Below the pieces are notes generated by a model. The model was not told the DNA's origin and made no database searches. It was given only the letters and a program-made list of their open reading frames with translations. A stretch of DNA of 64,000 nt from the NCBI GenBank assembly GCA_022478985.1, contig JAKSZP010015913.1, positions 1 to 64,000 of the forward strand. The letters are read 5' to 3'. The stretch's first letter is position 1. Each line of letters opens with the position of its first letter. Shown piece after piece: positions 1-64,000 of this stretch. A program made the position numbers and the translations under genes. The DNA is from Massospora cicadina. Its lineage: Eukaryota; Entomophthoromycota; Entomophthoromycetes; Entomophthorales; Entomophthoraceae.

Positions 1-2643
1 AAAACGCTTCTTAAGTTATGGCAAGCCAATATGGATATTAAACCATGTGTATTTAATGAGTTAATAGTATATTACATTGCTAAGTAAATATCAACGGAAC
101 CCACAGAGCTAAATGTAAGTATAGCGCGAGTAATCCAGCAAATATGTAATGAGGAAACTAACATTACTGCTGGCTTTTAAAGATTTGAATTCATAATATG
201 AATGAATGTCAGGTTTTAGCATGTGAATGCGCTTTCAGGTTGTTCCACCTCAACTTACAAGAAATTATGAAACAATTTATTTTCCTAAACACTTGTAAGC
301 CTGAACAAAGATACAAAGCTTTAGAGTTTAATGAGTCTGGCCATGCAACTGGATACTGCGCCAAGATCTTTGTACATTATTAAAAACGTCCACTTGAGCA
401 TCAAAAGTTATGAATTTTATAACATGCTCATGAAGGAATTTGCAATGACATTCCAGTTGTATTATGCTAAAAGACAGGAAGATAATGAAGATAGTACAGA
501 CCAGGACGCTTACAACGATATACCACTTCAGAGAAGGAAGATATTTATAATTCTGATTGACAATAGCAAAGTTTCAGTTAGAAATGCACCTTCTGTCATA
601 AGAGGTTATACTTCATGACTACATCTGATCCAAAAAAAACTATTACTTCAGTATTCTCCTTCAATATATGCCATACCGTTCTGAATAAGAACATCTTGAA
701 GGATTTAAATCTACCAGAGAAGCAATATATTCTATTTTAAATATTCAAGGCAAGCTGACAAGGGGACGGACATTACTGAAATAGAGAAAGAAAGTATTGA
801 CATGAAACCTTAGCAGGGTCAACTCTGTCGTAGAAAGTTTTTTTCACCACTGGATTGGGACTCGGATTTTTCTGGTTACATCATGGGTAAGGTTTTCATG
901 TTATTATACCTACTAACTGCCAATAGCTTCCTTCAGCTGGCACCCCAATCAATGTGCAAAGGGCGGAGATTGAACCTGCAACCTTCAGGTTGGTAGCTGT
1001 ACGCCCTACTGACTCACCTTCCACCCCCTCAGAGAAGCACTATATCTCAAAAAGAAAATTTGAAACAACTAGTGAGCACATAGAAACTTTTCATCAATGA
1101 GATTGCCAACTTGAGAATGCTTTCAGCCAAACTCATGCTTTTGATATTATTATGCAGAACCAATTGAAATGGAAGAAGAAATTAAAGAAGTTATGAAGCA
1201 ACAGATGGATAATGTGAAATTCCAAAAGACATGTCAGACTATGAATTTTGGTCAATGAGAAATCTTCCAGAACGTCAATCAAAATATTTGTAATCAACTG
1301 GAAGGAAGTTCATATTGTGAACAGCTCTTCATAACAGGGCAAGCTGAAACTGGAAAAACTTTTCTATTTAATCCATTCAAGGACAAATTAATCAATGCTA
1401 TGGCAATCAGGATGTGAAAGTTGTCACCCTCACTGGCGTTGCAGCACAATTAGTACGGGGCAATTACATTCATTACTAAAATTACTTGTTCAAAAGAATG
1501 GTAAAAACGTTTGTGATATTCCAAGGCTTAGTGGAAACTATCTCAGGTTGATGCCTCAGGAGTGGAAGAATATTAATTTCTTCTTCATAGATGAGATCTC
1601 AATGGTACCATACAAAATGCTTTTCATGATCAACTCACGCCTAAAACAACTTAAAAACAACATGGAGCCTTTTGAAGGTATCAATATCTTAGTATCTGGT
1701 AAATTGATGCAGCTACCACCAGTAATAGGAAGACGAGTATTCCAACAGCCAGAACGTTTGCTTCCAGCTAAGCACATTTGGAGACTGTTAACACTATCTG
1801 AATTAAAAAAGAACATGAGACAACATAGTGATACAAAATTCATTGACATTATAAATGATCTTAGAGTTGGATAACTTACAGTCAACCACATAGCTTTGTT
1901 GATGGACAAAGTTAACACTAACATAGATAATACATTTTTAATAGAAAGAGCATTGTGAATTTACCAAACCAAATAACAAATTAATGAACACAACAGGAAA
2001 GTACTGTAGAACTTTAGAAGCAAAGGCACTGAAATCTTCAAGATTTCAGCACAAGATCAACTCATGGATGCCAGTCAACTATTCTGAGATGATGCTCACT
2101 TGGATACTATCATAACAAATGACATTAACAACATTGGAGGTTTGTCAAAGGATTTGGAAATATGCTTTGGATCAAAAGTCATGCTGTGATTGAACATTAA
2201 TGTATTCAGAGGTCTTGTTAATGGAGCAATAGAATTTTGTTACTAAAATCATCTTGCCACATTTCTGTAGAGGCCAACTTTACAAGAATTACATACTATC
2301 AGTCTGAATAGATTTTAGCAGAGACAGCTCTCATGTAATACAGCCACAAGACATTCAATTTCCTGCCCTGTACAGCCACAGAACTTCTGAATTCCAAAGG
2401 TTGCCGTTAATTTTATCATGGGCATCAAACGTCCATAAAATGCAAGGCAGCCCTGTGGACTATGCAGTTGTTTATCTATGTCCAAAGCTCTTTGCTGAAG
2501 GTCAAGCGTATGTCAGACTTAGCCAAGTTAGTTCTCTCAATAGACTTAGGATTGAAGAATTAGGAAACTCCAAATTAACTGATAATAAACTTGTAATAAT
2601 GATGCACATCAGAGATGGGTTTAATGAAAAATATTTAATATAA
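1..2643 (+). pseudogene. Helitron Rep-helicase relic (5' end outside window)
   Basis: This is a decayed Helitron transposase, a rolling-circle Rep endonuclease fused to a PIF1-type helicase. The window opens inside the Rep domain. Frame 61-84 reads a Tyr-Tyr-Ile-Ala-Lys stretch, and the codon where the second catalytic Tyr of the YxxKY motif belongs is TAA (85-87). Helicase motifs follow in broken frames: Walker A GQAETGKT (1337-1360), Walker B with DEISMV (about 1578-1607), a QLPPV motif near 1710, and the C-terminal PIF1 signature HKMQGSP...GQAYVRLSQV (2430-2540). The longest intact piece is 1395-1874, about 159 codons. Many stops and frameshifts and a SINE at 731-1029 show it is dead. A host PIF1 gene is less likely because Rep-like sequence lies directly upstream. 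Confidence 0.82.
731..1029 (-). mobile_element. SINE S2 (tRNA-like head, LINE-type 3' tail)
   Basis: This short retroelement lies on the minus strand inside the Helitron relic. Its head, near 1018-965, has RNA polymerase III-like boxes: an A-box-like stretch (GGTGAGTCAGTAGGGCG, complement of 1002-1018) and a B box (GCAGGTTCAATCTCC, complement of 965-979). Its 3' end (complement of 746-772) reads GTCCGTCCCCTTGTCAGC, the same tail as the LINEs in this window. It is flanked by a direct repeat at 715-730 and 1030-1045 (15 of 16 bases equal), as expected of target-primed insertion. It encodes no protein and would depend on a LINE reverse transcriptase. Confidence 0.72.
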
Positions 2644-3081
2644 ACTTATAAAACATTTGACAAAAATTGTGATACTTCTTTAAGTAAATGAATTATAATT
2701 AAACTTCCAATGAAAATTTAATATATTTTATGTTAATTGTATATACAAAATGCATATAAGTGACAAGAAAAGAGTTTAGTTCATTTACAAAAGTATTTTA
2801 ATAATCAAAAACTTCACTATTTGATTATTCAGTATGTAAAACCTTGATTAAAAATTTATTAATATATTTGAGAACATATGAGAAATTTTAATAAAGAATG
2901 TTTTTTTAGCACTAGGTGGTCCCAATCTACAGGGGGGATACACCTATCTCTCAATATATAATGTTATCTTTGAAAATCCAAATTAACCTAGTAATTTAAC
3001 TTATTTAATGTATAATAATAATTTAATTAAATTACAACTAAAAAGTAGAAGATAATTTTTTTAAATTTGCTTTTCTTAAAG
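2644..3081. other. AT-rich spacer, no gene seen
   Basis: No ORF, RNA gene or clear repeat boundary could be supported here. The last 20 bases belong to dispersed repeat R1, which is interrupted by the ORF1-only element that follows. Confidence 0.5.
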
Positions 3082-3179
3082 AGAAAATAATAAAGATTCG
3101 ATTTATTTGAGGTACGCTGACCAGGGGACAGACAGTACCAATCACAACACTCAAAACGGCAAAACAAACTACTAACCAG

Positions 3180-4901
3180 GTGGGAAGCAGAAACTGCTTA
3201 ACCCACCATGGCAGAGGGTGAGGAGGGGTTGGGGGTTGATTTTCAGAAAGACCCACCTCGATCAAGGGGTGTTGGTTACAGTACTGGATCAGAGCAGAGA
3301 GCCAGGGCGTTGGGGCATCTGCATAGTGGGGGCTGAGGTCAGCGTAGAAGGAGTTTTCCACTTCTGCATCAAGATAATGATGGGAAAGTGTTTCAACAAA
3401 AGCTGCGAGGAGAACTTCAGCTTCTTTGCGGGCTTCAGGAAGTTGGGTGAAAAGGGAGATACTGTGGTGGGTGATTTTGGCTGAGGGGTTGAATGAAGCA
3501 AGCGTTGCAACATTCATAACAGCGATTTCAGCATCATCAAATAGTTTTGAGATGTCACTGCAGGGAGATTCAGGGAAGTCAGGGGGAAGAAGATGGTGGG
3601 CAGGCCATGCTGGAGCTGAGCCGCTGACTGGGCCACCGCGGTGCGTAGTTTTGGGCAATGAAGAGAGGCCACCGCAGCTAAGGCGAGCTGGTGGTCACTT
3701 TGGAAGGGGGCTGTATTGGGTAGAGGAGCGAAAATGGCGAGGGGTAGGGGTTTCATCAAAGTTGGGAAGAAAAATTCTGCCCGACCATAATCGCCATGGC
3801 AGAGAGGTTGACCTGTATGCTTACTAATGAGGATATTACCTGATTCGTCAGTTTCAGCCAATAGATCCCATGGATTTTGGTTCACTGGAATAGTGGCATT
3901 TAAATTTGAGTAGATAGGATTGGGCGAATGGGCAGCTGCTTGGGTCGAATGTTGGTCCAAGCATTGCTCTGATTGGCTGGCGTAGATTTAGGTGGGAGAG
4001 TGAGGATGGAGGTTTTTTGTGGGGCTGATTTTCCATGTGGGCCCACTGAACGAGATTGGAGGGTGGGAGGGGGCAGCAAAGCGCCCCATACTGAACCTCC
4101 AGAGGGGGGCTCAGAAGCTGCATTAGCGGATTTGGCCTTAGGGCATGCTCTTTTTGCATGGTTGAGGCCAAAGCAGAGGAACAAATCTGCCTACCATTAT
4201 TGACCTGAGCCCAAAAGAATTTGATCAGGCGCTGCAGCCACACTAGCGCGGGGTGGGATTTGTTGGGCTATGGTAGGGTGGTGTGGTATGATGGTGGCTG
4301 TTGCACGAGGAGCAGCAAGGCGTTCTGCACCAGATGGAACGGCAAAGATGAGGTTGAGCTGAGTGCCATAAGCCATGAGCCCCGCGACCAACTGGTCATA
4401 CAAAACCTGGGGTGGAAGGTGGGATGGGAGATTTGCAAAGGATACCACTAGTGTGGTGTCTGAAGGGAGGCGAGTACAGGTTGTGGGAATGGGGTTTTTT
4501 TTATAAATTAGAGGAGTTTGTGCTGCCACTTCAGCATCCTCCTCAGATTGGAACCCAACGTCAAAGTAGCCCTTAAAAGGGCGGAAGTCTACAAAGCCAG
4601 CTGGCGCAAAGGCTGTAGTGGCTAGGTCAATAATTGCCTTATCAGCATATGGGAATAAACGCCCATAGTCCACTCTGAGGCAATAGTGAATAGCAGAGCG
4701 AGGGAGGGCGAGAGGATGGGGGCGAGAAGGGTGGACGCGCGCCAGGTGGAGCGCTAAGTCCCATGGGGGGACAAAACGGTTGAAAGCAGTGGGTGGGCTG
4801 TTTGAACCCATCCGAACGCGCTTGCCTGCAGGGCGGAAAACGCTAGGTGGGGGTGCACTGCTGCCCCACACTGGGGTAGCAGGCGGCAGAGCCAAGGACA
4901 T
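3180..4901 (-). pseudogene. LINE ORF1-type RNA-binding protein (frameshifted)
   Basis: The first ATG on the minus strand is at 4901, and that frame stays open to 4197 (about 234 codons). It starts proline-rich. Two stretches then resemble the RRM-like folds of LINE ORF1 proteins: one around YFDVGFQSEEDAE, and one around TLVVSFANLP with GLMAYG downstream. The frame then shifts, and the zinc knuckle (LCFGLNHAKRACP, about 4135-4180) lies in another frame. Five rather than six bases separate its first two Cys codons, so a one-base deletion lies inside the knuckle. Later frames (3960-3514 and 3658-3150) hold the C-terminal part, with the block NPWDLLAETDESGNI, which also occurs in the copy near 51.7 kb. 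The likely role of the intact ancestor was binding element RNA in a ribonucleoprotein. Confidence 0.68.
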
Positions 4902-4954
4902 CAAAGAATAGGTTTGGGCAGATGGATGTGGATAAATAAACTTAAATTTAAAAT

Positions 4955-4976
4955 CGCTCAAAAGTGACTTTGAGCG
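4955..4976. repeat. Perfect 8-bp inverted repeat at 5' end of ORF1-only element
   Basis: CGCTCAAA (4955-4962) and TTTGAGCG (4969-4976) are perfect inverted complements around a 6-base loop. It lies about 15 bp inside the element's 5' end and upstream of the ATG, so in the transcript it would be a 5'-UTR hairpin. Confidence 0.7.
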
Positions 4977-5008
4977 GTTAAAGAGAGTATAGAAAATAAT
5001 AAAGATTC

Positions 5009-5190
5009 ATAAGATATAAAGTAAAAAAGCAAAAAGTCAAACAAAAAAAGTTGCACAAAAAATTAGAAAATAATTTCTTTGCCAAATAATTACTGTAAAA
5101 AAATTATTCATGTATACCTGCAAAAAAACAAGCCAGGTGCACTTACATACAATCATACATATAATCATATAAAGTATGTAAATATATGTA
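5009..5190 (+). repeat. Dispersed repeat R1, copy a
   Basis: This A-rich block contains AAAGTTGCAC, then TTTCTTTGCCAAATAATTA, TTATTCATGTATACCTGC and AATCATATA. The same ordered words occur at 20070-20260 on the same strand and at 26590-26830 on the opposite strand. The repeat begins upstream with TTGCTTTT..TTAAAGAG, seen at 3068 and 5325. Copy a is therefore split by the ORF1-only element. No coding potential. Confidence 0.65.
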
Positions 5191-5330
5191 ATATATTTTT
5201 TATTTATAATATTTATAATATTATATATGTATAATATAAATATATTATATTTATAATACATTAAATATATTAATATATAATAATTATATATTATATATTA
5301 TTAATGAAAAAAAAATTAAAAACTTGCTTT
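5191..5330. repeat. AT-rich low-complexity tract
   Basis: Mostly TA and TAT/ATA simple sequence. It joins R1 copy a to the start of a second R1 unit (ACTTGCTTTTTTTAAAGAG, 5322-5340), where element A inserted. Confidence 0.6.
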
Positions 5331-5340
5331 TTTTAAAGAG

Positions 5341-6064
5341 TGTCAGACAATTACAAGTCTGAGGTTGTATTAAAAGTGGTTCATGTTTAAATTAAATGAC
5401 ATTGGCCAAAAAACCCTGGTCAATTCTTGGTGAGACCTCACAAATCAGGGGTAACACTATTACCCCAAACTTTGGTTGAATCTCCCTGTTGCTAGTAGCA
5501 GGGTAATGCCAAATTTGGGGGAAAATTGGGGGAATTGTTCTGAGGGTCCTCTCCACCCCTCACTAACTTAGCCAAAACATCTACCTTGTGACCACCCCCT
5601 TTTATTAGCCTTGGAGGGGTTACATCAGGTGATAATATTTTTCTGCCTTCCAATTGGTATAAATATACTAAATTCCTTCCTCACAGGTTCATCTTCCCAG
5701 CTATCACTTCACCATCTGCCTTCACATTGAAGTGAGGTGAGTCCTGAAGATCTGATAGATCAATAGCTCATATTACCTAATTCATACTTTACTAAACAAT
5801 CTAAACTTTGAGTCTCAACATTTTAAATATTAAGCATCAGCTTATTAAAAGAGTTTACTTCTTGATCCCAGTATTGCAACTAATAAAAATCTATGAAAAA
5901 TCAATTTTTTATTTTGTTTGTAGTTTTATCATTTTTAATTATAAAAGTAATTGACAACCCCTATTACTTATCCTGCAGTAGAGAACCAATTTCTCATGCA
6001 CATAATCGTTGGAATTAGGTGTAAAAAATGTGCTAGCAAGAAAAACAAACCTTGAATTCCAAAA
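5341..6064 (+). repeat. Element A 5' LTR
   Basis: 724 bp, paired with 19344-20069. It carries a CAAT/TATA-like promoter (CCAATTGG followed by TATAAATA at 5658) and ends CCAAAA where the 3' copy ends CCAACA. Scattered differences between the two LTRs show the insertion is not recent. Confidence 0.9.
5658..5665 (+). promoter_or_regulatory. TATA box in element A LTR
   Basis: TATAAATA preceded by CCAATTGG. It is conserved in the 3' LTR at 19662-19669, consistent with the LTR polymerase II promoter. Confidence 0.6.
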
Positions 6065-6066
6065 AA

Positions 6067-6082
6067 TGGTGCTCACTACAGG
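6067..6082 (+). promoter_or_regulatory. Primer-binding site, element A
   Basis: TGGTGCTCACTACAGG follows the 5' LTR by two bases. The same 16 bases follow the 5' LTRs of elements B (6865) and D (44085), so one tRNA ending ..GTGAGCACCA probably primes all three. Confidence 0.75.
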
Positions 6083-6127
6083 GTTAGTACACCACAAAAA
6101 CACTACCAAAAATATTAGGGTGTTGGG

Positions 6128-6386
6128 GTGAATAATTCTCACAACCTCCTCGCAGCTTCCAAATCCCAGCTAGATGCTTTAGTCAAGCAGCTAACTAGTG
6201 CAGTGTCTCAGCTTAAAACGCTTGAACAGCACGTTTGCCAAGCCCCTCATGAGGCTCCCACCATTCACAAACCCCCTTTCAAGGACAAGTTTACCCCAGG
6301 CGAGGGCAGTATTGCATCCTTCCTCTTTGTGTATGAATTTGTGATGAAAGGAGAAATTGGCCAGCAAAACTTGAAAATATCCTTCC
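6128..6386 (+). pseudogene. Element A gag, 5' part
   Basis: An open frame with a predicted coiled-coil character (KQLTSAVSQLKTLEQHV) and a Gag-like block (PPFKDKFTPGEGSIASF). The latter matches element D near 44270-44320 (PFKDKYTPSEGSIASF). Element B inserted after CTTCC (6382-6386) cuts it. The rest of gag resumes at 13734. Confidence 0.75.
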
Positions 6387-6863
6387 TGTCAAATAGTTGA
6401 TATGACTGGACAATATGCTACCCATATTTGTGTATCAGAGGGGTTCAAGACAAGTATCAAGATTTATGAAAAAGGATACACAAATTATAATCAAGTAAAA
6501 TGACATTTGGAAATATGAGAGGATTTATGCTGAGATTCAATAAAAATGAGAGTAGTTCAGAAAGGGAAGAAGAATAGAAGATTACAAAGCCAAGGATGCA
6601 TCCAGCTGGGGGGACTGAGGTACAAAGAGTCTCCCAGAAAGATTAAAGAGGCTAGTCTTTTTATGAGGGAAAAGGGAGCGCAGAGAAGTCTGCGATTTAT
6701 ATTAAATAAAGGTAGAAATAAGGGGCGATAGCTCCATATATATTTTATCAAAGTTTTATTAAGAAGTCAGTGATCCTCATATCATCCAGTTTGGTTGCTC
6801 AGTGGCTAATACCCTGTGCAAATCCAACTTGGCGGAATTGAGCCCAGATGCCAAGAATTGACA
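6387..6863 (+). repeat. Element B 5' LTR
   Basis: 477 bp, TG...CA, paired with 13253-13728. The central part (about 6560-6860) is nearly identical between the copies. Confidence 0.92.
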
Positions 6864-6864
6864 G

Positions 6865-6880
6865 TGGTGCTCACTACAGG
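6865..6880 (+). promoter_or_regulatory. Primer-binding site, element B
   Basis: TGGTGCTCACTACAGG, one base after the LTR, is identical to the PBS of elements A and D although the LTRs are unrelated. Confidence 0.78.
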
Positions 6881-6964
6881 GGGCCACTTAGCAACTGTAG
6901 TTTGGTAAAACAATGATGAGTCCTCATTTGTTCTGACATAACCTGATCATATTCCAGGCGTGGT

Positions 6965-9280
6965 ATGCTGAAGAAGCCTGGGAGGCACCTAACCCCAAAA
7001 CAACATTATTTAATGTTACCAAACCAAGGGGATGATGAAGTTATAATTAATTTGCACTTTGAGAATTGCCTGGAGCTGATGACCAACCAACAAGGACGCT
7101 CCACAAATGTGACTCCCCAACAACTGAGAAATATTATGGAATGGCTGTTGTGCAGATATTGCCTATATGAGGATGAGACTGGGGAAAATGCTCTGAGTCT
7201 ATTCTCTAACCAACGCGATCAAGAAAATAAATACACTCTATACATGTCCTATTTGGATGCAACTACTATGGGGTTAGCTTGCCACCTCAGTACCCATGGA
7301 ATTGAGGAATATTTAGTCGCTTATGGTACAACCTTCAATTCGCCAGCTACTTCATTTTCTGGCTCATCATGATATTGAAGTCAGAGATGTATTACAGTTT
7401 GCACAAGCACAGCAGCATGATACTTGCCTTCTGCTTGACCACCTTGATCGTTCAATTTCAGAAATACAAGGGGCGCTGGCACAGATGAATCATCATGTTG
7501 GGGACGTCCACCATCAATTAAACATTCTGGTACCACAGTTAAATTCAGAATTACCTTGAGTAATAAGAGAACTGCTGGATCAGCATGACCTTTCAGTGGA
7601 GTGGATTCAGGATGTAACAACCTTGGGGAATAATACCAAGTGCTGTATGACAGAGCTAGCTGAATGGGCGAAAGCTCTTGAAGCTGTGATTGCCTAACTC
7701 AAGGAAAGAATGACCCTGATGGAACAGCAAGTGGCGGCCCAAGTTGTCTCTCTATCAACAGAAGTAAACCAACTTCATATTGAATGGAATACCTAGCAAA
7801 TGACAGATAATGCGCTTATCCTTCAGTCAACGTCTCCTGAGTATCTAAAGCTTATTTGTCGAGTTACATAACTGGAAGTCATTAGTCAGGCTGAGCGCCA
7901 ATGAGCCTTTCCTCTTCCAATTGGTGAGACAAGAGAGTATTCAGACATGCAAGGGCGCCTTGATACCCTTAGATGGGCCAATGAGGAATTGGTACAGGAA
8001 CAATCCTCCCTTGTTAACCAAATAAACAATGACAATCAGCAAGCAGAAAACGCAAGTTGACAGCAAAACTGCCTGCAGAATACAATCAAAGAAGTTCTTT
8101 TGTGATTACAAGCTGTGGACAAAAACTGAACAAAGAAAGGGAATTCCACCAGGAATTGCAACATCAGTATGAAACACTGCAACAGGAATTTCAGGATGGA
8201 CGTTGTAGATGTTATTCAGTTAAAGTGGAGCAGCTGATCAACAAACAGTTTGTGGAGTGTACCAGAGCCAGGGGGAATGGGGCAGTTAGTGGCGATTTGG
8301 GGGAAGAATGTTATGGATCAGCAAACAAATATCCATCAGGCAGTATGATGGACCCCCCACACGACACCACTTCTCCAGATTCCTTTTTGACAGGTTCAAG
8401 CTCATTTGGCCAGCTGTATAGCAACGCACCAAGTGATAGTTCCCATAGTCGCTCCAAAAACAATTCGCCTGCCCCTTGCAACAGGAACCTAGAGCAAAGC
8501 AAATTCATTCATATCAAAAAACTACCTCCTTCCAGTTGTGATGGGAACCTACATGGTTACTTTAAAAGGTTCAAATTCGCTGTGGAAGGGGCTACCAATT
8601 GACAAAAAGTGAAGTTGTTGCTGTCCTCTTTAGATGTGGAAAGCGCTGATCAAGTGACCTGCTATCTTCCAAATAGCTCAGTATCTTACGCACAAGTAAA
8701 AGTGATCATTATCCGGCTGTTTGGGGGTGCTACCAAGATGTCCCAATGTAAAGCCAATTTTATGACTATACAGTTTTACCAAAACGAGACCCTGTCAGAA
8801 TTTGCTGAGCGCTTTTTGGTGGAAGCACACGTCATACTTGGAGCTAACATTTTAACCACTGAGGATGTAGGTATAGCAATGACAGCAGCTGTCAAACCAT
8901 ATTGAGAACTATATAATGCTATGTCTCATGCGTTGGATGGGGATACTGGACTTATTCAAATTGTGAACGCCTTACATCGACTCTCCACCATGAACAGCAC
9001 CCCCAACATAGCCCAAAAATCTCTGTTGCCCCCGCTCCAACCTTTTCAGGATATAGGCCGCCGCGACTGGGTTATCAGCCATTGGAATGTATTCGCCCCT
9101 CACATGAGTCAGTAGACTCTTTTTGACCCATGTACGCTTCACCAGTTCATCTGCGACCTTAGAACCTTACCGGCAACTTCCAACCTGGTCCTTCCAGCCC
9201 AAACTATATATGCGAACCTTTTATGAACACTTGCTTCCAGTGCAGATGAAAAGGGCATTATGCGTCCAATGGCCCTAGCA
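6965..9280 (+). pseudogene. Element B gag region
   Basis: Open pieces at 6965-7372, 7323-7559, 8057-8602, 8609-8905 and 8921-9115 sit in changing frames. The middle is rich in Gln, Glu and Leu heptads (7400-8250) and looks coiled-coil. The piece at 8609-8905 has Retrotrans_gag character (YAQVKVIIIRLFGG, then FYQNETLSEFAERFL). A zinc knuckle follows near 9231-9275, reading CFQCR-stop-KGHYASNG, so it has an in-frame TGA and its last Cys codon is Gly. A gag-region reach of over 2 kb is long for Ty3/gypsy. Confidence 0.68.
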
Positions 9281-9739
9281 AACCACAAGTTTATGCAATA
9301 TTATCTAAGATAGTTGAGCAGGAAAAAGCTCGAGTGGAGTAGAGATGGGACGCTCTATCTCCGCCAAGTTCAATTAACTTGTCCCTAACAATTCCCAAAT
9401 GACTTTTTGGGTAGAAGGCGAACCTCAAATGGATTATTTATTATACCAGCAGCTTTTGTTGGATACCCCTGCTTCTGGGTCTGAGAGTAAAAGTTCACCC
9501 CATTGGGCTAAGTTCCACCAAGACGTGCAGAAGCCATATGCATGGCAGGTCCTGGAACAGACTGGCAACAGCAACACGTATCTCGCGCCAAACGTTGCCT
9601 CTTTAGTAGGGGTTAATGTAGCCTTTCCAGTGGAACAAATTACAAGTGAGTATCCTCAGGTCAGAAAGTTCATATCTTCCTTTTTAAGTAACACAAAGCC
9701 CTTGAATGTACAATAATAAACACTGATAGTTCTTCTTAC

Positions 9740-10309
9740 TCAGAATGTACATATTGCGACGTATTAGTCCAAAACACAAAAATCCGCGCTATCATAGACA
9801 TGGGAGCATCTTTGAACATAGTCTCCACCCGGTTGGTGGCTAAACTTATGTTGAAACCAGATGTGGACCATCGAGTAGTATACAGGACCACAGGAACGCA
9901 CAGCACTGTGTTGGAAGGAGCATATAGCACGTTGCCTTTACGATTTGGATCAGTTCAGGCGTCTGCTCTGGCGGTGGTTTTGCCAAATAACCACTATGAT
10001 ATGTTAGTTGACGCAGCTTTAATGAGAAAATTTGGCGTTGTGATAAATATGCGGAAGAAACTTTACCATGTTTGGCCAACAGATCCCCATATATTTTTCC
10101 TCTGGTGGAATCCCAACGGATCCAGTCCACTCTGGTCAGAGCAACCTAGCATACAGCGATTGGGTGATTCCTATTCATTATTGATGACTGAGTCAGTGGA
10201 CCAGGATCCTCCTCAACCAGATATTCAAGTACAAAGGAATCCCGCTTTAAGCAACGCGCGCTTTGAGTCTACCATCTGGACACCAGAGCATAGTAGGGAC
10301 TGGGCTTGA
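9740..10309 (+). pseudogene. Element B aspartic protease
   Basis: Retropepsin-type sequence of the form AIIDMGASLNIVS at about 9790-9826. The catalytic Asp is present (9797-9799), but the Thr of DTG is Met (ATG, 9800-9802). A matching downstream block (NNHYDMLVDAALM) is seen near 9985-10025. The frame stays open to 10309. Confidence 0.75.
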
Positions 10310-10619
10310 AATTGATGTCCTAAAGGGGCTTTATGGATAAATTATGGCGCCTCACCAGCACTTGCAGTTTGAACCACATATGGCTCCAGGGTTACTGCTA
10401 CCTGGGAATGGGGATGTGAAAGTGCTGCTCGCAAACCTACAGAAGAAGGCATTAACAATCTGGCGGTACCAAGCGGTGGCTTACCTACACTTAGTCCCTA
10501 TAGAGGAAGTTCGCCATATTTATGATTTTGGCTCATGGGAGAATCTCAGACTACCAGCTCACTCATCGTTTGGCGTACTAACCGTTGTTCCGCGGGAAGT
10601 GCTCACAGGATTATCAGTG

Positions 10620-11480
10620 GATTAGCAAGATAAGGTATGATTTTTTTGAAAAGTACCAGGATATTTTTGCAGATAACGATCATGACTTGGGGTGCGCTCA
10701 AGGGGTGGTACATTGGATAGATATGGGAGATCACACTCCCATTTGATCATGACCTATTAGACATTCAAAAGCTGCGGAAGAGGTTGTCTCTGATGAGATG
10801 GATAAACTTATCAAGCAAGGAATGCTAGAGCCATCAAACAGTCCGTGGGCATCACCTGTGCTCATTGTAAAGAAAAAAGATGGCTCAAATCAAGTGTTTA
10901 TTGACTACCATAAACTCAATAATGTAACAAAGAAGGATTCCTACCCTCTTCTGCGGATTGACTATGCATTAGACCAATTGGGTGGGGCGAACTATTTTTC
11001 TGCCATGGATCTGATTTTGGGGTACTGGCAGATTGAATTGCCATTAGTGGAATAGGAGAAATGTGCGATCATCACCTTGAGAGGGTTGTTCCAGCTGACC
11101 TGCATGCCGCAAGGGTTGTGTAACGCCCCAGCTACATTCCAACGTGCCATGGATACAATTTTAGGTGAATTAAAGCTGTCCTGCGTTCTAGTTTACCTTG
11201 ATGACATCAATTTGTTCTTGCAGATGTTTACAGAGAACCTGGATCACTTAGAACAAGTGTTTCAGCGCCTCACTGCCGCTAATATCAAAATTAAGCCTCA
11301 AAAGTGCCATTTCTTCAAAGAACAATTGGAATACCTCATGTTCATAGTGGATTCAAATGGGCTTAAACCACAGCTGGCTAAAGTGAAAGCGATAAAGCAA
11401 GATGACTTGACCAGGGAATAAGCGGGACATTCAGGTGTTTCTGGGGATGGTTGGGTATTACTGAAGGTTCATTCCCAATT
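10620..11480 (+). pseudogene. Element B reverse transcriptase
   Basis: The RT palm and fingers are readable in two frames: 10798-11055 (PVLIVKKKDGSNQVFIDYHK, then NVTKKDSYPL) and 11077-11421 (MPQGLCNAPATFQRAMDTIL, then the box YLDD at 11194-11205). A TAG at 11053-11055 divides them. The catalytic Asp pair is intact, so loss of function is from stops rather than active-site decay. Confidence 0.88.
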
Positions 11481-11489
11481 TCAGTTGCA

Positions 11490-11990
11490 TTGGGGCTCCT
11501 CTTTTCAAGTTGTTAAAGAAAAACGCTTCCTTCAATTGGAAGGAACAATGTCAGAACACTTTTGATGTGTTGCAAACTGCATTAGCAAGCGCACCCATTT
11601 TGCAATATCCCAACTTTGACAAACAGTTCATAGTACAACTGGACGCATCCCTCACCGCGATAGGGGCAGTGTTATCCCAAAAGGACGATGACAGTGTGGA
11701 GCATCCTGTCACAATCTGTAGTCAAAGCTTGAACTGTCATGAACGAAACTACACCATGACTGAGTGGGAGTGTTTAGTGGTGATTTACGCTTACAAACAG
11801 TTCTGGGTATATCTACATAGGGTATGATTCCAAGTAGTGATGGATCATGCTTCCTTACGTTGGCTCCAAAATCTGTGTGAACCATAAGGATGGCTTGAAC
11901 GCTGGGCGCTGAAGCTCCAGGCGTACAATTTCGAGATTTTACATTGACCAAGGGGCAAAACATCAGAACGCAGACTGTCTTTCTCAGTTG
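11490..11990 (+). pseudogene. Element B RNase H
   Basis: A Ty3-type RNase H follows RT: FIVQLDASLTAIGAVLSQ near 11620-11680, then NYTMTEWECLVVIYAYKQF near 11750-11800. The frame breaks at TGA 11824-11826. The continuation (MDHASLRWLQNL) is visible near 11838-11875, followed by an HTDAD-like end. Confidence 0.8.
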
Positions 11991-12189
11991 CCAACGATTG
12001 CCATCATGGCGGGTTTAGTGGACATAATGTACAAAAAAATGGTGGCGAACAAATACCAGTATGAGCTGCCGCAGGTGATCAAGGTGTTAGATGGACTCAG
12101 GGAGGATACCTTCATACGATGGGAAGAACTATATAAGCGAATTGGAGATTTAATGCTGAGTTTTCCTAAACCTTCATCTAGACCCTCGA

Positions 12190-13102
12190 TTATTATGGAT
12201 GCTCATTGGGCTGTAGGACATGGAGGATTGCAGAAAACGCTGGAGTTTTTATAACCTGATACTTCTGGGAAAGCATGCAGTATGATGTATTGGAAACGGT
12301 TAGCTGTTGCAATCAGTGTCAAGTGGAAAAGTCTTTCTGCAAGAAAACTGCTTACCAACAAGTTAAACCCCAGTTTGAATGGCACACCGTTTCCATTGAT
12401 GTAGTGGGACCTCTGCTGACTAGTGCCAATCAGTCCAAATATATTATCGTTGCCATCAATCATTTGACCCAATGGGTGGAGTCCAGGGCTATCAGCGATT
12501 TGGGCGCGGTCACCACTGCCAAGTTTATTATTGAGTGTATTATACAGAGGCACAGCTGCCTGCAGTTCACCCTGATAAACAACGGAACCAACTTCACTTT
12601 GCATTTCCTGCCAAATTTAAATGAGTTGATGGCGATTTGCGGGGTTTTGACCACCCCCTATCATCTGGAATCAAATGGGATGGTGGATCGAGTCAATGGA
12701 ACTCTAGTGAACATACTCCACAAATTGGTAATAGATCATCCCTCAGAATGGAGTACCCTTCTACCTACTGCTGTGTTCACTTATAATATCAGCTATCATT
12801 CAGCCACTGGTAAGAGTCCATTTCAACTGCTGTATGGTTGACATCCAGCTCTGCCTGCCTTGTTATATTCGTGTGTAGAGGACACTGGTGGTGTAAATCC
12901 TCAGCGATATCTAAATACACTCACAGATACCCTGATCAAGCTGCAAACAGAAGCCTACTCCACCAGTTTGTCCAAGAAGATTCGCAATCAGGTGGCTGAT
13001 CAGAAGCGCCAGAGCGGACTTCTGTTGTTTTCTGTAGGTAACTATGTTTTATTCCACGACCAGCATGGATTTGGACGAAAAAACAAGCTCTCCAACATTT
13101 GA
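12190..13102 (+). pseudogene. Element B integrase
   Basis: The N-terminal HHCC zinc region is broken by a stop at 12252. The core is open from 12275 to 12841. It begins with CNQCQ and the first catalytic Asp in SIDVVGPL. The second catalytic position reads Asn (INNGTNF where DNG is usual), and the third reads Asp (NGMVDRVNGTL where Glu is usual). The C-terminal piece 12860-13102 ends in a DQHGFGRKNKLSN stretch. The protein is inactive on both stops and catalytic changes. Confidence 0.82.
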
Positions 13103-13238
13103 GTTTTCCCATTTGAGATTATTGAGAAGACTGGCATGGATGCTTACACTATTAAGGAACCCACTGGGGGCCAGATTATCAACCAAGTCCATATGAAGTT
13201 CCTCTGAGCATATAAACAGTATGAGCCTATCATCCAGT

Positions 13239-13252
13239 AAAAGGGGGGATAA
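13239..13252 (+). promoter_or_regulatory. Polypurine tract, element B
   Basis: AAAAGGGGGGATAA immediately precedes the 3' LTR and fits a plus-strand priming site. Confidence 0.75.
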
Positions 13253-13728
13253 TATTGGGAAGTTAATATGACTGGATGATACGCTACCCATATTGGCGGA
13301 TCAGAGGGGTTTGAGATGAGTCTCTAGATTTATAAAAAAGGATACACGAATTATAATTGAGTAAAATGATATTCATTGAATCAAGAGGATTTATGCCAAT
13401 GTTCAATACAAATGAGAGTAATTTGGAAAGGGAAGAAGAAAAGAAGATTACAAAGCCAAGGATGCATCCAGCTGGGGGGACTGAGGTATAAAGAGTCTCC
13501 CAGAAGATTAAAGAGGCTAGTCTTTTTATGAGGGAAAAGGGAGCGCAGAGAAGTTTGCGATTTATATTAAATAAAGGTAGAAATAAGGGGCGATAGCTCC
13601 ATATATATTTTATCAAAGTTTTATTAAGAAGTCAGTGATCCTCATATCATCCAGTTTGGTTGCTCAGTGGCTAATACCCTGTGCAAATCCAACTTGGCGG
13701 AATTGAGCCCAGACGCCAAGAATTGACA
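13253..13728 (+). repeat. Element B 3' LTR
   Basis: Partner of 6387-6863. Its terminal TG has mutated to TA. It ends GAATTGACA before TSD CTTCC. Confidence 0.92.
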
Positions 13729-13733
13729 CTTCC

Positions 13734-14710
13734 CTTCTTGAGTTGTATGGCTAAGGAGATCATGGTTCTACATATGGCCACACTTACCAGTGGGCGAAGG
13801 TTAAAAAAGCGTTGATTAAAGAATTTAGTTCCAAGAAGAGTTTACAATGGCAAAAAAGGCCTTTATGGGCCTTAGCCTGAAAGAGGGAGAATTAATCCCC
13901 TTTTTTATTGAGCAATTCTATAGTAAAGCTCTCCTCTGCTGCTGGACAAACTGCTTCCTCTATATGATGCTATTGCTGCTATTATAGCTGACTTGGCCTT
14001 TCCTATTTTGCAATTAATATCTCTGTAGTCAAGCGCACCTTCCAAACTGTATGGGATATCAAAGAGGCTCTGATAGCAGTGGCTGACTTTCATGAACCTG
14101 AACTTCTACAAAGAGCTCCAAAGGGAGAATCAACTCTGACCCTTCAGCCTCTTCTATAGCTGTCTCCCACTAGAACCCAGCTTCTACAGAGCTGCAGCGA
14201 TAAGATACTCCTCCAACATGTGAGGATAGTCAGAAAATACTGATAGTTATGGGGCAGCGCTCCCCTCCATCTTCAGTTTCAAAAGCTCAGCTGGTGAGGT
14301 CAGTTATCATTTTGCCCTGTTCTCTTCTTTTCAAGCAGTCTACTAAGGTTGATAAAATATCACATCCCTCCAAGCCACTGTCTCAATTCCCCTCAGCCCC
14401 ACCTCAGGCTACCCCTAGTTCAAAACCTGTTGTCATGGGGCAGCCCAAGCCTGTCACTTCTAAGGCAAAAGTCAAAGACATTACACTTCCAACGCCTCCC
14501 CCAAAAGTTGGTGCAGCAACAATACTCCCTTCAAAAGTCAAAAGGGTAGATGAGCGCCAAAAAACCCTCTCATGTGAGGAGATCAAGCTGATTTCTCAGC
14601 CCCCTCTTAGTAACTCGTTGAGGTGCATTTACAATCCCTCTGATGATGAGTCTGAAGGGAGTGGTGAAGACGCAGGCTATTATGACTTGGGAGCCTCAAT
14701 GGAAGTGTAG
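13734..14710 (+). pseudogene. Element A gag, 3' part and linker
   Basis: Reading resumes after B with AKVKKALIKEFSSKKSLQW, which matches element D Gag near 44510-44570 (AEVKEALLAEFGSKKSLNRD). Several stops follow. A Pro/Ser-rich linker is open at 14249-14710 and ends acidic. No zinc knuckle was found. Confidence 0.7.
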
Positions 14711-14967
14711 ATTCCGGATAGGTTGAGGCCTGAAAGAATTGATATAGCCATGATACCATGATGAACCTTTCTCCAACAGTTGTTGAGATTTTCAAAAGTG
14801 ATCAATACTGCTAGTGAAGCTGACCAGCTTATTAGTACAGTGATCCAATCTACTCAGAATGGTGATACCCTCCAATCTATTAAAGATAAATACCCTGTGA
14901 TGGCCCAACACCTTGCCACCACTCTCCATTTGAAGGTGGTTCTCACCCTCCCCCTACTTTTGGTAGC

Positions 14968-15758
14968 ATGATAACCAAGGTAGAGGTTGTCATCAATAAG
15001 GTGCGAGTTCTAGCCATCCTTGATATGGGTGCTCCATTGAACATGGTTTCTTCAAAGATCATCAACAAAATTAAGTTGGCGCCTGATATGGACTATACGC
15101 AAGAGTTTGGAACTGGGGGCCCAACAACACACAAGCTACTGGATCCTACTCTTTTCTACCCATACAAATTGGTAAACTCCTACTGTCTGCCCCGCTGTGG
15201 CATTAAACAATAACGCATATGACCTAATTAATGGCAGCCAACACATGATAGAATATGACGGAATCATTAATATGAAACATGGATTTCTCTCCCTTCTAAA
15301 TTACAACGTTCCCCTAGACTTTACCAACAATGAGCTCAAAAAAGGAATACACCTGCGTCGTTGAGTACTCTTCCTCTGCCCTTACTCTTATTTATACCAC
15401 ATCGTGCAGAGACACAAAAAAGCTGCCTGACTCCGTGGATGCTTCAGAGGTCATTTCATTGTATGCGTCAGAGGAGGTAGTAGTCAAAGATGGTGAACAA
15501 AAGAGGATAGACACCAAAATTGCCATGCAAATCACCCACAACTGCCTTCTTCACTTAACAAGCATTTATAAAATAAGTTCTTTGGAACCTCAGGTGTTGC
15601 CAGGTATTCTAGACCCTTCCTGCCAGCAACCTATTAATCTTCTTCTGGGGAATATCACTAATAAGGAAATGGTTGTAAAGAAGCATCAGGAGATTCAAAA
15701 CCCCTTCTGGTTCCAATTGAGGACATCCAACAAGTCCATTATATTGGGTCTATGCTAG
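14968..15758 (+). pseudogene. Element A protease and spacer
   Basis: Retropepsin block AILDMGAPLNMVSSKIINK at about 15012-15068, with DMG in place of DTG (codons 15022-15030). Element D has DTG in the same place. The frame closes at 15213. An open spacer at 15330-15758 corresponds to D at 45900-46240 and has no recognisable domain. Confidence 0.75.
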
Positions 15759-15959
15759 ATATGGGAATACCCATCGACCAAATGATATGTACTTTGCCCA
15801 AAGTTTAAATTTCTGATGATCTAACTTTCGCTGAGCTTTATAAAGTTCATTCTTTACTGGAGCCTTATAGTGACATTTTCTTTAAATCTGATACTACTAT
15901 GGGCATATGAAGGGTTGGACTCATACCATTGATGTTGGTGATGCCAAGCTATTTGCCAA

Positions 15960-17200
15960 ACCTTATAGGTAATTAAAAGTTGAGGAGCTCCAGATGAGGA
16001 CAAGGCTTAAACAGTCACTGGACGCGGGGCTACTGGTGCATTCTCAAATCCCTTGGTCATCTCTACTTTTGCTCATAAAAAAGAAGAATTATGGCATCAG
16101 GTAGTTATGGACTACCGCAAACTTAACATCCTCATCAAGAAGGACAGCTACCCGTTCCCCCTAATTGACGACGCTCTGGCCCAACTCTCTGGGTCCAAGT
16201 TCTTTTCCACCATAGACTTGGCTTGCGGATACTGGCAGATGGACCTTTCTCCGCAAGACCAGGAAAAGTGTGTACTTATCTGCAGTGAGGGTCTCTTCCA
16301 ACCTATACAACTACCATAAGGGTTGTGCAATGTTCCTGCAACTTTCCAGTGAGCCATGGACCACATCATTCAGGATTTGAAGCTTAGATGCGTAATTGTC
16401 TATCTTGACAATATCACCATCTTCTTCCAAACGTTCAATTAACACCTTTCACACTTAAATGAAGTTTTCTAACGCCTGCGGGCCTCTCACATAAATCTGA
16501 AGCCCTATAAATGTATATTCTTTCAGAAGAAGTTGGATTATCTGGGCCACTCCATCTCTCCAGATGGGATCCAGCCTCTCTATGATAAGGTTGAACCAAT
16601 ATCCAAAATGCCTGCCCCCAAAACCCTCCACAATATTCAGGTGTTCTTGGGCATGATGGTATAATACTATCAACTCATCCCCTGAATTTGCTTAGCTCAG
16701 TGATCCCTCATACGCCTTTTAGCTAAGAACACCCCTTTCCATTGGGGAGAGGAACAACAGGCTGCTTTTGAAATGCTAAAAAAGCTGCTGCAGCGACGGC
16801 TAATCCTACGCCACCCTGACTATAGTAAACCCTTCATGCTGTTTACTGATGCCTCTGACTACGCAATTGGAGATATCTTGGCTCAACTGGATGAGCATAG
16901 GGTTGCTTATCTCGTTTCATACTTCAGCAAGATGCTTTCTAAGACGGAATGCAAATATAGCGTCACTGAGAAGGAGTGCCTTGCCGTCTTGCTTGCTGTT
17001 AAATATAATCGCCTTTATTATATGGGACCTCATTTAAAGTGGTTACTAACCACTCCTCTTTAAAGTGGTTACAGAATATGAAAGATCCCACTGGTTGGTT
17101 GGCACGCTGGGCTTTGAAGCTCTAGCACTATGATATGACCATTGAGCACCATGCTGGGATGAGCCACATGAATTACAATGGTTTGACTTGGATGTCCCAT
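15960..17200 (+). pseudogene. Element A RT and RNase H
   Basis: RT is recognisable from 16053 (MDYRKLNILIKKDSYPFPLI, then FSTIDLACGYWQMDL). Near 16315-16440 the frame holds stops and the catalytic box is YLDN (16401-16412), with the second Asp lost. RNase H is open at 16773-17063 (FMLFTDASDYAIGDIL, then KYSVTEKECLAVLLAVK). A duplicated word ..GTGGTTAC.. near 17038-17070 disrupts it. Confidence 0.85.
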
Positions 17201-17378
17201 CTTTCACTGAGATAATAGTGAAGCAGAGAGGCTACATGACCTCCTAATGACCCCTGACGCTTGGTAGGATGAGGATGAACCTATCCAGAATATGCTAGCT
17301 CAACACTCCCATAACCATAAGATGGATGATTGGAATCTATACAAAAAGTAGGGGTGAACTGGCTATCCTACCTGTCAT

Positions 17379-18290
17379 GTTCACATGACTATATTGAAGG
17401 GGTCAATTGCCAGGACAAGGCTGGGCACCAAGAGTCCAATAAGGTTAATATTTAGGACCTTTCTGACTTAAGGCACACATTAGACCAACGCTGGGTGCAG
17501 GCCAGGTATGCCCAGGTTGGTTCAGAGGAAGTGCAAGTTGCCCAGCCATGTGTAACAGCAATAGCATTAAAATGGATGTGCTATCTTTTAAATAATCATG
17601 GCTCAATTTAGTTACTTGGTAAACAGGGGTTCAAAACCCATTCAATTTATGAAATTTCTAACTCAGGTCAGCCTTGAATTCGATCAATAACTCAAGTTTG
17701 GTTGATTTCAAAGTATGTTACTCTGTCAGATGAAAGCATGCACTTATTGGCGCAAGGCTTAGTACCACTTTCACCAATCAATAATTCCATTAAAGTAGCT
17801 TAAATATGTTTATTCAAGATCAACCTTTCTTGTTGGTCATCTTCGCCTTTAATAAAACCTTTGTTAGTTTTATGTTTTTTTATGTTAAGTTTGGGTGAAC
17901 CTGTGAACAGTCCTCTTTGAATAGATCTCATGAAATGTTAGCAATGTTATTTGTACAAAATTCACCCTCTCATCTGGCACACAGCTGGTCCGCTTTGGTC
18001 CTCTCCATACTGAAGCACCCTTGCACTCCTGCCTAGAACATCACTTGGATATGGACTCCTATTTGGGGTCTACCCAAGTCTTGCTGTTTGTACAATTCCT
18101 ATTACTCTACTCCACGCTTAACACCCTCACCTTATGTTACTAATTGCTCAAGCACCCTCTGCGGGGCTAATCTTCCTCTAATACTGACAACTAGCTCCCT
18201 TGCATTGGGCTTGTGCACCGTGCACCACCTCTCTGGGAACTGGTGAGTTATAGACACTCTCCTGACACTACCTCTGACCATCTGAGCAAT
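17379..18290. mobile_element. Unclassified insertion of about 0.9 kb in element A
   Basis: Element D has only about 30 bp between the parts of pol that flank this block, so about 0.9 kb has been added. A 10-bp direct repeat TACCTGTCAT occurs at 17369-17378 and 18291-18300. D also has two TACCT words here, so the repeat may not be a true TSD, and the boundaries are good to about 15 bp. Inside there is a B-box-like GGGGTTCAAAACCC (17627-17640) and an AATAAAAC polyadenylation-like word (17852). No ORF or known family was recognised. Confidence 0.5.
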
Positions 18291-18301
18291 TACCTGTCAT
18301 T

Positions 18302-19330
18302 ATGGAGTCTCATGCCATCCTAAGGCATAATGGAGTTCAAAAAACCTATGAGTGGGTGAAAGAACGCTACTACTGGATAGGAATCATGGAGACCATCATC
18401 AAAGTTCTAGACGCCTATTTGATATGTAAAAAGCAATCCATCTTCAAAACAAGGTATCTTTATCAACCTACCACTCCACAACAGCCCTTCTACACAATAA
18501 ACCTAGTTGTGGTTGGCCCTCTACCCCAAACTACAGATATAAATCGATATATTTTGGTAGGGATTGATCAGTTTAACAAATGGATCAAGGCTGTGGCTCT
18601 TCTAGCTCAGATGGCCAAAGCTACTGCCACTTTTCTCTATCAGTATATCTTCACTCAACATGGTTGCCCCCAAGTTTTTCTCTGTGATGATGGTAAAAAC
18701 TTCACCTCCTGAGTGGTGAAGATCCTTGCTACCTCCATGCGCATGCAACAGCTCTTTTTGCCCCCTACAACTCCTCAACCAATGGTACCATAAAAAGAGC
18801 CAATGGGATCATAGTCTCTATATTATGAAAAATGGCCACTTAAGACCCCCTTCACTGCAATCTGTACTTACCATGTGCCCTCTTGGCCTACCATATCAGT
18901 TACCACCAGATCCTTAAGATATCTCCATTCCATGTGTTGTATTAACGAAAACCTAGGGTGCCAGCATTATTGACCAAATAAATTTTCACTGATAGGATTG
19001 ACCCTGAGCAAGTTATGAAGAAGTGGCTCAACACATCATTCAGTTATAATCAGAGGCTATGACAAATTTGGTCAGAACTAACACAAAAGAGGGTCAATCC
19101 GCTAATAAGCTCTGGCCCCATCTTCCTTCCCTCCAAGTATCTGACTTGGTGCTTTACTACCACCATCATATCATCCCTAGAAGAGAGAAACTTGGGTCTA
19201 TTTGGTAAGGACCATTTGTAGTTACTTACAAGTAAGAGGAGGAGTACTCCATCAAATCTCTTGCTACAGAAGTTACTATCAACTGAATTCATGGCTGATT
19301 CTTGCAGCCTTATTCTCCCCCCAAACACTC
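18302..19330 (+). pseudogene. Element A integrase
   Basis: Open at 18302-18712. It starts in the zinc region (SHAILRHNGVQKTYEWVK), with one Cys retained in LICKKQ and the first of the pair replaced. The core has NLVVVGPLPQ where Asp is expected (Val), and DDGKNFTS at the second catalytic site. The rest is broken, but it aligns with element D up to a GPF/RPYF-type C-terminus near 19200-19310. It ends just before the PPT. Confidence 0.78.
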
Positions 19331-19331
19331 T

Positions 19332-19343
19332 TGAAGGGGGTGA
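19332..19343 (+). promoter_or_regulatory. Polypurine tract, element A
   Basis: TGAAGGGGGTGA abuts the 3' LTR. Element D has TGAGGGGGGTGA in the same place. Confidence 0.72.
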
Positions 19344-20069
19344 TGTTGGACAATTACAAGTCTGATGTTGTATTAAGAGTGATTCAGGTTTCAAACTAAA
19401 TGACATTGGCCAAAAAACCATGGTCAATTCTTGGTGAAACCTCACAAATCAGGGGTAAAACAATTACCCCAAATCCTCAGCTAAACTACATTATTTCTAG
19501 TAGCAGGGTAATGCCAACCCTGGGAAAAATCAGAGGAGTTGTTCTGAGGGTACTCTCCACCCCCTCACTAACTTAGCCAAAACACCTACCCATGACCACC
19601 CACTTTTGTAGTCTTGGAGGGGGTTGCATCAGGTGATAATATTTTTCTGCCTTCCAATTGGTATAAATACATTAAATCCCTTTCTCACAGGTTCATCTTT
19701 CTCAGCTATCAATTCACCATCTGCCCTTGCATTGAAGTGAGGCGAGTTCCATCCAATCTGATAGGCCAATAGCTCATATTATCTAATTCAGACTTTACTA
19801 AGCAATCTAAACTTTGACTCTCAACATTTTAAATATTAAGTATTGACTTATTAAGAGGGTTTACTTCTTGATTCCAGTATTGCAACTAATAAAAACTATT
19901 AAAAATCAATTTTTTATTTTGGTTGTAGTTTTATCATTTTTAATTATAAAAGTGGTTGACAACCTCTATTACTTATCCCACATTAGAGAACTAACTTCTC
20001 CTGCGCACAATTGTTGGAATTATATGTTAAAAATGCACCAGAAATCAAAACAAACCCCAAATTCCAACA
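19344..20069 (+). repeat. Element A 3' LTR
   Basis: 726 bp partner of 5341-6064, with the same TATAAATA promoter word at 19662-19669. Confidence 0.9.
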
Positions 20070-20096
20070 AAAAGTGAAAAAATAAAAAGTAAAAAA

Positions 20097-20127
<31 letters not shown>

Positions 20128-20260
20128 CAAAAAAGTTGCACTAAAAAGAAAAAATAAATTCTTTGCAAAATAATTATCTTAAATCTTTTTATTCATGTAC
20201 AACTGCAAAAAAGGCAAGGCATGTGTACCTACATATAATCATATATGCAATATACATTTG
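20070..20260 (+). repeat. Dispersed repeat R1, copy b, with (AAAAC)n
   Basis: It contains AAAAAGTTGCACTAAAAAG, TTCTTTGCAAAATAATTA and TTATTCATGTACAACTGC in the same order as copy a at 5009-5190. An (AAAAC)6 microsatellite occupies about 20099-20133. Element A inserted at the start of this unit. Confidence 0.68.
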
Positions 20261-20283
20261 TTTATATTATATACTGCAGAGTT

Positions 20284-20301
20284 ACCTGGCATTGCTCAGG
20301 T
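20284..20301 (+). repeat. R2 hairpin head, copy 1
   Basis: ACCTG and CAGGT pair perfectly around the loop GCATTGCT. It follows R1 copy b directly, as another hairpin follows R1 copy c on the minus strand near 26550. Confidence 0.65.
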
Positions 20302-20379
20302 TTAAATATTATCAGCCAATTTGAACTGATTAATTTAGGTTCTATATTATAGATAACACAAAATTGCTTACTTATTACA

Positions 20380-20790
20380 ATTGAACATATCAAACTGATT
20401 AATCACCACCACTTTCCCAATACAGTTGAAAATATCAAATTAATCAAAAACCACCAATTACTTAGCTAAACCTAAATAAGTTTATCAAATTACACTAATA
20501 CCATCAAACTACTTGATAATGCTAAAGAACCTATTAAATTAACCAAAACCTATCAACCACATAGCTAAAACCAATTGAGTGTAAGAAACAACCAAATTTT
20601 AACAAAACCTTGCCCAAAATAAAAAAGTTAGATCAATTTAACCAAAATTCACCAACACTTAGCTAAATCTAATTTAAATATTAAATCAATAACTCTTTTA
20701 CCAACCAAGTACCTAAAACTATTAGATCTATCAAATTAACCAAAAAGCACTGACTACTTAGCTAATTAAAATTAGACCTATCAGGTCAAT
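20380..20790 (+). repeat. Degenerate minisatellite R3, block 1
   Basis: About eight diverged units of roughly 50 bp. Each contains variants of ATCAAATTAACCAAAAA, CCACTAACYACTTAGC and TAAACCTAATT. The same unit recurs near 22160-22300, 25290-25450 and 25905-26160. No coding potential. Confidence 0.55.
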
Positions 20791-21127
20791 CTGTACCATA
20801 ATGCTAACAAAACATCTTTAATCTAAAAAATATTATGTGTATATATGTCATATATCATCTTTTAGACTACCAAACCAAATCCAACCTAACTTGGCACAGA
20901 TATTTTATAAAATAGAGAAACAACTCAAACAGGTATTCTAAAGTTATAATAAGAAAAATAAAATAAAGTAGTTATTTTAAAAATGAATGGATGATAAATA
21001 GTTAAGTTAACATATCCTTTTGGGTAAGGATGGTCATAACTAAGTTATCATTGCATACCAATATTCTGAACCAAGATAGCAAATAGCAAGGCAGTCCATG
21101 AAGCTTCTAGCATATTAGAGTACTGAT

Positions 21128-21707
21128 TGTAATGATCAAGTCTAACTCAATTGTTGCATTCTGACTTGGATTCAGATTTTCCAAATCTGAGTCAGATCAC
21201 TTTTAGATATTTTTGGTTCAGTCATTTTGGGCGCTGGGTTGTGCCTCACCTGTTGTAGATTAGGCTTGTGCAAGCCTAATCAATGATTTGGGTAAGGCCC
21301 ACAAAGTGCTGCCTTTATAAAGCGTGCCTGCCCATTCAAAATTCACTTTAGAATTCTACAAGGACACCCTAGTATTCTCTACTTGGGGAGCATTGTCAGT
21401 TGCTCCCCAAATGAGCTATTGACAACAGGGTCTTTTTATATCCAAAATAAAAATAAAGGTTGATTTGGGGTTCACATACCTCGCTTACCTGTGGTCTTTT
21501 TCCCTGTTGAGAAGCTATTTCTAGCAGGTTGGGATGTTCCAACTCCCCAGAGGACCTTGCATAACCAACCAGGATTAGGGGAGCGTTGGGTTTGTTGGGT
21601 GCTGAGGGTACCTCTCCCAACATGGTTGGCCAGTTTGGTTGCTTGTCAGTGCACCAAAAAATATTTATATATGGCAGTCAGAACTGAAGTTTTTCTGGTC
21701 CATGACA
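21128..21707 (+). mobile_element. Solo LTR inside SINE S1
   Basis: 580 bp starting TGTAATGATC and ending CCATGACA. Flanking bases are CTGAT (21123-21127) and CTGAG (21708-21712), a 5-bp TSD with one mismatch. Removing it restores a continuous SINE. It carries TATAAAG (21316-21322) and an AAATAAAAATAAAGG polyadenylation-like stretch near 21440. Its TGTAA..CATGACA ends resemble those of element C, but the body was not matched. It is the scar of LTR-LTR recombination. Confidence 0.8.
21316..21322 (+). promoter_or_regulatory. TATA box in solo LTR
   Basis: TATAAAG in the middle of the solo LTR, about 190 bp from its start. Confidence 0.5.
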
Positions 21708-21837
21708 CTGAGGTGGAGGTTTTTAGGTTTTATCCTCTTTTTCAATTAATTTAATTCCCCATCAATTGGTGTCATATCATCCCCAGGTTGGCCCACATCA
21801 AATAAATTTAGATTATATTATATTTAAGCTAACATAT

Positions 21838-23400
21838 TATAAGTATAAGTACTTAAGTGAACTTAATAGAAAACTACTCAAAAATACAGAACTTGTCATA
21901 TTTTGTCTAAAGCAAAACCAAAGTAAATACAGATAAATAATAATTTTATTTAAATTTGATAACTACATTGGCTCATCATTTTTTAGGTTTACTTATACTT
22001 ACAATATCATTTTTAACTATATAAAGAGTTTAAATGATAAAAAGTAATTAAATAAAAGTGATTGCACTAGGATTCAAACAAGCAACCTTTATAAAATTTA
22101 AGTTTAGAGATAAAAGCTGAGCTGATTATGCTAGAGGAAGTATTTTTAAAATCAATTGGGTTTTTAAGTTAAAGCTTTGATTTAGATTAATTTGCTAAAT
22201 AAGTCAAATAACTGCTAACCACTTACAGAACCATTTAAAATACCAAATCAAACAAATACCAAACTGCTTAGCTGTAACAATATAGTAAATACCATCAAGA
22301 ACATATAAGGGTCTCACTTCTCATATATAAAACTTTTTATTTTAAAAATGAAATTAATAATTTAAAAATTTATAAACCTTTGTGAGCATGCACACAACAA
22401 CTCACCAAAGTTTTATCACAATTGGATGAATGGTATAGGAATGCATATAGACTATACATATATTCATTTGTATATAGATTATATTATAAGTATATATATG
22501 TATACTTATGATATATATTATATATCTATATAATGTATATACATTATATACTGTATATATTAAATTATATAGTATTCTACATAGTATATGATATATTATA
22601 TATAATAATATATATAATTTATAATATACTAGTTTTAGGCAACAAGAGAAAATCACCTTTTGGGATTGAGGTTTAGGGGAGTTGGGATAGGGATCATCAG
22701 TAAGGATAGGGAAGATTCAGAATTGAACATGAGATCAATTTCATATCACCTTGAAAGATGTTTCCATATAGTAAAAGAGAACCTCCCTGGGAACTGCATA
22801 TCCTAGTTCAGCTCCCAACTGCACAGTGGATCATCTGCATGGATTTTACTGTATATACCTTTGCAAACCCTTTTTAGCATCCAATTCTGTTTTATGTATG
22901 GTCTGCTTACAGGTACTGGAGTATCAATCTTAGGTGAATTAGGCATGGCAGAACTCATACAACCTTATAACAACTAATTCAACAAATCAATAAGTAATCT
23001 GAAATAAAAGCTTTTATTTAAAGGGATACTTTCTAGAAAAAAGTGCTCAAAAAATCTAAAAGCTTTAGCATAACTATAATCTAACAAAGAAGAGCTTTCA
23101 ATGGAAGTATGTTGAAGAGGTAAAGTTAATAGTATTTCTGCAAATAGAGCTAAAAATAAAAAATTAGCCTAGGATTGATTTTACAAGTGATAGGACTAAA
23201 AACAAAATGTCACCCAACATGAAGTCAGATTTAAAAATAAAATGCTAGCCAACATAGTAAATATTAAAACCTGTCACTGTGTATTGCTTTACTTGGGTTT
23301 CCATTTAGGTCAACTGATATAAGAAGTCAAATCAGTTGAAGTGAGTTGTATTTAATTTAAGCTCTAACTTACCTCTACTTAATGCCGCTTAACTCCTAAC
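21838..23400. other. AT-rich spacer, no gene seen
   Basis: Contains one weak R3 block (22160-22300) and a strongly biased TA-rich tract (22440-22640) that gives spurious ORFs. Nothing else could be supported. Confidence 0.5.
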
Positions 23401-23429
23401 CTTCATTCATCCGTTTATAAAATCTAAGC

Positions 23430-23560
23430 TATTCTCACCCACTCACTCAAATAGATTGAGCCTATCAGATTCAATAGTTTCAGATTTGATACTATTCACC
23501 AATTCTCACCCACTCATCTAAATAGATTGAACCTATCAGACTCGAAGAGTTCAGATATAA
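23430..23560 (+). repeat. R2-type TTCTCACCCACTC repeats
   Basis: Two units of TTCTCACCCACTCAY..AAATAGATTGA..CTATCAGA, separated by about 70 bp. The same unit recurs near 24685, 24775 and 25097 inside the longer R2 copies. It ends in a GTCAGTCAG word as they do. Confidence 0.6.
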
Positions 23561-23850
23561 GTCAGTCAGGACATCCATGAATGTATTTTAAGTAGACAAT
23601 CTATATATTATTTCTCAAAGGTGTTTTTTGTTGGTGTGAAATATCTCCCTTAATACTGTATCAAAATTAATGTTTGATACACCATTTTGAAGATTATTTT
23701 TACCTCTAATGACAAAAAATAAGTAAATATCTTAAAATTAATGTTTTTATTAAAAATATATATTTTAAAACTTATATTTTAAAAATTCAATTTAAAAATT
23801 ACATGTATAAAGTGTCATGGTGGTGCCGAAGTCTCTGAATAGAATAGAAT

Positions 23851-23905
23851 AAACGTATAAATAACGTATAAACAACGTCTAAATGTATAAACAACGTGTC
23901 AATCA
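23851..23905 (+). repeat. Short tandem repeat
   Basis: Four imperfect units of a 12- to 14-base word of the form AACGTATAAACA. Confidence 0.55.
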
Positions 23906-24045
23906 AATTAAAATAAGTAAGTAATACAACATTTGCAAAAGCAGTGGAGCACTATTCTAACCTCAATAATATTGAGGTAGCAAGCGTTTGTTGTCATAAT
24001 TTCTGAAAAAAAGTAACTTTTCTTATAAAAATAGTAAGTTTTTTG

Positions 24046-24157
24046 TTAAAAAATTAGTAAATATACAAATAATGTGAAAAATATTTTTATTTGAATTAGA
24101 AAATAATTTATTTTGAAATATACATCACACTATTTGTATATTTACTAATTTTTTATT
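24046..24157. repeat. Long imperfect inverted repeat (foldback)
   Basis: The arms 24046-24077 and 24125-24156 are about 30 bp each and complementary with a single mismatch in the core (TTAGTAAATATACAAATA against its complement). The spacer is 47 AT-rich bases. It could be the core of a foldback element or encode a long hairpin RNA. Confidence 0.68.
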
Positions 24158-24277
24158 AATATTTTTTCACAACTTCAAAATTAGTTTTTTTATTTAAAAT
24201 TATATTTTATTTTTGTTATGTTAATACCAGTTTGCATCATTCGTTATTTGCAATAATCTATTTTTATTGATTAAGTA

Positions 24278-24338
24278 CTATCCATAGGATAGTCGTATAA
24301 GGAATCCCATTAACAGAAGTGATGCGAAGTATTCGCAT
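24278..24338. repeat. Two small perfect hairpins
   Basis: CTATCC/GGATAG around ATA (24278-24292), and ATGCGAA/TTCGCAT around GTA (24322-24338). They lie between the foldback and the first R2 hairpin and are GC-richer than their surroundings. Confidence 0.6.
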
Positions 24339-24369
24339 GGGTCACCTATATATATATATAATTATAATA

Positions 24370-25200
24370 TACTAGCTGTACCTGGCCACGCGTTGCTGTG
24401 GCTCAGTTTGGTTAAATGGAAAAGAAAGAAAAGAGAAAGCATACGTTTCTAATAGCAGGGTTACCCGGCGTTGCTCGGGTTTATTTATGAACTCACATTA
24501 ACATCCTAAAGGCTGTGCCAGCAGTATGTTTGAGCCACTCGGACTAACAGCTTCGTTGTTGCCTTCATGGCTGGTGAACTGGTTATCCTAATCTACTTAA
24601 GTTATAATAATCTTAAAACTCTAATATTAATTTTTATTTAGTTTCGGGTGAGCAATTTGGGGAAATATTCGATAATATTCACAAATTCTCACCCACTCGC
24701 CCAAATAGATTAACCTATTTGACTCGATAGATTCAAGTGAGCAATTGGTGAGTTATTAGATAATATTCAACAATTCTCACCCACTCGCCTAAATAGATTG
24801 AACTTATCAGACTTGAAGGTTTCAGATGTCATTCAGTACGTCAGTCAGTAATTGCTTTATTAAGTAAATTTACCCGGCATTGCTCGGGTTTATCAATAAG
24901 CTCACACTGACATAGCCTATAGGCTGTGCCAATGCTACTCTCAAGCCACTCGGACTAACAGCTCCGCTGTTGCCCTCGTGGCTGGTGAGCTAGATATTCT
25001 AAATCTACTTATTAATCTATAATAATTACTTGGAACTCTAACACTGATTTTTACTTAGTTTCGGGAGAGCAATTTGGTGAATTATTCGATAAATTCACAA
25101 ATTCTCACCCACTCACCCAAATTAGATTGAACCTATCAGACTCGAAGGTTTCAGATGTCAGTCAGTCAGTGAAATTTTTTTATTAAGTAGATTAATATAA
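24370..25200 (+). repeat. Hairpin-headed dispersed repeat R2, tandem copies
   Basis: There are three hairpin heads: 24385-24402 (GCCAC/GTGGC), 24464-24481 (ACCCG/CGGGT) and 24872-24889 (ACCCG/CGGGT). The loops are GCGTTGCT, GCGTTGCT and GCATTGCT. The second and third each lead into a body with AGGCTGTGCCA, GAGCCACTCGGACTAACAGC, TGGCTGGTGARCT and TTTTTAYTTAGTTTCGGG. The body then gives TTCTCACCCACTC units and ends GTCAGTCAGT and TTATTAAGTA. No ORF. This is a non-coding mobile or satellite-like repeat of unknown class. Confidence 0.7.
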
Positions 25201-25219
25201 TTAATATTATAAATACAAG

Positions 25220-25266
25220 CATCTAGATACCCGCGCTTCGCTACAGTGCTTATAGCTTACTAGATG
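25220..25266. repeat. Inverted repeat around a hairpin-like word
   Basis: CATCTAG (25220-25226) and CTAGATG (25260-25266) enclose ACCCGCGCTTCGCTACAGTG, which resembles the R2 hairpin with an altered loop and damaged stem. Confidence 0.5.
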
Positions 25267-25289
25267 ATTTGAATCACCATTTTAGATTT

Positions 25290-25560
25290 TATATTATAAA
25301 CAACTACCAACTACTCGCCCAAGCCCATTATCATTTAACCAAATTCCACTAACCACTCGGCCAAAACCAATTACCCTATCGAATCAACCAAAGACTACTA
25401 ACCACTCATAGTTAAACCCAACTGAAACAATTAAATCAACCAAATAATAGTTACCTGCCGTTACTCAGAATTTAATAAACAAATAATTTGAAATGATTAA
25501 ATTAGATTTTTTATCACGTTGATAGCCCTTTTATCCAGCATTGTTCTGGGTATAATTTAA
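25290..25560 (+). repeat. R3 block 2 followed by two degenerate R2 hairpins
   Basis: Three R3 units occupy 25290-25450. They are followed by a damaged hairpin (ACCTG CCGTTACT CAGAA, 25453-25470) and by ATCCAG CATTGTT CTGGGT (25533-25551), whose six pairs include one G-T. Confidence 0.5.
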
Positions 25561-25602
25561 CAGGTAATATTACTTATATTAATATATATATTGGTAGATG
25601 GC

Positions 25603-25880
25603 AGGGGAGGATACTCAAGTGGTAGAGTAGGGACCTCTACCGCTGCCTCCCCGAGTTCGATTCCGGTACAGGAACTTTGGGTAGGGGACGATTATGACTG
25701 TGTTGGCGTTGCGCACCAATGCCCTGAACCGAGATAGCAAATAGCAAAGGCGGTCCATGGAGTTCCTGGCCTATCATACGCCGCGCATGGAGGTTTTCCG
25801 GATTTTATCCTCCTTTCCCATTCATTCGATTTCCCTTAATCGGTGCGGTATCGTCCCCAGGTCGGCCCACCTCGAATAAA
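25603..25880 (+). mobile_element. SINE S1, copy 2, full length
   Basis: A 278-bp SINE with a perfect 19-bp TSD, ATATATATTGGTAGATGGC, at 25584-25602 and 25881-25899. The head has an A-box-like CTCAAGTGGTAGAGTAGGG and a B box GAGTTCGATTCCGG, so it is probably tRNA-derived. The tail CCCCAGGTCGGCCCACCTCG then AATAAA matches the LINE tails. The perfect TSD and unbroken boxes suggest a recent, possibly active copy. It is GC-richer than its surroundings. Confidence 0.9.
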
Positions 25881-25904
25881 ATATATATTGGTAGATGGCT
25901 ATCG

Positions 25905-26330
25905 ATAAGATTAAGAGTAATCAACCTATCGAATCATTCAAAAACTACTAACCATTTGCCCAGTCTCAATTAAACATATTGAATCAACTTAAAACCTCCA
26001 ACTGCTTTGCAAACCATTTGAACTATCAAATCAGCTAATAACTTAACTTGCTACTTACTAAAATAATAACTTGATAATTGACCAAATGATCACCAACCTC
26101 TAGGCAAAATTATTTAGAATTGAATCAACCGAATATCAAACTACTCAGCCATAACAATATACCGATTTCCATTAAAAACACATAAAATTTTCAATTCTTA
26201 TAGATAAAATTATTTATTTTATAATGAAAATTAAAAATCCGGCTTCGAGGTACATAAGGACCCCCTCCCATACACCTATAGCCAAATTTTCAAAACTCTA
26301 CATGCTGTAGTTTTGGCTGGGCACCATGCA
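25905..26330 (+). repeat. R3 minisatellite block 3 and spacer
   Basis: Four to five degraded R3 units (25905-26160), then AT-rich sequence with a short GC-richer stretch (26240-26330) of no recognised function. Confidence 0.45.
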
Positions 26331-26339
26331 TACATATAC

Positions 26340-26590
26340 ACACTTGCTTTTATTATTATAGAAGATAATTCACCAAATTGCTCACCCAATACTAAATAAA
26401 AATCAATATTAGAGTCTTAAGTAATTTAAATAAAGTTAGGATAAGCAGCTCACCAGCCATGAGGTCAACAGCAAACTATTAGTTTGTATGGCTCAAGAGT
26501 AGCACTGGCATAGCCTATAGGCTGTCAGTGTGAGCTTAAACTATAAACCCAAGCAATGCCAATAACTCCACTTGTAATATATATTACATA
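26340..26590 (-). repeat. R2 body on the minus strand
   Basis: The complement carries ATTGGCATTGCTTGGGTTT (a damaged head), AGCCTATAGGCTATGCCA, TGGCTGGTGAGCT and TTTTTATTTAGTATTGGG, in the order seen at 24464-24660. It is joined to R1 copy c, matching the R1-then-hairpin order at 20070-20301. Confidence 0.62.
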
Positions 26591-26830
26591 TATTTATATA
26601 CTTTGTATAATTATACATATAATTGTATTTAAGTGTGTATGACTTGCTTTTCTTTCAGTCATACATGAATAAAAAATTTTAAAGTATTATTTATCAAAGA
26701 AATTATTTTTTACTTTTTAGTATGACTTTTTTATTTGATTTTTACTTTATATTTTTTTACTTTTTATCTCTTTAACTTTTTATTATTTTCTCTCTTTACA
26801 AAAGAAAGTTTTTTTAAAAAATATTTTTTA
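26591..26830 (-). repeat. Dispersed repeat R1, copy c
   Basis: Complement of the R1 words: AAAGAGAGAAAATAATAAA, TAATTTCTTTGATAAATAA, TTATTCATGTATGACTG. It shares order and spacing with copies a and b. Confidence 0.65.
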
Positions 26831-27269
26831 GTTTATTTTAATTTTATTTTGGTTTTAAGGTACATGGTTATAGCGAAGGTCAATTTATTGAAATGCTAGA
26901 GAAAATTACTGGAATATACTGGCCAAAATTTAGGATTCTCCAGTGCTCGAAATTATAGCGTGGCAATATGTCGGATAATTTCTACATACAACGATGCATT
27001 TAATTTGCAGTTTTACTAGGTGGCTTAGTTCATAAATTAACCTCTTAGTGCTGATATTATTAACCAAGTAGGATGAGGTATGGTTCCTAAGCACTTTAAT
27101 GCTTTGGTTCATCTTATACAAATCTTATTAAAAATTCATTATTATAATTGACTATAGGTAAAACCAAAGGTAATTAATGTTTGTATCGTATGCACATAAC
27201 AACTCCGCTATTAATTTCTTTTAATACTTTTTGTAATTTTTGGCAACTTTTAACAAACGGGTAGGAAAA

Positions 27270-28347
27270 ATGGGAGAAAGTAGGGGTGAATTAGTTCAAT
27301 GGGTTAATACCTTATGTGGTCTCAATTATTCCAAGGTCGAACAATGCGGAACAGGTTAATTTTTCTATTGTTTCTGATCTAGAATAACTTACCAGGCGCT
27401 GCATATTGCCAAATCATCGACTCGATATTTCGTAAGTGTTTTTTAAACAAGGTCATGTTTTATGTTACTCTGCTCAGGTGACGTCCCTTTGAACAAGGTG
27501 AAATTTGACCCTAAGGGGGAGCATGAGAATGTGGCCAACTTTAAAATTCTTCAAAGCGTTTTTGATAAGCACAAGATCGAAAAAGTAAATTATCAATGCG
27601 AAAATTTTATTGAATTAGCTTAGTTGATTCCCGTGGAAAAGCTTGTTAAAATGAAAATGCAAGATAATCTGGATTTTTTACAGTGGATTAAAAGATACTG
27701 GGAAGCGAACAATACTGGAGAACCGTATGATCCTTTATCTAGGCGCAAGGCTGCACCTGGCGCAACTTCAGTTGGTGCCAAACCTTCTGACATAACCCGC
27801 ACAGTTCCAGCTCGCCGTCCAACTAACGCGCCTTCTAAATGTACTCATTCAACCTTTATTTAAAGCTGAACTTGAACTATTAGCTGCGGTTAAGAGCTCG
27901 GCTGCTACTTCGGCTCGCAATGCAACCAATAATGGCGCGACATCTAGGGCTTCTCAAGTAACAACTCCAAGCGTTAGTCGGCCTCCAAGCGAAGCAAAGG
28001 TTTTAAGCCTTCAACGAGAGGTGGATGATTTATCGACTCAACTCATAAATTTAAACATGGCACATGATTCTCTTGCTCAAGAACGCGAGTTCTATTACCG
28101 AAAGTTGACGGAAATTGAGCTTCTCATCCAGCAGCACGTGAGTTCGGATCCATCCCTTGCTAACTCAACTCTTGTGAGTGAAATAAAGAATATTCTTTAT
28201 TCGACTGATGTAAGCGCACCTAGGCTTTTTCTATAGGCGTGTATTGACGCTTCATTTTAGGATGGTTTTGAGCTCCCTGCTGAAGATGATCTTGAGCATT
28301 TTATGCCGCCCGATGGAATGAATGATTCTATGGATGACATATTCTGA
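27270..28347 (+). CDS. EB1 family microtubule plus-end binding protein (Bim1/Mal3 homologue), six exons
   Basis: Joining exons 27270-27354, 27396-27431, 27478-27584, 27624-27840, 27884-28209 and 28261-28347 gives an unbroken 285-residue protein, within the usual EB1 size. Introns are 41, 46, 39, 43 and 51 nt, all GT..AG. The N-terminal calponin-homology domain (about residues 1-125) has the EB1 hallmarks ELVQWVNTLCGLNYSKVEQC, YCQIIDSIF, NFKILQSVFDKHKIEK, PVEKLVKMKMQDNLDFLQW and YDPLSRRKA. A Ser/Ala/Thr/Pro linker follows. The C-terminal coiled coil and EB homology motif shows QEREFYYRKLTEIELLIQQ and EIKNILYSTD, and the acidic tail ends DDIF rather than EEY/F. The protein tracks growing microtubule ends and recruits partners. 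The start fits the family N-terminus. For intron 4 an earlier acceptor at 27865 would also keep frame and add six residues, but would give a 25-nt intron. This is the only clearly intact host gene here. Confidence 0.93.
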
Positions 28348-29076
28348 TTTCTGAGCATGTTATTTTAATTTGTATTTCCCCTTTGATTTTAATTTCAAAT
28401 AGACCCAAATAGTCGCCTCGTTAAAAGTCAATTGGTTTAGCTTTGTGCGGTGTAGATTGAGCTTGATTTTGTTGAAAGGCAGCTTAAAATTACAAAACTT
28501 TTATTTTGTTTAGCGCTCTTTATTGAGCGCTAAAATTTTCATACTTCAATTGGTATAGCGTCCCTATTTCTTTGATCTAGGTGCTATTATTTTGTCTTGC
28601 TAAGCTTTCTGCCGCGACGAAACACTTTTTTGTTCATGTTATTGCGAGATCTTTTATAGGTAGTATCACCCCATTAATATCATACATATGGGGGTATGAA
28701 TTTAGTATGAGAGTATCTTTTGTAGTTTGTTTGGATTGGCTTTTTGCCAATGACCAAGTTTGCTTAATGAAAGCTTAAGCTTTCCTTGCATACTTCATTT
28801 TCACGTAATTCTTATTGCATTTTTAAACCAAACTATATTGTGGTGAAGCCAATAGATGAAGCGTAGATTGTTAATTTGCAAGCAGATATAAATTTTGTTA
28901 AACATCTAAAGTATCAAATATTTGTCTATTTTTACATATTGTGAAAGTATTTTGTTGGTGAGCTGCATTGTTTAGTCTAGGTAAAAGGACCAAGGGACCC
29001 TTCTCGCCTACAAAAAAATAAAAGAACATAAAAAGCAAATTGTTAAAAAATCTAGTTTACTATCTCACAATATTAA
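28348..29076. other. EB1 3' flank, no gene recognised
   Basis: Likely contains the EB1 3' UTR. A 65-codon frame at 28581-28778 has no recognisable motif and is probably chance. Confidence 0.4.
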
Positions 29077-29077
29077 G

Positions 29078-29258
29078 ACGGGCCCCTGTCTATCTTGATA
29101 GCAGAATTGATAGATGTAAAGGGCAGCTCTGGCCTGCCTCTATACTCACTTGAAACCATTGCAGAGTTGCTAAGAATAGGTGAGTTAATCTCATAGATGT
29201 GGATAAAACTAGCATAGCTATATATCGCCTTCAAAGATCTTTTAACACTATACTTTAA
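29078..29258 (+). other. Possible host exon pair
   Basis: A frame open from 29077 gives a balanced, helix-like peptide (LSILIAELIDVKGSSGLPLY, then SLETIAELLRI). It ends at a good donor (ATAG|GTGAGT, 29179/29180). A 38-nt candidate intron (29180-29217) has the same size class as the EB1 introns. Splicing it continues in frame to AIYRLQRSFNTIL and a stop. An acceptor-like TTAAG precedes the first exon. I do not recognise the protein and found no further exons. It may be a host gene fragment. Confidence 0.28.
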
Positions 29259-29906
29259 TATGATCAGTAGATAGCACTCAACAATAATTCGTAGCTTTGG
29301 TAACTTCTGAGTTTATTTGATATCCTCATATTACTTGCTATTTGAGCTATATTAAGATGCATTAGCACAGTATAATCTAGATTTGTGTAATAGCTGCTAA
29401 CTTGAATCCAATTTAAAATAACCTGTAATTTAAAATTCGTTTAAATACCATGTTTACCAATTCTTTAAAGTTTGAACTCCTATATACTTATAAAAGTTTT
29501 AGACGCAAGCACTACCTTAGATATCAAATGATTGATTAAACAATGATTTTTGGCAATATAGTTGTTAGCCAAATTTAGATTCAATCTTATAACTTAATCT
29601 TAATAAAATTTAGGAAATTTGTTTTTGGCAGGTATTTCTAATATAAGCTGACTTGCTTACTTTGTCTAGAATTCCTATGGGTTTTAGATTCGAGCTAATA
29701 ACAAACTGGTGATTTTGACAGTCACAATGAGAAATTTCTGATACCAGCAAAGCTGATCGAATAGTATGGTGCCTTACAATTTAAGGATTAACTTTAAACT
29801 TAAAATTATTTTTAATTTAAGGTATTAAATTCTTGTTTTCTACTCCTATGATTTTGCTTTAGTACTAAACATGGCCACAGTAAGGCCTCGTTGCCACCGT
29901 TTGTAG

Positions 29907-30068
29907 AATTTGGACCCATATCCAAGCCCATCTGAGATTTTACTAAAAAGCGCTTTTCCTTTAGAAAAGTCTAATAAATACCTTGAAAACACAATTAGCC
30001 ATGATCGAAAACTGGCTAAAATGGTTAGCTCTTGCTACCAAAATGATGGTCATAGGGTTGTTACATGA
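29907..30068 (+). other. Possible host exon, unidentified
   Basis: A frame of about 53 codons follows an acceptor-like GTTTGTAG and ends in TGA (30066-30068). It includes the stretches SAFPLEKSNKYLENTISHDR and KLAKMVSSCYQNDGHRVV. Its composition is more protein-like than the surrounding AT-rich sequence. No family recognised. Confidence 0.22.
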
Positions 30069-30546
30069 AAGAATAGTAGAAGACAAAGTTGGGAGTTGCA
30101 AAGTCTGCTCTTTAGGGAGCTTTAAATTTTGAGTGTTTTACACAAATTAAATTGGATGGAAATTTACTATTATTATAGGTTATATAAAAGTTTAGTGAGA
30201 AATAGTTAAAAGTGCCAAGTATGAATAAAGATATACCAGAAAAACATTACAACTGGGTCAATGTTTTACTTTTTCATGATTTTTTTAAAACTTGTAAGTA
30301 GAAATTATTAGGTTTTGCTGATTAGATTAGATCAAAAAAGTCTGACCTATTATGGATAAACCACTATGGATTTAGAACTGAATTATGCACATGATTCATT
30401 TTTTGACTTCCTTGGATGATAAAGTGTTTTTATTTGGTAAAGGCTATTTGTTAATAAAAGCTTTTAGGAATTACCCATAAGTAAAAAGATTTTAGAATCA
30501 TCCTACTTAAAAGGAGAGTGTTTATTGACCATATTCTATAATCCAA

Positions 30547-30670
30547 GGGTTACTTAGCCTAGCTGAGGTGGTTTCTGCTACCACTCTGGTGCAGGTTTGT
30601 TTATATATATTCAAAAACCAGTACTGGATAGAAAAACTTGGTTGGTATATTTACCAAAGATCGACCTTCT
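30547..30670 (+). mobile_element. Probable diverged SINE S3 copy
   Basis: AGTACTGGATAGAAAAACTTG and GGTATATTTACCAAAGATCG align with CTGTACTGGCTAGAAAACAT and GGTATATTTATCCCAAGGTT of the SINE at 37314-37452. An inserted TATATATA tract interrupts the head. No clear TSD. Confidence 0.45.
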
Positions 30671-30679
30671 TGTTTAATG

Positions 30680-31040
30680 TAAGGGGTATTAGAGTAGTGG
30701 AAATAACATCATACTATCACCCCTATGATGCAGGTTCAAATATGGTCATGGTAGAAATTTAATATCTCTTCAAAAAGAGGATAGTAATAAATCCTTTACC
30801 TTGAGTTGAGCTCCACTACTACTAAAATGGTAAGTGTTATATGTAGAGTCATGTACCATGCCTCAGTACATCCAAGCATGTCTACAAAGTAAGATAGTAT
30901 AACACTAGCCTATCAGATTACATACAAAATTTTTTGCCCCCAGTACTTGGGTTTTGTCCTCCATTACTATATTTTCACTTTCTCTCTCTAATCCAGTATG
31001 GTATATGTCCCAAGGTTGACCCAACTTGGATAATTAATAA
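30680..31040 (+). mobile_element. Probable SINE S4 (distinct head, shared tail)
   Basis: An A-box-like TATTAGAGTAGTGGAA (30688) and a B-box-like GCAGGTTCAAATATGG (30731-30746) start the block. The end carries GGTATATGTCCCAAGGTTGA and CCCAACTTGGATAA, the LINE/SINE tail. The body is unlike S1 to S3. No clear TSD, so limits are approximate. Confidence 0.45.
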
Positions 31041-31585
31041 TATTCTCTAAATGCCATCTATCACATATAAGGTTCATGTAACTGTGGCTTCTGGAATTTA
31101 TCTAGATATAACTCAATTTATACAATATAATTTTAAGAAGTTTAGTAAACCTATTATAGCTATATATATGATATAATACTAATTAGATAACTTTTTAAGT
31201 CTATCTTACTTTATATCAGTTACCTGAGACCAAGATTATATATTAGAATTGGTGCTTAGGCATTAGATTTTAAAGGCACATGTTAATATACTCAAAAATA
31301 TAAGGTACTGTTTGAGAAATTAACCTTAGTAGACTTGCAAGAAAACATGTTTTGAAAAGGGTACTTTTTACTATAAAATAACAAAAGCACAATGTAGTAT
31401 CAGTTACTAAAAAAGCCTGATGACTTGCTATTCTTTATGCTCTTTGTGCTAGGTTCTCTCCAGCAACATAGGATAAAAAAATCCCTTACTGTTAGAATTC
31501 AGCCAAGGTATGCCCCTTCCAATAGCATTTCTATTGGTGCATTTTATGTTGTCATAAAATTGGCTTTGGGCTCTGCTAGTTGGCA

Positions 31586-31652
31586 GGCCAACCAGTATGA
31601 GGCTGGTTGGCCCTTGCTGTTTTACCTTAGGCACAGGGCCAGCAGTGCTGGC
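31586..31652. repeat. Two strong GC-rich hairpins
   Basis: GGCCAACCAG (31586-31595) and CTGGTTGGCC (31603-31612) pair over 10 bp around 7 bases. GCCAGCA (31638-31644) and TGCTGGC (31646-31652) pair around one base. They stand out from flanking AT-rich sequence. Possible roles are a transposon end structure or a terminator-like hairpin. Confidence 0.6.
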
Positions 31653-31699
31653 TGACCCCATGGTGTGTCACCTGCACCATTCAGGGATCCCCCAGCCTA

Positions 31700-34600
31700 A
31701 TTTTTAACCAATGAAATAAATATAAACTTATAACAAAAGGTAGATCAGGCAAAGGGAGATGTTTATTAAAAGGAAAGTGCTAGGTATATATACTTATTTA
31801 CAAAAAGGTTACTGCACCCACCACTGACCTATTGGCACTTCTGCTAGTTCTTCCAGCCAACCACTTACCTTATACTTCCACTGCACTATTCTCTTCCCTG
31901 GCATTGACCCTCTCACCTTGTCATTCTTAATGTCCAAATTAGTTTTGGCTCATCCTTGGCCTCAAGTCACTGGTGATCCATATAAAAGATTATTCTAAAT
32001 AAATGTCAAATTTGGATTTGACCTTTAAGTTGATAATAGATGTTATGGAAACAGCTTCAGTTGCTTGCTTTGACTCAGAATATATCAGCATCTTGCTGAT
32101 ATCTCTTTTTGACTCATTTCAGTTGATTGACTAATAATTGCCTTATTTAGGTGATAATTTATTATAATAAATGAGGCGCTGGAAACAACTTTAGCTGACT
32201 TGAAAACATAATTATCAGATCCGCCAACATTGAATTATTAGTAAGGCAGCAAAATCATAGATGGACAATTAAAGTGAATATATTGGCTTTCCACTGGAAA
32301 TTCCCACAACAGTCTATAAATGGCAGTTGGCGTCAAACACTGATTCTGCTGACTGATACCAATTGGATAATCCTCAGCTATTAGTTGCCAGTGATCCTTG
32401 TACTAATTTGGGGCCACCAATTGGCCCCACTTGAACTTACTTCTAAACTTGGCGAAATAATTGGATTTGGCTCACCCAGTTTGGTGAGCAACTAACCAGC
32501 AATCATAGCAAACGCCACAAAATTCAGTCAATGAGCTATTCTGCCAGTATTGGCTATTTCATCCCAAATAACAATAAATCATTGGAGTATTCCATCTGGT
32601 AAATATTCTGACATATGTATACTAAGCAGCACTCAAAAGTGGTATACTAGTGAAATCAAAATTAGGATAGTGAAGTGAAGCACTAAGGCTCAGCATATTC
32701 CATTTTATTTGCAATCAACTCCCTGCATTTGAGGTCTGAATGATGGTCCCAATAAAAAGATTAATCCTTGTACTATATATTTTATACTGGTGTGGGGACA
32801 AAGTAGTGGTTAAAGATATAGATAAATCAGAGAAGATATAAATGCTGAGTCCAAGAGCCCAAGTAATTATCATAATGAGGTAGGAGATTTTCACTGGAAT
32901 GGTTATGGGATTTGATCTACTATACATCTAAATCTAAAGCGCCAATGTGAAAGCACAAAAAGTAATTTAATACAACATGTGTTACTCCTTATGAAGTTGA
33001 GGGCTGTGCACTCAAGGCTCCTTATGCCATCACCTCTATCAAATTGTAGTTAATTCTATAATGATTAAATAGATATTGCATTAGATTATTTGTGGTTAGA
33101 CCACTTGCAACAATGTTACTTGATATATGTTAGTAATTCTTGATTTATAATGATAAGTAATCAGTTATAAAATTTTTAAAAAGTGTTATGTTTAAAAAAT
33201 TTTCATAACTAATCTACCTTTTTGTGTTTAAGTCTAACGCCTAAAAATAAATAAACAGCCTTAGATTTAGAAGGATGATTGTTCAATATATTTATAGAAT
33301 CCATTAATAATTTATGTTTATAAAAATTTTATTTGAAAAATAAGTGTTCATACTACATATGCAATAAAAATTAAGCTAGCATTTATTCTTACTTTTTTGA
33401 TACTAATACAATTTTGAAACATATATCTTGAAGTTAAAATTGCATATATTAATATAAATATTACTTCAGTTACTAACAAAATCTGAAGCTATAATAGGTA
33501 TCTTTTTCAAAAATTACACTTCTATTATGATTCAAATTTTCAGACTCTGCTACCTTAAATAAATTTTCTCTATATATAGATAAACAAAATATACTTTCTT
33601 TCATTTCTCATATTGTCCTACTGAGCTAAAATAGTTCAGAAATGCTGATATTTTATTGCTATTGTTATTATATATGTCTTTATTAACATATAGCCAAAAG
33701 TCACTTTATACATAACAGACTGAAGCCCTTTGTGTTAATTAATATCATCTGCTATACCTATCCTATTCTAATTGATAAGGAACACAACCAATAATTTAAA
33801 TTTCAAGTAAGTTGCTTATAATGTTTTGCTCAAAAAATTTATATCTAAAAAGCATCTTTAATTAGTCCTAAACTATAGAGTAGCATTAATTTTTCAGACC
33901 TATATTAAAAACGCCTGGCAATCTGAAATACTTTTGTTATTTATACATTATAAATTAAAATATACATACCTTACTAATTTGTAAAGTACAAGACTATCTC
34001 AAAGAATCTAATTGCAAAGTAAAAGTGCTATATATTAATAACTTAAAAGAAAAACCTATGATGATTTATAGGAGAACAATTGTGATAACTTTTGTTGATT
34101 GGGATATAGTTAAGTGTAATATGTATAAATCTATTGGCTGCTATGCAAACGGCTGATTCATGTGATGGTCAAGGCTCTTCCAGACTGCCACATAGCTCTG
34201 ATCTTCCCTATGACTGAGACTGAGGCAAACAATACAGGCTACAAGGGCTACTACTCTCAAAAATAGCATTCTGATGAATCAGATGCAAAAATCAAATAAA
34301 TGCAGAAGTGGAGGAGGCAAGGACCTGTGGAAATGGTGATTGGACCAATTAGAGACTGCCTACCCAAAATTTCTAAATAAGAGAATATTGAGAGCCAAGG
34401 AAAATGGCAGCTTAGCAAATCAGAAGTTTACAACCTTTTTCTGCTAAAAGAGGGAATGTTGAGTGCATATGAAATTGACAGCTCAGCAAATCAAAAAGCC
34501 ACTGTGAAAGAATTAGTTAATTTAAAAATTTGCAATGAGGATGAGACAAAAACGTTAAGCTTTGAAAACAAATTGAGTGTAAAAATAAGTGTGGAAAAGT

Positions 34601-34841
34601 TCTGTAATGTCAGAGATACTTAGACAGATTATAATGGTTTCAGATTAGAGAATCAGAGGCTAAGATTCTTGAGATTTTCATAGATAGCCTGTTGCCCAAA
34701 GATGATACAGGAATAAATTCACCCATTTCCCCCATTTTCTAGTATAAATGCGTACTTATAAAGTTCCTTAATGCAACTCAACTACTAATACAAAAATAAA
34801 ACCTTAAAAATTGAATATAAATCCAATACTTTAAAATCTTC
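31700..34841. other. AT-rich spacer, nothing recognised
   Basis: No ORF above background, no LTR pair and no SINE tail were found. A weak peptide-like stretch near 34140-34330 is full of stops and was not called. Confidence 0.45.
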
Positions 34842-34858
34842 TTTATTGAGATTTTGAA

Positions 34859-35135
34859 GGGGATGATACCTGAGTGGTAGAATAGGGACATCTACCACTG
34901 CCTCCCAAAGTTTGGATCTGGTACAGGAACTTTGGGTAGGAGATGACTATGACTATGTTGGCGTTGTGCACTAATGCCCCAAACCAAGATAGCGAATAGC
35001 AAAGGCGGTCCATGGAGTTCCTGGCCTATTGTACACTGCACATGGAGGTTTTCCAGATTTTATCCTCCTTACCCATTCATTAATTTCCCCTCAATTGGTT
35101 CAGTATCATACACAGGTTGCTCACCTCAAATAAAA
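34859..35135 (+). mobile_element. SINE S1, copy 3
   Basis: Full-length S1 with a 17-bp TSD (34842-34858 and 35136-35152, one mismatch). The A-box region is CCTGAGTGGTAGAATAGGG. The B box has decayed (AAGTTTGGATCTGG), so it is probably silent. The tail ACACAGGTTGCTCACCTCAA followed by ATAAA is retained. It is older than copy 2. Confidence 0.85.
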
Positions 35136-35152
35136 TTTATTGAGACTTTGAA

Positions 35153-37059
35153 ATTTCCCTGGATCTAGAATGGGAAATGAACTACTCCACAGATTTTTGA
35201 TAAGGCTGTCGCCTATCTGTACGCCCTCTTCAGCAGACAGACAATCCTGTTAAGTGTTAGCATCCTATTTACCATCTTCCAGTGATATATTGTCAATCAT
35301 TCTACAATCCACCAGATAATTATCTGACCACCGCTGTGCTCTCCTTCCTGTAGGCCCTTACCTGGGCCTTCCTGCCTAACTGTTTTTAGCAGTTTGAGAG
35401 GATCCTGACTGTACCAATTATAAGAAGACTGGGCTTTCAGTCTAAGTGCGTCAGGACCCAGTAAGCGCCCAGAATTCCAGGGGCACAGCAGTTCTAATGA
35501 CTCTGAAGAGGGACGTTCTAGCATTCATATGAGAAAAGAACTTTAGAAATGTACCAAAGGCTCTTTAACGTAAGACCAAACAGCTGCAATGGGGCAACCT
35601 CAGATCTTACTAGAGTAAGCCCTATTAGGTAGAGAGGTATAGGAGATGCAAATCCTCTAGGTTTTGTGGGTGCTGTACTTTAAAGTAGTATCCTCATAGG
35701 CAGTATATGATTTAGGATGCACACAGTCATCTATGTTCTTCCAATAAACGTACTTAAAAGTTAAAGTCATCAGTAACACTAGTCAAATTGAATTGACTTA
35801 ATTTGTATCTGTTTTCAGGCTTCTAGAAATTTATGCAGTTGCCAACTTTCTTCAAACTGTTATACAGGGTCAACTATGGAGACAAGGTAATGGATGAAAT
35901 TGCCTACATGAGCAGGAGAAGACCTCACTGAGAGGGGTTCTCTGGATAACCTGGATGTATGGGGGGAGCTCAAATGGATTGTGCAATTAGGAACTCCTTT
36001 GTGAGGCCCTTGGCTCCAACTATCAGTATGGACAGGGCTGTACATCCCTTTAGGGCAAAAGGGGTAAAACCCCAAGGCCTTGCCCCTAACCCAAAATTTT
36101 AGATTAGGGCATACCCTAGATGAGAAATGGGTAGCCTCCACTCCTCTCGGTTTGCTCCATACCTTTTTCCATCTACCACTCAGCCTAAGCTCATAAAATT
36201 GTCAAACTCTATAAATTTTTATTTGAAAAGATCAAATGACTTTGTGTAGATTTTAGAAAATACAAAGAGCTATCCACCATAGTTCCAATTTGCTGCCCCA
36301 ACATGGGACTCAACCAGAATTCCAAATGAATGGGAACAACTTACCTAGCAAGCCAAAACCAAGCAAAAAGCCAAAACAGAAAGGACAAGAATGGGAATTA
36401 AATCTGACACTTCATTCTGAACTTGAGAGAGTGAATTTGGACATTTGGAATTTGAGAAAAGAGCCCAAGAATGGCTTGGAATCATCAGCCGATACTGTTG
36501 AGGCGAAATTGGGGATTAAAACTGTTAATTAACAAGTTTAAAATTAGAAATTATTCCCCACTATTGTGATCCAGCTTAGAAGCAACACACTCCTCAACAA
36601 ACCTTAAAAACTATCAACCTATCTATGGTAGGGTGCTGGCTTATTGTTTTAGCTTTTCCCATTAAAAATCAAATCCCAAAAGTCCTGATTTTCCTATTTA
36701 TTTCATCAAAAGTTATAGTGAAAACCCATGGGTTTTGTATTTTCTAAGTTGACAACCTCCAAAGGTCATGTTGATGGCCTCAAGATTGTAATAACTTTTA
36801 GGTGCTATTTTAACCCCAAAGGTTGGAACTCTCAACCTCATAATGACTAGTACCCTTTTCCATTCTTCCCCACATAACTCTGTTAAGGCGCAGCGCAGGA
36901 GTCTGTGCCTGTTGTTGTGGATGCTTAAGCACCCACAGTTACAGGCTATTATTCTCTTGGCACATACTTATCCTAATATCCTTATCTGCATGTAGCATGC
37001 TGTAGTTGGTAGATAGTTTGTATATGAAAGATTAATTTCTATAATCCAATGATAAGTTG
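35153..37059. other. Unassigned region
   Basis: Several GC-richer patches (35300-35520 and 35900-36140) give frames of 75-93 codons on the minus strand without known motifs. A basic, Lys-rich 80-codon frame lies at 36290-36532. These may be remnants of old elements. None could be assigned. Confidence 0.35.
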
Positions 37060-37312
37060 TTAAGGCAAATCCTGATAAGGAGGGTTTGCAGTTTGTGTTG
37101 CAGATTGGTGAGAGTGGTCATGGACACATCTTCTTACAAACTTGGTAACAGCACAACAAGTAGACAGATCAATATTATGGAGTTCCCACTCAACAATAAT
37201 TGGGGCTAACATGTTAATGTCAGTGAGCTTCGCTAAATTGATAGAATTATTTTTAAAGGTGTGACAGGCGCCATCCACAAATACAAAAATGAAAGCTAGA
37301 AGAATTATATCT
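37060..37312 (-). other. Possible small secreted-protein exon
   Basis: The minus-strand frame begins next to the SINE at 37314 with a hydrophobic run (IILLAFIFVFVDGA) resembling a signal peptide. It continues through a hydrophilic part of about 65 residues with four cysteines to a stop near 37060. No ATG is available in frame; an upstream exon or the SINE insertion could explain this. Unknown family and possibly chance. Confidence 0.25.
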
Positions 37313-37313
37313 T

Positions 37314-37452
37314 AGAAGGGTGGTTAGTTGAGTGGGTAAAGCTGCTTCCACCCCTAGTTCAGGTTTTGAGTTCAAAGCCTGTACTGGCTAGAAAACATTC
37401 TCAGTGTGGTATATTTATCCCAAGGTTGACCCACCTCAAATAATTTAATTTT
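37314..37452 (+). mobile_element. SINE S3
   Basis: A 139-bp SINE with a 14-bp TSD (AAGAATTATATCTT at 37300-37313 and AAGAATTACATCTT at 37453-37466). The head has A-box-like TGGTTAGTTGAGTGGGTAAA and B-box-like TTGAGTTCAAAGCC. The tail reads CCCAAGGTTGACCCACCTCA then AATAA. Head and body differ from S1 and S2; only the tail is shared. Confidence 0.78.
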
Positions 37453-37820
37453 AAGAATTACATCTTTATAAAAGTTCAGATATTAAAATTAAACAAACAA
37501 CCCTAGGAGGGACTGTTGCCTTTAGATTAAGAGAGATAAAAGAATCAGAGAGAAATCTAAAACTAGCATAAACTTTTCTCTCTCATTGCAATCACTTTTG
37601 CATCTTATTCAATTAAAGTCTGATTCTAGTTTGATAATCTCACAGAGGAGATCAGTCTGTGCCCATGTCAGGGAGCAGTTGGGCAAGTAAGGTAAGAGGA
37701 GCAGGTGGTAGGCCCATAGCCTCAAACGTTTAAAAACGCCCCAGAGAAACTGGTGGAATAGAAAAAAAATAAAAAAACGGCAGTCACTATTTCCCCAGAA
37801 ATCCTCTCTTGGCAAGTGCA

Positions 37821-38864
37821 ATGCAACCAGTACATCAACACGCTGCACTCCCAACCACTCTCATCGGTGGAATATGGAGTCCAAGTGTTTCTGGACATCC
37901 AACAAACAGCTTAGTGGAAAAATTTTGTGGGGATGTGCACACCTTTTTTCCAACTGTGGTGTATGTTACACCTCACTCCATGTCATGCAGTTGGCTGGAC
38001 CTCAGTTTTGAAAACAAGGATGCAGCAGACAAAGCTGCTGCAGTGTGCATAGTGATTGGCCTCCCCAAAGGGCATTGGGTCATTGAAACCAAACGCACCA
38101 GATGGACAAAATCCAACCAAATTTTCCTCACGTTTGACTTTTTGCCTACTATGGTCAAACGTGCCATTTTGGAGCAGCACCTGAAAGATGGTCTCACCAT
38201 ATATGGCAAAATACAATCTTTTGAGATGCAATGCTTTACGCTGATGCCACACCTGTGCACTGGCAAAGCCATCGCAGTTCTGACCCCAACTGAGGAGATT
38301 GCAAAGGACCTAACCCAGATCCTGCACTCCACATATATCAATATTGAAGGGCATACCACCCACCCGTTCCAGATGACCGTGGACAGCGCACCCCCCATCT
38401 GCACCCATTGTGACGCATTTGGCCATAAGGCGCATGCATGCCCCATCAAGGAGGGTGTCACATTCCAAAAGCACCCCTTGGCGGCCATGGCCAGCGGAGA
38501 GGTGCACTACAAACCAACCACAAGCACCAAAGAGGCTTTCCCATGGGGAGCACAAGGCTGCTACCTACTGGTAAAACCTATCTTCCCTCAAGAGTGGAAG
38601 AAGGCCAAACAGGCCCACAGGGCCGCGGCCAAGGAAGTGACCAAAGTCGCCTCAGCTATCCCGCACTCCCAACGCCAGGAGGACATCAAAACCTTCTCAG
38701 CAGAAGCAACTCAGGAATCCATCAACCAATCAGATTGGGAAGCCCATGCTGATTGGGCCAACCAATCTGAGGATCCAATGGGTGACTCAAACTCACCTGA
38801 CCTTTGCAACCAAGCTCCAGTTGAAACTGACTTAGTTTCCAACCTACCTGAAAATTTTTTTTGA
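37821..38864 (+). CDS. LINE-1 ORF1, RNA-binding protein with CCHC knuckle
   Basis: An intact frame of 347 residues from the ATG at 37821; the frame is open a little further upstream but without ATG. Two RRM-like stretches are visible (around CSWLDLSFENKDAADKAA, and NQIFLTFDFLP with DGLTIYGKIQSF). The single zinc knuckle CTHCDAFGHKAHACP (about 38400-38445) has C-x2-C-x4-H-x4-C spacing. The C-terminal part is Lys/Ala-rich, then acidic. By family it coats element RNA and forms the retrotransposition particle. It shares architecture with the ORF1-only elements at 3.1-5.0 and 51.0-51.8 kb. Its frame survives while ORF2 decays. Confidence 0.85.
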   Translation: MQPVHQHAALPTTLIGGIWSPSVSGHPTNSLVEKFCGDVHTFFPTVVYVTPHSMSCSWLDLSFENKDAADKAAAVCIVIGLPKGHWVIETKRTRWTKSNQIFLTFDFLPTMVKRAILEQHLKDGLTIYGKIQSFEMQCFTLMPHLCTGKAIAVLTPTEEIAKDLTQILHSTYINIEGHTTHPFQMTVDSAPPICTHCDAFGHKAHACPIKEGVTFQKHPLAAMASGEVHYKPTTSTKEAFPWGAQGCYLLVKPIFPQEWKKAKQAHRAAAKEVTKVASAIPHSQRQEDIKTFSAEATQESINQSDWEAHADWANQSEDPMGDSNSPDLCNQAPVETDLVSNLPENFF

Positions 38865-39089
38865 CCTGAACGTTGGTGCACTAAACTCATCTGCACCACA
38901 AAAAATTCACTCAACGTCAGGGAAACAAAAGTGAAGGCAAAAGCCAATGAGAACCTTTCTGCTAAAATTAACAAAACCACCAATAGTGTTGCTGCAAACA
39001 CCCGTGCTGCCATGAAGGCCCATGGGGATCTAGAGGAGGCTAGTGGGCCCAGGTGCCCACCCCCTCACACCTAAGGTGCAATAGGGGAA

Positions 39090-42000
39090 ACCTTCACTTT
39101 AGGGACATTGAATATCGCCAGACTCAAGGCCTCACCGTCCCAGGCTAGGAAACTGAGTTTTTTACAAAAAAACTTACCTGTGGATATCCTGGCCATCCAG
39201 GAGTCCCACTGTCTGTGAGGTTCCGAGGATCCTTGGAAAAGCATGCTCCTCCCTTCCCTATCCATTTGGTCAGAGCACTGTGGGGTGCTATTTCAGAAAA
39301 ACAATTTTTTTAAATTTTTATTGTCAGAATCCTTCCTCAATGGCCGCGTCCTCGTTGTCACTTTCTCGTGGGCCAACATGGTGCATGCTATCATCAACAT
39401 CTATGCCCCAATCTGTGCATGAGAGCGTCAGGAATTTTTCTTGTCAGTCAAATCCCTCCCGTTACCCCCAGACCCTTTCATAGTCAACAACATGAACTGT
39501 TGGCTAAACACACCCATGGACCATTGGCCTTCCTCCTCTCATGCCCCCCAGGGTCACGTAGAACTTCACGTTCTAAAGGCCACCCTTGGGTTAATAGATG
39601 TGCTGCCATGGCAAGCCCTGCTGCTCAAAAACATAACGCGCCCCCACGTCCACAACAGCCAATTAAGGTCCATGACCCGCATTGACCTTATCCTTATGCT
39701 GGCGAAATTTCAATCTCACATTTCCCATTTCCAAACAACAAAAATTGAATTCTATGACCACCATCTGGTCTCAATAACCTACCACTTACCTGTCACAGTG
39801 GCTAAGGCCCCACATTGGTGCAAACTCCACCCTCCCAAACTTGCATCGCCAGGATTTTCCACTTGGGTAAAATCAGCAACTTTGGCAAAAGAGTTTGTTA
39901 CACCGTTTTGCGCAGACCCAATTTCCACATTTTCAGCCTTCAAAAAGGATACCATCTGCCACTCTCGCCACCTCTCCTACCGATGCTCATGAGCCACATT
40001 GGCCGTCATTTTGCACACTCTGGCAGAATTGGCACACCTGGAGTCCAACATCCCAGCCACAGGCTACAGCCCTGCATGGGGCTGGAAGTGGGCAGAGGCA
40101 GCCGCCCACCTCAACGCGCTTGAAAGGCAACACAGACATCAGGTTTGTGTTCAGTACAGGGCCAAACGCATTACAGAGGGTGACAAGTGCACCGCATATT
40201 TTTTTAAAAAATTCTTTGCACCATGCCAGAGCATGGTCTGCACACAGGTGTGGAGATTGGATGATTCTGTCACGGATATGCCAGCCAAAGTGGAAATCAA
40301 AATACAAAAGTATTACTCTGAGTTATACCAATCTGATCCAATTCAGCCAGCCAAAGTGGCAAAATTTTTTGACCAAACCCACATCTGCACCATTACCCAA
40401 TACCTGGAATTAATGAATTTGATTACTCCAAATGAACTCTGGACAGCCATCCGCGGTGCACCAAATTGGAAATGCCCAGGCCCAGATGGCATTCCATTGA
40501 ATTCTACAAAAAGTACTTCAAATATATATCCCCACTGCTGCTTGCCTCCATTAACCAGAGCCTTCTGGAAACGTGCCTCCTACCAGGAGGACAAGAGGCC
40601 TTCACCATCACACTCTTCAAGAAAGGGGACAAGCTAGACTTAGCCAACTGGCGCCCCATTTCTTTAATTAACACAAATACGAAAATTTTAACTAAAATCA
40701 TGGCTAACCATTTAAAGATTGTAGCATCTGCCACCATCTCCCCAGAACAATTTGGTTTCATACTCAGAAGGTCAATTTGGGACAAAGTGCACTCTGTGGC
40801 TAACGCATGCCAGTCTACAGCCTCTGGGGCACTTGTATTCTTGGACCAACAGAAGCCCTTTGATAGAGTAAACTGGGAATACCTCAGGGCCTGCTTCCAT
40901 TAATTCTGCTTACCCCCTCACTTCATCAACTGGGTAATGCTGCTCACGGAATCTTCAACAATGGCAGTGCGTGGCCCTGGCTTCCTAACGGAAGTAGTCC
41001 GCCCTCAAAGGGGCTTATGACAAGGGGACCCCCTTAGCCCACTCTTATACAACTTCAGCTTTAACCATTACTTCGAAACGTGAATGCCCACCTCACTGGG
41101 GTCAATGTACCAGGCCAAGCCCCAGTCAAGATGATGGCGTTTGCAGATGACTGTGTGGTTGAGGTGTCTAATAATAAAGATGCACGCGCGCTTGAAGCTC
41201 TCATCCAGGAGTATTCCTGGGTAAGTAATGTTGCACTGAATGCTTCCAAAACTGAAATCATCCTCCTTGATCAGTATCTAACCTGCTGGACCCCAGCAAC
41301 CAGTGCCCATCCCGGCCCATCTGCTCGCACACGTGATCACCCTCCCTGCTCACCCCACACCCACCCCACTAGTGCTCCCCTTCATGCCACGCCCTACCAT
41401 AGGGCCTGTCCGCCATCTGGGCGTGTGAGTGGAGGCAGGCGGGTATGCCTCAGCAGTAATGGAAAGTTGTATTCTAGACAACATGACAAAGCGCATCACC
41501 TCCCTCAGAGCCCACCCTACTTCCCTTACTGGCAGGGTTGTTTTAGCCAACTCTATGCTCCTCTCCAAAGTCTGGTTTGGAGCCAACGCCATCGCCTTCT
41601 CCCCAGGTTTTTTCAAATCTATGTATGCCCTTCTGCAAGGGTGGCTTTGGTCAGGCCGCCCACCTCCAGTTCGGCTTGAGGTCATGTTTAGCCCTCATCG
41701 TCATGGTGGCATGGGCTTGCTTGACTTTAAAGCCCATGATGCCAAGGTCCTGGGCACCTGGATTGCGGCCATCACTGCCCCTACGCTCCCCTCCCAACAC
41801 TGGTCCCGCGCAGCCCGCTCCAACTTCTCCCAAGCCTTGGGCCTTAACAATCCATCGAACCCTCACTCCTTGATGAATTATATAACTTCCCACCCATTGG
41901 CCACAGGTCCTCATGGTACTAAAACCCACTACAAACAAATCCTCCTCTTCATGCGGAGCGCTGAGTGGAGAATTTGTATTAGTGAACACACAGCCCAGAG

Positions 42001-42598
42001 AGGCCGCCCCTCTCCTCAGTTCACACAAGAGGTACAGGGGTTACCCATTCAAGATGGCGTGATCCCCACACGGCCCCATGTCCTATCCAGGGTGGACTAC
42101 CTGGACATGATGGTCATCCCTTAAACCATTGAGACTCAGAAGACTACTTGGAAATACGTACACCATCCTCTGTTGCAGCCTCAAATCCGTTACCATGTGT
42201 GGCGCTGCCTAAGGTGGGTGTACCATATGGCTGAGCTCTCTAATGCTTTACACTCATCCTGCGTCATGTGTGGCCAGTATGGAACGCTATTCCACCACAT
42301 GGAGAAGTGTCCTACCTCTAAAGTGATATGGCGCGAAGTTCAACGTCTGCTTAGCCAGGATCAAACATATCCCTTCAGTCTGTCAAGAGATATGTTTGCT
42401 TTATCAATGGCCTCCCCCCTTCCACCCTCCCTCCATGCTCTGGTGGTTGCAATCGCCATGTGGACTATCCACACGATTGTCTTGGATGCCATTGCAGGCT
42501 CCACCCCCACCCTCCCAGAAACTGTCCACAGATTCCAGTCTCATTTGGTGGACCACTTTCAGGTGTGGATGTTTATATACCTCCCACCGCATTGCTGA
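39090..42598 (+). pseudogene. LINE-1 ORF2: endonuclease, reverse transcriptase, zinc finger
   Basis: The endonuclease starts near 39100 (TLNIARLKAS, then DILAIQESH). Later motifs are NIYAP (about 39400), a changed metal-binding block (NNMNC where GDFN is usual), and RIDLIL and YDHHLVS near 39680-39775. The RT begins near 40470 (GPDG, then FKKGDKLDLANWRPISLIN). The catalytic FADD is intact at 41140-41151. The tail domain 42173-42598 has CVMCGQYGTLFHHMEKCP, the zf-RVT type finger. At least five frame changes and stops (for example at 39217, 41020 and 42122) kill it. No RNase H was seen. Confidence 0.85.
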
Positions 42599-42850
42599 CA
42601 GCTGGTCTCCTCCTGGTTCCCAGTTTGGTTCATCAAATCAGACCCTTTCCTCCACACGTGTTCAATTGTGGCTACGGCCCCTTCACACGTTCCCTCCCCC
42701 TCCCCATAGTGGCGTTCCTGCTGGCAACAAGAGATAGCATCGCTTCTCTGGGGTGCCTTCCCTGTTACTAAGTTTTTGTTTCTTTTGGGTCAAATTTGGA
42801 AGTGTCCATCCCATGGTCAGCTTTCCTCGCAATAAATGAAATCTAAAACT

Positions 42851-43322
42851 GGTCTGGGTATGGGACCAAAAAAACAATGTTGGATTAATCAGACTAGGTA
42901 AAAGGATATGTAATGAAAATTCTCAAGAGCTTTGATTAAAAACGTAATTTTTTGATATTTAATTATGTGGATTGAGGTACATTTTAGATCAATAGAATCA
43001 ATTTGACATTTATTCTTTAAGACTGGTAACCATGGAGTAAGTTTCAGAGGAATCCATTTTAACTGGTTAAAAATCAGGCTAACCTTAAGGGAGGATTGAG
43101 GGATCCATGGAGTTGATCTATGGACCATAACATTATTATCATATTAATACCAATTTTCTGAACTTTTTAAAGTTTAATGGGATTTGGGGAGAATTTAAAC
43201 ACCTTTTGTGAACCTTTGGGTAACCAATTTAGGTATGGGGGAGCCTTAAGCCATGTCAGAGGCCCCTGGACTGCACTACATCTCTACAAACCCCTTATAT
43301 CATTTATATCAAGGAAGAAGAA
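42851..43322. other. Spacer between LINE-1 and element D
   Basis: No gene or repeat recognised. A 79-codon minus frame at 42889-43128 has no motif. Confidence 0.4.
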
Positions 43323-44081
43323 TGTCAGACAATTGCCATCTTGACTTTGGCAAAAGAATGTTGTAGGTAAGAAAGATCTGACTCAACAGATACAATTAGC
43401 CAATTACATGTCTGATCTTAAAATAATATTGTTTTGAATGGGAATAATGACAATATTGGCCAAAAGACCCTGGCCAATTCATAGTGGAACCCCACGAATT
43501 GGGCAATACTATTATAAATAATAACTGGGCAAATAGCACCAAGTCAGGAAGCCAAATTTTTCCGGCCATGCAGGTAAGCCTGGGAAGTCCATCAAAGGAA
43601 ACTCCCAGGTCATAACTAGTATATAGCCAGCACCAAAGCGAAAACCACCCCCTATTATAGGCTTTGCGGGGGTCCCCCAGGGGGCAATAAATTTTGCTAA
43701 AGGGGATTGGCTGAAATTTATTACATTGTTACCAAATGGGTATGTATTGCCAAAGATTAACGCCTCATCAGTTTTTCAGCTATAGTGAAGCGAGTTTTCT
43801 GAGTTTAGATAGGGGTGATTATGCATATTTTCTTATTTAAGACTGTATTAAGCTGTTCCAAACTTACCAATCTATTTCCTTTGACCCTCAATAAAATTTT
43901 AAATACTGAACAGTTGAATATTGAGAGGGTTCGTTTTTTCTCTTCCCACGCTTATATAAATTAATACATAAAAACTCAACATTTTAAATTATTAGTGTTT
44001 TTAACTTTAAATTAATAAAAAATGTTGTGGAATCCAGTGGCATTTAGCACCAGCGAGTTCACAACTAGCTGGATTACTACA
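43323..44081 (+). repeat. Element D 5' LTR
   Basis: 759 bp, aligned end to end with 48954-49711. Terminal TG..CA. Confidence 0.9.
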
Positions 44082-44084
44082 CCG

Positions 44085-44100
44085 TGGTGCTCACTACAGG
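44085..44100 (+). promoter_or_regulatory. Primer-binding site, element D
   Basis: TGGTGCTCACTACAGG, three bases after the LTR; identical to A and B. Confidence 0.75.
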
Positions 44101-44159
44101 TGGTACCCTGTACGCAAAAAACCAAACAAATTCAAAAAATATAGGCTTTCAAAGTGAGT

Positions 44160-45240
44160 AACCCTCCAATGCTTCCCCTTGAAACTATATTAAGAATAGT
44201 TGCCCTGGAAAAGCAACTCATCAGCGCTTTATTCATATCTCAAAGTGCTTGAGCAGAACCCATTAAAATTCCCTTTTAAAGACAAGTACACCCCAAGTGA
44301 AGGGAGCATTGCTTCCTTTTTGTATATTTATGAAGCTGCCATGCATAACATCGATGAATCCCCCCCTTGGGTTGGGACCATCTAGTACTAAAAAAAATGA
44401 AGCTGCCATGCATGGCACAACGAATAATCAAAAAGTGCAAAACATCCTTCCTTGCTTAAGTCACCTGGCACAAGAGATGATAGCCCCTTATATGGACACT
44501 CTGCATACCTGGGCAGAGGTAAAAGAGGCTCTCTTGGCTGAATTTGGTTCTAAGAAGAGTCTTAACAGGGATAAACAGGCTTTTATGCGCCTTGGCATGT
44601 ATGAGGGCGAACTGACCACTGCCTTTGCTGAGCAAAACTACCTCGCTGCACAAAGGTTATCAATAGCTAACATGATAACCCTGGATGATTCTATCGCAGC
44701 CATGTTAACTGGGTTAGCTTCTCAACCCTCTCTCGCCAGGCATATCATTTCAGTGAAAATCCACTTTACAAATATCTGCAACATAAAAGAGGCTCTGCTA
44801 GATGTTGCTGATTTCCATACATGTGCAACATCGATTGAAGCTGAGGTGAAATCTTCAACTTTAACCATTGAGGAAATTTTTCCTGTAAAACAGTTGGGGG
44901 TGAGCACACCTGTGCCTATCCACCCATTGAACCTGCTTCCTCAGTGCGACTTAAAAATGATATCACTCCATCCTGTAACTCAAAGACTTTTAAGGTAGTT
45001 AATACCATACTCCTGACCAAGCTCACCAAAGCTGCTGTGCCTTCCCCTCCAGCCAAGCTGGTAGTTGCGCGCCCTAAAGCTACCTAATCTCATGTGGCTG
45101 CCTCCCCTACCTCAATCAAAGCCTTTCCAGTTTTTGAGAATACTCCTGTGGATGAATTTGAGGGGGTGACGATGATGTTGGCTACTACTTATGGGGAGTT
45201 CCCGCAGAAGTGAAGGTCCCTGATTGATTAAACGCTGAAG
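44160..45240 (+). pseudogene. Element D gag
   Basis: The start is frameshifted (44200-44385 against 44297-44998). The second frame carries Gag-like helices: NILPCLSHLAQEMIAPYMDT, AEVKEALLAEFGSKKSLNRD and ELTTAFAEQNYLAAQRL. A short duplication of GAAGCTGCCATGCATRRCA (44332 and 44398) explains the frame change. No zinc knuckle seen. Confidence 0.75.
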
Positions 45241-45374
45241 GAGTAGATGAAACCACCATACCTGAGAAAACGTACCTCAGCCAAATATTAGGGTGCCCAA
45301 AAGTCATTGAAAATGTCAGTGATGGTGATGAGTTCTTAGCTGGCTTGATTTGACCTCTTCAGCGGTTCCATACC

Positions 45375-46240
45375 ATGAAATCTATTTTGGATAAATACCC
45401 TGAGACTGTTTGTAAATTAACCTCCACTTTTTGGCTCAAAGAGGTCTTGGCCTTGTCTTCTAACTTTGGAGGAACACTCACCAAGGTTGAAGTGGTCATT
45501 CAAAAAATCCATATAATGGCCATCCTGGATACTGGCTCCCCAGTTAACGTAATCTCCCCTAATCTCATCAAAAAGATAAAGCTGGCGCCTGATTTGGAGT
45601 ACAATCAGGAGTTTGGAACCGCCAGTTCAAACAACACTCGCACCATTGGGGCATATTCTTCCCTTCCCATTTGAATTGGGAAGCTCATCTTATCAGCCCC
45701 AGAAGTGGCGTTGGACAACAACACCTATGATATGCTCGTAGGTACCCAATTTATGATGTAGTATGAGGGAATTATCAACATGAAGCAAAGTTTTCTCTTA
45801 TTACTCAACTACAAATTCTCTTTAGTCTTATCCAATAAAGAGCCCAGCAAGAACAGATACCCTTGCCTGGTTTGATCCCTTTTCAGCTATGACTTTGCAT
45901 TATACCACCTTGGGGTGTAACACAAAGTAATTGCCTGATTCAATTGATGGTAGGGACGGTATTATTTCTATGCTGCAGAAGAGGTTTTGATAAAACCTGG
46001 TTAACAACGAGTGGTTGACACAAAAATCACGCTTCAAATCCCACACCACTTCTTGTTGCACCTCATAAGTCTTGAGGGTGTTAGCCTCTTGGAACCTTGG
46101 GTATTTCCTGGGATGCTAGACCCAGCCTACCAGAGGCCTATTACTATTCTGCTGGGAAACCTCACCGGCAAGGACATGATTATAAGAAAAAAATCAGGAG
46201 ATTGGCTGAAGCTTATTAAACCCAGAAGAGGACATTGAAT
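45375..46240 (+). pseudogene. Element D protease and spacer
   Basis: Retropepsin motif AILDTGSPVNVIS with intact DTG (45528-45536). The frame closes at 45674. A spacer frame at 46011-46238 matches A at 15500-15758. Confidence 0.8.
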
Positions 46241-46519
46241 GTATCCATTTCATTGGCTCTATGGAGAATTTGGGCTTACCCATGGACAAACTGATATGTA
46301 CCTTTCCCAATGTTCATACTTTGGATAAGATGACCCCAAATGAGCTGAAAAAAGTCCATACATTACTAGATGAATATAGTGACATATTCTCCAAATTGGA
46401 TAATGACTATGGCTATATGAAGGGATGGTGCCACTCCATTAATGTGGGTGATGCCACCCTATTTGGTCCAAACCTTACCATAAGTCGAAGGTGGAATAAC
46501 AGCAGATGAGGAAGGAGCT

Positions 46520-47720
46520 CCAGAAGTTACTAGGCGTAGGGTTGCTAGTTCCTTTATAAAGCCCTTGGTCTTCCCCTCTTTTGCTAATTAAAAAGAAAAA
46601 TGGAGATCATTGGGTAGTCATGAACTACCGCAAGTTAAATAACTTCATAAAGAAGGATAGCTATCCTATCCCTCGCATTGATGATGCCCTGGCACAACTC
46701 TATGGCTCTAACTTTTTCTCCGCCATGGACTTGGCTAACGGCTATATGAAAATGTATCTTTCCCCTGAAGGCCAGGAGAAATGTGCTCTCATTTGTAGTG
46801 AGAGTCTCTTCCAACCAACCCAATAACCTCAAAGGTTGTGTAATGCACCTGCATCTTTCCAGCATGCGATGGATCACATTTTGCAGTACCTGAAGCTAAC
46901 TTGTGTTATTAATTTCTTTGTCATTATAGTGTTCTCAAAAACCTTCAATGAACATCTTGATCACCAGAGGGTGGTAATAACGGTTATGTAAGTCAAATAT
47001 CAAGCTAAAGACTTCCAAATGTAACTTCTTTCAAAGAAAATTTGATTTCCTTTGGCCATTCCATTTCTTGAGAGGGAATACAACCCATAAAAGTCAAGTT
47101 TGAAGCGATTTCAAAAATGCCTCCCTCTAAAAAAATTTATAGGATATTCAACTGTTTCTAGAGATAATGGGGTATTACCATCAGTTTATCTCCAAGTTCG
47201 ACCAGCTCAGCGAATCCCTCATTCGCCTATTGACTATGAACACCCCTTTCTATTGGGGTGCTGAACAGAAGGTCACTTTTAATACGTCAAAGCAACTTCT
47301 ACAATAACATCGTATCCTGAGGCATTCCAAGTATAGTAAACTGTTTATCCTGTTTACTGACGCCTCTGAATACGCCGTTGGGGCCATCTTAGCCTAACTG
47401 GATGAAAACGGTGTAGATCATCCTGTATCCTATTTTAGTAAGATGCTTTCAAAAACAGAATGTAACTATAGCGTTACAGAGAAGGAGTGCCTTGCCATTC
47501 TGTTAGCTGTGAAGCAATGCCTCCCTTTCCTTTATGGGACCACCTTCACTTTGGTTACTGACCATGCTTCGTTGGAATGGCTACAGAACATGAAAAAACC
47601 TACTGGCCAGTTAGCTCTCTAAGCTCTAAAGTTCCAGCATTATGATATGAAGATTAAACACCGTGCTGGAACCCCGTCACATGAATATTGATGGGTTAAC
47701 TAGGTTATCAGTCCTACACT
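46520..47720 (+). pseudogene. Element D RT and RNase H
   Basis: RT fingers and palm are readable at 46581-46826 (VVMNYRKLNNFIKKDSYPIP, then FFSAMDLANGY). The catalytic YLDD position reads FFVI (46914-46925), with both Asp codons lost. RNase H follows near 47340-47600 (ILFTDASEYAVGAIL, then NYSVTEKECLAILLAVKQ and TDHASLEWLQNM) with stops. Confidence 0.85.
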
Positions 47721-47899
47721 TGGATAATAGCGAGGCGGAGAGGCTATTTGTCCTCTTAATGACCCTAATGAATGGGAGGATGAGGATGTGCCTGTACAGA
47801 AAATGTTAGCCCAGCATTCTCACAACATCAAGGTGGAGAGTGAGAAATTATTTAAGCAGGTGAGGGGCAAAGTGGTTGCCTTACCTTTGGTCCTCAGAA

Positions 47900-48944
47900 T
47901 GCGTACCTGCTATTCTGGAAGCTCACTCCACCCTAGGTCATGGAGGAGCAAAGAAAAACTATGAGTGGATTAAGGATCAGTACTACTGGGAATGGATTAT
48001 GGAAACCATTTATTAAAGTCTTGGATTCCTGCTTTACGTGTAAAAAGCAATTCAGTTTCAAGACTAGATACCAATATCAACCAACTACCCCTCAATAAAT
48101 CGTTCCACACCATCAGCCTGGATGTAGTAGGTCCCCTCCCTCAGGCAACTGGTGGAAACAGATTTATTTTAGTCAGCGTTGACCACTTCTCTAAGTGGGT
48201 AAAGTCGTGGCTTTCCTGCCCAAACGGCCAAGGCCACAGCCACCTTTTTACATCAAAACAACTTCACTCATCACAGCTGTCCCCAAGTACTACTCTGCAA
48301 CAATGGTAAGAACTTCACCTCCAGAGTAGTCAAAATCTTGGACAATTCTATGGGAGCCCAACAACATTTCTCAGCTTCATATAATCCCTCTACCAATGGG
48401 ACCATGGAAAGAGCAAATGGAGCCTTGGTTTCCATTATACAAAAAATGGCCTCCTCTGATCCTCTTCACTGGAATCAATACTTACCAGTGCTCATATGGT
48501 ATACTGGATTAGCTATCACCAGATCTTAAAAATGTCTCCATTCCATGTCTTGTATTGGCAGGAACCAGGAATACCTGTCCTCTTATCAAGGGATGTCTTC
48601 TCTAGTGGTGAGGAACCTGAAAAAGCCATGAGAAGATTAGCTCACCTATCATTTAGCTTTAATCTGAGGATATGACAAACCTAACTAAAACGGTCACTAA
48701 AGAAGGACAAGCTGCCAATGAGCTTTAGTCTCCCCTGTCTTCATTTAAAGTGTCTGATATGGTCTTATACTACCATAATCACATCACTCCTATAAGCGGC
48801 AAGCTTGGCGCAATTTGGAAGGGTCCGTTTACCATCACTTACAAGAGAGGAAATGAGTACTCTATCAAATCCTTAGCTACAGGGATTACCATTAATCAGG
48901 TACATGGCCGTTTCTTACGGCCCTATTTTCCCCAACATTCTTGA
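47900..48944 (+). pseudogene. Element D integrase
   Basis: The zinc region shows HSTLGHGGAKKNYEWIKDQY with CFTCKKQ. The core has ISLDVVGPLPQ (first Asp present), a changed second site (CNNGKNF, Asn for Asp) and NGTMERANGAL with Glu kept. The C-terminal piece 48750-48944 has GKLGAIWKGPFTI and HGRFLRPYF, a GPY/F-type module. No chromodomain. Confidence 0.82.
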
Positions 48945-48953
48945 GGGGGGTGA
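48940..48953 (+). promoter_or_regulatory. Polypurine tract, element D
   Basis: CTTGAGGGGGGTGA directly before the 3' LTR. Confidence 0.72.
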
Positions 48954-49711
48954 TGTCAGACAATTGCTGTCTTGACTTTAGCAAAAGAATATTGTAGGTA
49001 AGAATAGTCTGACTTACCAAATACAATTGGCCAATTAAATGTCCAATCTCATAATAATATTGTTTTAAATGTAAATAATGACAATATCAGCTAAAAAAAA
49101 AACCCTGGTCAATTCTTGGTGGAACTACATGAATTGGGGCAACACTATTACAAGTACTAAGTGGGCAAGTAGCACCAAGTTGGGAAGTCAAATTTCTCCA
49201 AACCATTCAGGTAAACCTGGGGAGTCTATCAAGGTTTCTCCCCAGGTCACAACTATTTCTAAGCCAGCACTAAAGCAAAAACCACCCCTTTTATAGGCTT
49301 TGTGGGGGTCCCCCAGGGGGCAATAAATTTTGCTAAAGGGGATTGCCTGAAATTTATTAAATTGGTACCCCACAGGTACGTATTGCCAAAGATTAACGCC
49401 CCATCAGTCATTCATCCATAGTGAAGTGAGTTTTCTGAGCTTCAATAAGGCGAATCTACTTATTTCCTTATTAAACTGTATAAAGCTGTTCCAACTTTAT
49501 TAATGAATTCCCTTTGACCCTCAATACAATTTTAAATATAAACAGTCAGATATTAAGAGGGCTCCTTTTTTCTCTTCTCGCGCTTATAATAATAAAAACA
49601 TAAAAACTCACCTTTTTATTTTATTAATGTTTTAATTTTAAATTAATAAAACCATTGTGGAATTCAGTGGCATTTAACACCAGCGAGCTCACAACTAGTT
49701 GGATTTCTACA
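48954..49711 (+). repeat. Element D 3' LTR
   Basis: 758 bp partner of 43323-44081. Confidence 0.9.
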
Positions 49712-49716
49712 AAGAG

Positions 49717-51000
49717 GAAAATGGGGGCATAGAGGAAAATTCATGAGAGCTGGGGCAATAACCCATTGCTCATATACTACATGAGTTAGGCCTTATAACT
49801 GGGAAAACAGGTTCACTGGATCCTTTAAACTTTCATATTTCTAAAGGGTGCTGGCCATAGTCCAGGAAGAGGGTCTGTTCTTAAGGACTTACATTGGCTG
49901 AGTATGATAGTTTTCTCATCAACTTAAATCATTCTGTTAGCAACTTTAGCTAAAATGGACTTAGCTTTAAGATTATCATAATCTTGCTTTAGAGTCACAA
50001 TGTTATAAATTAAAAGTTTTCATGCTAAAAATTTTCTTTTATAAACCAAAGTATAAAAGTTATGCCAAGATTTTATATAAACAATTGTATTAAATGGAGC
50101 TCCTGATTGCTCTTATGCTGATAAAAGTAAAAAAATCAACAATAAATTTTGTGTTTGGCACTTATAAACCTTTCCAACAGCGGACATGATTTAATTATTA
50201 TTTTTGGATATGAAAAGTACTGGCGCATGCTTTCTTGAACCAGTTAGAGACCAAAACCTTTTAGTTGATTATTGTGTTCCTACTGTTTATCTCTTCCCTT
50301 ACTCTTAACCTTCATCTATGTTCAGTTAATTAGAGGCAACAAACACATGCTAAGGTTAAGTCTGATAGAAATCCTTTTTTTAATTATAAGCATAGGGGTT
50401 TTATACAAAGGTTAGTAAAATATGAAAGGATAATTAGAAATCATATTTAAGTAAAAGTCATTATAAGTTAATCTCCTGCAAGTGACCTATTCTGGACATG
50501 AATGGTGGACTCAATATTACTATTGCACTAAGGTCAAATTATGGATTCTTCTTAGCACTTTAAAATACACTTCTTGTGCACACTGATGTGTCCTTCTTTA
50601 TAGTATCATTATTTTTTAATGATAACATATATCTCTCCATAAGGACTAATAGCCATATTGTTAAGCTCATCATGTTAAATCATGTGATTATCTAAATTCT
50701 ATGATTCAATCTGTCAGACTTGCTCTCATTCTATTGTTGTTGTCCTAAAATCCATTGTCATTAGTTTTCAGTCCATTGCTGTACCTCAGATTGGCCAGAC
50801 TGATGTTCTCAAGAAACTAATGGTTGTTTCTTTTAATTCTTCCAACACAAGAGATATTACATGGCCATTTGCAGAATAATCTGCAACACAATTCCCAAGA
50901 TGAGATCTAGGGAAAAATAAGAGATTCTGGCATAAACGCTATTGTAAACAACTTTAGTAACTTTGTGTCATATTGTATACTTTACATATTAATTAAGGCA
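49717..51000. other. AT-rich spacer, nothing recognised
   Basis: No ORF, LTR, SINE tail or tRNA-like sequence was seen. Confidence 0.45.
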
Positions 51001-51807
51001 AGCTGGCCAGGGGATGGACAATACCAACTCTCAGAGGAGCTAGTAAACCTAACTCAAATCTAAAACGTGTGGAAAAAATGAATGGATTACTCAAACCAAT
51101 TTAAAACTAAAATAACCCAACCAGGGTAAAGGCAGTAAACTGCTAACTGTCCATGGCGGAGGGTGAGGGGGATCAGGAGGCTCATCATCCTCATCTGGGA
51201 TGGACAAAATTCAGCATAGAGCTGAGAGCATGGGTTTAGGTGCATCTTTAAAGGGGGTTGAGGTAGCAACGTGGGGCTTGTAACTCAATCTTTGCTATGA
51301 GAAGGATGGTGATGTATTTGAAAAAGGACTTTCTCAGCCTTGAGGCGAACCTTAGGAAGGGTGTTGAAGGTGATATGCTGTTGCTGGTGATGTAGGTTTT
51401 GGGCCAAATTTTGTGACTGTCACAACTTTTTGTATTGCTTTACTGGCAACTTGATGAAATTGGAGGTGTTCTCTTTTATGTGTTAAGTGATTGAAGGGAA
51501 GGTCAGGAAGGGGTAGGTCCTTGATTAAGACTGCAGCTGATTTTGCTATGGCCTTTTGGTGAGTGCAACAATCAGGGAGGCAACAGCCCCTTTGGTGAGT
51601 TGGTGGTCACTTCAGAATTTGTCAGCATTGGGAATGGAGCATGATACCAAGGCGGAAACTGAGATGTATATTCAGCATTTAAGTACATTTTGAGGCTTGG
51701 GGCCTTGACTGATTTGGGGATAAAGTTACCCAACTCATCAACCTCTTCAAGTAGTCCCATGGATCTTTGTTATAGATGAGCGGTTTATTGGTATTAGGGT
51801 TGACTGG
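51001..51807 (-). mobile_element. ORF1-only LINE derivative, copy 2 (3' part)
   Basis: The complement starts with a stretch like the C-terminal ORF1 part of copy 1: NKDPWDYL, then EVDELGNF and FPPWYHAPFPM, against NPWDLLAETDESGNI. It ends with the tail GTCCATCCCCTGGCCAGC (complement of 51001-51030). No RT or endonuclease lies between the ORF1 part and the tail, as in copy 1. The 5' part is cut off where the 5' LTR of element C begins and was not found beyond C. Frames are broken. Confidence 0.68.
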
Positions 51808-53197
51808 TGTAAGTCCCGGGGAATGTCCTCTGGCCATTGATTGGGCCAATTTTTCCATTCCTGGGTAAGAAGACACTGAAGAGGATGGTGGTACCCCTCA
51901 TTAATCAGGGCAATCTCGCTCACATAGTAGATGAGCGCTGGTTAACAGCTCTTCCACTTTGGATCCCACCCCTCAGTACCCACACTTACCTCAGCAGAAC
52001 TGTTATGGGGAATCAGCGAAATCTAAGGTGAGATTGTCAAATTAGAATCAATCAAATTTAATTCAAGTGGTAATCTGGACGATTCTCAGATCTCAAATGG
52101 CCAGAAAAGCATGAAGACTGAGCTATCAGCTGAAACGCCTAACAGTTATAATTCAGTTTACATGATGATATAAAAAATCCCCTCCTCCCAAATCCGTCAG
52201 TATCACCCCTGATGGGCAGCTTCCTGCCAGCAAATTTTTCGTTGCGCCTGATGCAATGCCACTGACCAAACAAATGGCCCAGCGACTGTGTGGGTGAGTT
52301 GGGCATCCCAAACCTGTTCACAAACAAATGGACCTGTCCCTATGTGGGGTGGCCTTGGGGGATTCCCATCACTCGTCAGGCTAAAAGCCATCACACCAAA
52401 TGTCAGAAATGCAGCTGAGCCTCAGCTTGGACATTTGAGGTTGAACCAACAGCAACTCAGCCTGCTGCCAAATTTTTTGATGTCAGTTCTCAAGGAACAA
52501 ACCCGCCCATTCCCAAATAATTCACTGGTTAGGTCGAAATTGAGGGTCCCAATCCCAACTTGTCACCACCCCAATTCAACCACTATTTAATCAGTTGCAT
52601 AGCACTGAGAAAATTGTTGGTCAATTTTCTTCATTTTCCTTTATTAAAAATTTTGTCAAAAACCAAATAATTTTTATTGTATTATTCCTTTTGACTGCAT
52701 CCCTGATGGCGTTTCCCTGGTGGCCTGCCAGTCCATATACTGGATGGGCTCTACCAGTACTCTTGGTCACTATGGCCCCCTCCTTCATCAATTGGATTCA
52801 GTGAGTCTGATACTTTTGGCTCCTTTAACCCCATTATCGTGAACTTCTAGTACCAGTACATAGAAACTTGTGGCCTTACATCCACCAATTGCAAGAGAGA
52901 ATCTGTCTCCTTGCCTCCCCAGTTGAAATGATCCCATATGCCAATGAACTCATCAAAACTATCTCTGTGATACCACCCCCTGCAGCAAGGCCCCCTGGGC
53001 TGGGAGTGGGCTCATTGTGGTTCATCGTCAGTATCATACTCACTGTTGTGCTGTACCAACAATTCTTCATTTCCCAATGCCCAGCTCCATATCAAGTCAT
53101 TCAGTTGGCAATGTCTCTGGCATTCTGGCTTGCTTTTGGGTGCTTACGCATCCCAACTGGCAGGCCATTCTAAACTTCTTCTGCCATTTCCATGACA
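51808..53197 (+). repeat. Element C 5' LTR
   Basis: 1390 bp. It aligns with 57663-59083 along its length except for a diverged section near 52090-52230. It reads open into gag at its 3' end. Confidence 0.85.
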
Positions 53198-54459
53198 TAA
53201 TCAACCAACCATTATTTCCAGCCAATTCCGCCTTGTTCTTCAAACTGGGTGCTGCAGTGGTTACCCTTTACCAAATGAATGTGCAATTAGTAGTTTGCTG
53301 TTTGTTGTTTGTTTGGTCACTTTCCAACTTTGGGAGAAGTATCTGCTCTACATTGGGGAATCTTCTTCAATCCACCCAAGCAGCGTGGGTTGCGCCTCCT
53401 CCTCCTTCCACTAGCCCAGAAGGAAGTTCGAATGTCCCCTCCTGGGAGATCACCAATCAAGTTCTTGAGCGCTTGCTGAAGTGCAAATGCGTACAGCAAT
53501 TGCATTTAATAATATTTCCACGTTATCCCATGCCCAACAATGGGCTCGCATTGTTAGATGCTGTGGATGGGGATGCCCGCTGTTGGGTTATAGTTCTTTT
53601 GCGCTCTTCCTCACAAGCAGGAGTCTCCACCCCACTGACGGCTGTCTTGTCAGATGCCCTTGAAACCCCCTGTGTCACAATCAGACCACCTATTCAGACT
53701 GATTTATGCCATTACCAAAGCCTCCAGCCTGGTTTCTTTGATTTCTACCTTTTTGAACTGGCCCCCGCGTTGGGTCTCTCTATTGATATGCTTCAGGAAG
53801 TCTTTAGATCAGGCTTGGATTCAGGTTCTGCTCATCACAAGGTCTGGTCTTCCGTCCAAGGATCAGTAGATCAAATATGTGCTACCGCGACCACCATTAA
53901 CGCCTTGCCCCACCATGTCACCCGTTACCAGAAGGGGAATTTTATGATTGGCTTACCCAAAGTAGATGCTGACGATGCGTCTATCTTCAAACTTGCAGAA
54001 GATCTGGGTACCTATCCTGTTGTAACCCCTGGATCCGAGTTGTCTGATACAGAGTCACCTATAAATGAATCTGTTATGGCTCAGATGGAGGAAGTCTTTT
54101 CCCCCACCCTTGTACTCCCAATCTTCGCCCCAGCAAAAGCCCCTGACCTTACCCCCGATATGCCAGTTGTTTATTCAGTTGTAAAAGAGTTGGTCAAATC
54201 TTCTAATAAACAGAACTTCACTTATTTCCTATTGCCCATGAAGATTAGTGTCAGCTCGCACGATGTTTCTTTTGAGGCCCTGGTGGATACCGGAGCTGCT
54301 GGGAACTTCATGAGTGTCATATTGGCTCAGCAATTGGAACTGGGAATGGGGGAGGGCCCCTCAGTGATGGTGGACTCATATGATTCTCAGACCTTATATG
54401 TCGTTCGCCAACCAGTACCTTTTTCAAACAACAGTTCAGCTTCTGCAATCGATTTTTAG
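53198..54459 (+). pseudogene. Element C gag and protease
   Basis: One long frame runs from inside the 5' LTR (53017) to 54459. ATG choices are 53079 (in the LTR) and 53275, and the start is uncertain. The protein begins hydrophobic, then has a Pro-rich stretch and a Gag-like region. It ends in a retropepsin with FEALVDTGAAGNFMSVILA (catalytic codons 54286-54294). No zinc knuckle seen. It may still encode a full Gag-protease; it is called pseudogene because the element as a whole is broken downstream. Confidence 0.72.
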
Positions 54460-54530
54460 CCATACCAAACCTAGTGTTTCCAGTGATCTTAGGTGTGAGG
54501 CGGTGGTGCCAATAACATGTTAAGATTCAC

Positions 54531-55380
54531 TTGGAGTCTAATATGTTGTCATTTGCTAATGATCATCTGGAGGGAGAAATTTCCTTGATTGACACCCTTA
54601 AGAAGACACAAGGAACCAGTTCTATCACTTCCTTAGTCACTTCTGCGGGCATTCCAGCCGATTTTCCTGAGAGCTTTATGTGCTATTGGAGAATCTTTGA
54701 CTTGGAAAAGGTGGATAATCTGCCTCCACACACTAGGTTTTTTTGCAGGTTTCGAACAACCATGGAGTTGGTGAATATCAACTGCCTGTTGTATCCCCAT
54801 ACAGCGGATGAAGAAATTGCTCTCAATACCTGGTTGGACAATATGCTAAAAAAGGTTGGTTTTTCAAGGAGACTTCGCCCATCTTCTCCCCCATTGTCTT
54901 CGCTAGAAAGGTGGATGGTTCTCTTCATCCTTGCGTAGATTACAGCCATTTAAACAAAATAACAGTTACTGATCCCTACCCCCTGCCTCTGGAGGAGACA
55001 ATTAGCTAGGCAATTGCCAAATCCCGTGTGTTCTCTAAGCTGGATCTGTTGAACGCTTTCAGCCAAATTTGGGTAATGAAAGGGCAAGAATTGTTAACAG
55101 CAATCTGGATGAAGCGCGGCATTTTCCAATTCCATGTAATGCCCTTTGGGTTGAAAAATGCTCCTGCTACGTTCCAACATATGATCAAAAATGTACTGGG
55201 CGATCTTCGGTTTACCTGTGCAGTTGCATACATTGATGATATCCTGGTGCACTCCCTGACTCCCAAAAAACATGCTACTGACTTGGAAGCAGTGGTGGCC
55301 TCCTTGAATAAGGCAGGCTTATTCGTCAAGCCTTCCAATTTGAGTTTAAAAAGAGGAGGTTACCTTCCTTGGTAATCTAA
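54531..55380 (+). pseudogene. Element C reverse transcriptase
   Basis: Readable as KVDGSLHPCVDYSHLNKIT near 54910-54970. After a TAG (55006-55008) a frame at 55028-55375 has SKLDLLNAFSQIW, MPFGLKNAPATFQHMIKNVL and the box YIDD (55229-55240). The sequence around the box (MPFGLKNAP) differs from the MPQGLCNAP of A and B, so this is a different lineage. Confidence 0.87.
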
Positions 55381-55432
55381 TCCTCAAGGATGGTTATGCA
55401 ATCCCTCCCAACAAGTTAGATGCAAACTGAGA

Positions 55433-56030
55433 ATGGCCAACCCCAACTACACAGAAACAACTTCGGAGTTTCTTGGAAACCATCATTTTCCTAAAAAATT
55501 TTCCCCAGCACTTTCCCAGCTAGCTGCACCACTCCACCCACTTAAAGAGAAAAACAAACCATTTCGTTGGATGCCTGAATGCCAGCAGGCGTTCAAATCA
55601 ATCAAAGAGGTTTTTGTGTCCCCACTCATTTTGAGGCATGCTGATCCCACTAAGCCATATATTGTTGCATGTGATGCCTCATCAGTAGTGGTGGGAGTGG
55701 TCTTGCTTCAGGAATACGATGGTTTAGAACACCCAGTTACTTACTTTTCCCAGAAGTTTATGGCAACGGAGCAGTTGTGGGCTATCTATGACAAGGAATT
55801 GGCTGCTGTTGCGTGGTCATTAACTCATTGGTAGTATCTGTTGCAGGGTGCCCAACATGAATTGATAGTCCGCATGGATCACCAGGCTCTTTTATATTTT
55901 CTAAACCCCAAAAATTAGCACATCAGCAAGCTTGAACCTAACAGGAACTGTGCAGTCTTAACTTTAAATATGAATTTATAAAAGGGGCACTCAATGTGCT
56001 TCCCAATTTTCTAAGTCACAGCCCCGCCCA
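55433..56030 (+). pseudogene. Element C RNase H
   Basis: Open at 55433-55834 with FRWMPECQQAFKSIKEVF, YIVACDASSVVVGVVLLQ and QLWAIYDKELAAVAWSLTHW. A TAG at 55832-55834 breaks it. The remaining block (RMDHQALLYFLNPK) follows near 55872-55912. Confidence 0.82.
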
Positions 56031-56144
56031 CTGTTCCTTGGACCTGGAGTAATTGGACCTCATTACCGTGATTCCTGCCGCCCAAATTCTGTTGATCATC
56101 CCCCCATCATCTCATCTGTTGCTCTGCCTCCAGACGCCCCACTA

Positions 56145-57265
56145 GTGGCTCAGGTTTTAGCCAGCCAAATGGCTTGCCCTGAGGGCGTGGTGTTGGTCGA
56201 GCAGTTAGCTCACCAGAGTCACAAACATTCTCTATACTCCTTGGTGGAGGGAATAATTTACTTTTGGTCCCACATCTGGGTTCCTCCCTCCTTCCAATTG
56301 GAGGTATTCCGCGCACATCACGATCCCCCCACAATTGGACATCCTGGCAACAAAAAATGCATCGATTTGATTAAAAGGACCTTCAATTGGGCAGGTCTGA
56401 TGAAAGAGATTCTGGCCTGGATCGCCAATTGTGTTGCTTGTGCCAGGGCTAAGTCAGATCTCTCAGGTAAAAATGGCCTCCTGTAACCCTTACAGCAGGC
56501 GGAGGGTCCATGGACATCAGTGTCCGTGGACTTTATTGTTGAACTCCCCTGTTCTTATGGTTCACAGTTGTGATGGTGGTGGTGGATCGCTTCACAAAAA
56601 TTTCCCTTTTTATACCTTGTACTTCTGTGATTATGTCAGAAGAAATTACTCGCCTTTTTGTACGCCACATGTTCTTAATGTTTGATCTCCCCCAGGAGAT
56701 CATCAGTGACCATAGTTCCCAGTTCACCGCGCGATTCTGGAGTGAACTTCTATTTATTCTTAAAATATCCCCCAGTTACTCCATGGCATATCATCCCCAG
56801 TTTGATGGACAGAAGGAGCAGGTTAATCAAGTCCTTGAACAGTACCTGCGTTGCTATGCAGCAGCTGCACAGGATACTTGGCAAATGATCTTCCTCTCGC
56901 TCAATTTGCTTACAATAATGGGACCCACGCGTCCACGGGATTTTCCCCTATGAAGCAACGTTGGGGTACAACCTTCATTTTTGGTTGGACCGTGCTTGTG
57001 CCCCAAGGTCCAGGCGGCCGCAGATCACGCTGCTCACATCAGATCAACTCAAGCCTTAGTGCAGGAACACCTCACTAAGGCCATAGATGACTACAAGCGG
57101 TTTGCAGATTATAAGCGCCTTCCAGGTCATGATTTTATGGTGGGATCCTATATTATGCTTGATACCAGTTATATAAGAATTCAAGCCCCTTCCCATAAAT
57201 TTGCTAGTAAACGCTCAGGTCCCCATTTGGTGGAGGAGGTACTGGGAATGGAGCGTTCCAATTGA
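56145..57265 (+). pseudogene. Element C integrase
   Basis: The zinc domain is at 56145-56486 (HHDPPTIGHPGNKKCIDLIK, then IANCVACARAKS). The core shows VDFIVELP (about 56527), IISDHSSQF (about 56698) and GQKEQVNQVLEQYLR (about 56808), so the Asp-Asp-Glu residues remain, with frameshifts between them. The C-terminal part 56981-57265 has SKRSGPHLVEEVLG, and the words HVSQLSPF follow in another frame. Confidence 0.83.
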
Positions 57266-57375
57266 AGCTCCCTGCGCATTGGAATCAACATCCTGTTTTC
57301 CATGTTTCCCAGTTATCGCCCTTCAAGGGTACAATCCCTAGGAGCTGGAACCAATCATCATTGATAATGGGGAAG

Positions 57376-57560
57376 AGGCTGAGGTAGAGGCTATCCTAGC
57401 ATCCTGGAAATCCTGACGTTTAGTACAATATCTCGTTGTCTGGAAAGGTATCCAGCCTATGAAAACAGTTGGGTCAAGGCGCACGTTTGTGCAAATTGCA
57501 TGACCCTGGTTGAAGCATTCCACACATCCCACCCAAATGCTCCCCATCCCCCCAAAAAGA
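57376..57560 (+). pseudogene. Element C chromodomain
   Basis: The frame reads EVEAILASWKS, a stop, then RLVQYLVVWKGIQPMKTVG. This fits the chromodomain core (EVExIL...YLVKWKG...), which in chromoviruses targets insertion to histone-marked chromatin. One in-frame TGA and one more downstream interrupt it. Confidence 0.72.
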
Positions 57561-57640
57561 TTGCGACTATTGTGGCGATCAAGTTACCCAAGGAACACAA
57601 TAATGTGGCTCTCATACAGTTTCCGGTGGTGGGGCCCTTC

Positions 57641-57662
57641 CCTTAGGAAAAGGAAAGGGTAA
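57641..57662 (+). promoter_or_regulatory. Polypurine tract, element C
   Basis: AGGAAAAGGAAAGGGTAA-type purine run directly before the 3' LTR. Confidence 0.65.
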
Positions 57663-59083
57663 TGTAAGTCCCAGGGAACGCCCTCTGGTGGTTAATAGGG
57701 CCATTTTCCAATTCCTGAGTAAGAAGACACCAAAGAGGATGGTGGTACCCCTCTTTACTTAGGGCGATCTCGCTCACATGATAGATGTGTGCTGGGTAAC
57801 AGCCCTTCCACTTTGGATCCCACCCCAGTACCTGCACTTACTGAAGCAGAACTGTTATGGGGAATCTGTGATATTTGCACCAAGATTGTTGAATTGAGAT
57901 CAACCAAATTTAATTCAAGGGGTAATATGGCCAATGCGCAGATCTAAATGATTGGAAATCATGAAAACTGAGTTTTATTGGCTGGCCCAAAAGTTCTAAT
58001 ATGATTAATGGGTTGATTAAACAAACCCCCTCCTTACCAAAGTCATCAGGGATATCCTCGATGGGCAGGTTATAGCATCAGATGCCATTGATGAGGATTC
58101 AAAGTCCCCTCATTGATAATTCAGGTATTGTGGCCGATGTGATGCCACAGACTGAATGAATGGCCCAGCAACCAAGTGCGGGTGGGTTAGGCATCCCAAA
58201 CCCAATCACAACCAAATGGACCTGTCCCTATGTGGGGTGGCCTTGGGGGATTCTCATCACTCATCAGGCCAAAAGCCATTGTACCAACCATCAGAAACAT
58301 AGCTGAGCCTTAGTTCAGAAGTTTGAGGTTGAACCAACAGCAACTCAGCCTGCTGCCAAATTTTTTGATGTCAGTTCTCAAGGAACAAAACCCGCCCATT
58401 CCCAAATAATTCACTGGTTAGGTCGAAATTGAGGGTCCCAATCCCAACTTGTCACCACCCCAATTGAACACTATTTAATCAGTTGCATAGCACTGAGAAA
58501 TTGTTGGTCAATTTTCTTCCTTTTCCTTCAATAAAAAACTTTGTCAAAAACCAAACAATTTTTTATTGTATTATTCCTTCTGACTGCATCCCTGATGGCG
58601 TTTCCCTGGTGGCCTGCCAGTCCATATACCGGATGAGCTCTACCAGTACTCTTGGTCACTATGGCCCCCTCCGTCATCAATTGGATTCAGTGAGTCTGAT
58701 ACTTTTGGCTCTACAACCCCATTATCGTGAACTTCCAGTACCAGTACATAGAATCTTGTGGCCTTACATCCACCGATTGCAAGATAGAATCCTCTCCTTG
58801 CCACCCGGTTGAAATGACCCCATATGCCAAAGAACTCATCGAAACTATCTCTGTGATACCACCCCCTGCAGCAAGGCCCCTGGGTCAGGAGTGGGCTCAC
58901 TGTGGTTCAGCGTCAGTATCATACTCACTATTTTGCTGTACCAACAATTCTTCATTTCCCAATGACCAGCTCCATATCAAGTCATTCAGTTGGCAATGCC
59001 TCTGGCATTCTTGCTTGCTTTTTGGGTGCTTATTCATCCTGACTGGCAGGCCGGTCTAAACTTCTTCTGCTATTTCCATGACA
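57663..59083 (+). repeat. Element C 3' LTR
   Basis: 1421 bp partner of 51808-53197. Confidence 0.85.
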
Positions 59084-62040
59084 TGGGGCCTGTTTAAACT
59101 GATCAACCCTAGTCCAACTTTTGGTGTGGTCCATCTTACAACAATCAAGGGCGCAGGCCCTATGGGAAAATTTGTTTTTAGTGCTGTCGCTCTGAGTACC
59201 TGGCAAGAGGTTGCCCCAATCTTCAGGTCCATTACCTACCGCATGATCAGTACAGTCATGGAAAAGTCAGAGTGTAGTAGAGATTGGACTCTGCCTATGC
59301 TATTACAACCTCAAAAGTCACACCAGAACCTATCCATGTAAATACAGCGGAAAGCCCTCAGTATGACAACACAATCCTATATCAGAACTTAAGTTTAAGG
59401 TGTGAATATATTGAAACAAGCGCAAACCAAGGACACAGAAGAAGGAAACAGGATCAACCAAAGCCTTATGCCTGTCAAATATTTGACAACTTTCTACAGA
59501 TGAGCTGGATCCTTCCTCGATGCACCTCTCTTTTTAGCACTAGTGGTGCTCAACCCAAAAGGGGTAGCTGCCACATTTCTTTATTTGTAAATGGGCCAAA
59601 CAAAGGAATTATTAGAGATAGAAATTTCCTAATTTGACACTTTAGCTAACGGTCTAGGAAGCCCTATTGAAAGTGAGGAAGCTCCAGGGAAACTTTTGTC
59701 CAGCGCCCGCTTTAGTTGGTGGACCATGGCGGACAACATTGGGGTAGGAGCATCAGTGACATGAGGCATAAGAGATATAATTTTAGATTTTCTTCGTTGA
59801 TGAGTTCAGCAGTGTCCATTGATTCAACGTATTGAGCAAGTTAATGCTCATCAAAAGTGATGAGAGCAGGCATAAAGTAAAAATTGATGCGCCAGTAGGT
59901 TTTGGGATAATTGGGGCCAAAAAAGAAGCTTTTCTGCATTGATGCAAGCACAGCTTGCACAAAAAGCAGGCTCCTCTAATTCATACTTCACATCTTTCTC
60001 AAAATCATGGGGAAAATTGGTAGGAATACTCTCAACAAGGGGCTCCATCGCCCCATGAAGTTGCTGGTGAAGTAGGGTGTTGACACTGATGCGCCTCCCT
60101 TAAAAGGGGTAAACTCTGCCCTCCCTGTGGACGCTATTGGCAAAGAGCATCCTAAAGTTAGGGAGGTTATTATGAGCTTCCTGGGGAAAAGAGATCCGTT
60201 AAATGTCCACGTTTTAAACAATCAAAATTCATTCTACCCTGAATGTACATATGGTGACATTGTCATATAATAAACCTGAGTTTTCACTATAATTGATATG
60301 GGCACTTATTTTACTGTGTTTACAAAGTAGGTAGTGAAGTTGACATTAAAGCCTGACATAAAACATCATATGGTGTATGGGACTCCAGCGTGGAAAGCAC
60401 AGTCTCTGAGAGAGCATACAGAATGCTACCCTTGCAGTTTGGGTTAATTGTCATTATAGCTCCAGCGATAGCACTACTGAACAATAGCTATGACCTGATA
60501 ATTGGAACCGTTTTTATGCAATACTTTAAGGCTGTTGATGATGGCGGAGACCTTCAAAATTCTGTGACAGTGGATCCTGATTTATTTCACCTCCATAGGA
60601 GTTCCAAAGGATCTGGTGCACATGGGTCATATAAACCTGGAATACAGTGAGGGGGTGATTCTGGTTTGCTACAATTGACTAAAGGGCAAGACCCGAGCCC
60701 TTCCCCACCAAAAACATGAATACCAACGGTTGCCTCTCAGAGCAGCTGGGGCGATGTCCATCCCCTCAGGTCAATATGTAATAGTTAACACCGAATTGGC
60801 ATTATAAATGCCAGATGGACTCTATGGGGGAAGTAGTAACTGAAGAAATCTCAAAGTTGCTGGAGAAAGGGATGCTCAAACATCAAAGTCTGTGGGCTTT
60901 GCCCATTCTTATTGTAAAAAGGAAGGACGGCACCAATTGGGTAGTAATAGACTACCAGATTCTTAACAGAATCACCAAGAAGGACTCATATCCCTTACCA
61001 CATATTAATGATGACTGTATCAGCTAGGCGGAGCCCATTGCTTCTCAGTGATGCACTTGATATTGGGATACTGGCAAATTGTGTTGCCTGATGCAGAACA
61101 GGAGAATGCGACATTATCACATCAAAGGGGCTTTTTCAACCAGCCCATATGCCTCAAGGGCTATGTAACGCCATGACTATGTTCCAGTGGGCCATGGATA
61201 CCATTCTCGGCGACCTGAAACTGTTGTGCATCCTTGTGTATCTCAACGACATCAATGTATACTCCCACACGTTTTCCAAGAACCTTACCAATTTTGAGGA
61301 GTATTTCACCAGTTGGATGAGGCCAACTTCAAGATTAAGCCCCGGAAATTCCACCTTTAAAGGACCAGCTGGAGTACCTTGGATTTGTAGTAGATGCAAC
61401 AGGGCTGAAACCTCAACCTGCCAAGGCGGAGGCTATTTGAAAGATGACTACGCCCACCATTAAGCGTGACATCCAGGTATTTTTTTGGAAATGGTAGGTT
61501 GCAAACCACCACTTAATACACAACTTCAACTGTATTAGAGGTCCAATGTTTGCGCTACTAAAGAAGGATGTCATGTTTGAATGGACAGAACGCCGTCAAC
61601 ACTCCTTTGATACACTTTATATGTTGTTAATCAATGCGCCAGTGCTATACTATCTAAACTTTAAAAACTAATTTATTGTACAGATGGATGCGTCCCTTTC
61701 TGCTGTTGAGGCATTTCTGCCTAAAAAGATGGAGAAGGGGAGGACACCCAGTGGCTTATAACAGTTGGCCTGAATTTCCACTAACGTAATTAAACTTTGA
61801 CCAAGTAGGAATATTTAGCGGTGATCTATGATTTTAAGAAATTCAGGGTATATTTCACGGAGTAAAACAGAGGCTTAATGGATCATGCCTAGTTATGCTG
61901 GTTGCAGAACTTCGAAGAGCCTGAGGAACACATAGCCAGATGGGCCCTTAAACTTCAAGCTTACAATTTAAAGATTCTTCACTGACTGGGAGCCAAACAC
62001 CAAAATTAGACTGCTCATCAAGATTGTCAATTATTGTATT
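59084..62040 (+). mobile_element. Truncated Ty3/gypsy remnant E
   Basis: From about 60060 the sequence follows element B: a protease with IIDMG (60292-60303), RT pieces at 60815-61027 (LPILIVKRKDGTNWVVIDYQ) and 61149-61463 (MPQGLCNA, box YLND at 61239-61250), then RNase H to about 62030. It stops where the LINE at 62051 begins, and no LTR was found on either side. The part 59084-60060 is less clear. One stretch near 59610-59650 resembles element C near 54560-54600 (GAAATTTCC followed by TTGACAC), so the remnant may be a mosaic. Confidence 0.72.
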
Positions 62041-62050
62041 TTAAATTTTA

Positions 62051-64000
62051 AATTTATTGTGGGGAAGGCCGACCATGGGATGGACACTTCCGAATATGAC
62101 TCAGACGAGACAAAACTCAGTACTAGGTGAGGCACCCCAGAGAAGCGATGCTATCTCTTGTTGCCAGCGGGAACGCCACTTATGGGAAGAGAGGAGAGGG
62201 AACGTGTGTAGGGGGTGTAGCCACTATTGAGCACGTGTGGAGGAAGGGGTCCGATTTGATGAACCAGACTGGGAACCAGGAGGAGACCAGCTGCCGGCGA
62301 CGTGGTGGGAGATATCCAAACATCCACGCTTGAAAGTGATCCACCAAATGAGACCGGAATCTGTGGACAGCTTCAGGGGAAGGTGGGGATAGATCCGGCG
62401 ATGGCATCCAAGACAATCGTGTGGATAGTCCACATGGCGATTGCAACCACCAGAGCACGAAGGGAGGGTGGGAGGGGGAGGCCATTGATGAAGCAAACAT
62501 ATCTCTTGACAGACTGAAGGGATGTGTTTGATCCTGGCCTAGCAGACGTTGGACTTCGCGCCATATTACTTTAGAGGTGGGGCACTTCTCCAGGCGGTGA
62601 AACAGCGTTCCATACTGGCCACACACGACACAGGATGAGTGTAAAGCATTAGAGCGCTCAGCTGTACGATACACCCGCCTCAGGCAGCGCCACACATGGG
62701 AACGGACTTGAGGCTGCAACAGAGGATGGTGTGCGTATTTCCAGATAGTCTTTTGGTCTCAGTGGAATAAGGGATGTCCATCATGTCCAGGTAGTCCACC
62801 CTGGATAGGACTTGGGGTCGAATGGGGATCACGCCATCATGGATGGGTAGCCCCTGTACCTCTTGTGTGAACTGAGGAGAGGGGCGGCCTCTTTGGGTTG
62901 TATGTCACTAATACGAATTCTCCACTCTGCGCTTCGCATGGAGAGTAGGATTCATTTGTAGTGGGTTTTGGTCCCGTGAGGACCTGTGGCTGATGTGTGT
63001 GATGCGAGGTATTTCATCAGGGAGTGGGGGTTTGATGGATTGTTGAGGCCCAAGGCCCAGGAGAAGTTGGAGCGGGCTGCGCGGGACCAGTGTTGGGATG
63101 GGAGTGTGGGAGCAGTGACGGCCGCAATCCAGGTGCCTAGGATCTTGGCGGCATGGGCTTTGAAGTCAAGTAGGCCCATGCCACCATGATGATGAGGGCC
63201 AAACATGACCTCTAGCCGTACTGGTGGAGGGCGGCCTGACCAAAGCCATCCTTGTAGCAAAGCATACAGGGATTTGAAGAAGCTTGGGGAGAAGGGGATG
63301 GCGTGGGCTCCAAACCAGACTTTGGATAGGAGCATAGAGTTGGCAAGAACAACCCTGCCAGTGAGGGTAGTAGGGTGGGCTCTGAGAGAGGCGATTTGCT
63401 TCGTCACGTTGTCCAGTATATGGCCCTCCATTACTGCTGACGCGTATTCTCCTGCCTCCAACCACACGCCCAGATGGCGTACCGGTCCTATGGTAGGTCG
63501 CGGCACAAAGGGGAGCACCAGTGGAGCGTTGTGTTTTGAGTTAGTAAGGCGTGGACTTGGGCGAGCAGCTGGGCTGGGTTGGGAACTACTTGCTGGGGCC
63601 CAGCAGTTCTGAAACCGACCAAGGAGGATGATTTCAGTTTTGGAGGCGTTCAGTGCCGCGTTGCTTACCCGGGAATATTCCTGGATGAGGGCTTCAAGCG
63701 CGCGTGCATCTTTATTATTAAACACCCCCACCACGCAATCATCTGCAGATGCCATCATCTTGACTGGGGTTTGGCCTGGCACATGGACCCCAGTGAGTTG
63801 GGCATTCACATTTCGCAGTAGTGGGTCAAGGCTGAAGTTGTATAAGAGTGGGCTCAGGGGGTCCCCTTGTCGCAGGCCCCTTTGAGGATGGACTACTTCC
63901 ATTAGGAAACCTGGGCCGCGCACAGCCATTGTTGCAGATTCCGTGAGCAGCATCACCCAGTTAATGAAGCGGGAAGGTAGGCGGAATTGTTGTAGGCAGG
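62051..64000 (-). mobile_element. LINE-2, close relative of LINE-1 (5' part outside window)
   Basis: The 3' end is at about 62051. The complement reads GTCCATCCCATGGTCGGCC, then CCACAATAAAT, the LINE tail. It runs minus-strand off the right edge. Nucleotide and protein match to LINE-1 (41.0-42.8 kb) is high throughout. It interrupts gypsy remnant E. Confidence 0.9.
62180..64000 (-). pseudogene. LINE-2 ORF2, RT C-terminal half and zinc finger
   Basis: One frame is open from the window edge region to 62952 (334 codons or more). It includes QRGLRQGDPLSPLLYNFSLD and the catalytic block, here SADD rather than FADD. Reading stops at TGA (62949-62951) where LINE-1 has CAA. After a one-base deletion near 62755 relative to LINE-1, the C-terminal frame 62719-62180 carries CVVCGQYGTLFHRLEKCP, the zf-RVT finger. 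With one nonsense codon, one single-base deletion and Phe to Ser in the active site, it is the least decayed LINE coding region here. Confidence 0.86.

Follow-up and report, generated by a model that had tools for sequence, protein, structure and literature searches.

The data from a 64-kb window of the Massospora cicadina genome (positions 1 to 64,000 of contig JAKSZP010015913.1, the whole stretch of DNA that was analysed) indicate that LINEs, ORF1-only elements and several kinds of short element end in variants of one 3' tail, which we consider likely to reflect a stringent-type, L1-like fungal non-LTR system whose tail is also carried by tRNA-type SINEs and by ORF1-only elements in abundance. 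In the mechanism that we infer from the sequences, the L1-like LINE would supply endonuclease and reverse transcriptase (RT), and its enzyme would recognise a 3' hairpin of ~40 nt, consisting of an outer stem of 4-5 bp, an inner CC-NNN-GG mini-hairpin and then CCTCAAATAAA. Any RNA ending in this hairpin could be copied into a nicked target, leaving target-site duplications (TSDs) of 13-19 bp. The SINE families SA, B1, B2 and probably B3, as well as the ORF1-only element of ~1.9 kb, carry the tail and would thus be copied in trans, while the latter keeps its own ORF1 (with a predicted RRM-like fold and CCHC knuckle), probably for packaging its own RNA.

Results

All ten tails lie where an earlier note on this DNA had placed them, and they are forms of a single ~40-nt motif. 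When each family in turn was left out of the profile with which the 64-kb window was searched, its tails ranked first, with E-values of 4e-4 and 4e-3 for the LINEs, 1.5e-8 and 4e-5 for the ORF1-only elements, 2.7e-5 for the SINE at 746 (SA), 4.8e-8, 3.8e-5 and 0.49 for B1, 3e-7 for B2 and 0.015 for B3. The weakest, the B1 tail at 35135 (0.49), has a background hit close behind it (0.51). Two subtypes can be distinguished, A (746, 3100, 42798, 51001 and 62051) and B (21775, 25846, 31003, 35104 and 37418), and a profile built from either subtype alone has members of the second subtype as its best outside matches. An eleventh tail, decayed and absent from the earlier list, lies at ~30650. None of ten 4-kb pieces from elsewhere in the genome, chosen regardless of tails, contains one, and the tail density of the window is therefore probably atypical. 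Libraries of genome contigs and viral contigs, scanned with the LINE RT, the A tail and the ORF1-only protein as queries, yielded no relatives or no matches.

Table 1. Tail-bearing elements of the 64-kb window
Element	Position	Strand	TSD	Description
SINE SA	731..1029	-	15/16 at 715-730 / 1030-1045	299 bp; tRNA-like head, box B; A-form tail 739-779
ORF1-only element	3100..4990	-	18/18 at 3082-3099 / 4991-5008	1891 bp; tail 3101-3140
SINE B1	21016..21819	+	16/18	5'-truncated; two matches to B1
SINE B1	25603..25880	+	19/19	278 bp; tRNA-like head; B-form tail 25840-25880
SINE B2, decayed second copy	30560..30666	+		with tail; alignment score 70 (500 single-base shuffles: maximum 36)
Probable SINE B3	30679..31040	+	not found	tRNA-like head; B-form tail 30994-31035
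SINE B1	34859..35135	+	16/17	277 bp; 84% identity to 25603-25880
SINE B2	37314..37452	+	13/14	139 bp; tRNA-like head; B-form tail 37402-37445
LINE	37565..42837	+	13/13 at 37552-37564 / 42838-42850	5273 bp between TSDs; ORF1 37773-38861 (putative zinc knuckle), then frameshifted ORF2; tail 42797-42837
Old ORF1-only remnant	50987..51840	-	sought, not found	5' end sought, not found; tail 50987-51027
LINE, second copy	62052..64000	-		cut by window end; RT and C-terminal zinc region; tail 62051-62092

TSDs bracket seven window elements at both their head and tail ends, and the tails lie mostly at TSD boundaries. The earlier note had counted TSDs for six of the ten insertions; the count is seven, with lengths of 13-19 bp. 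A TSD was sought but not found for the insertions at 31003 and 51001, and the element at 62051 runs past the window end. At random places, the TSD search reached a score of at least 13 in 18 of 250 cases within 6.5 kb and in 4 of 250 within 900 bp, where a score of at least 11 was reached in 11 of 250.

Across the whole assembly, the claimed tail recurs on a large scale: the A-form core CCCCTGGTCAGC has 14,546 exact copies versus 3 for its reversed control, and the B1 core has 4,014 versus 0. Chance similarity of A/T-rich ends, to which we give next to no probability, is ruled out by these comparisons together with the profile ranks and the TSD null. A sample of 40 A-core loci falls entirely into three classes (14 LINE, 17 ORF1-only, 9 SA), and all 20 sampled B1-core loci end B1 SINEs, with no LINE at any of them in the 1 kb upstream. 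Both window LINEs carry another core, TCCCATGGTCRGC, so that the CCCCTGGTCAGC sample underestimates the number of LINEs. TSDs define lengths of 1888-1952 bp at 9 of the 17 ORF1-only loci and of 285-294 bp at 5 of the 9 SA loci, and some sampled B1 loci are likewise TSD-flanked. Five further tails within the 40 loci (L001-L040) belong to a LINE, an SA, two B1 and a B2 element. At one of these loci, L023, a B2 head and SA form one composite element of 381 bp that ends in an A tail and has a TSD of 15/16, which suggests that heads can pass between tails.

Most tails have AATAAA at or close to their end, and they close with such short ends instead of long poly(A), in keeping with the proposal that no poly(A) is needed. 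The hexamer would also suit a host 3'-processing or polyadenylation signal gained independently by unrelated elements. That explanation is very improbable, as the tails have ~40 nt with a covarying stem in common, far beyond a hexamer, and the sampled cores close a retroelement in every case (40/40 and 20/20).

The stem is visible in how the tails vary. Specifically, the window tails covary, being 77.8% paired versus 25-48% when slid, with a score of 0.333 versus 0.204 (0 of 500 shuffles; 1 of 500 in a second test), and the outer stem of 40 genome tails gives 83.5% versus 27.5-54.5% and 0.339 versus 0.166 (0 of 1000 shuffles). Of five covariation measures applied to the window tails, however, two do not stand out from shuffles (66 and 71 of 500). 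Unguided RNAalifold recovers hardly any consensus structure (-0.03 kcal/mol, 3 pairs), single tails are on average not unusually stable (mean z -0.64), and the tails 51001, 21807 and 31040 fold in another register. LINE and SINEs have a common 3' end with a covarying stem-loop, which fits stringent recognition. Among the 14 sampled LINE tails, the outer stem reads NGAAG/CTTCC in 4 and GGTAA/TTRCC in 6; LINE tails come in subtypes.

The LINE at 37565 has an RVT_1 match at 40436-40900 (Pfam, E 3e-14). Upstream of ORF2, the translation of its ORF1 contains CX2CX4HX4C, with a zf-CCHC_6 match below the Pfam cut-off, and the product appears to be a zinc-knuckle protein and a putative RNA binder; its structure model is unusable (pLDDT 32). 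The second copy is 86% identical to the first over 1554 columns, matches RVT_1 (E 3.2e-10) and, below the cut-off, zf-RVT, and resembles two M. cicadina proteins at 70% and 88% identity. In PDB, the best matches of the LINE RT include human L1 ORF2p. In a 38-row tree built without named LINE references, this RT groups with fungal RTs, including those of Rhizopus and Parasitella, in 6 rows (100/99), and the named members of the other 32 rows are plants. By these comparisons, the window LINE RT appears related to L1 ORF2p and, as such, L1-like. A search of the broken ORF2 frames for the endonuclease gave no Pfam match and no endonuclease match in PDB, where the sole match was a ribosomal protein (E 0.15). 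The frames contain residues that we take to resemble APE-type endonuclease motifs, and TSDs of 13-19 bp are compatible with an endonuclease of this type.

The ORF1-only element encodes ORF1p only and bears a LINE 3' end. The copy at 3100, whose stop codon lies 72 nt from the element end, has an interrupted frame, as do the window LINE copies, and matches 16 M. cicadina proteins (best 92% identity). The insertion at 51001 is a remnant of the same kind and not a separate SINE, given collinear ORF1-only protein matches at 51576-51635 (E 0.044) and 51718-51840 (E 0.004) and a DNA score of 45 against the 3100 element (shuffle maximum 27). Structure comparison suggests an RRM-like fold in the ORF1-only protein P0044 (best Foldseek E 0.01).

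A recent origin of the element by deletion from the LINE of this window is not supported, since the two ORF1s are only 22-23% identical and DNA likeness to the window LINE covers only ~48 nt at the 3' end. More broadly, the copies could be ordinary, recurrent internal-deletion LINE derivatives without an ORF1 function of their own, as HAL1 arose from L1 several times in mammals according to PMC5753468. The M. cicadina gene model P0043 would suit such an origin: its first part matches the ORF1-only element and its second part the LINE ORF1, so that there may be a LINE carrying an ORF1 of the ORF1-only type, provided that the model is not a fusion of two elements. We nevertheless regard recurrent deletion as unlikely in view of the low ORF1 identity, the share of ORF1-only copies among the sampled loci with their narrow TSD-defined lengths, and a dN/dS that is lower in more diverged copies. 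The median is 0.65 for 8 pairs with dS 0.5-0.8 and 0.45 for 24 pairs with dS 0.8-1.5, in a set of 120 pairs of which 49 have saturated dS; the ORF1 shows signs of purifying selection.

SA, B1, B2 and probably B3 are best read as tRNA-type SINEs. In the window, the first three are short (139-299 bp where uninterrupted), TSD-flanked and non-coding; an insert of ~590 bp (about 21116-21704) splits the B1 copy at 21016, and no clear repeat is seen where insert and B1 meet. B1 at 25603 and B2 at 37314 have clear boxes A and B of Pol III type, with scores that none of 400 shuffles and none of 800 window pieces attain. The scores are weak for SA (21 of 400 shuffles) and B1 at 34859 (7 of 400); for B3, 44 of 3000 window pieces score as high, and a misplaced start gave no signal (357 of 400 shuffles). 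Neither ARAGORN nor Rfam called a tRNA within the window, and Rfam gave no clear match on five head regions, B2 matching the full-length tRNA model weakly (11 bits, E 9.3; gathering score 29). At least four unrelated SINE heads had been proposed. Three (SA, B1, B2) are well supported, each being refound elsewhere in the genome, and one is probable: B3 is a single copy without a TSD, its start was placed by eye, and it begins directly behind the B2 remnant. The B tails at 21775, 25846 and 35104 share one head, B1.

Discussion

The earlier interpretation of a single LINE machinery serving the whole community holds insofar as LINEs, ORF1-only elements, three SINE heads and a probable fourth are found on one tail motif. 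That there is one machinery is less clear, given the LINE stem subtypes, the low identity (45-61%) between B tails and those of the window LINEs, and the lack of LINEs at the 20 sampled B1-core loci. At least two related LINE lineages with tail variants of their own would account for these features: A-tail LINEs would move SA and the ORF1-only element, a putative B-tail LINE would move B1, B2 and B3, and the tails would be alike only via LINE common ancestry. The A/B split, the two or more stem types among A-core LINEs alone and the 20 B1-core loci without a LINE favour this arrangement, which we consider possible but somewhat improbable. The same 20 loci also make a common B-tail LINE less likely. 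In addition, the tail of the ORF1-only element at 3100 stands between the forms (identity of 58-74% with B tails and of 67-70% with LINE tails), and L023 joins a B2 head and SA on an A tail.

Within the preferred reading of a stringent L1-like system, we give about even weight to a three-tier retroelement community on one hairpin. Here, an old ORF1-only lineage, which in the core sample roughly equals its LINE in number and would be under selection for an RNA-packaging protein of its own, would vie with at least four tRNA-type SINE families for the stringent fungal L1-like RT, and the hairpin would pass between heads, as the composite L023 suggests. The ORF1-only lineage presents a natural test of the role of ORF1p for its own RNA, being an element without reverse transcriptase whose ORF1 seems constrained. 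The M. cicadina assembly has 2,079 tRNA predictions versus 379 in an earlier one (PMC9584336), and, as a guess, part of them may be such SINEs. The word SINE is absent from the main texts of PMC9584336 and PMC11105155, and no report of this tail system was found in the open-access literature searched.

Several known systems invite comparison. The salmonid partner LINEs SalL2 and RSg-1 are not known to be L1-like. The SINEs SmaI and FokI are found on the SalL2 tail (PMC2653535), and SlmI (tRNA-Leu), HpaI and OS-SINE1 (5S rRNA) are all on RSg-1 (PMC3747384). Here, too, several SINE families with differing heads have the 3' tail of one LINE lineage, but the host is a fish and the available parts of these sources mention no ORF1-only element, whereas M. 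cicadina is a fungus with such an element. In fungi, Mg-SINE pairs with MgL and SINE2-1_BG with Tad1-24_BG (PMC3747384), and AfuSINE2-1a with the 3'UTR of the LINE I-1_AF (PMC5063351). These likewise unite a tRNA-type SINE and a LINE by a common 3' end; however, two of the LINEs (Tad1-24_BG and I-1_AF) are named as Tad type, whereas that of M. cicadina appears L1-like and its tail also occurs on ORF1-only elements and several SINE heads.

HAL1 (half-L1), described as an L1 derivative, is a non-autonomous LINE relative encoding only ORF1p (PMC5753468). The ORF1-only element resembles it in being non-autonomous and encoding ORF1p alone, but its ORF1 is only ~22% identical to that of the window LINE and its tail is a specific hairpin. 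The tail of HAL1 is poly(A). The plant stringent-type L1 lineage of Ohshima comprises L1-clade LINEs and SINEs with a 3' hairpin, compensatory stem changes and a conserved loop and flank (PMC3747384). A LINE and SINE 3' hairpin with compensatory stem changes is common to both systems, but the hairpin is a different one and the kingdom differs, the former being known from plants and a green alga. The same source asks whether L1-type LINEs were originally stringent on the RNA 3' end and later relaxed to poly(A) separately in plants and mammals. An L1-like LINE with a covarying hairpin, thousands of copies and many guests in an early-diverging fungus offers a third kingdom for testing this question. 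Taken together, each feature has been published separately, namely shared SINE/LINE tails, several heads per LINE, SINE/LINE pairs in fungi and LINE relatives with ORF1 only; what is new, within the open-access literature searched, is the combination of these classes on one tail and an ORF1-only lineage independent of the window LINE's ORF1.

A shared tail at element boundaries

All ten tails that the earlier note had placed in the window are present, and they occur in an A form and a B form that recognize one another in profile searches. Specifically, the A-form profile, trained without B tails, has its best outside matches in the window at 25852 (E 3.6e-4), 21771 (E 0.028) and 37416 (E 0.27), the next background match being at 0.58, and the B-form profile, trained without A tails, finds 3140 (E 0.0022) and 62087 (E 0.21), with the next background match at 0.38. 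The similarity claimed for the tails was upheld by leave-one-family-out profiles, in which the left-out family's tails came first in the window each time, the weakest case being the 35104 tail (E 0.49 vs a background of 0.51). A hairpin covariance model, trained on those same ten tails, places them at E <= 2e-7, with the next match in the window at 0.3.

Target-site duplications (TSDs), previously noted at six of the ten insertions, were found at seven. In all seven, the TSD copies border the element directly, one in front of its start and the other behind its tail, with 0 to 15 additional A/T-rich bases between tail and TSD. The search returned none at 31003 and 51001, and the 62051 insertion runs off the window. 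At random places, a score of 13 was reached in 18/250 cases across 6.5 kb and 4/250 across 900 bp; taken alone, the LINE TSD, with a score of 13 across 5.3 kb, is only moderate evidence, and the TSDs of B2 and of the interrupted B1 copy are weaker cases.

Tail-bearing elements and other features in the window
Position	Feature	Tail form	Length between TSDs	TSD
746	SA SINE	A	299 bp	15/16
3100	ORF1-only element	A	1891 bp	18/18
21775	B1 SINE, interrupted copy	B	804 bp	16/18, score 12
25846	B1 SINE	B	278 bp	19/19
31003	SINE	B		
35104	B1 SINE	B	277 bp	16/17
37418	B2 SINE	B	139 bp	13/14, score 11
42798	LINE	A	5273 bp	13/13
51001	ORF1-only element	A		
62051	LINE	A		
1392-1871	Fragment of PIF1-like helicase (E 8.7e-13), possibly from a Helitron			
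6639-6863 and 13504-13728	Direct repeats, 99% identical, around protease and weak integrase matches; probably LTR parts of a young Ty3-type element			
21116-21704	Unassigned insert of about 590 bp within a B1 SINE; a search of its flanks gave no clear repeat			
27796-28233	EB1 C-terminal motif (E 2.4e-12) in a reading frame that may be an exon of a host gene			
30560-31040	Decayed B2 SINE, with a B3 SINE head directly behind at 30679			
59707-59844 (-)	Weak fragment of ORF1-only protein (E 0.004); no strong covariance-model tail match next to it			

Structure of the tail RNA

Folding of the tail RNAs, as proposed in the earlier note, yields similar two-part hairpins in most single tails, whereas 51001, 21807 and 31040 adopt another register or shape. 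Single-tail stability is ordinary on average (mean z -0.64), and unguided RNAalifold gives 3 pairs. On the window tails, the named structure pairs 77.8% of cells vs 25-48% for slid versions, and its covariation (0.333 vs 0.204) is reached by 0/500 shuffles and, on a second alignment, by 1/500; the counts of pairs changed on both sides (66/500; second alignment 50/500) and of additional pair types (71/500; 74/500) are ordinary. Because this structure was derived from the window tails, its outer stem was tested on 40 genome tails chosen by the core only. There, 83.5% of cells are paired vs 27.5-54.5% for slid versions, covariation is 0.339 vs 0.166, doubly changed cells number 16 vs 5.6, and 0/1000 shuffles reach the outer-stem values on all three measures, the common stems being GGTAA/TTGCC, GGTAA/TTACC, AGAAG/CTTCC and AGTAC/GTACC. 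Since relatedness inflates covariation counts, the outer-stem covariation may be regarded as good but not final evidence.

The tail across the genome

In the whole-assembly search suggested by the earlier note, which covered 1,469,884,898 bases in 16,968 contigs, the A core CCCCTGGTCAGC occurs in 14,546 copies vs 3 for its reverse, and the B1 core CCCCAGGTYGGCCCACC in 4,014 vs 0; ten 4-kb pieces from elsewhere in the genome contain no tail. By DNA and protein matches, the 40 sampled A-core loci (every fifth of the first 100 listed places, at two offsets) comprise 14 LINEs with RT (L002, L004, L007, L008, L015, L017, L020, L025, L026, L033, L034, L036, L038 and L040), 17 ORF1-only elements and 9 SA SINEs, with none unassigned. 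These class fractions are rough and undercount LINEs: only the first 22 contigs are represented among the listed places, and CCCCTGGTCAGC misses LINEs like both window copies, whose core is CCCATGGTC. TSD-like repeats (score at least 11, in 2.8-kb pieces) give lengths of 1888-1952 bp for 9/17 ORF1-only loci and 285-294 bp for 5/9 SA loci. Five additional tails within the sampled loci belong to one LINE, one SA, two B1 and one B2. Upstream of the tail, each of the 14 LINE copies continues for at least 2.2 kb, with no strong 5' truncation within the piece examined; in mammalian L1, strong 5' truncation is usual.

The 20 B1-core loci sampled from 100 listed places are all B1 SINEs, and neither these loci nor the 1 kb upstream of each contain LINE or ORF1 protein matches. 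A possible alternative to a single machinery is that more than one LINE lineage serves the two tail forms: a B-form LINE appears at 0/20 of these loci and the B tails are just 45-61% identical to the window LINE tails, although the ORF1-only tail at 3100 is intermediate between the two.

The LINE and the ORF1-only element

The LINE encodes an ORF1 with a CX2CX4HX4C motif in translation (Pfam match below cut-off) and, downstream, an RT and a C-terminal zinc region. Two M. cicadina proteins match its RT at 70% and 88% identity, and a solved-structure search lists human L1 ORF2p among the best matches; database searches with the putative endonuclease fragments of the LINE gave no match. In an RT tree of 38 rows, with matches of at most 230 aa left out, the LINE groups with Rhizopus and Parasitella rows, P0003 (a database protein filed under plant) and one further row; the other rows stand apart, and their named members are plants.

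The ORF1-only reading frame stops 72 nt short of the element end, the element matches 16 M. cicadina proteins at up to 92%, and its ORF1 is 22-23% identical to that of the LINE. In P0044, an M. cicadina database protein, a CX2CX4HX4C knuckle is visible and the structure model predicts an RRM-like part (residues 81-150, block pLDDT 67-86), with mostly low pLDDT outside it and a mean of 45.5. Foldseek matches to this model are, among the best, mostly RRMs, with human L1 ORF1p at rank 35, a best E of 0.01 and none at or below 0.001. Nei-Gojobori dN/dS was computed among 17 ORF1-only copies (the window copy and 16 loci, leaving out L027, a locus with no codons), using the 120 of 136 pairs with at least 120 shared codons. 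On a protein-guided alignment biased somewhat towards conserved stretches, it is 0.76 at dS < 0.2 (1 pair), with medians of 0.65 at dS 0.5-0.8 (8 pairs) and 0.45 at dS 0.8-1.5 (24 pairs); the remaining pairs are saturated (49) or have a dS of 1.5 or more (38). This pattern is as would be expected for selected source copies together with decaying inserted copies.

The SINE heads

The heads, previously called unrelated, are so at the sequence level, where the SA, B1, B2 and B3 bodies give mutual alignments that are marginal at best (B1-B2 score 19 vs a shuffle maximum of 18), but all resemble tRNA-type promoters. The match of B2 to the region upstream of B3 (29 vs 23) arises because a decayed B2 copy sits there. 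Pol III boxes A and B are clear in B1 25603 and B2 37314 (0/400 shuffles, 0/800 window pieces); the B3 score is at the level of 44/3000 window pieces, and those of SA and B1 34859 are reached by 21/400 and 7/400 shuffles, respectively. ARAGORN and Rfam make no tRNA calls across the window, and a tRNA model matches only B2, weakly. SA, B1 and B2 were found again elsewhere in the genome, B3 being a single sighting. One sampled locus, L023, is a 381-bp composite of a B2 head followed by SA (TSD 15/16); together with the B2-B3 adjacency in the window, it gives a hint of SINE dimers, or of insertions made repeatedly into tails.

Mechanism and comparison with known systems

The inferred mechanism has the LINE enzyme recognizing the hairpin in the tail and priming, close to the tail's AATAAA end, at the nick in the target; LINE, ORF1-only and SINE RNAs would thereby all be copied by the LINE enzyme. 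Such copying is the stringent model as published (PMC3747384). In the literature searched, there is no report of a fungal L1-like LINE sharing such a tail with several SINE heads and an ORF1-only family that is diverged and seemingly constrained. Several SINE heads on one LINE tail are already in print for RSg-1 and SalL2, fungal SINE/LINE pairs for Magnaporthe, Blumeria and Aspergillus, and an ORF1-only LINE relative in the form of HAL1.
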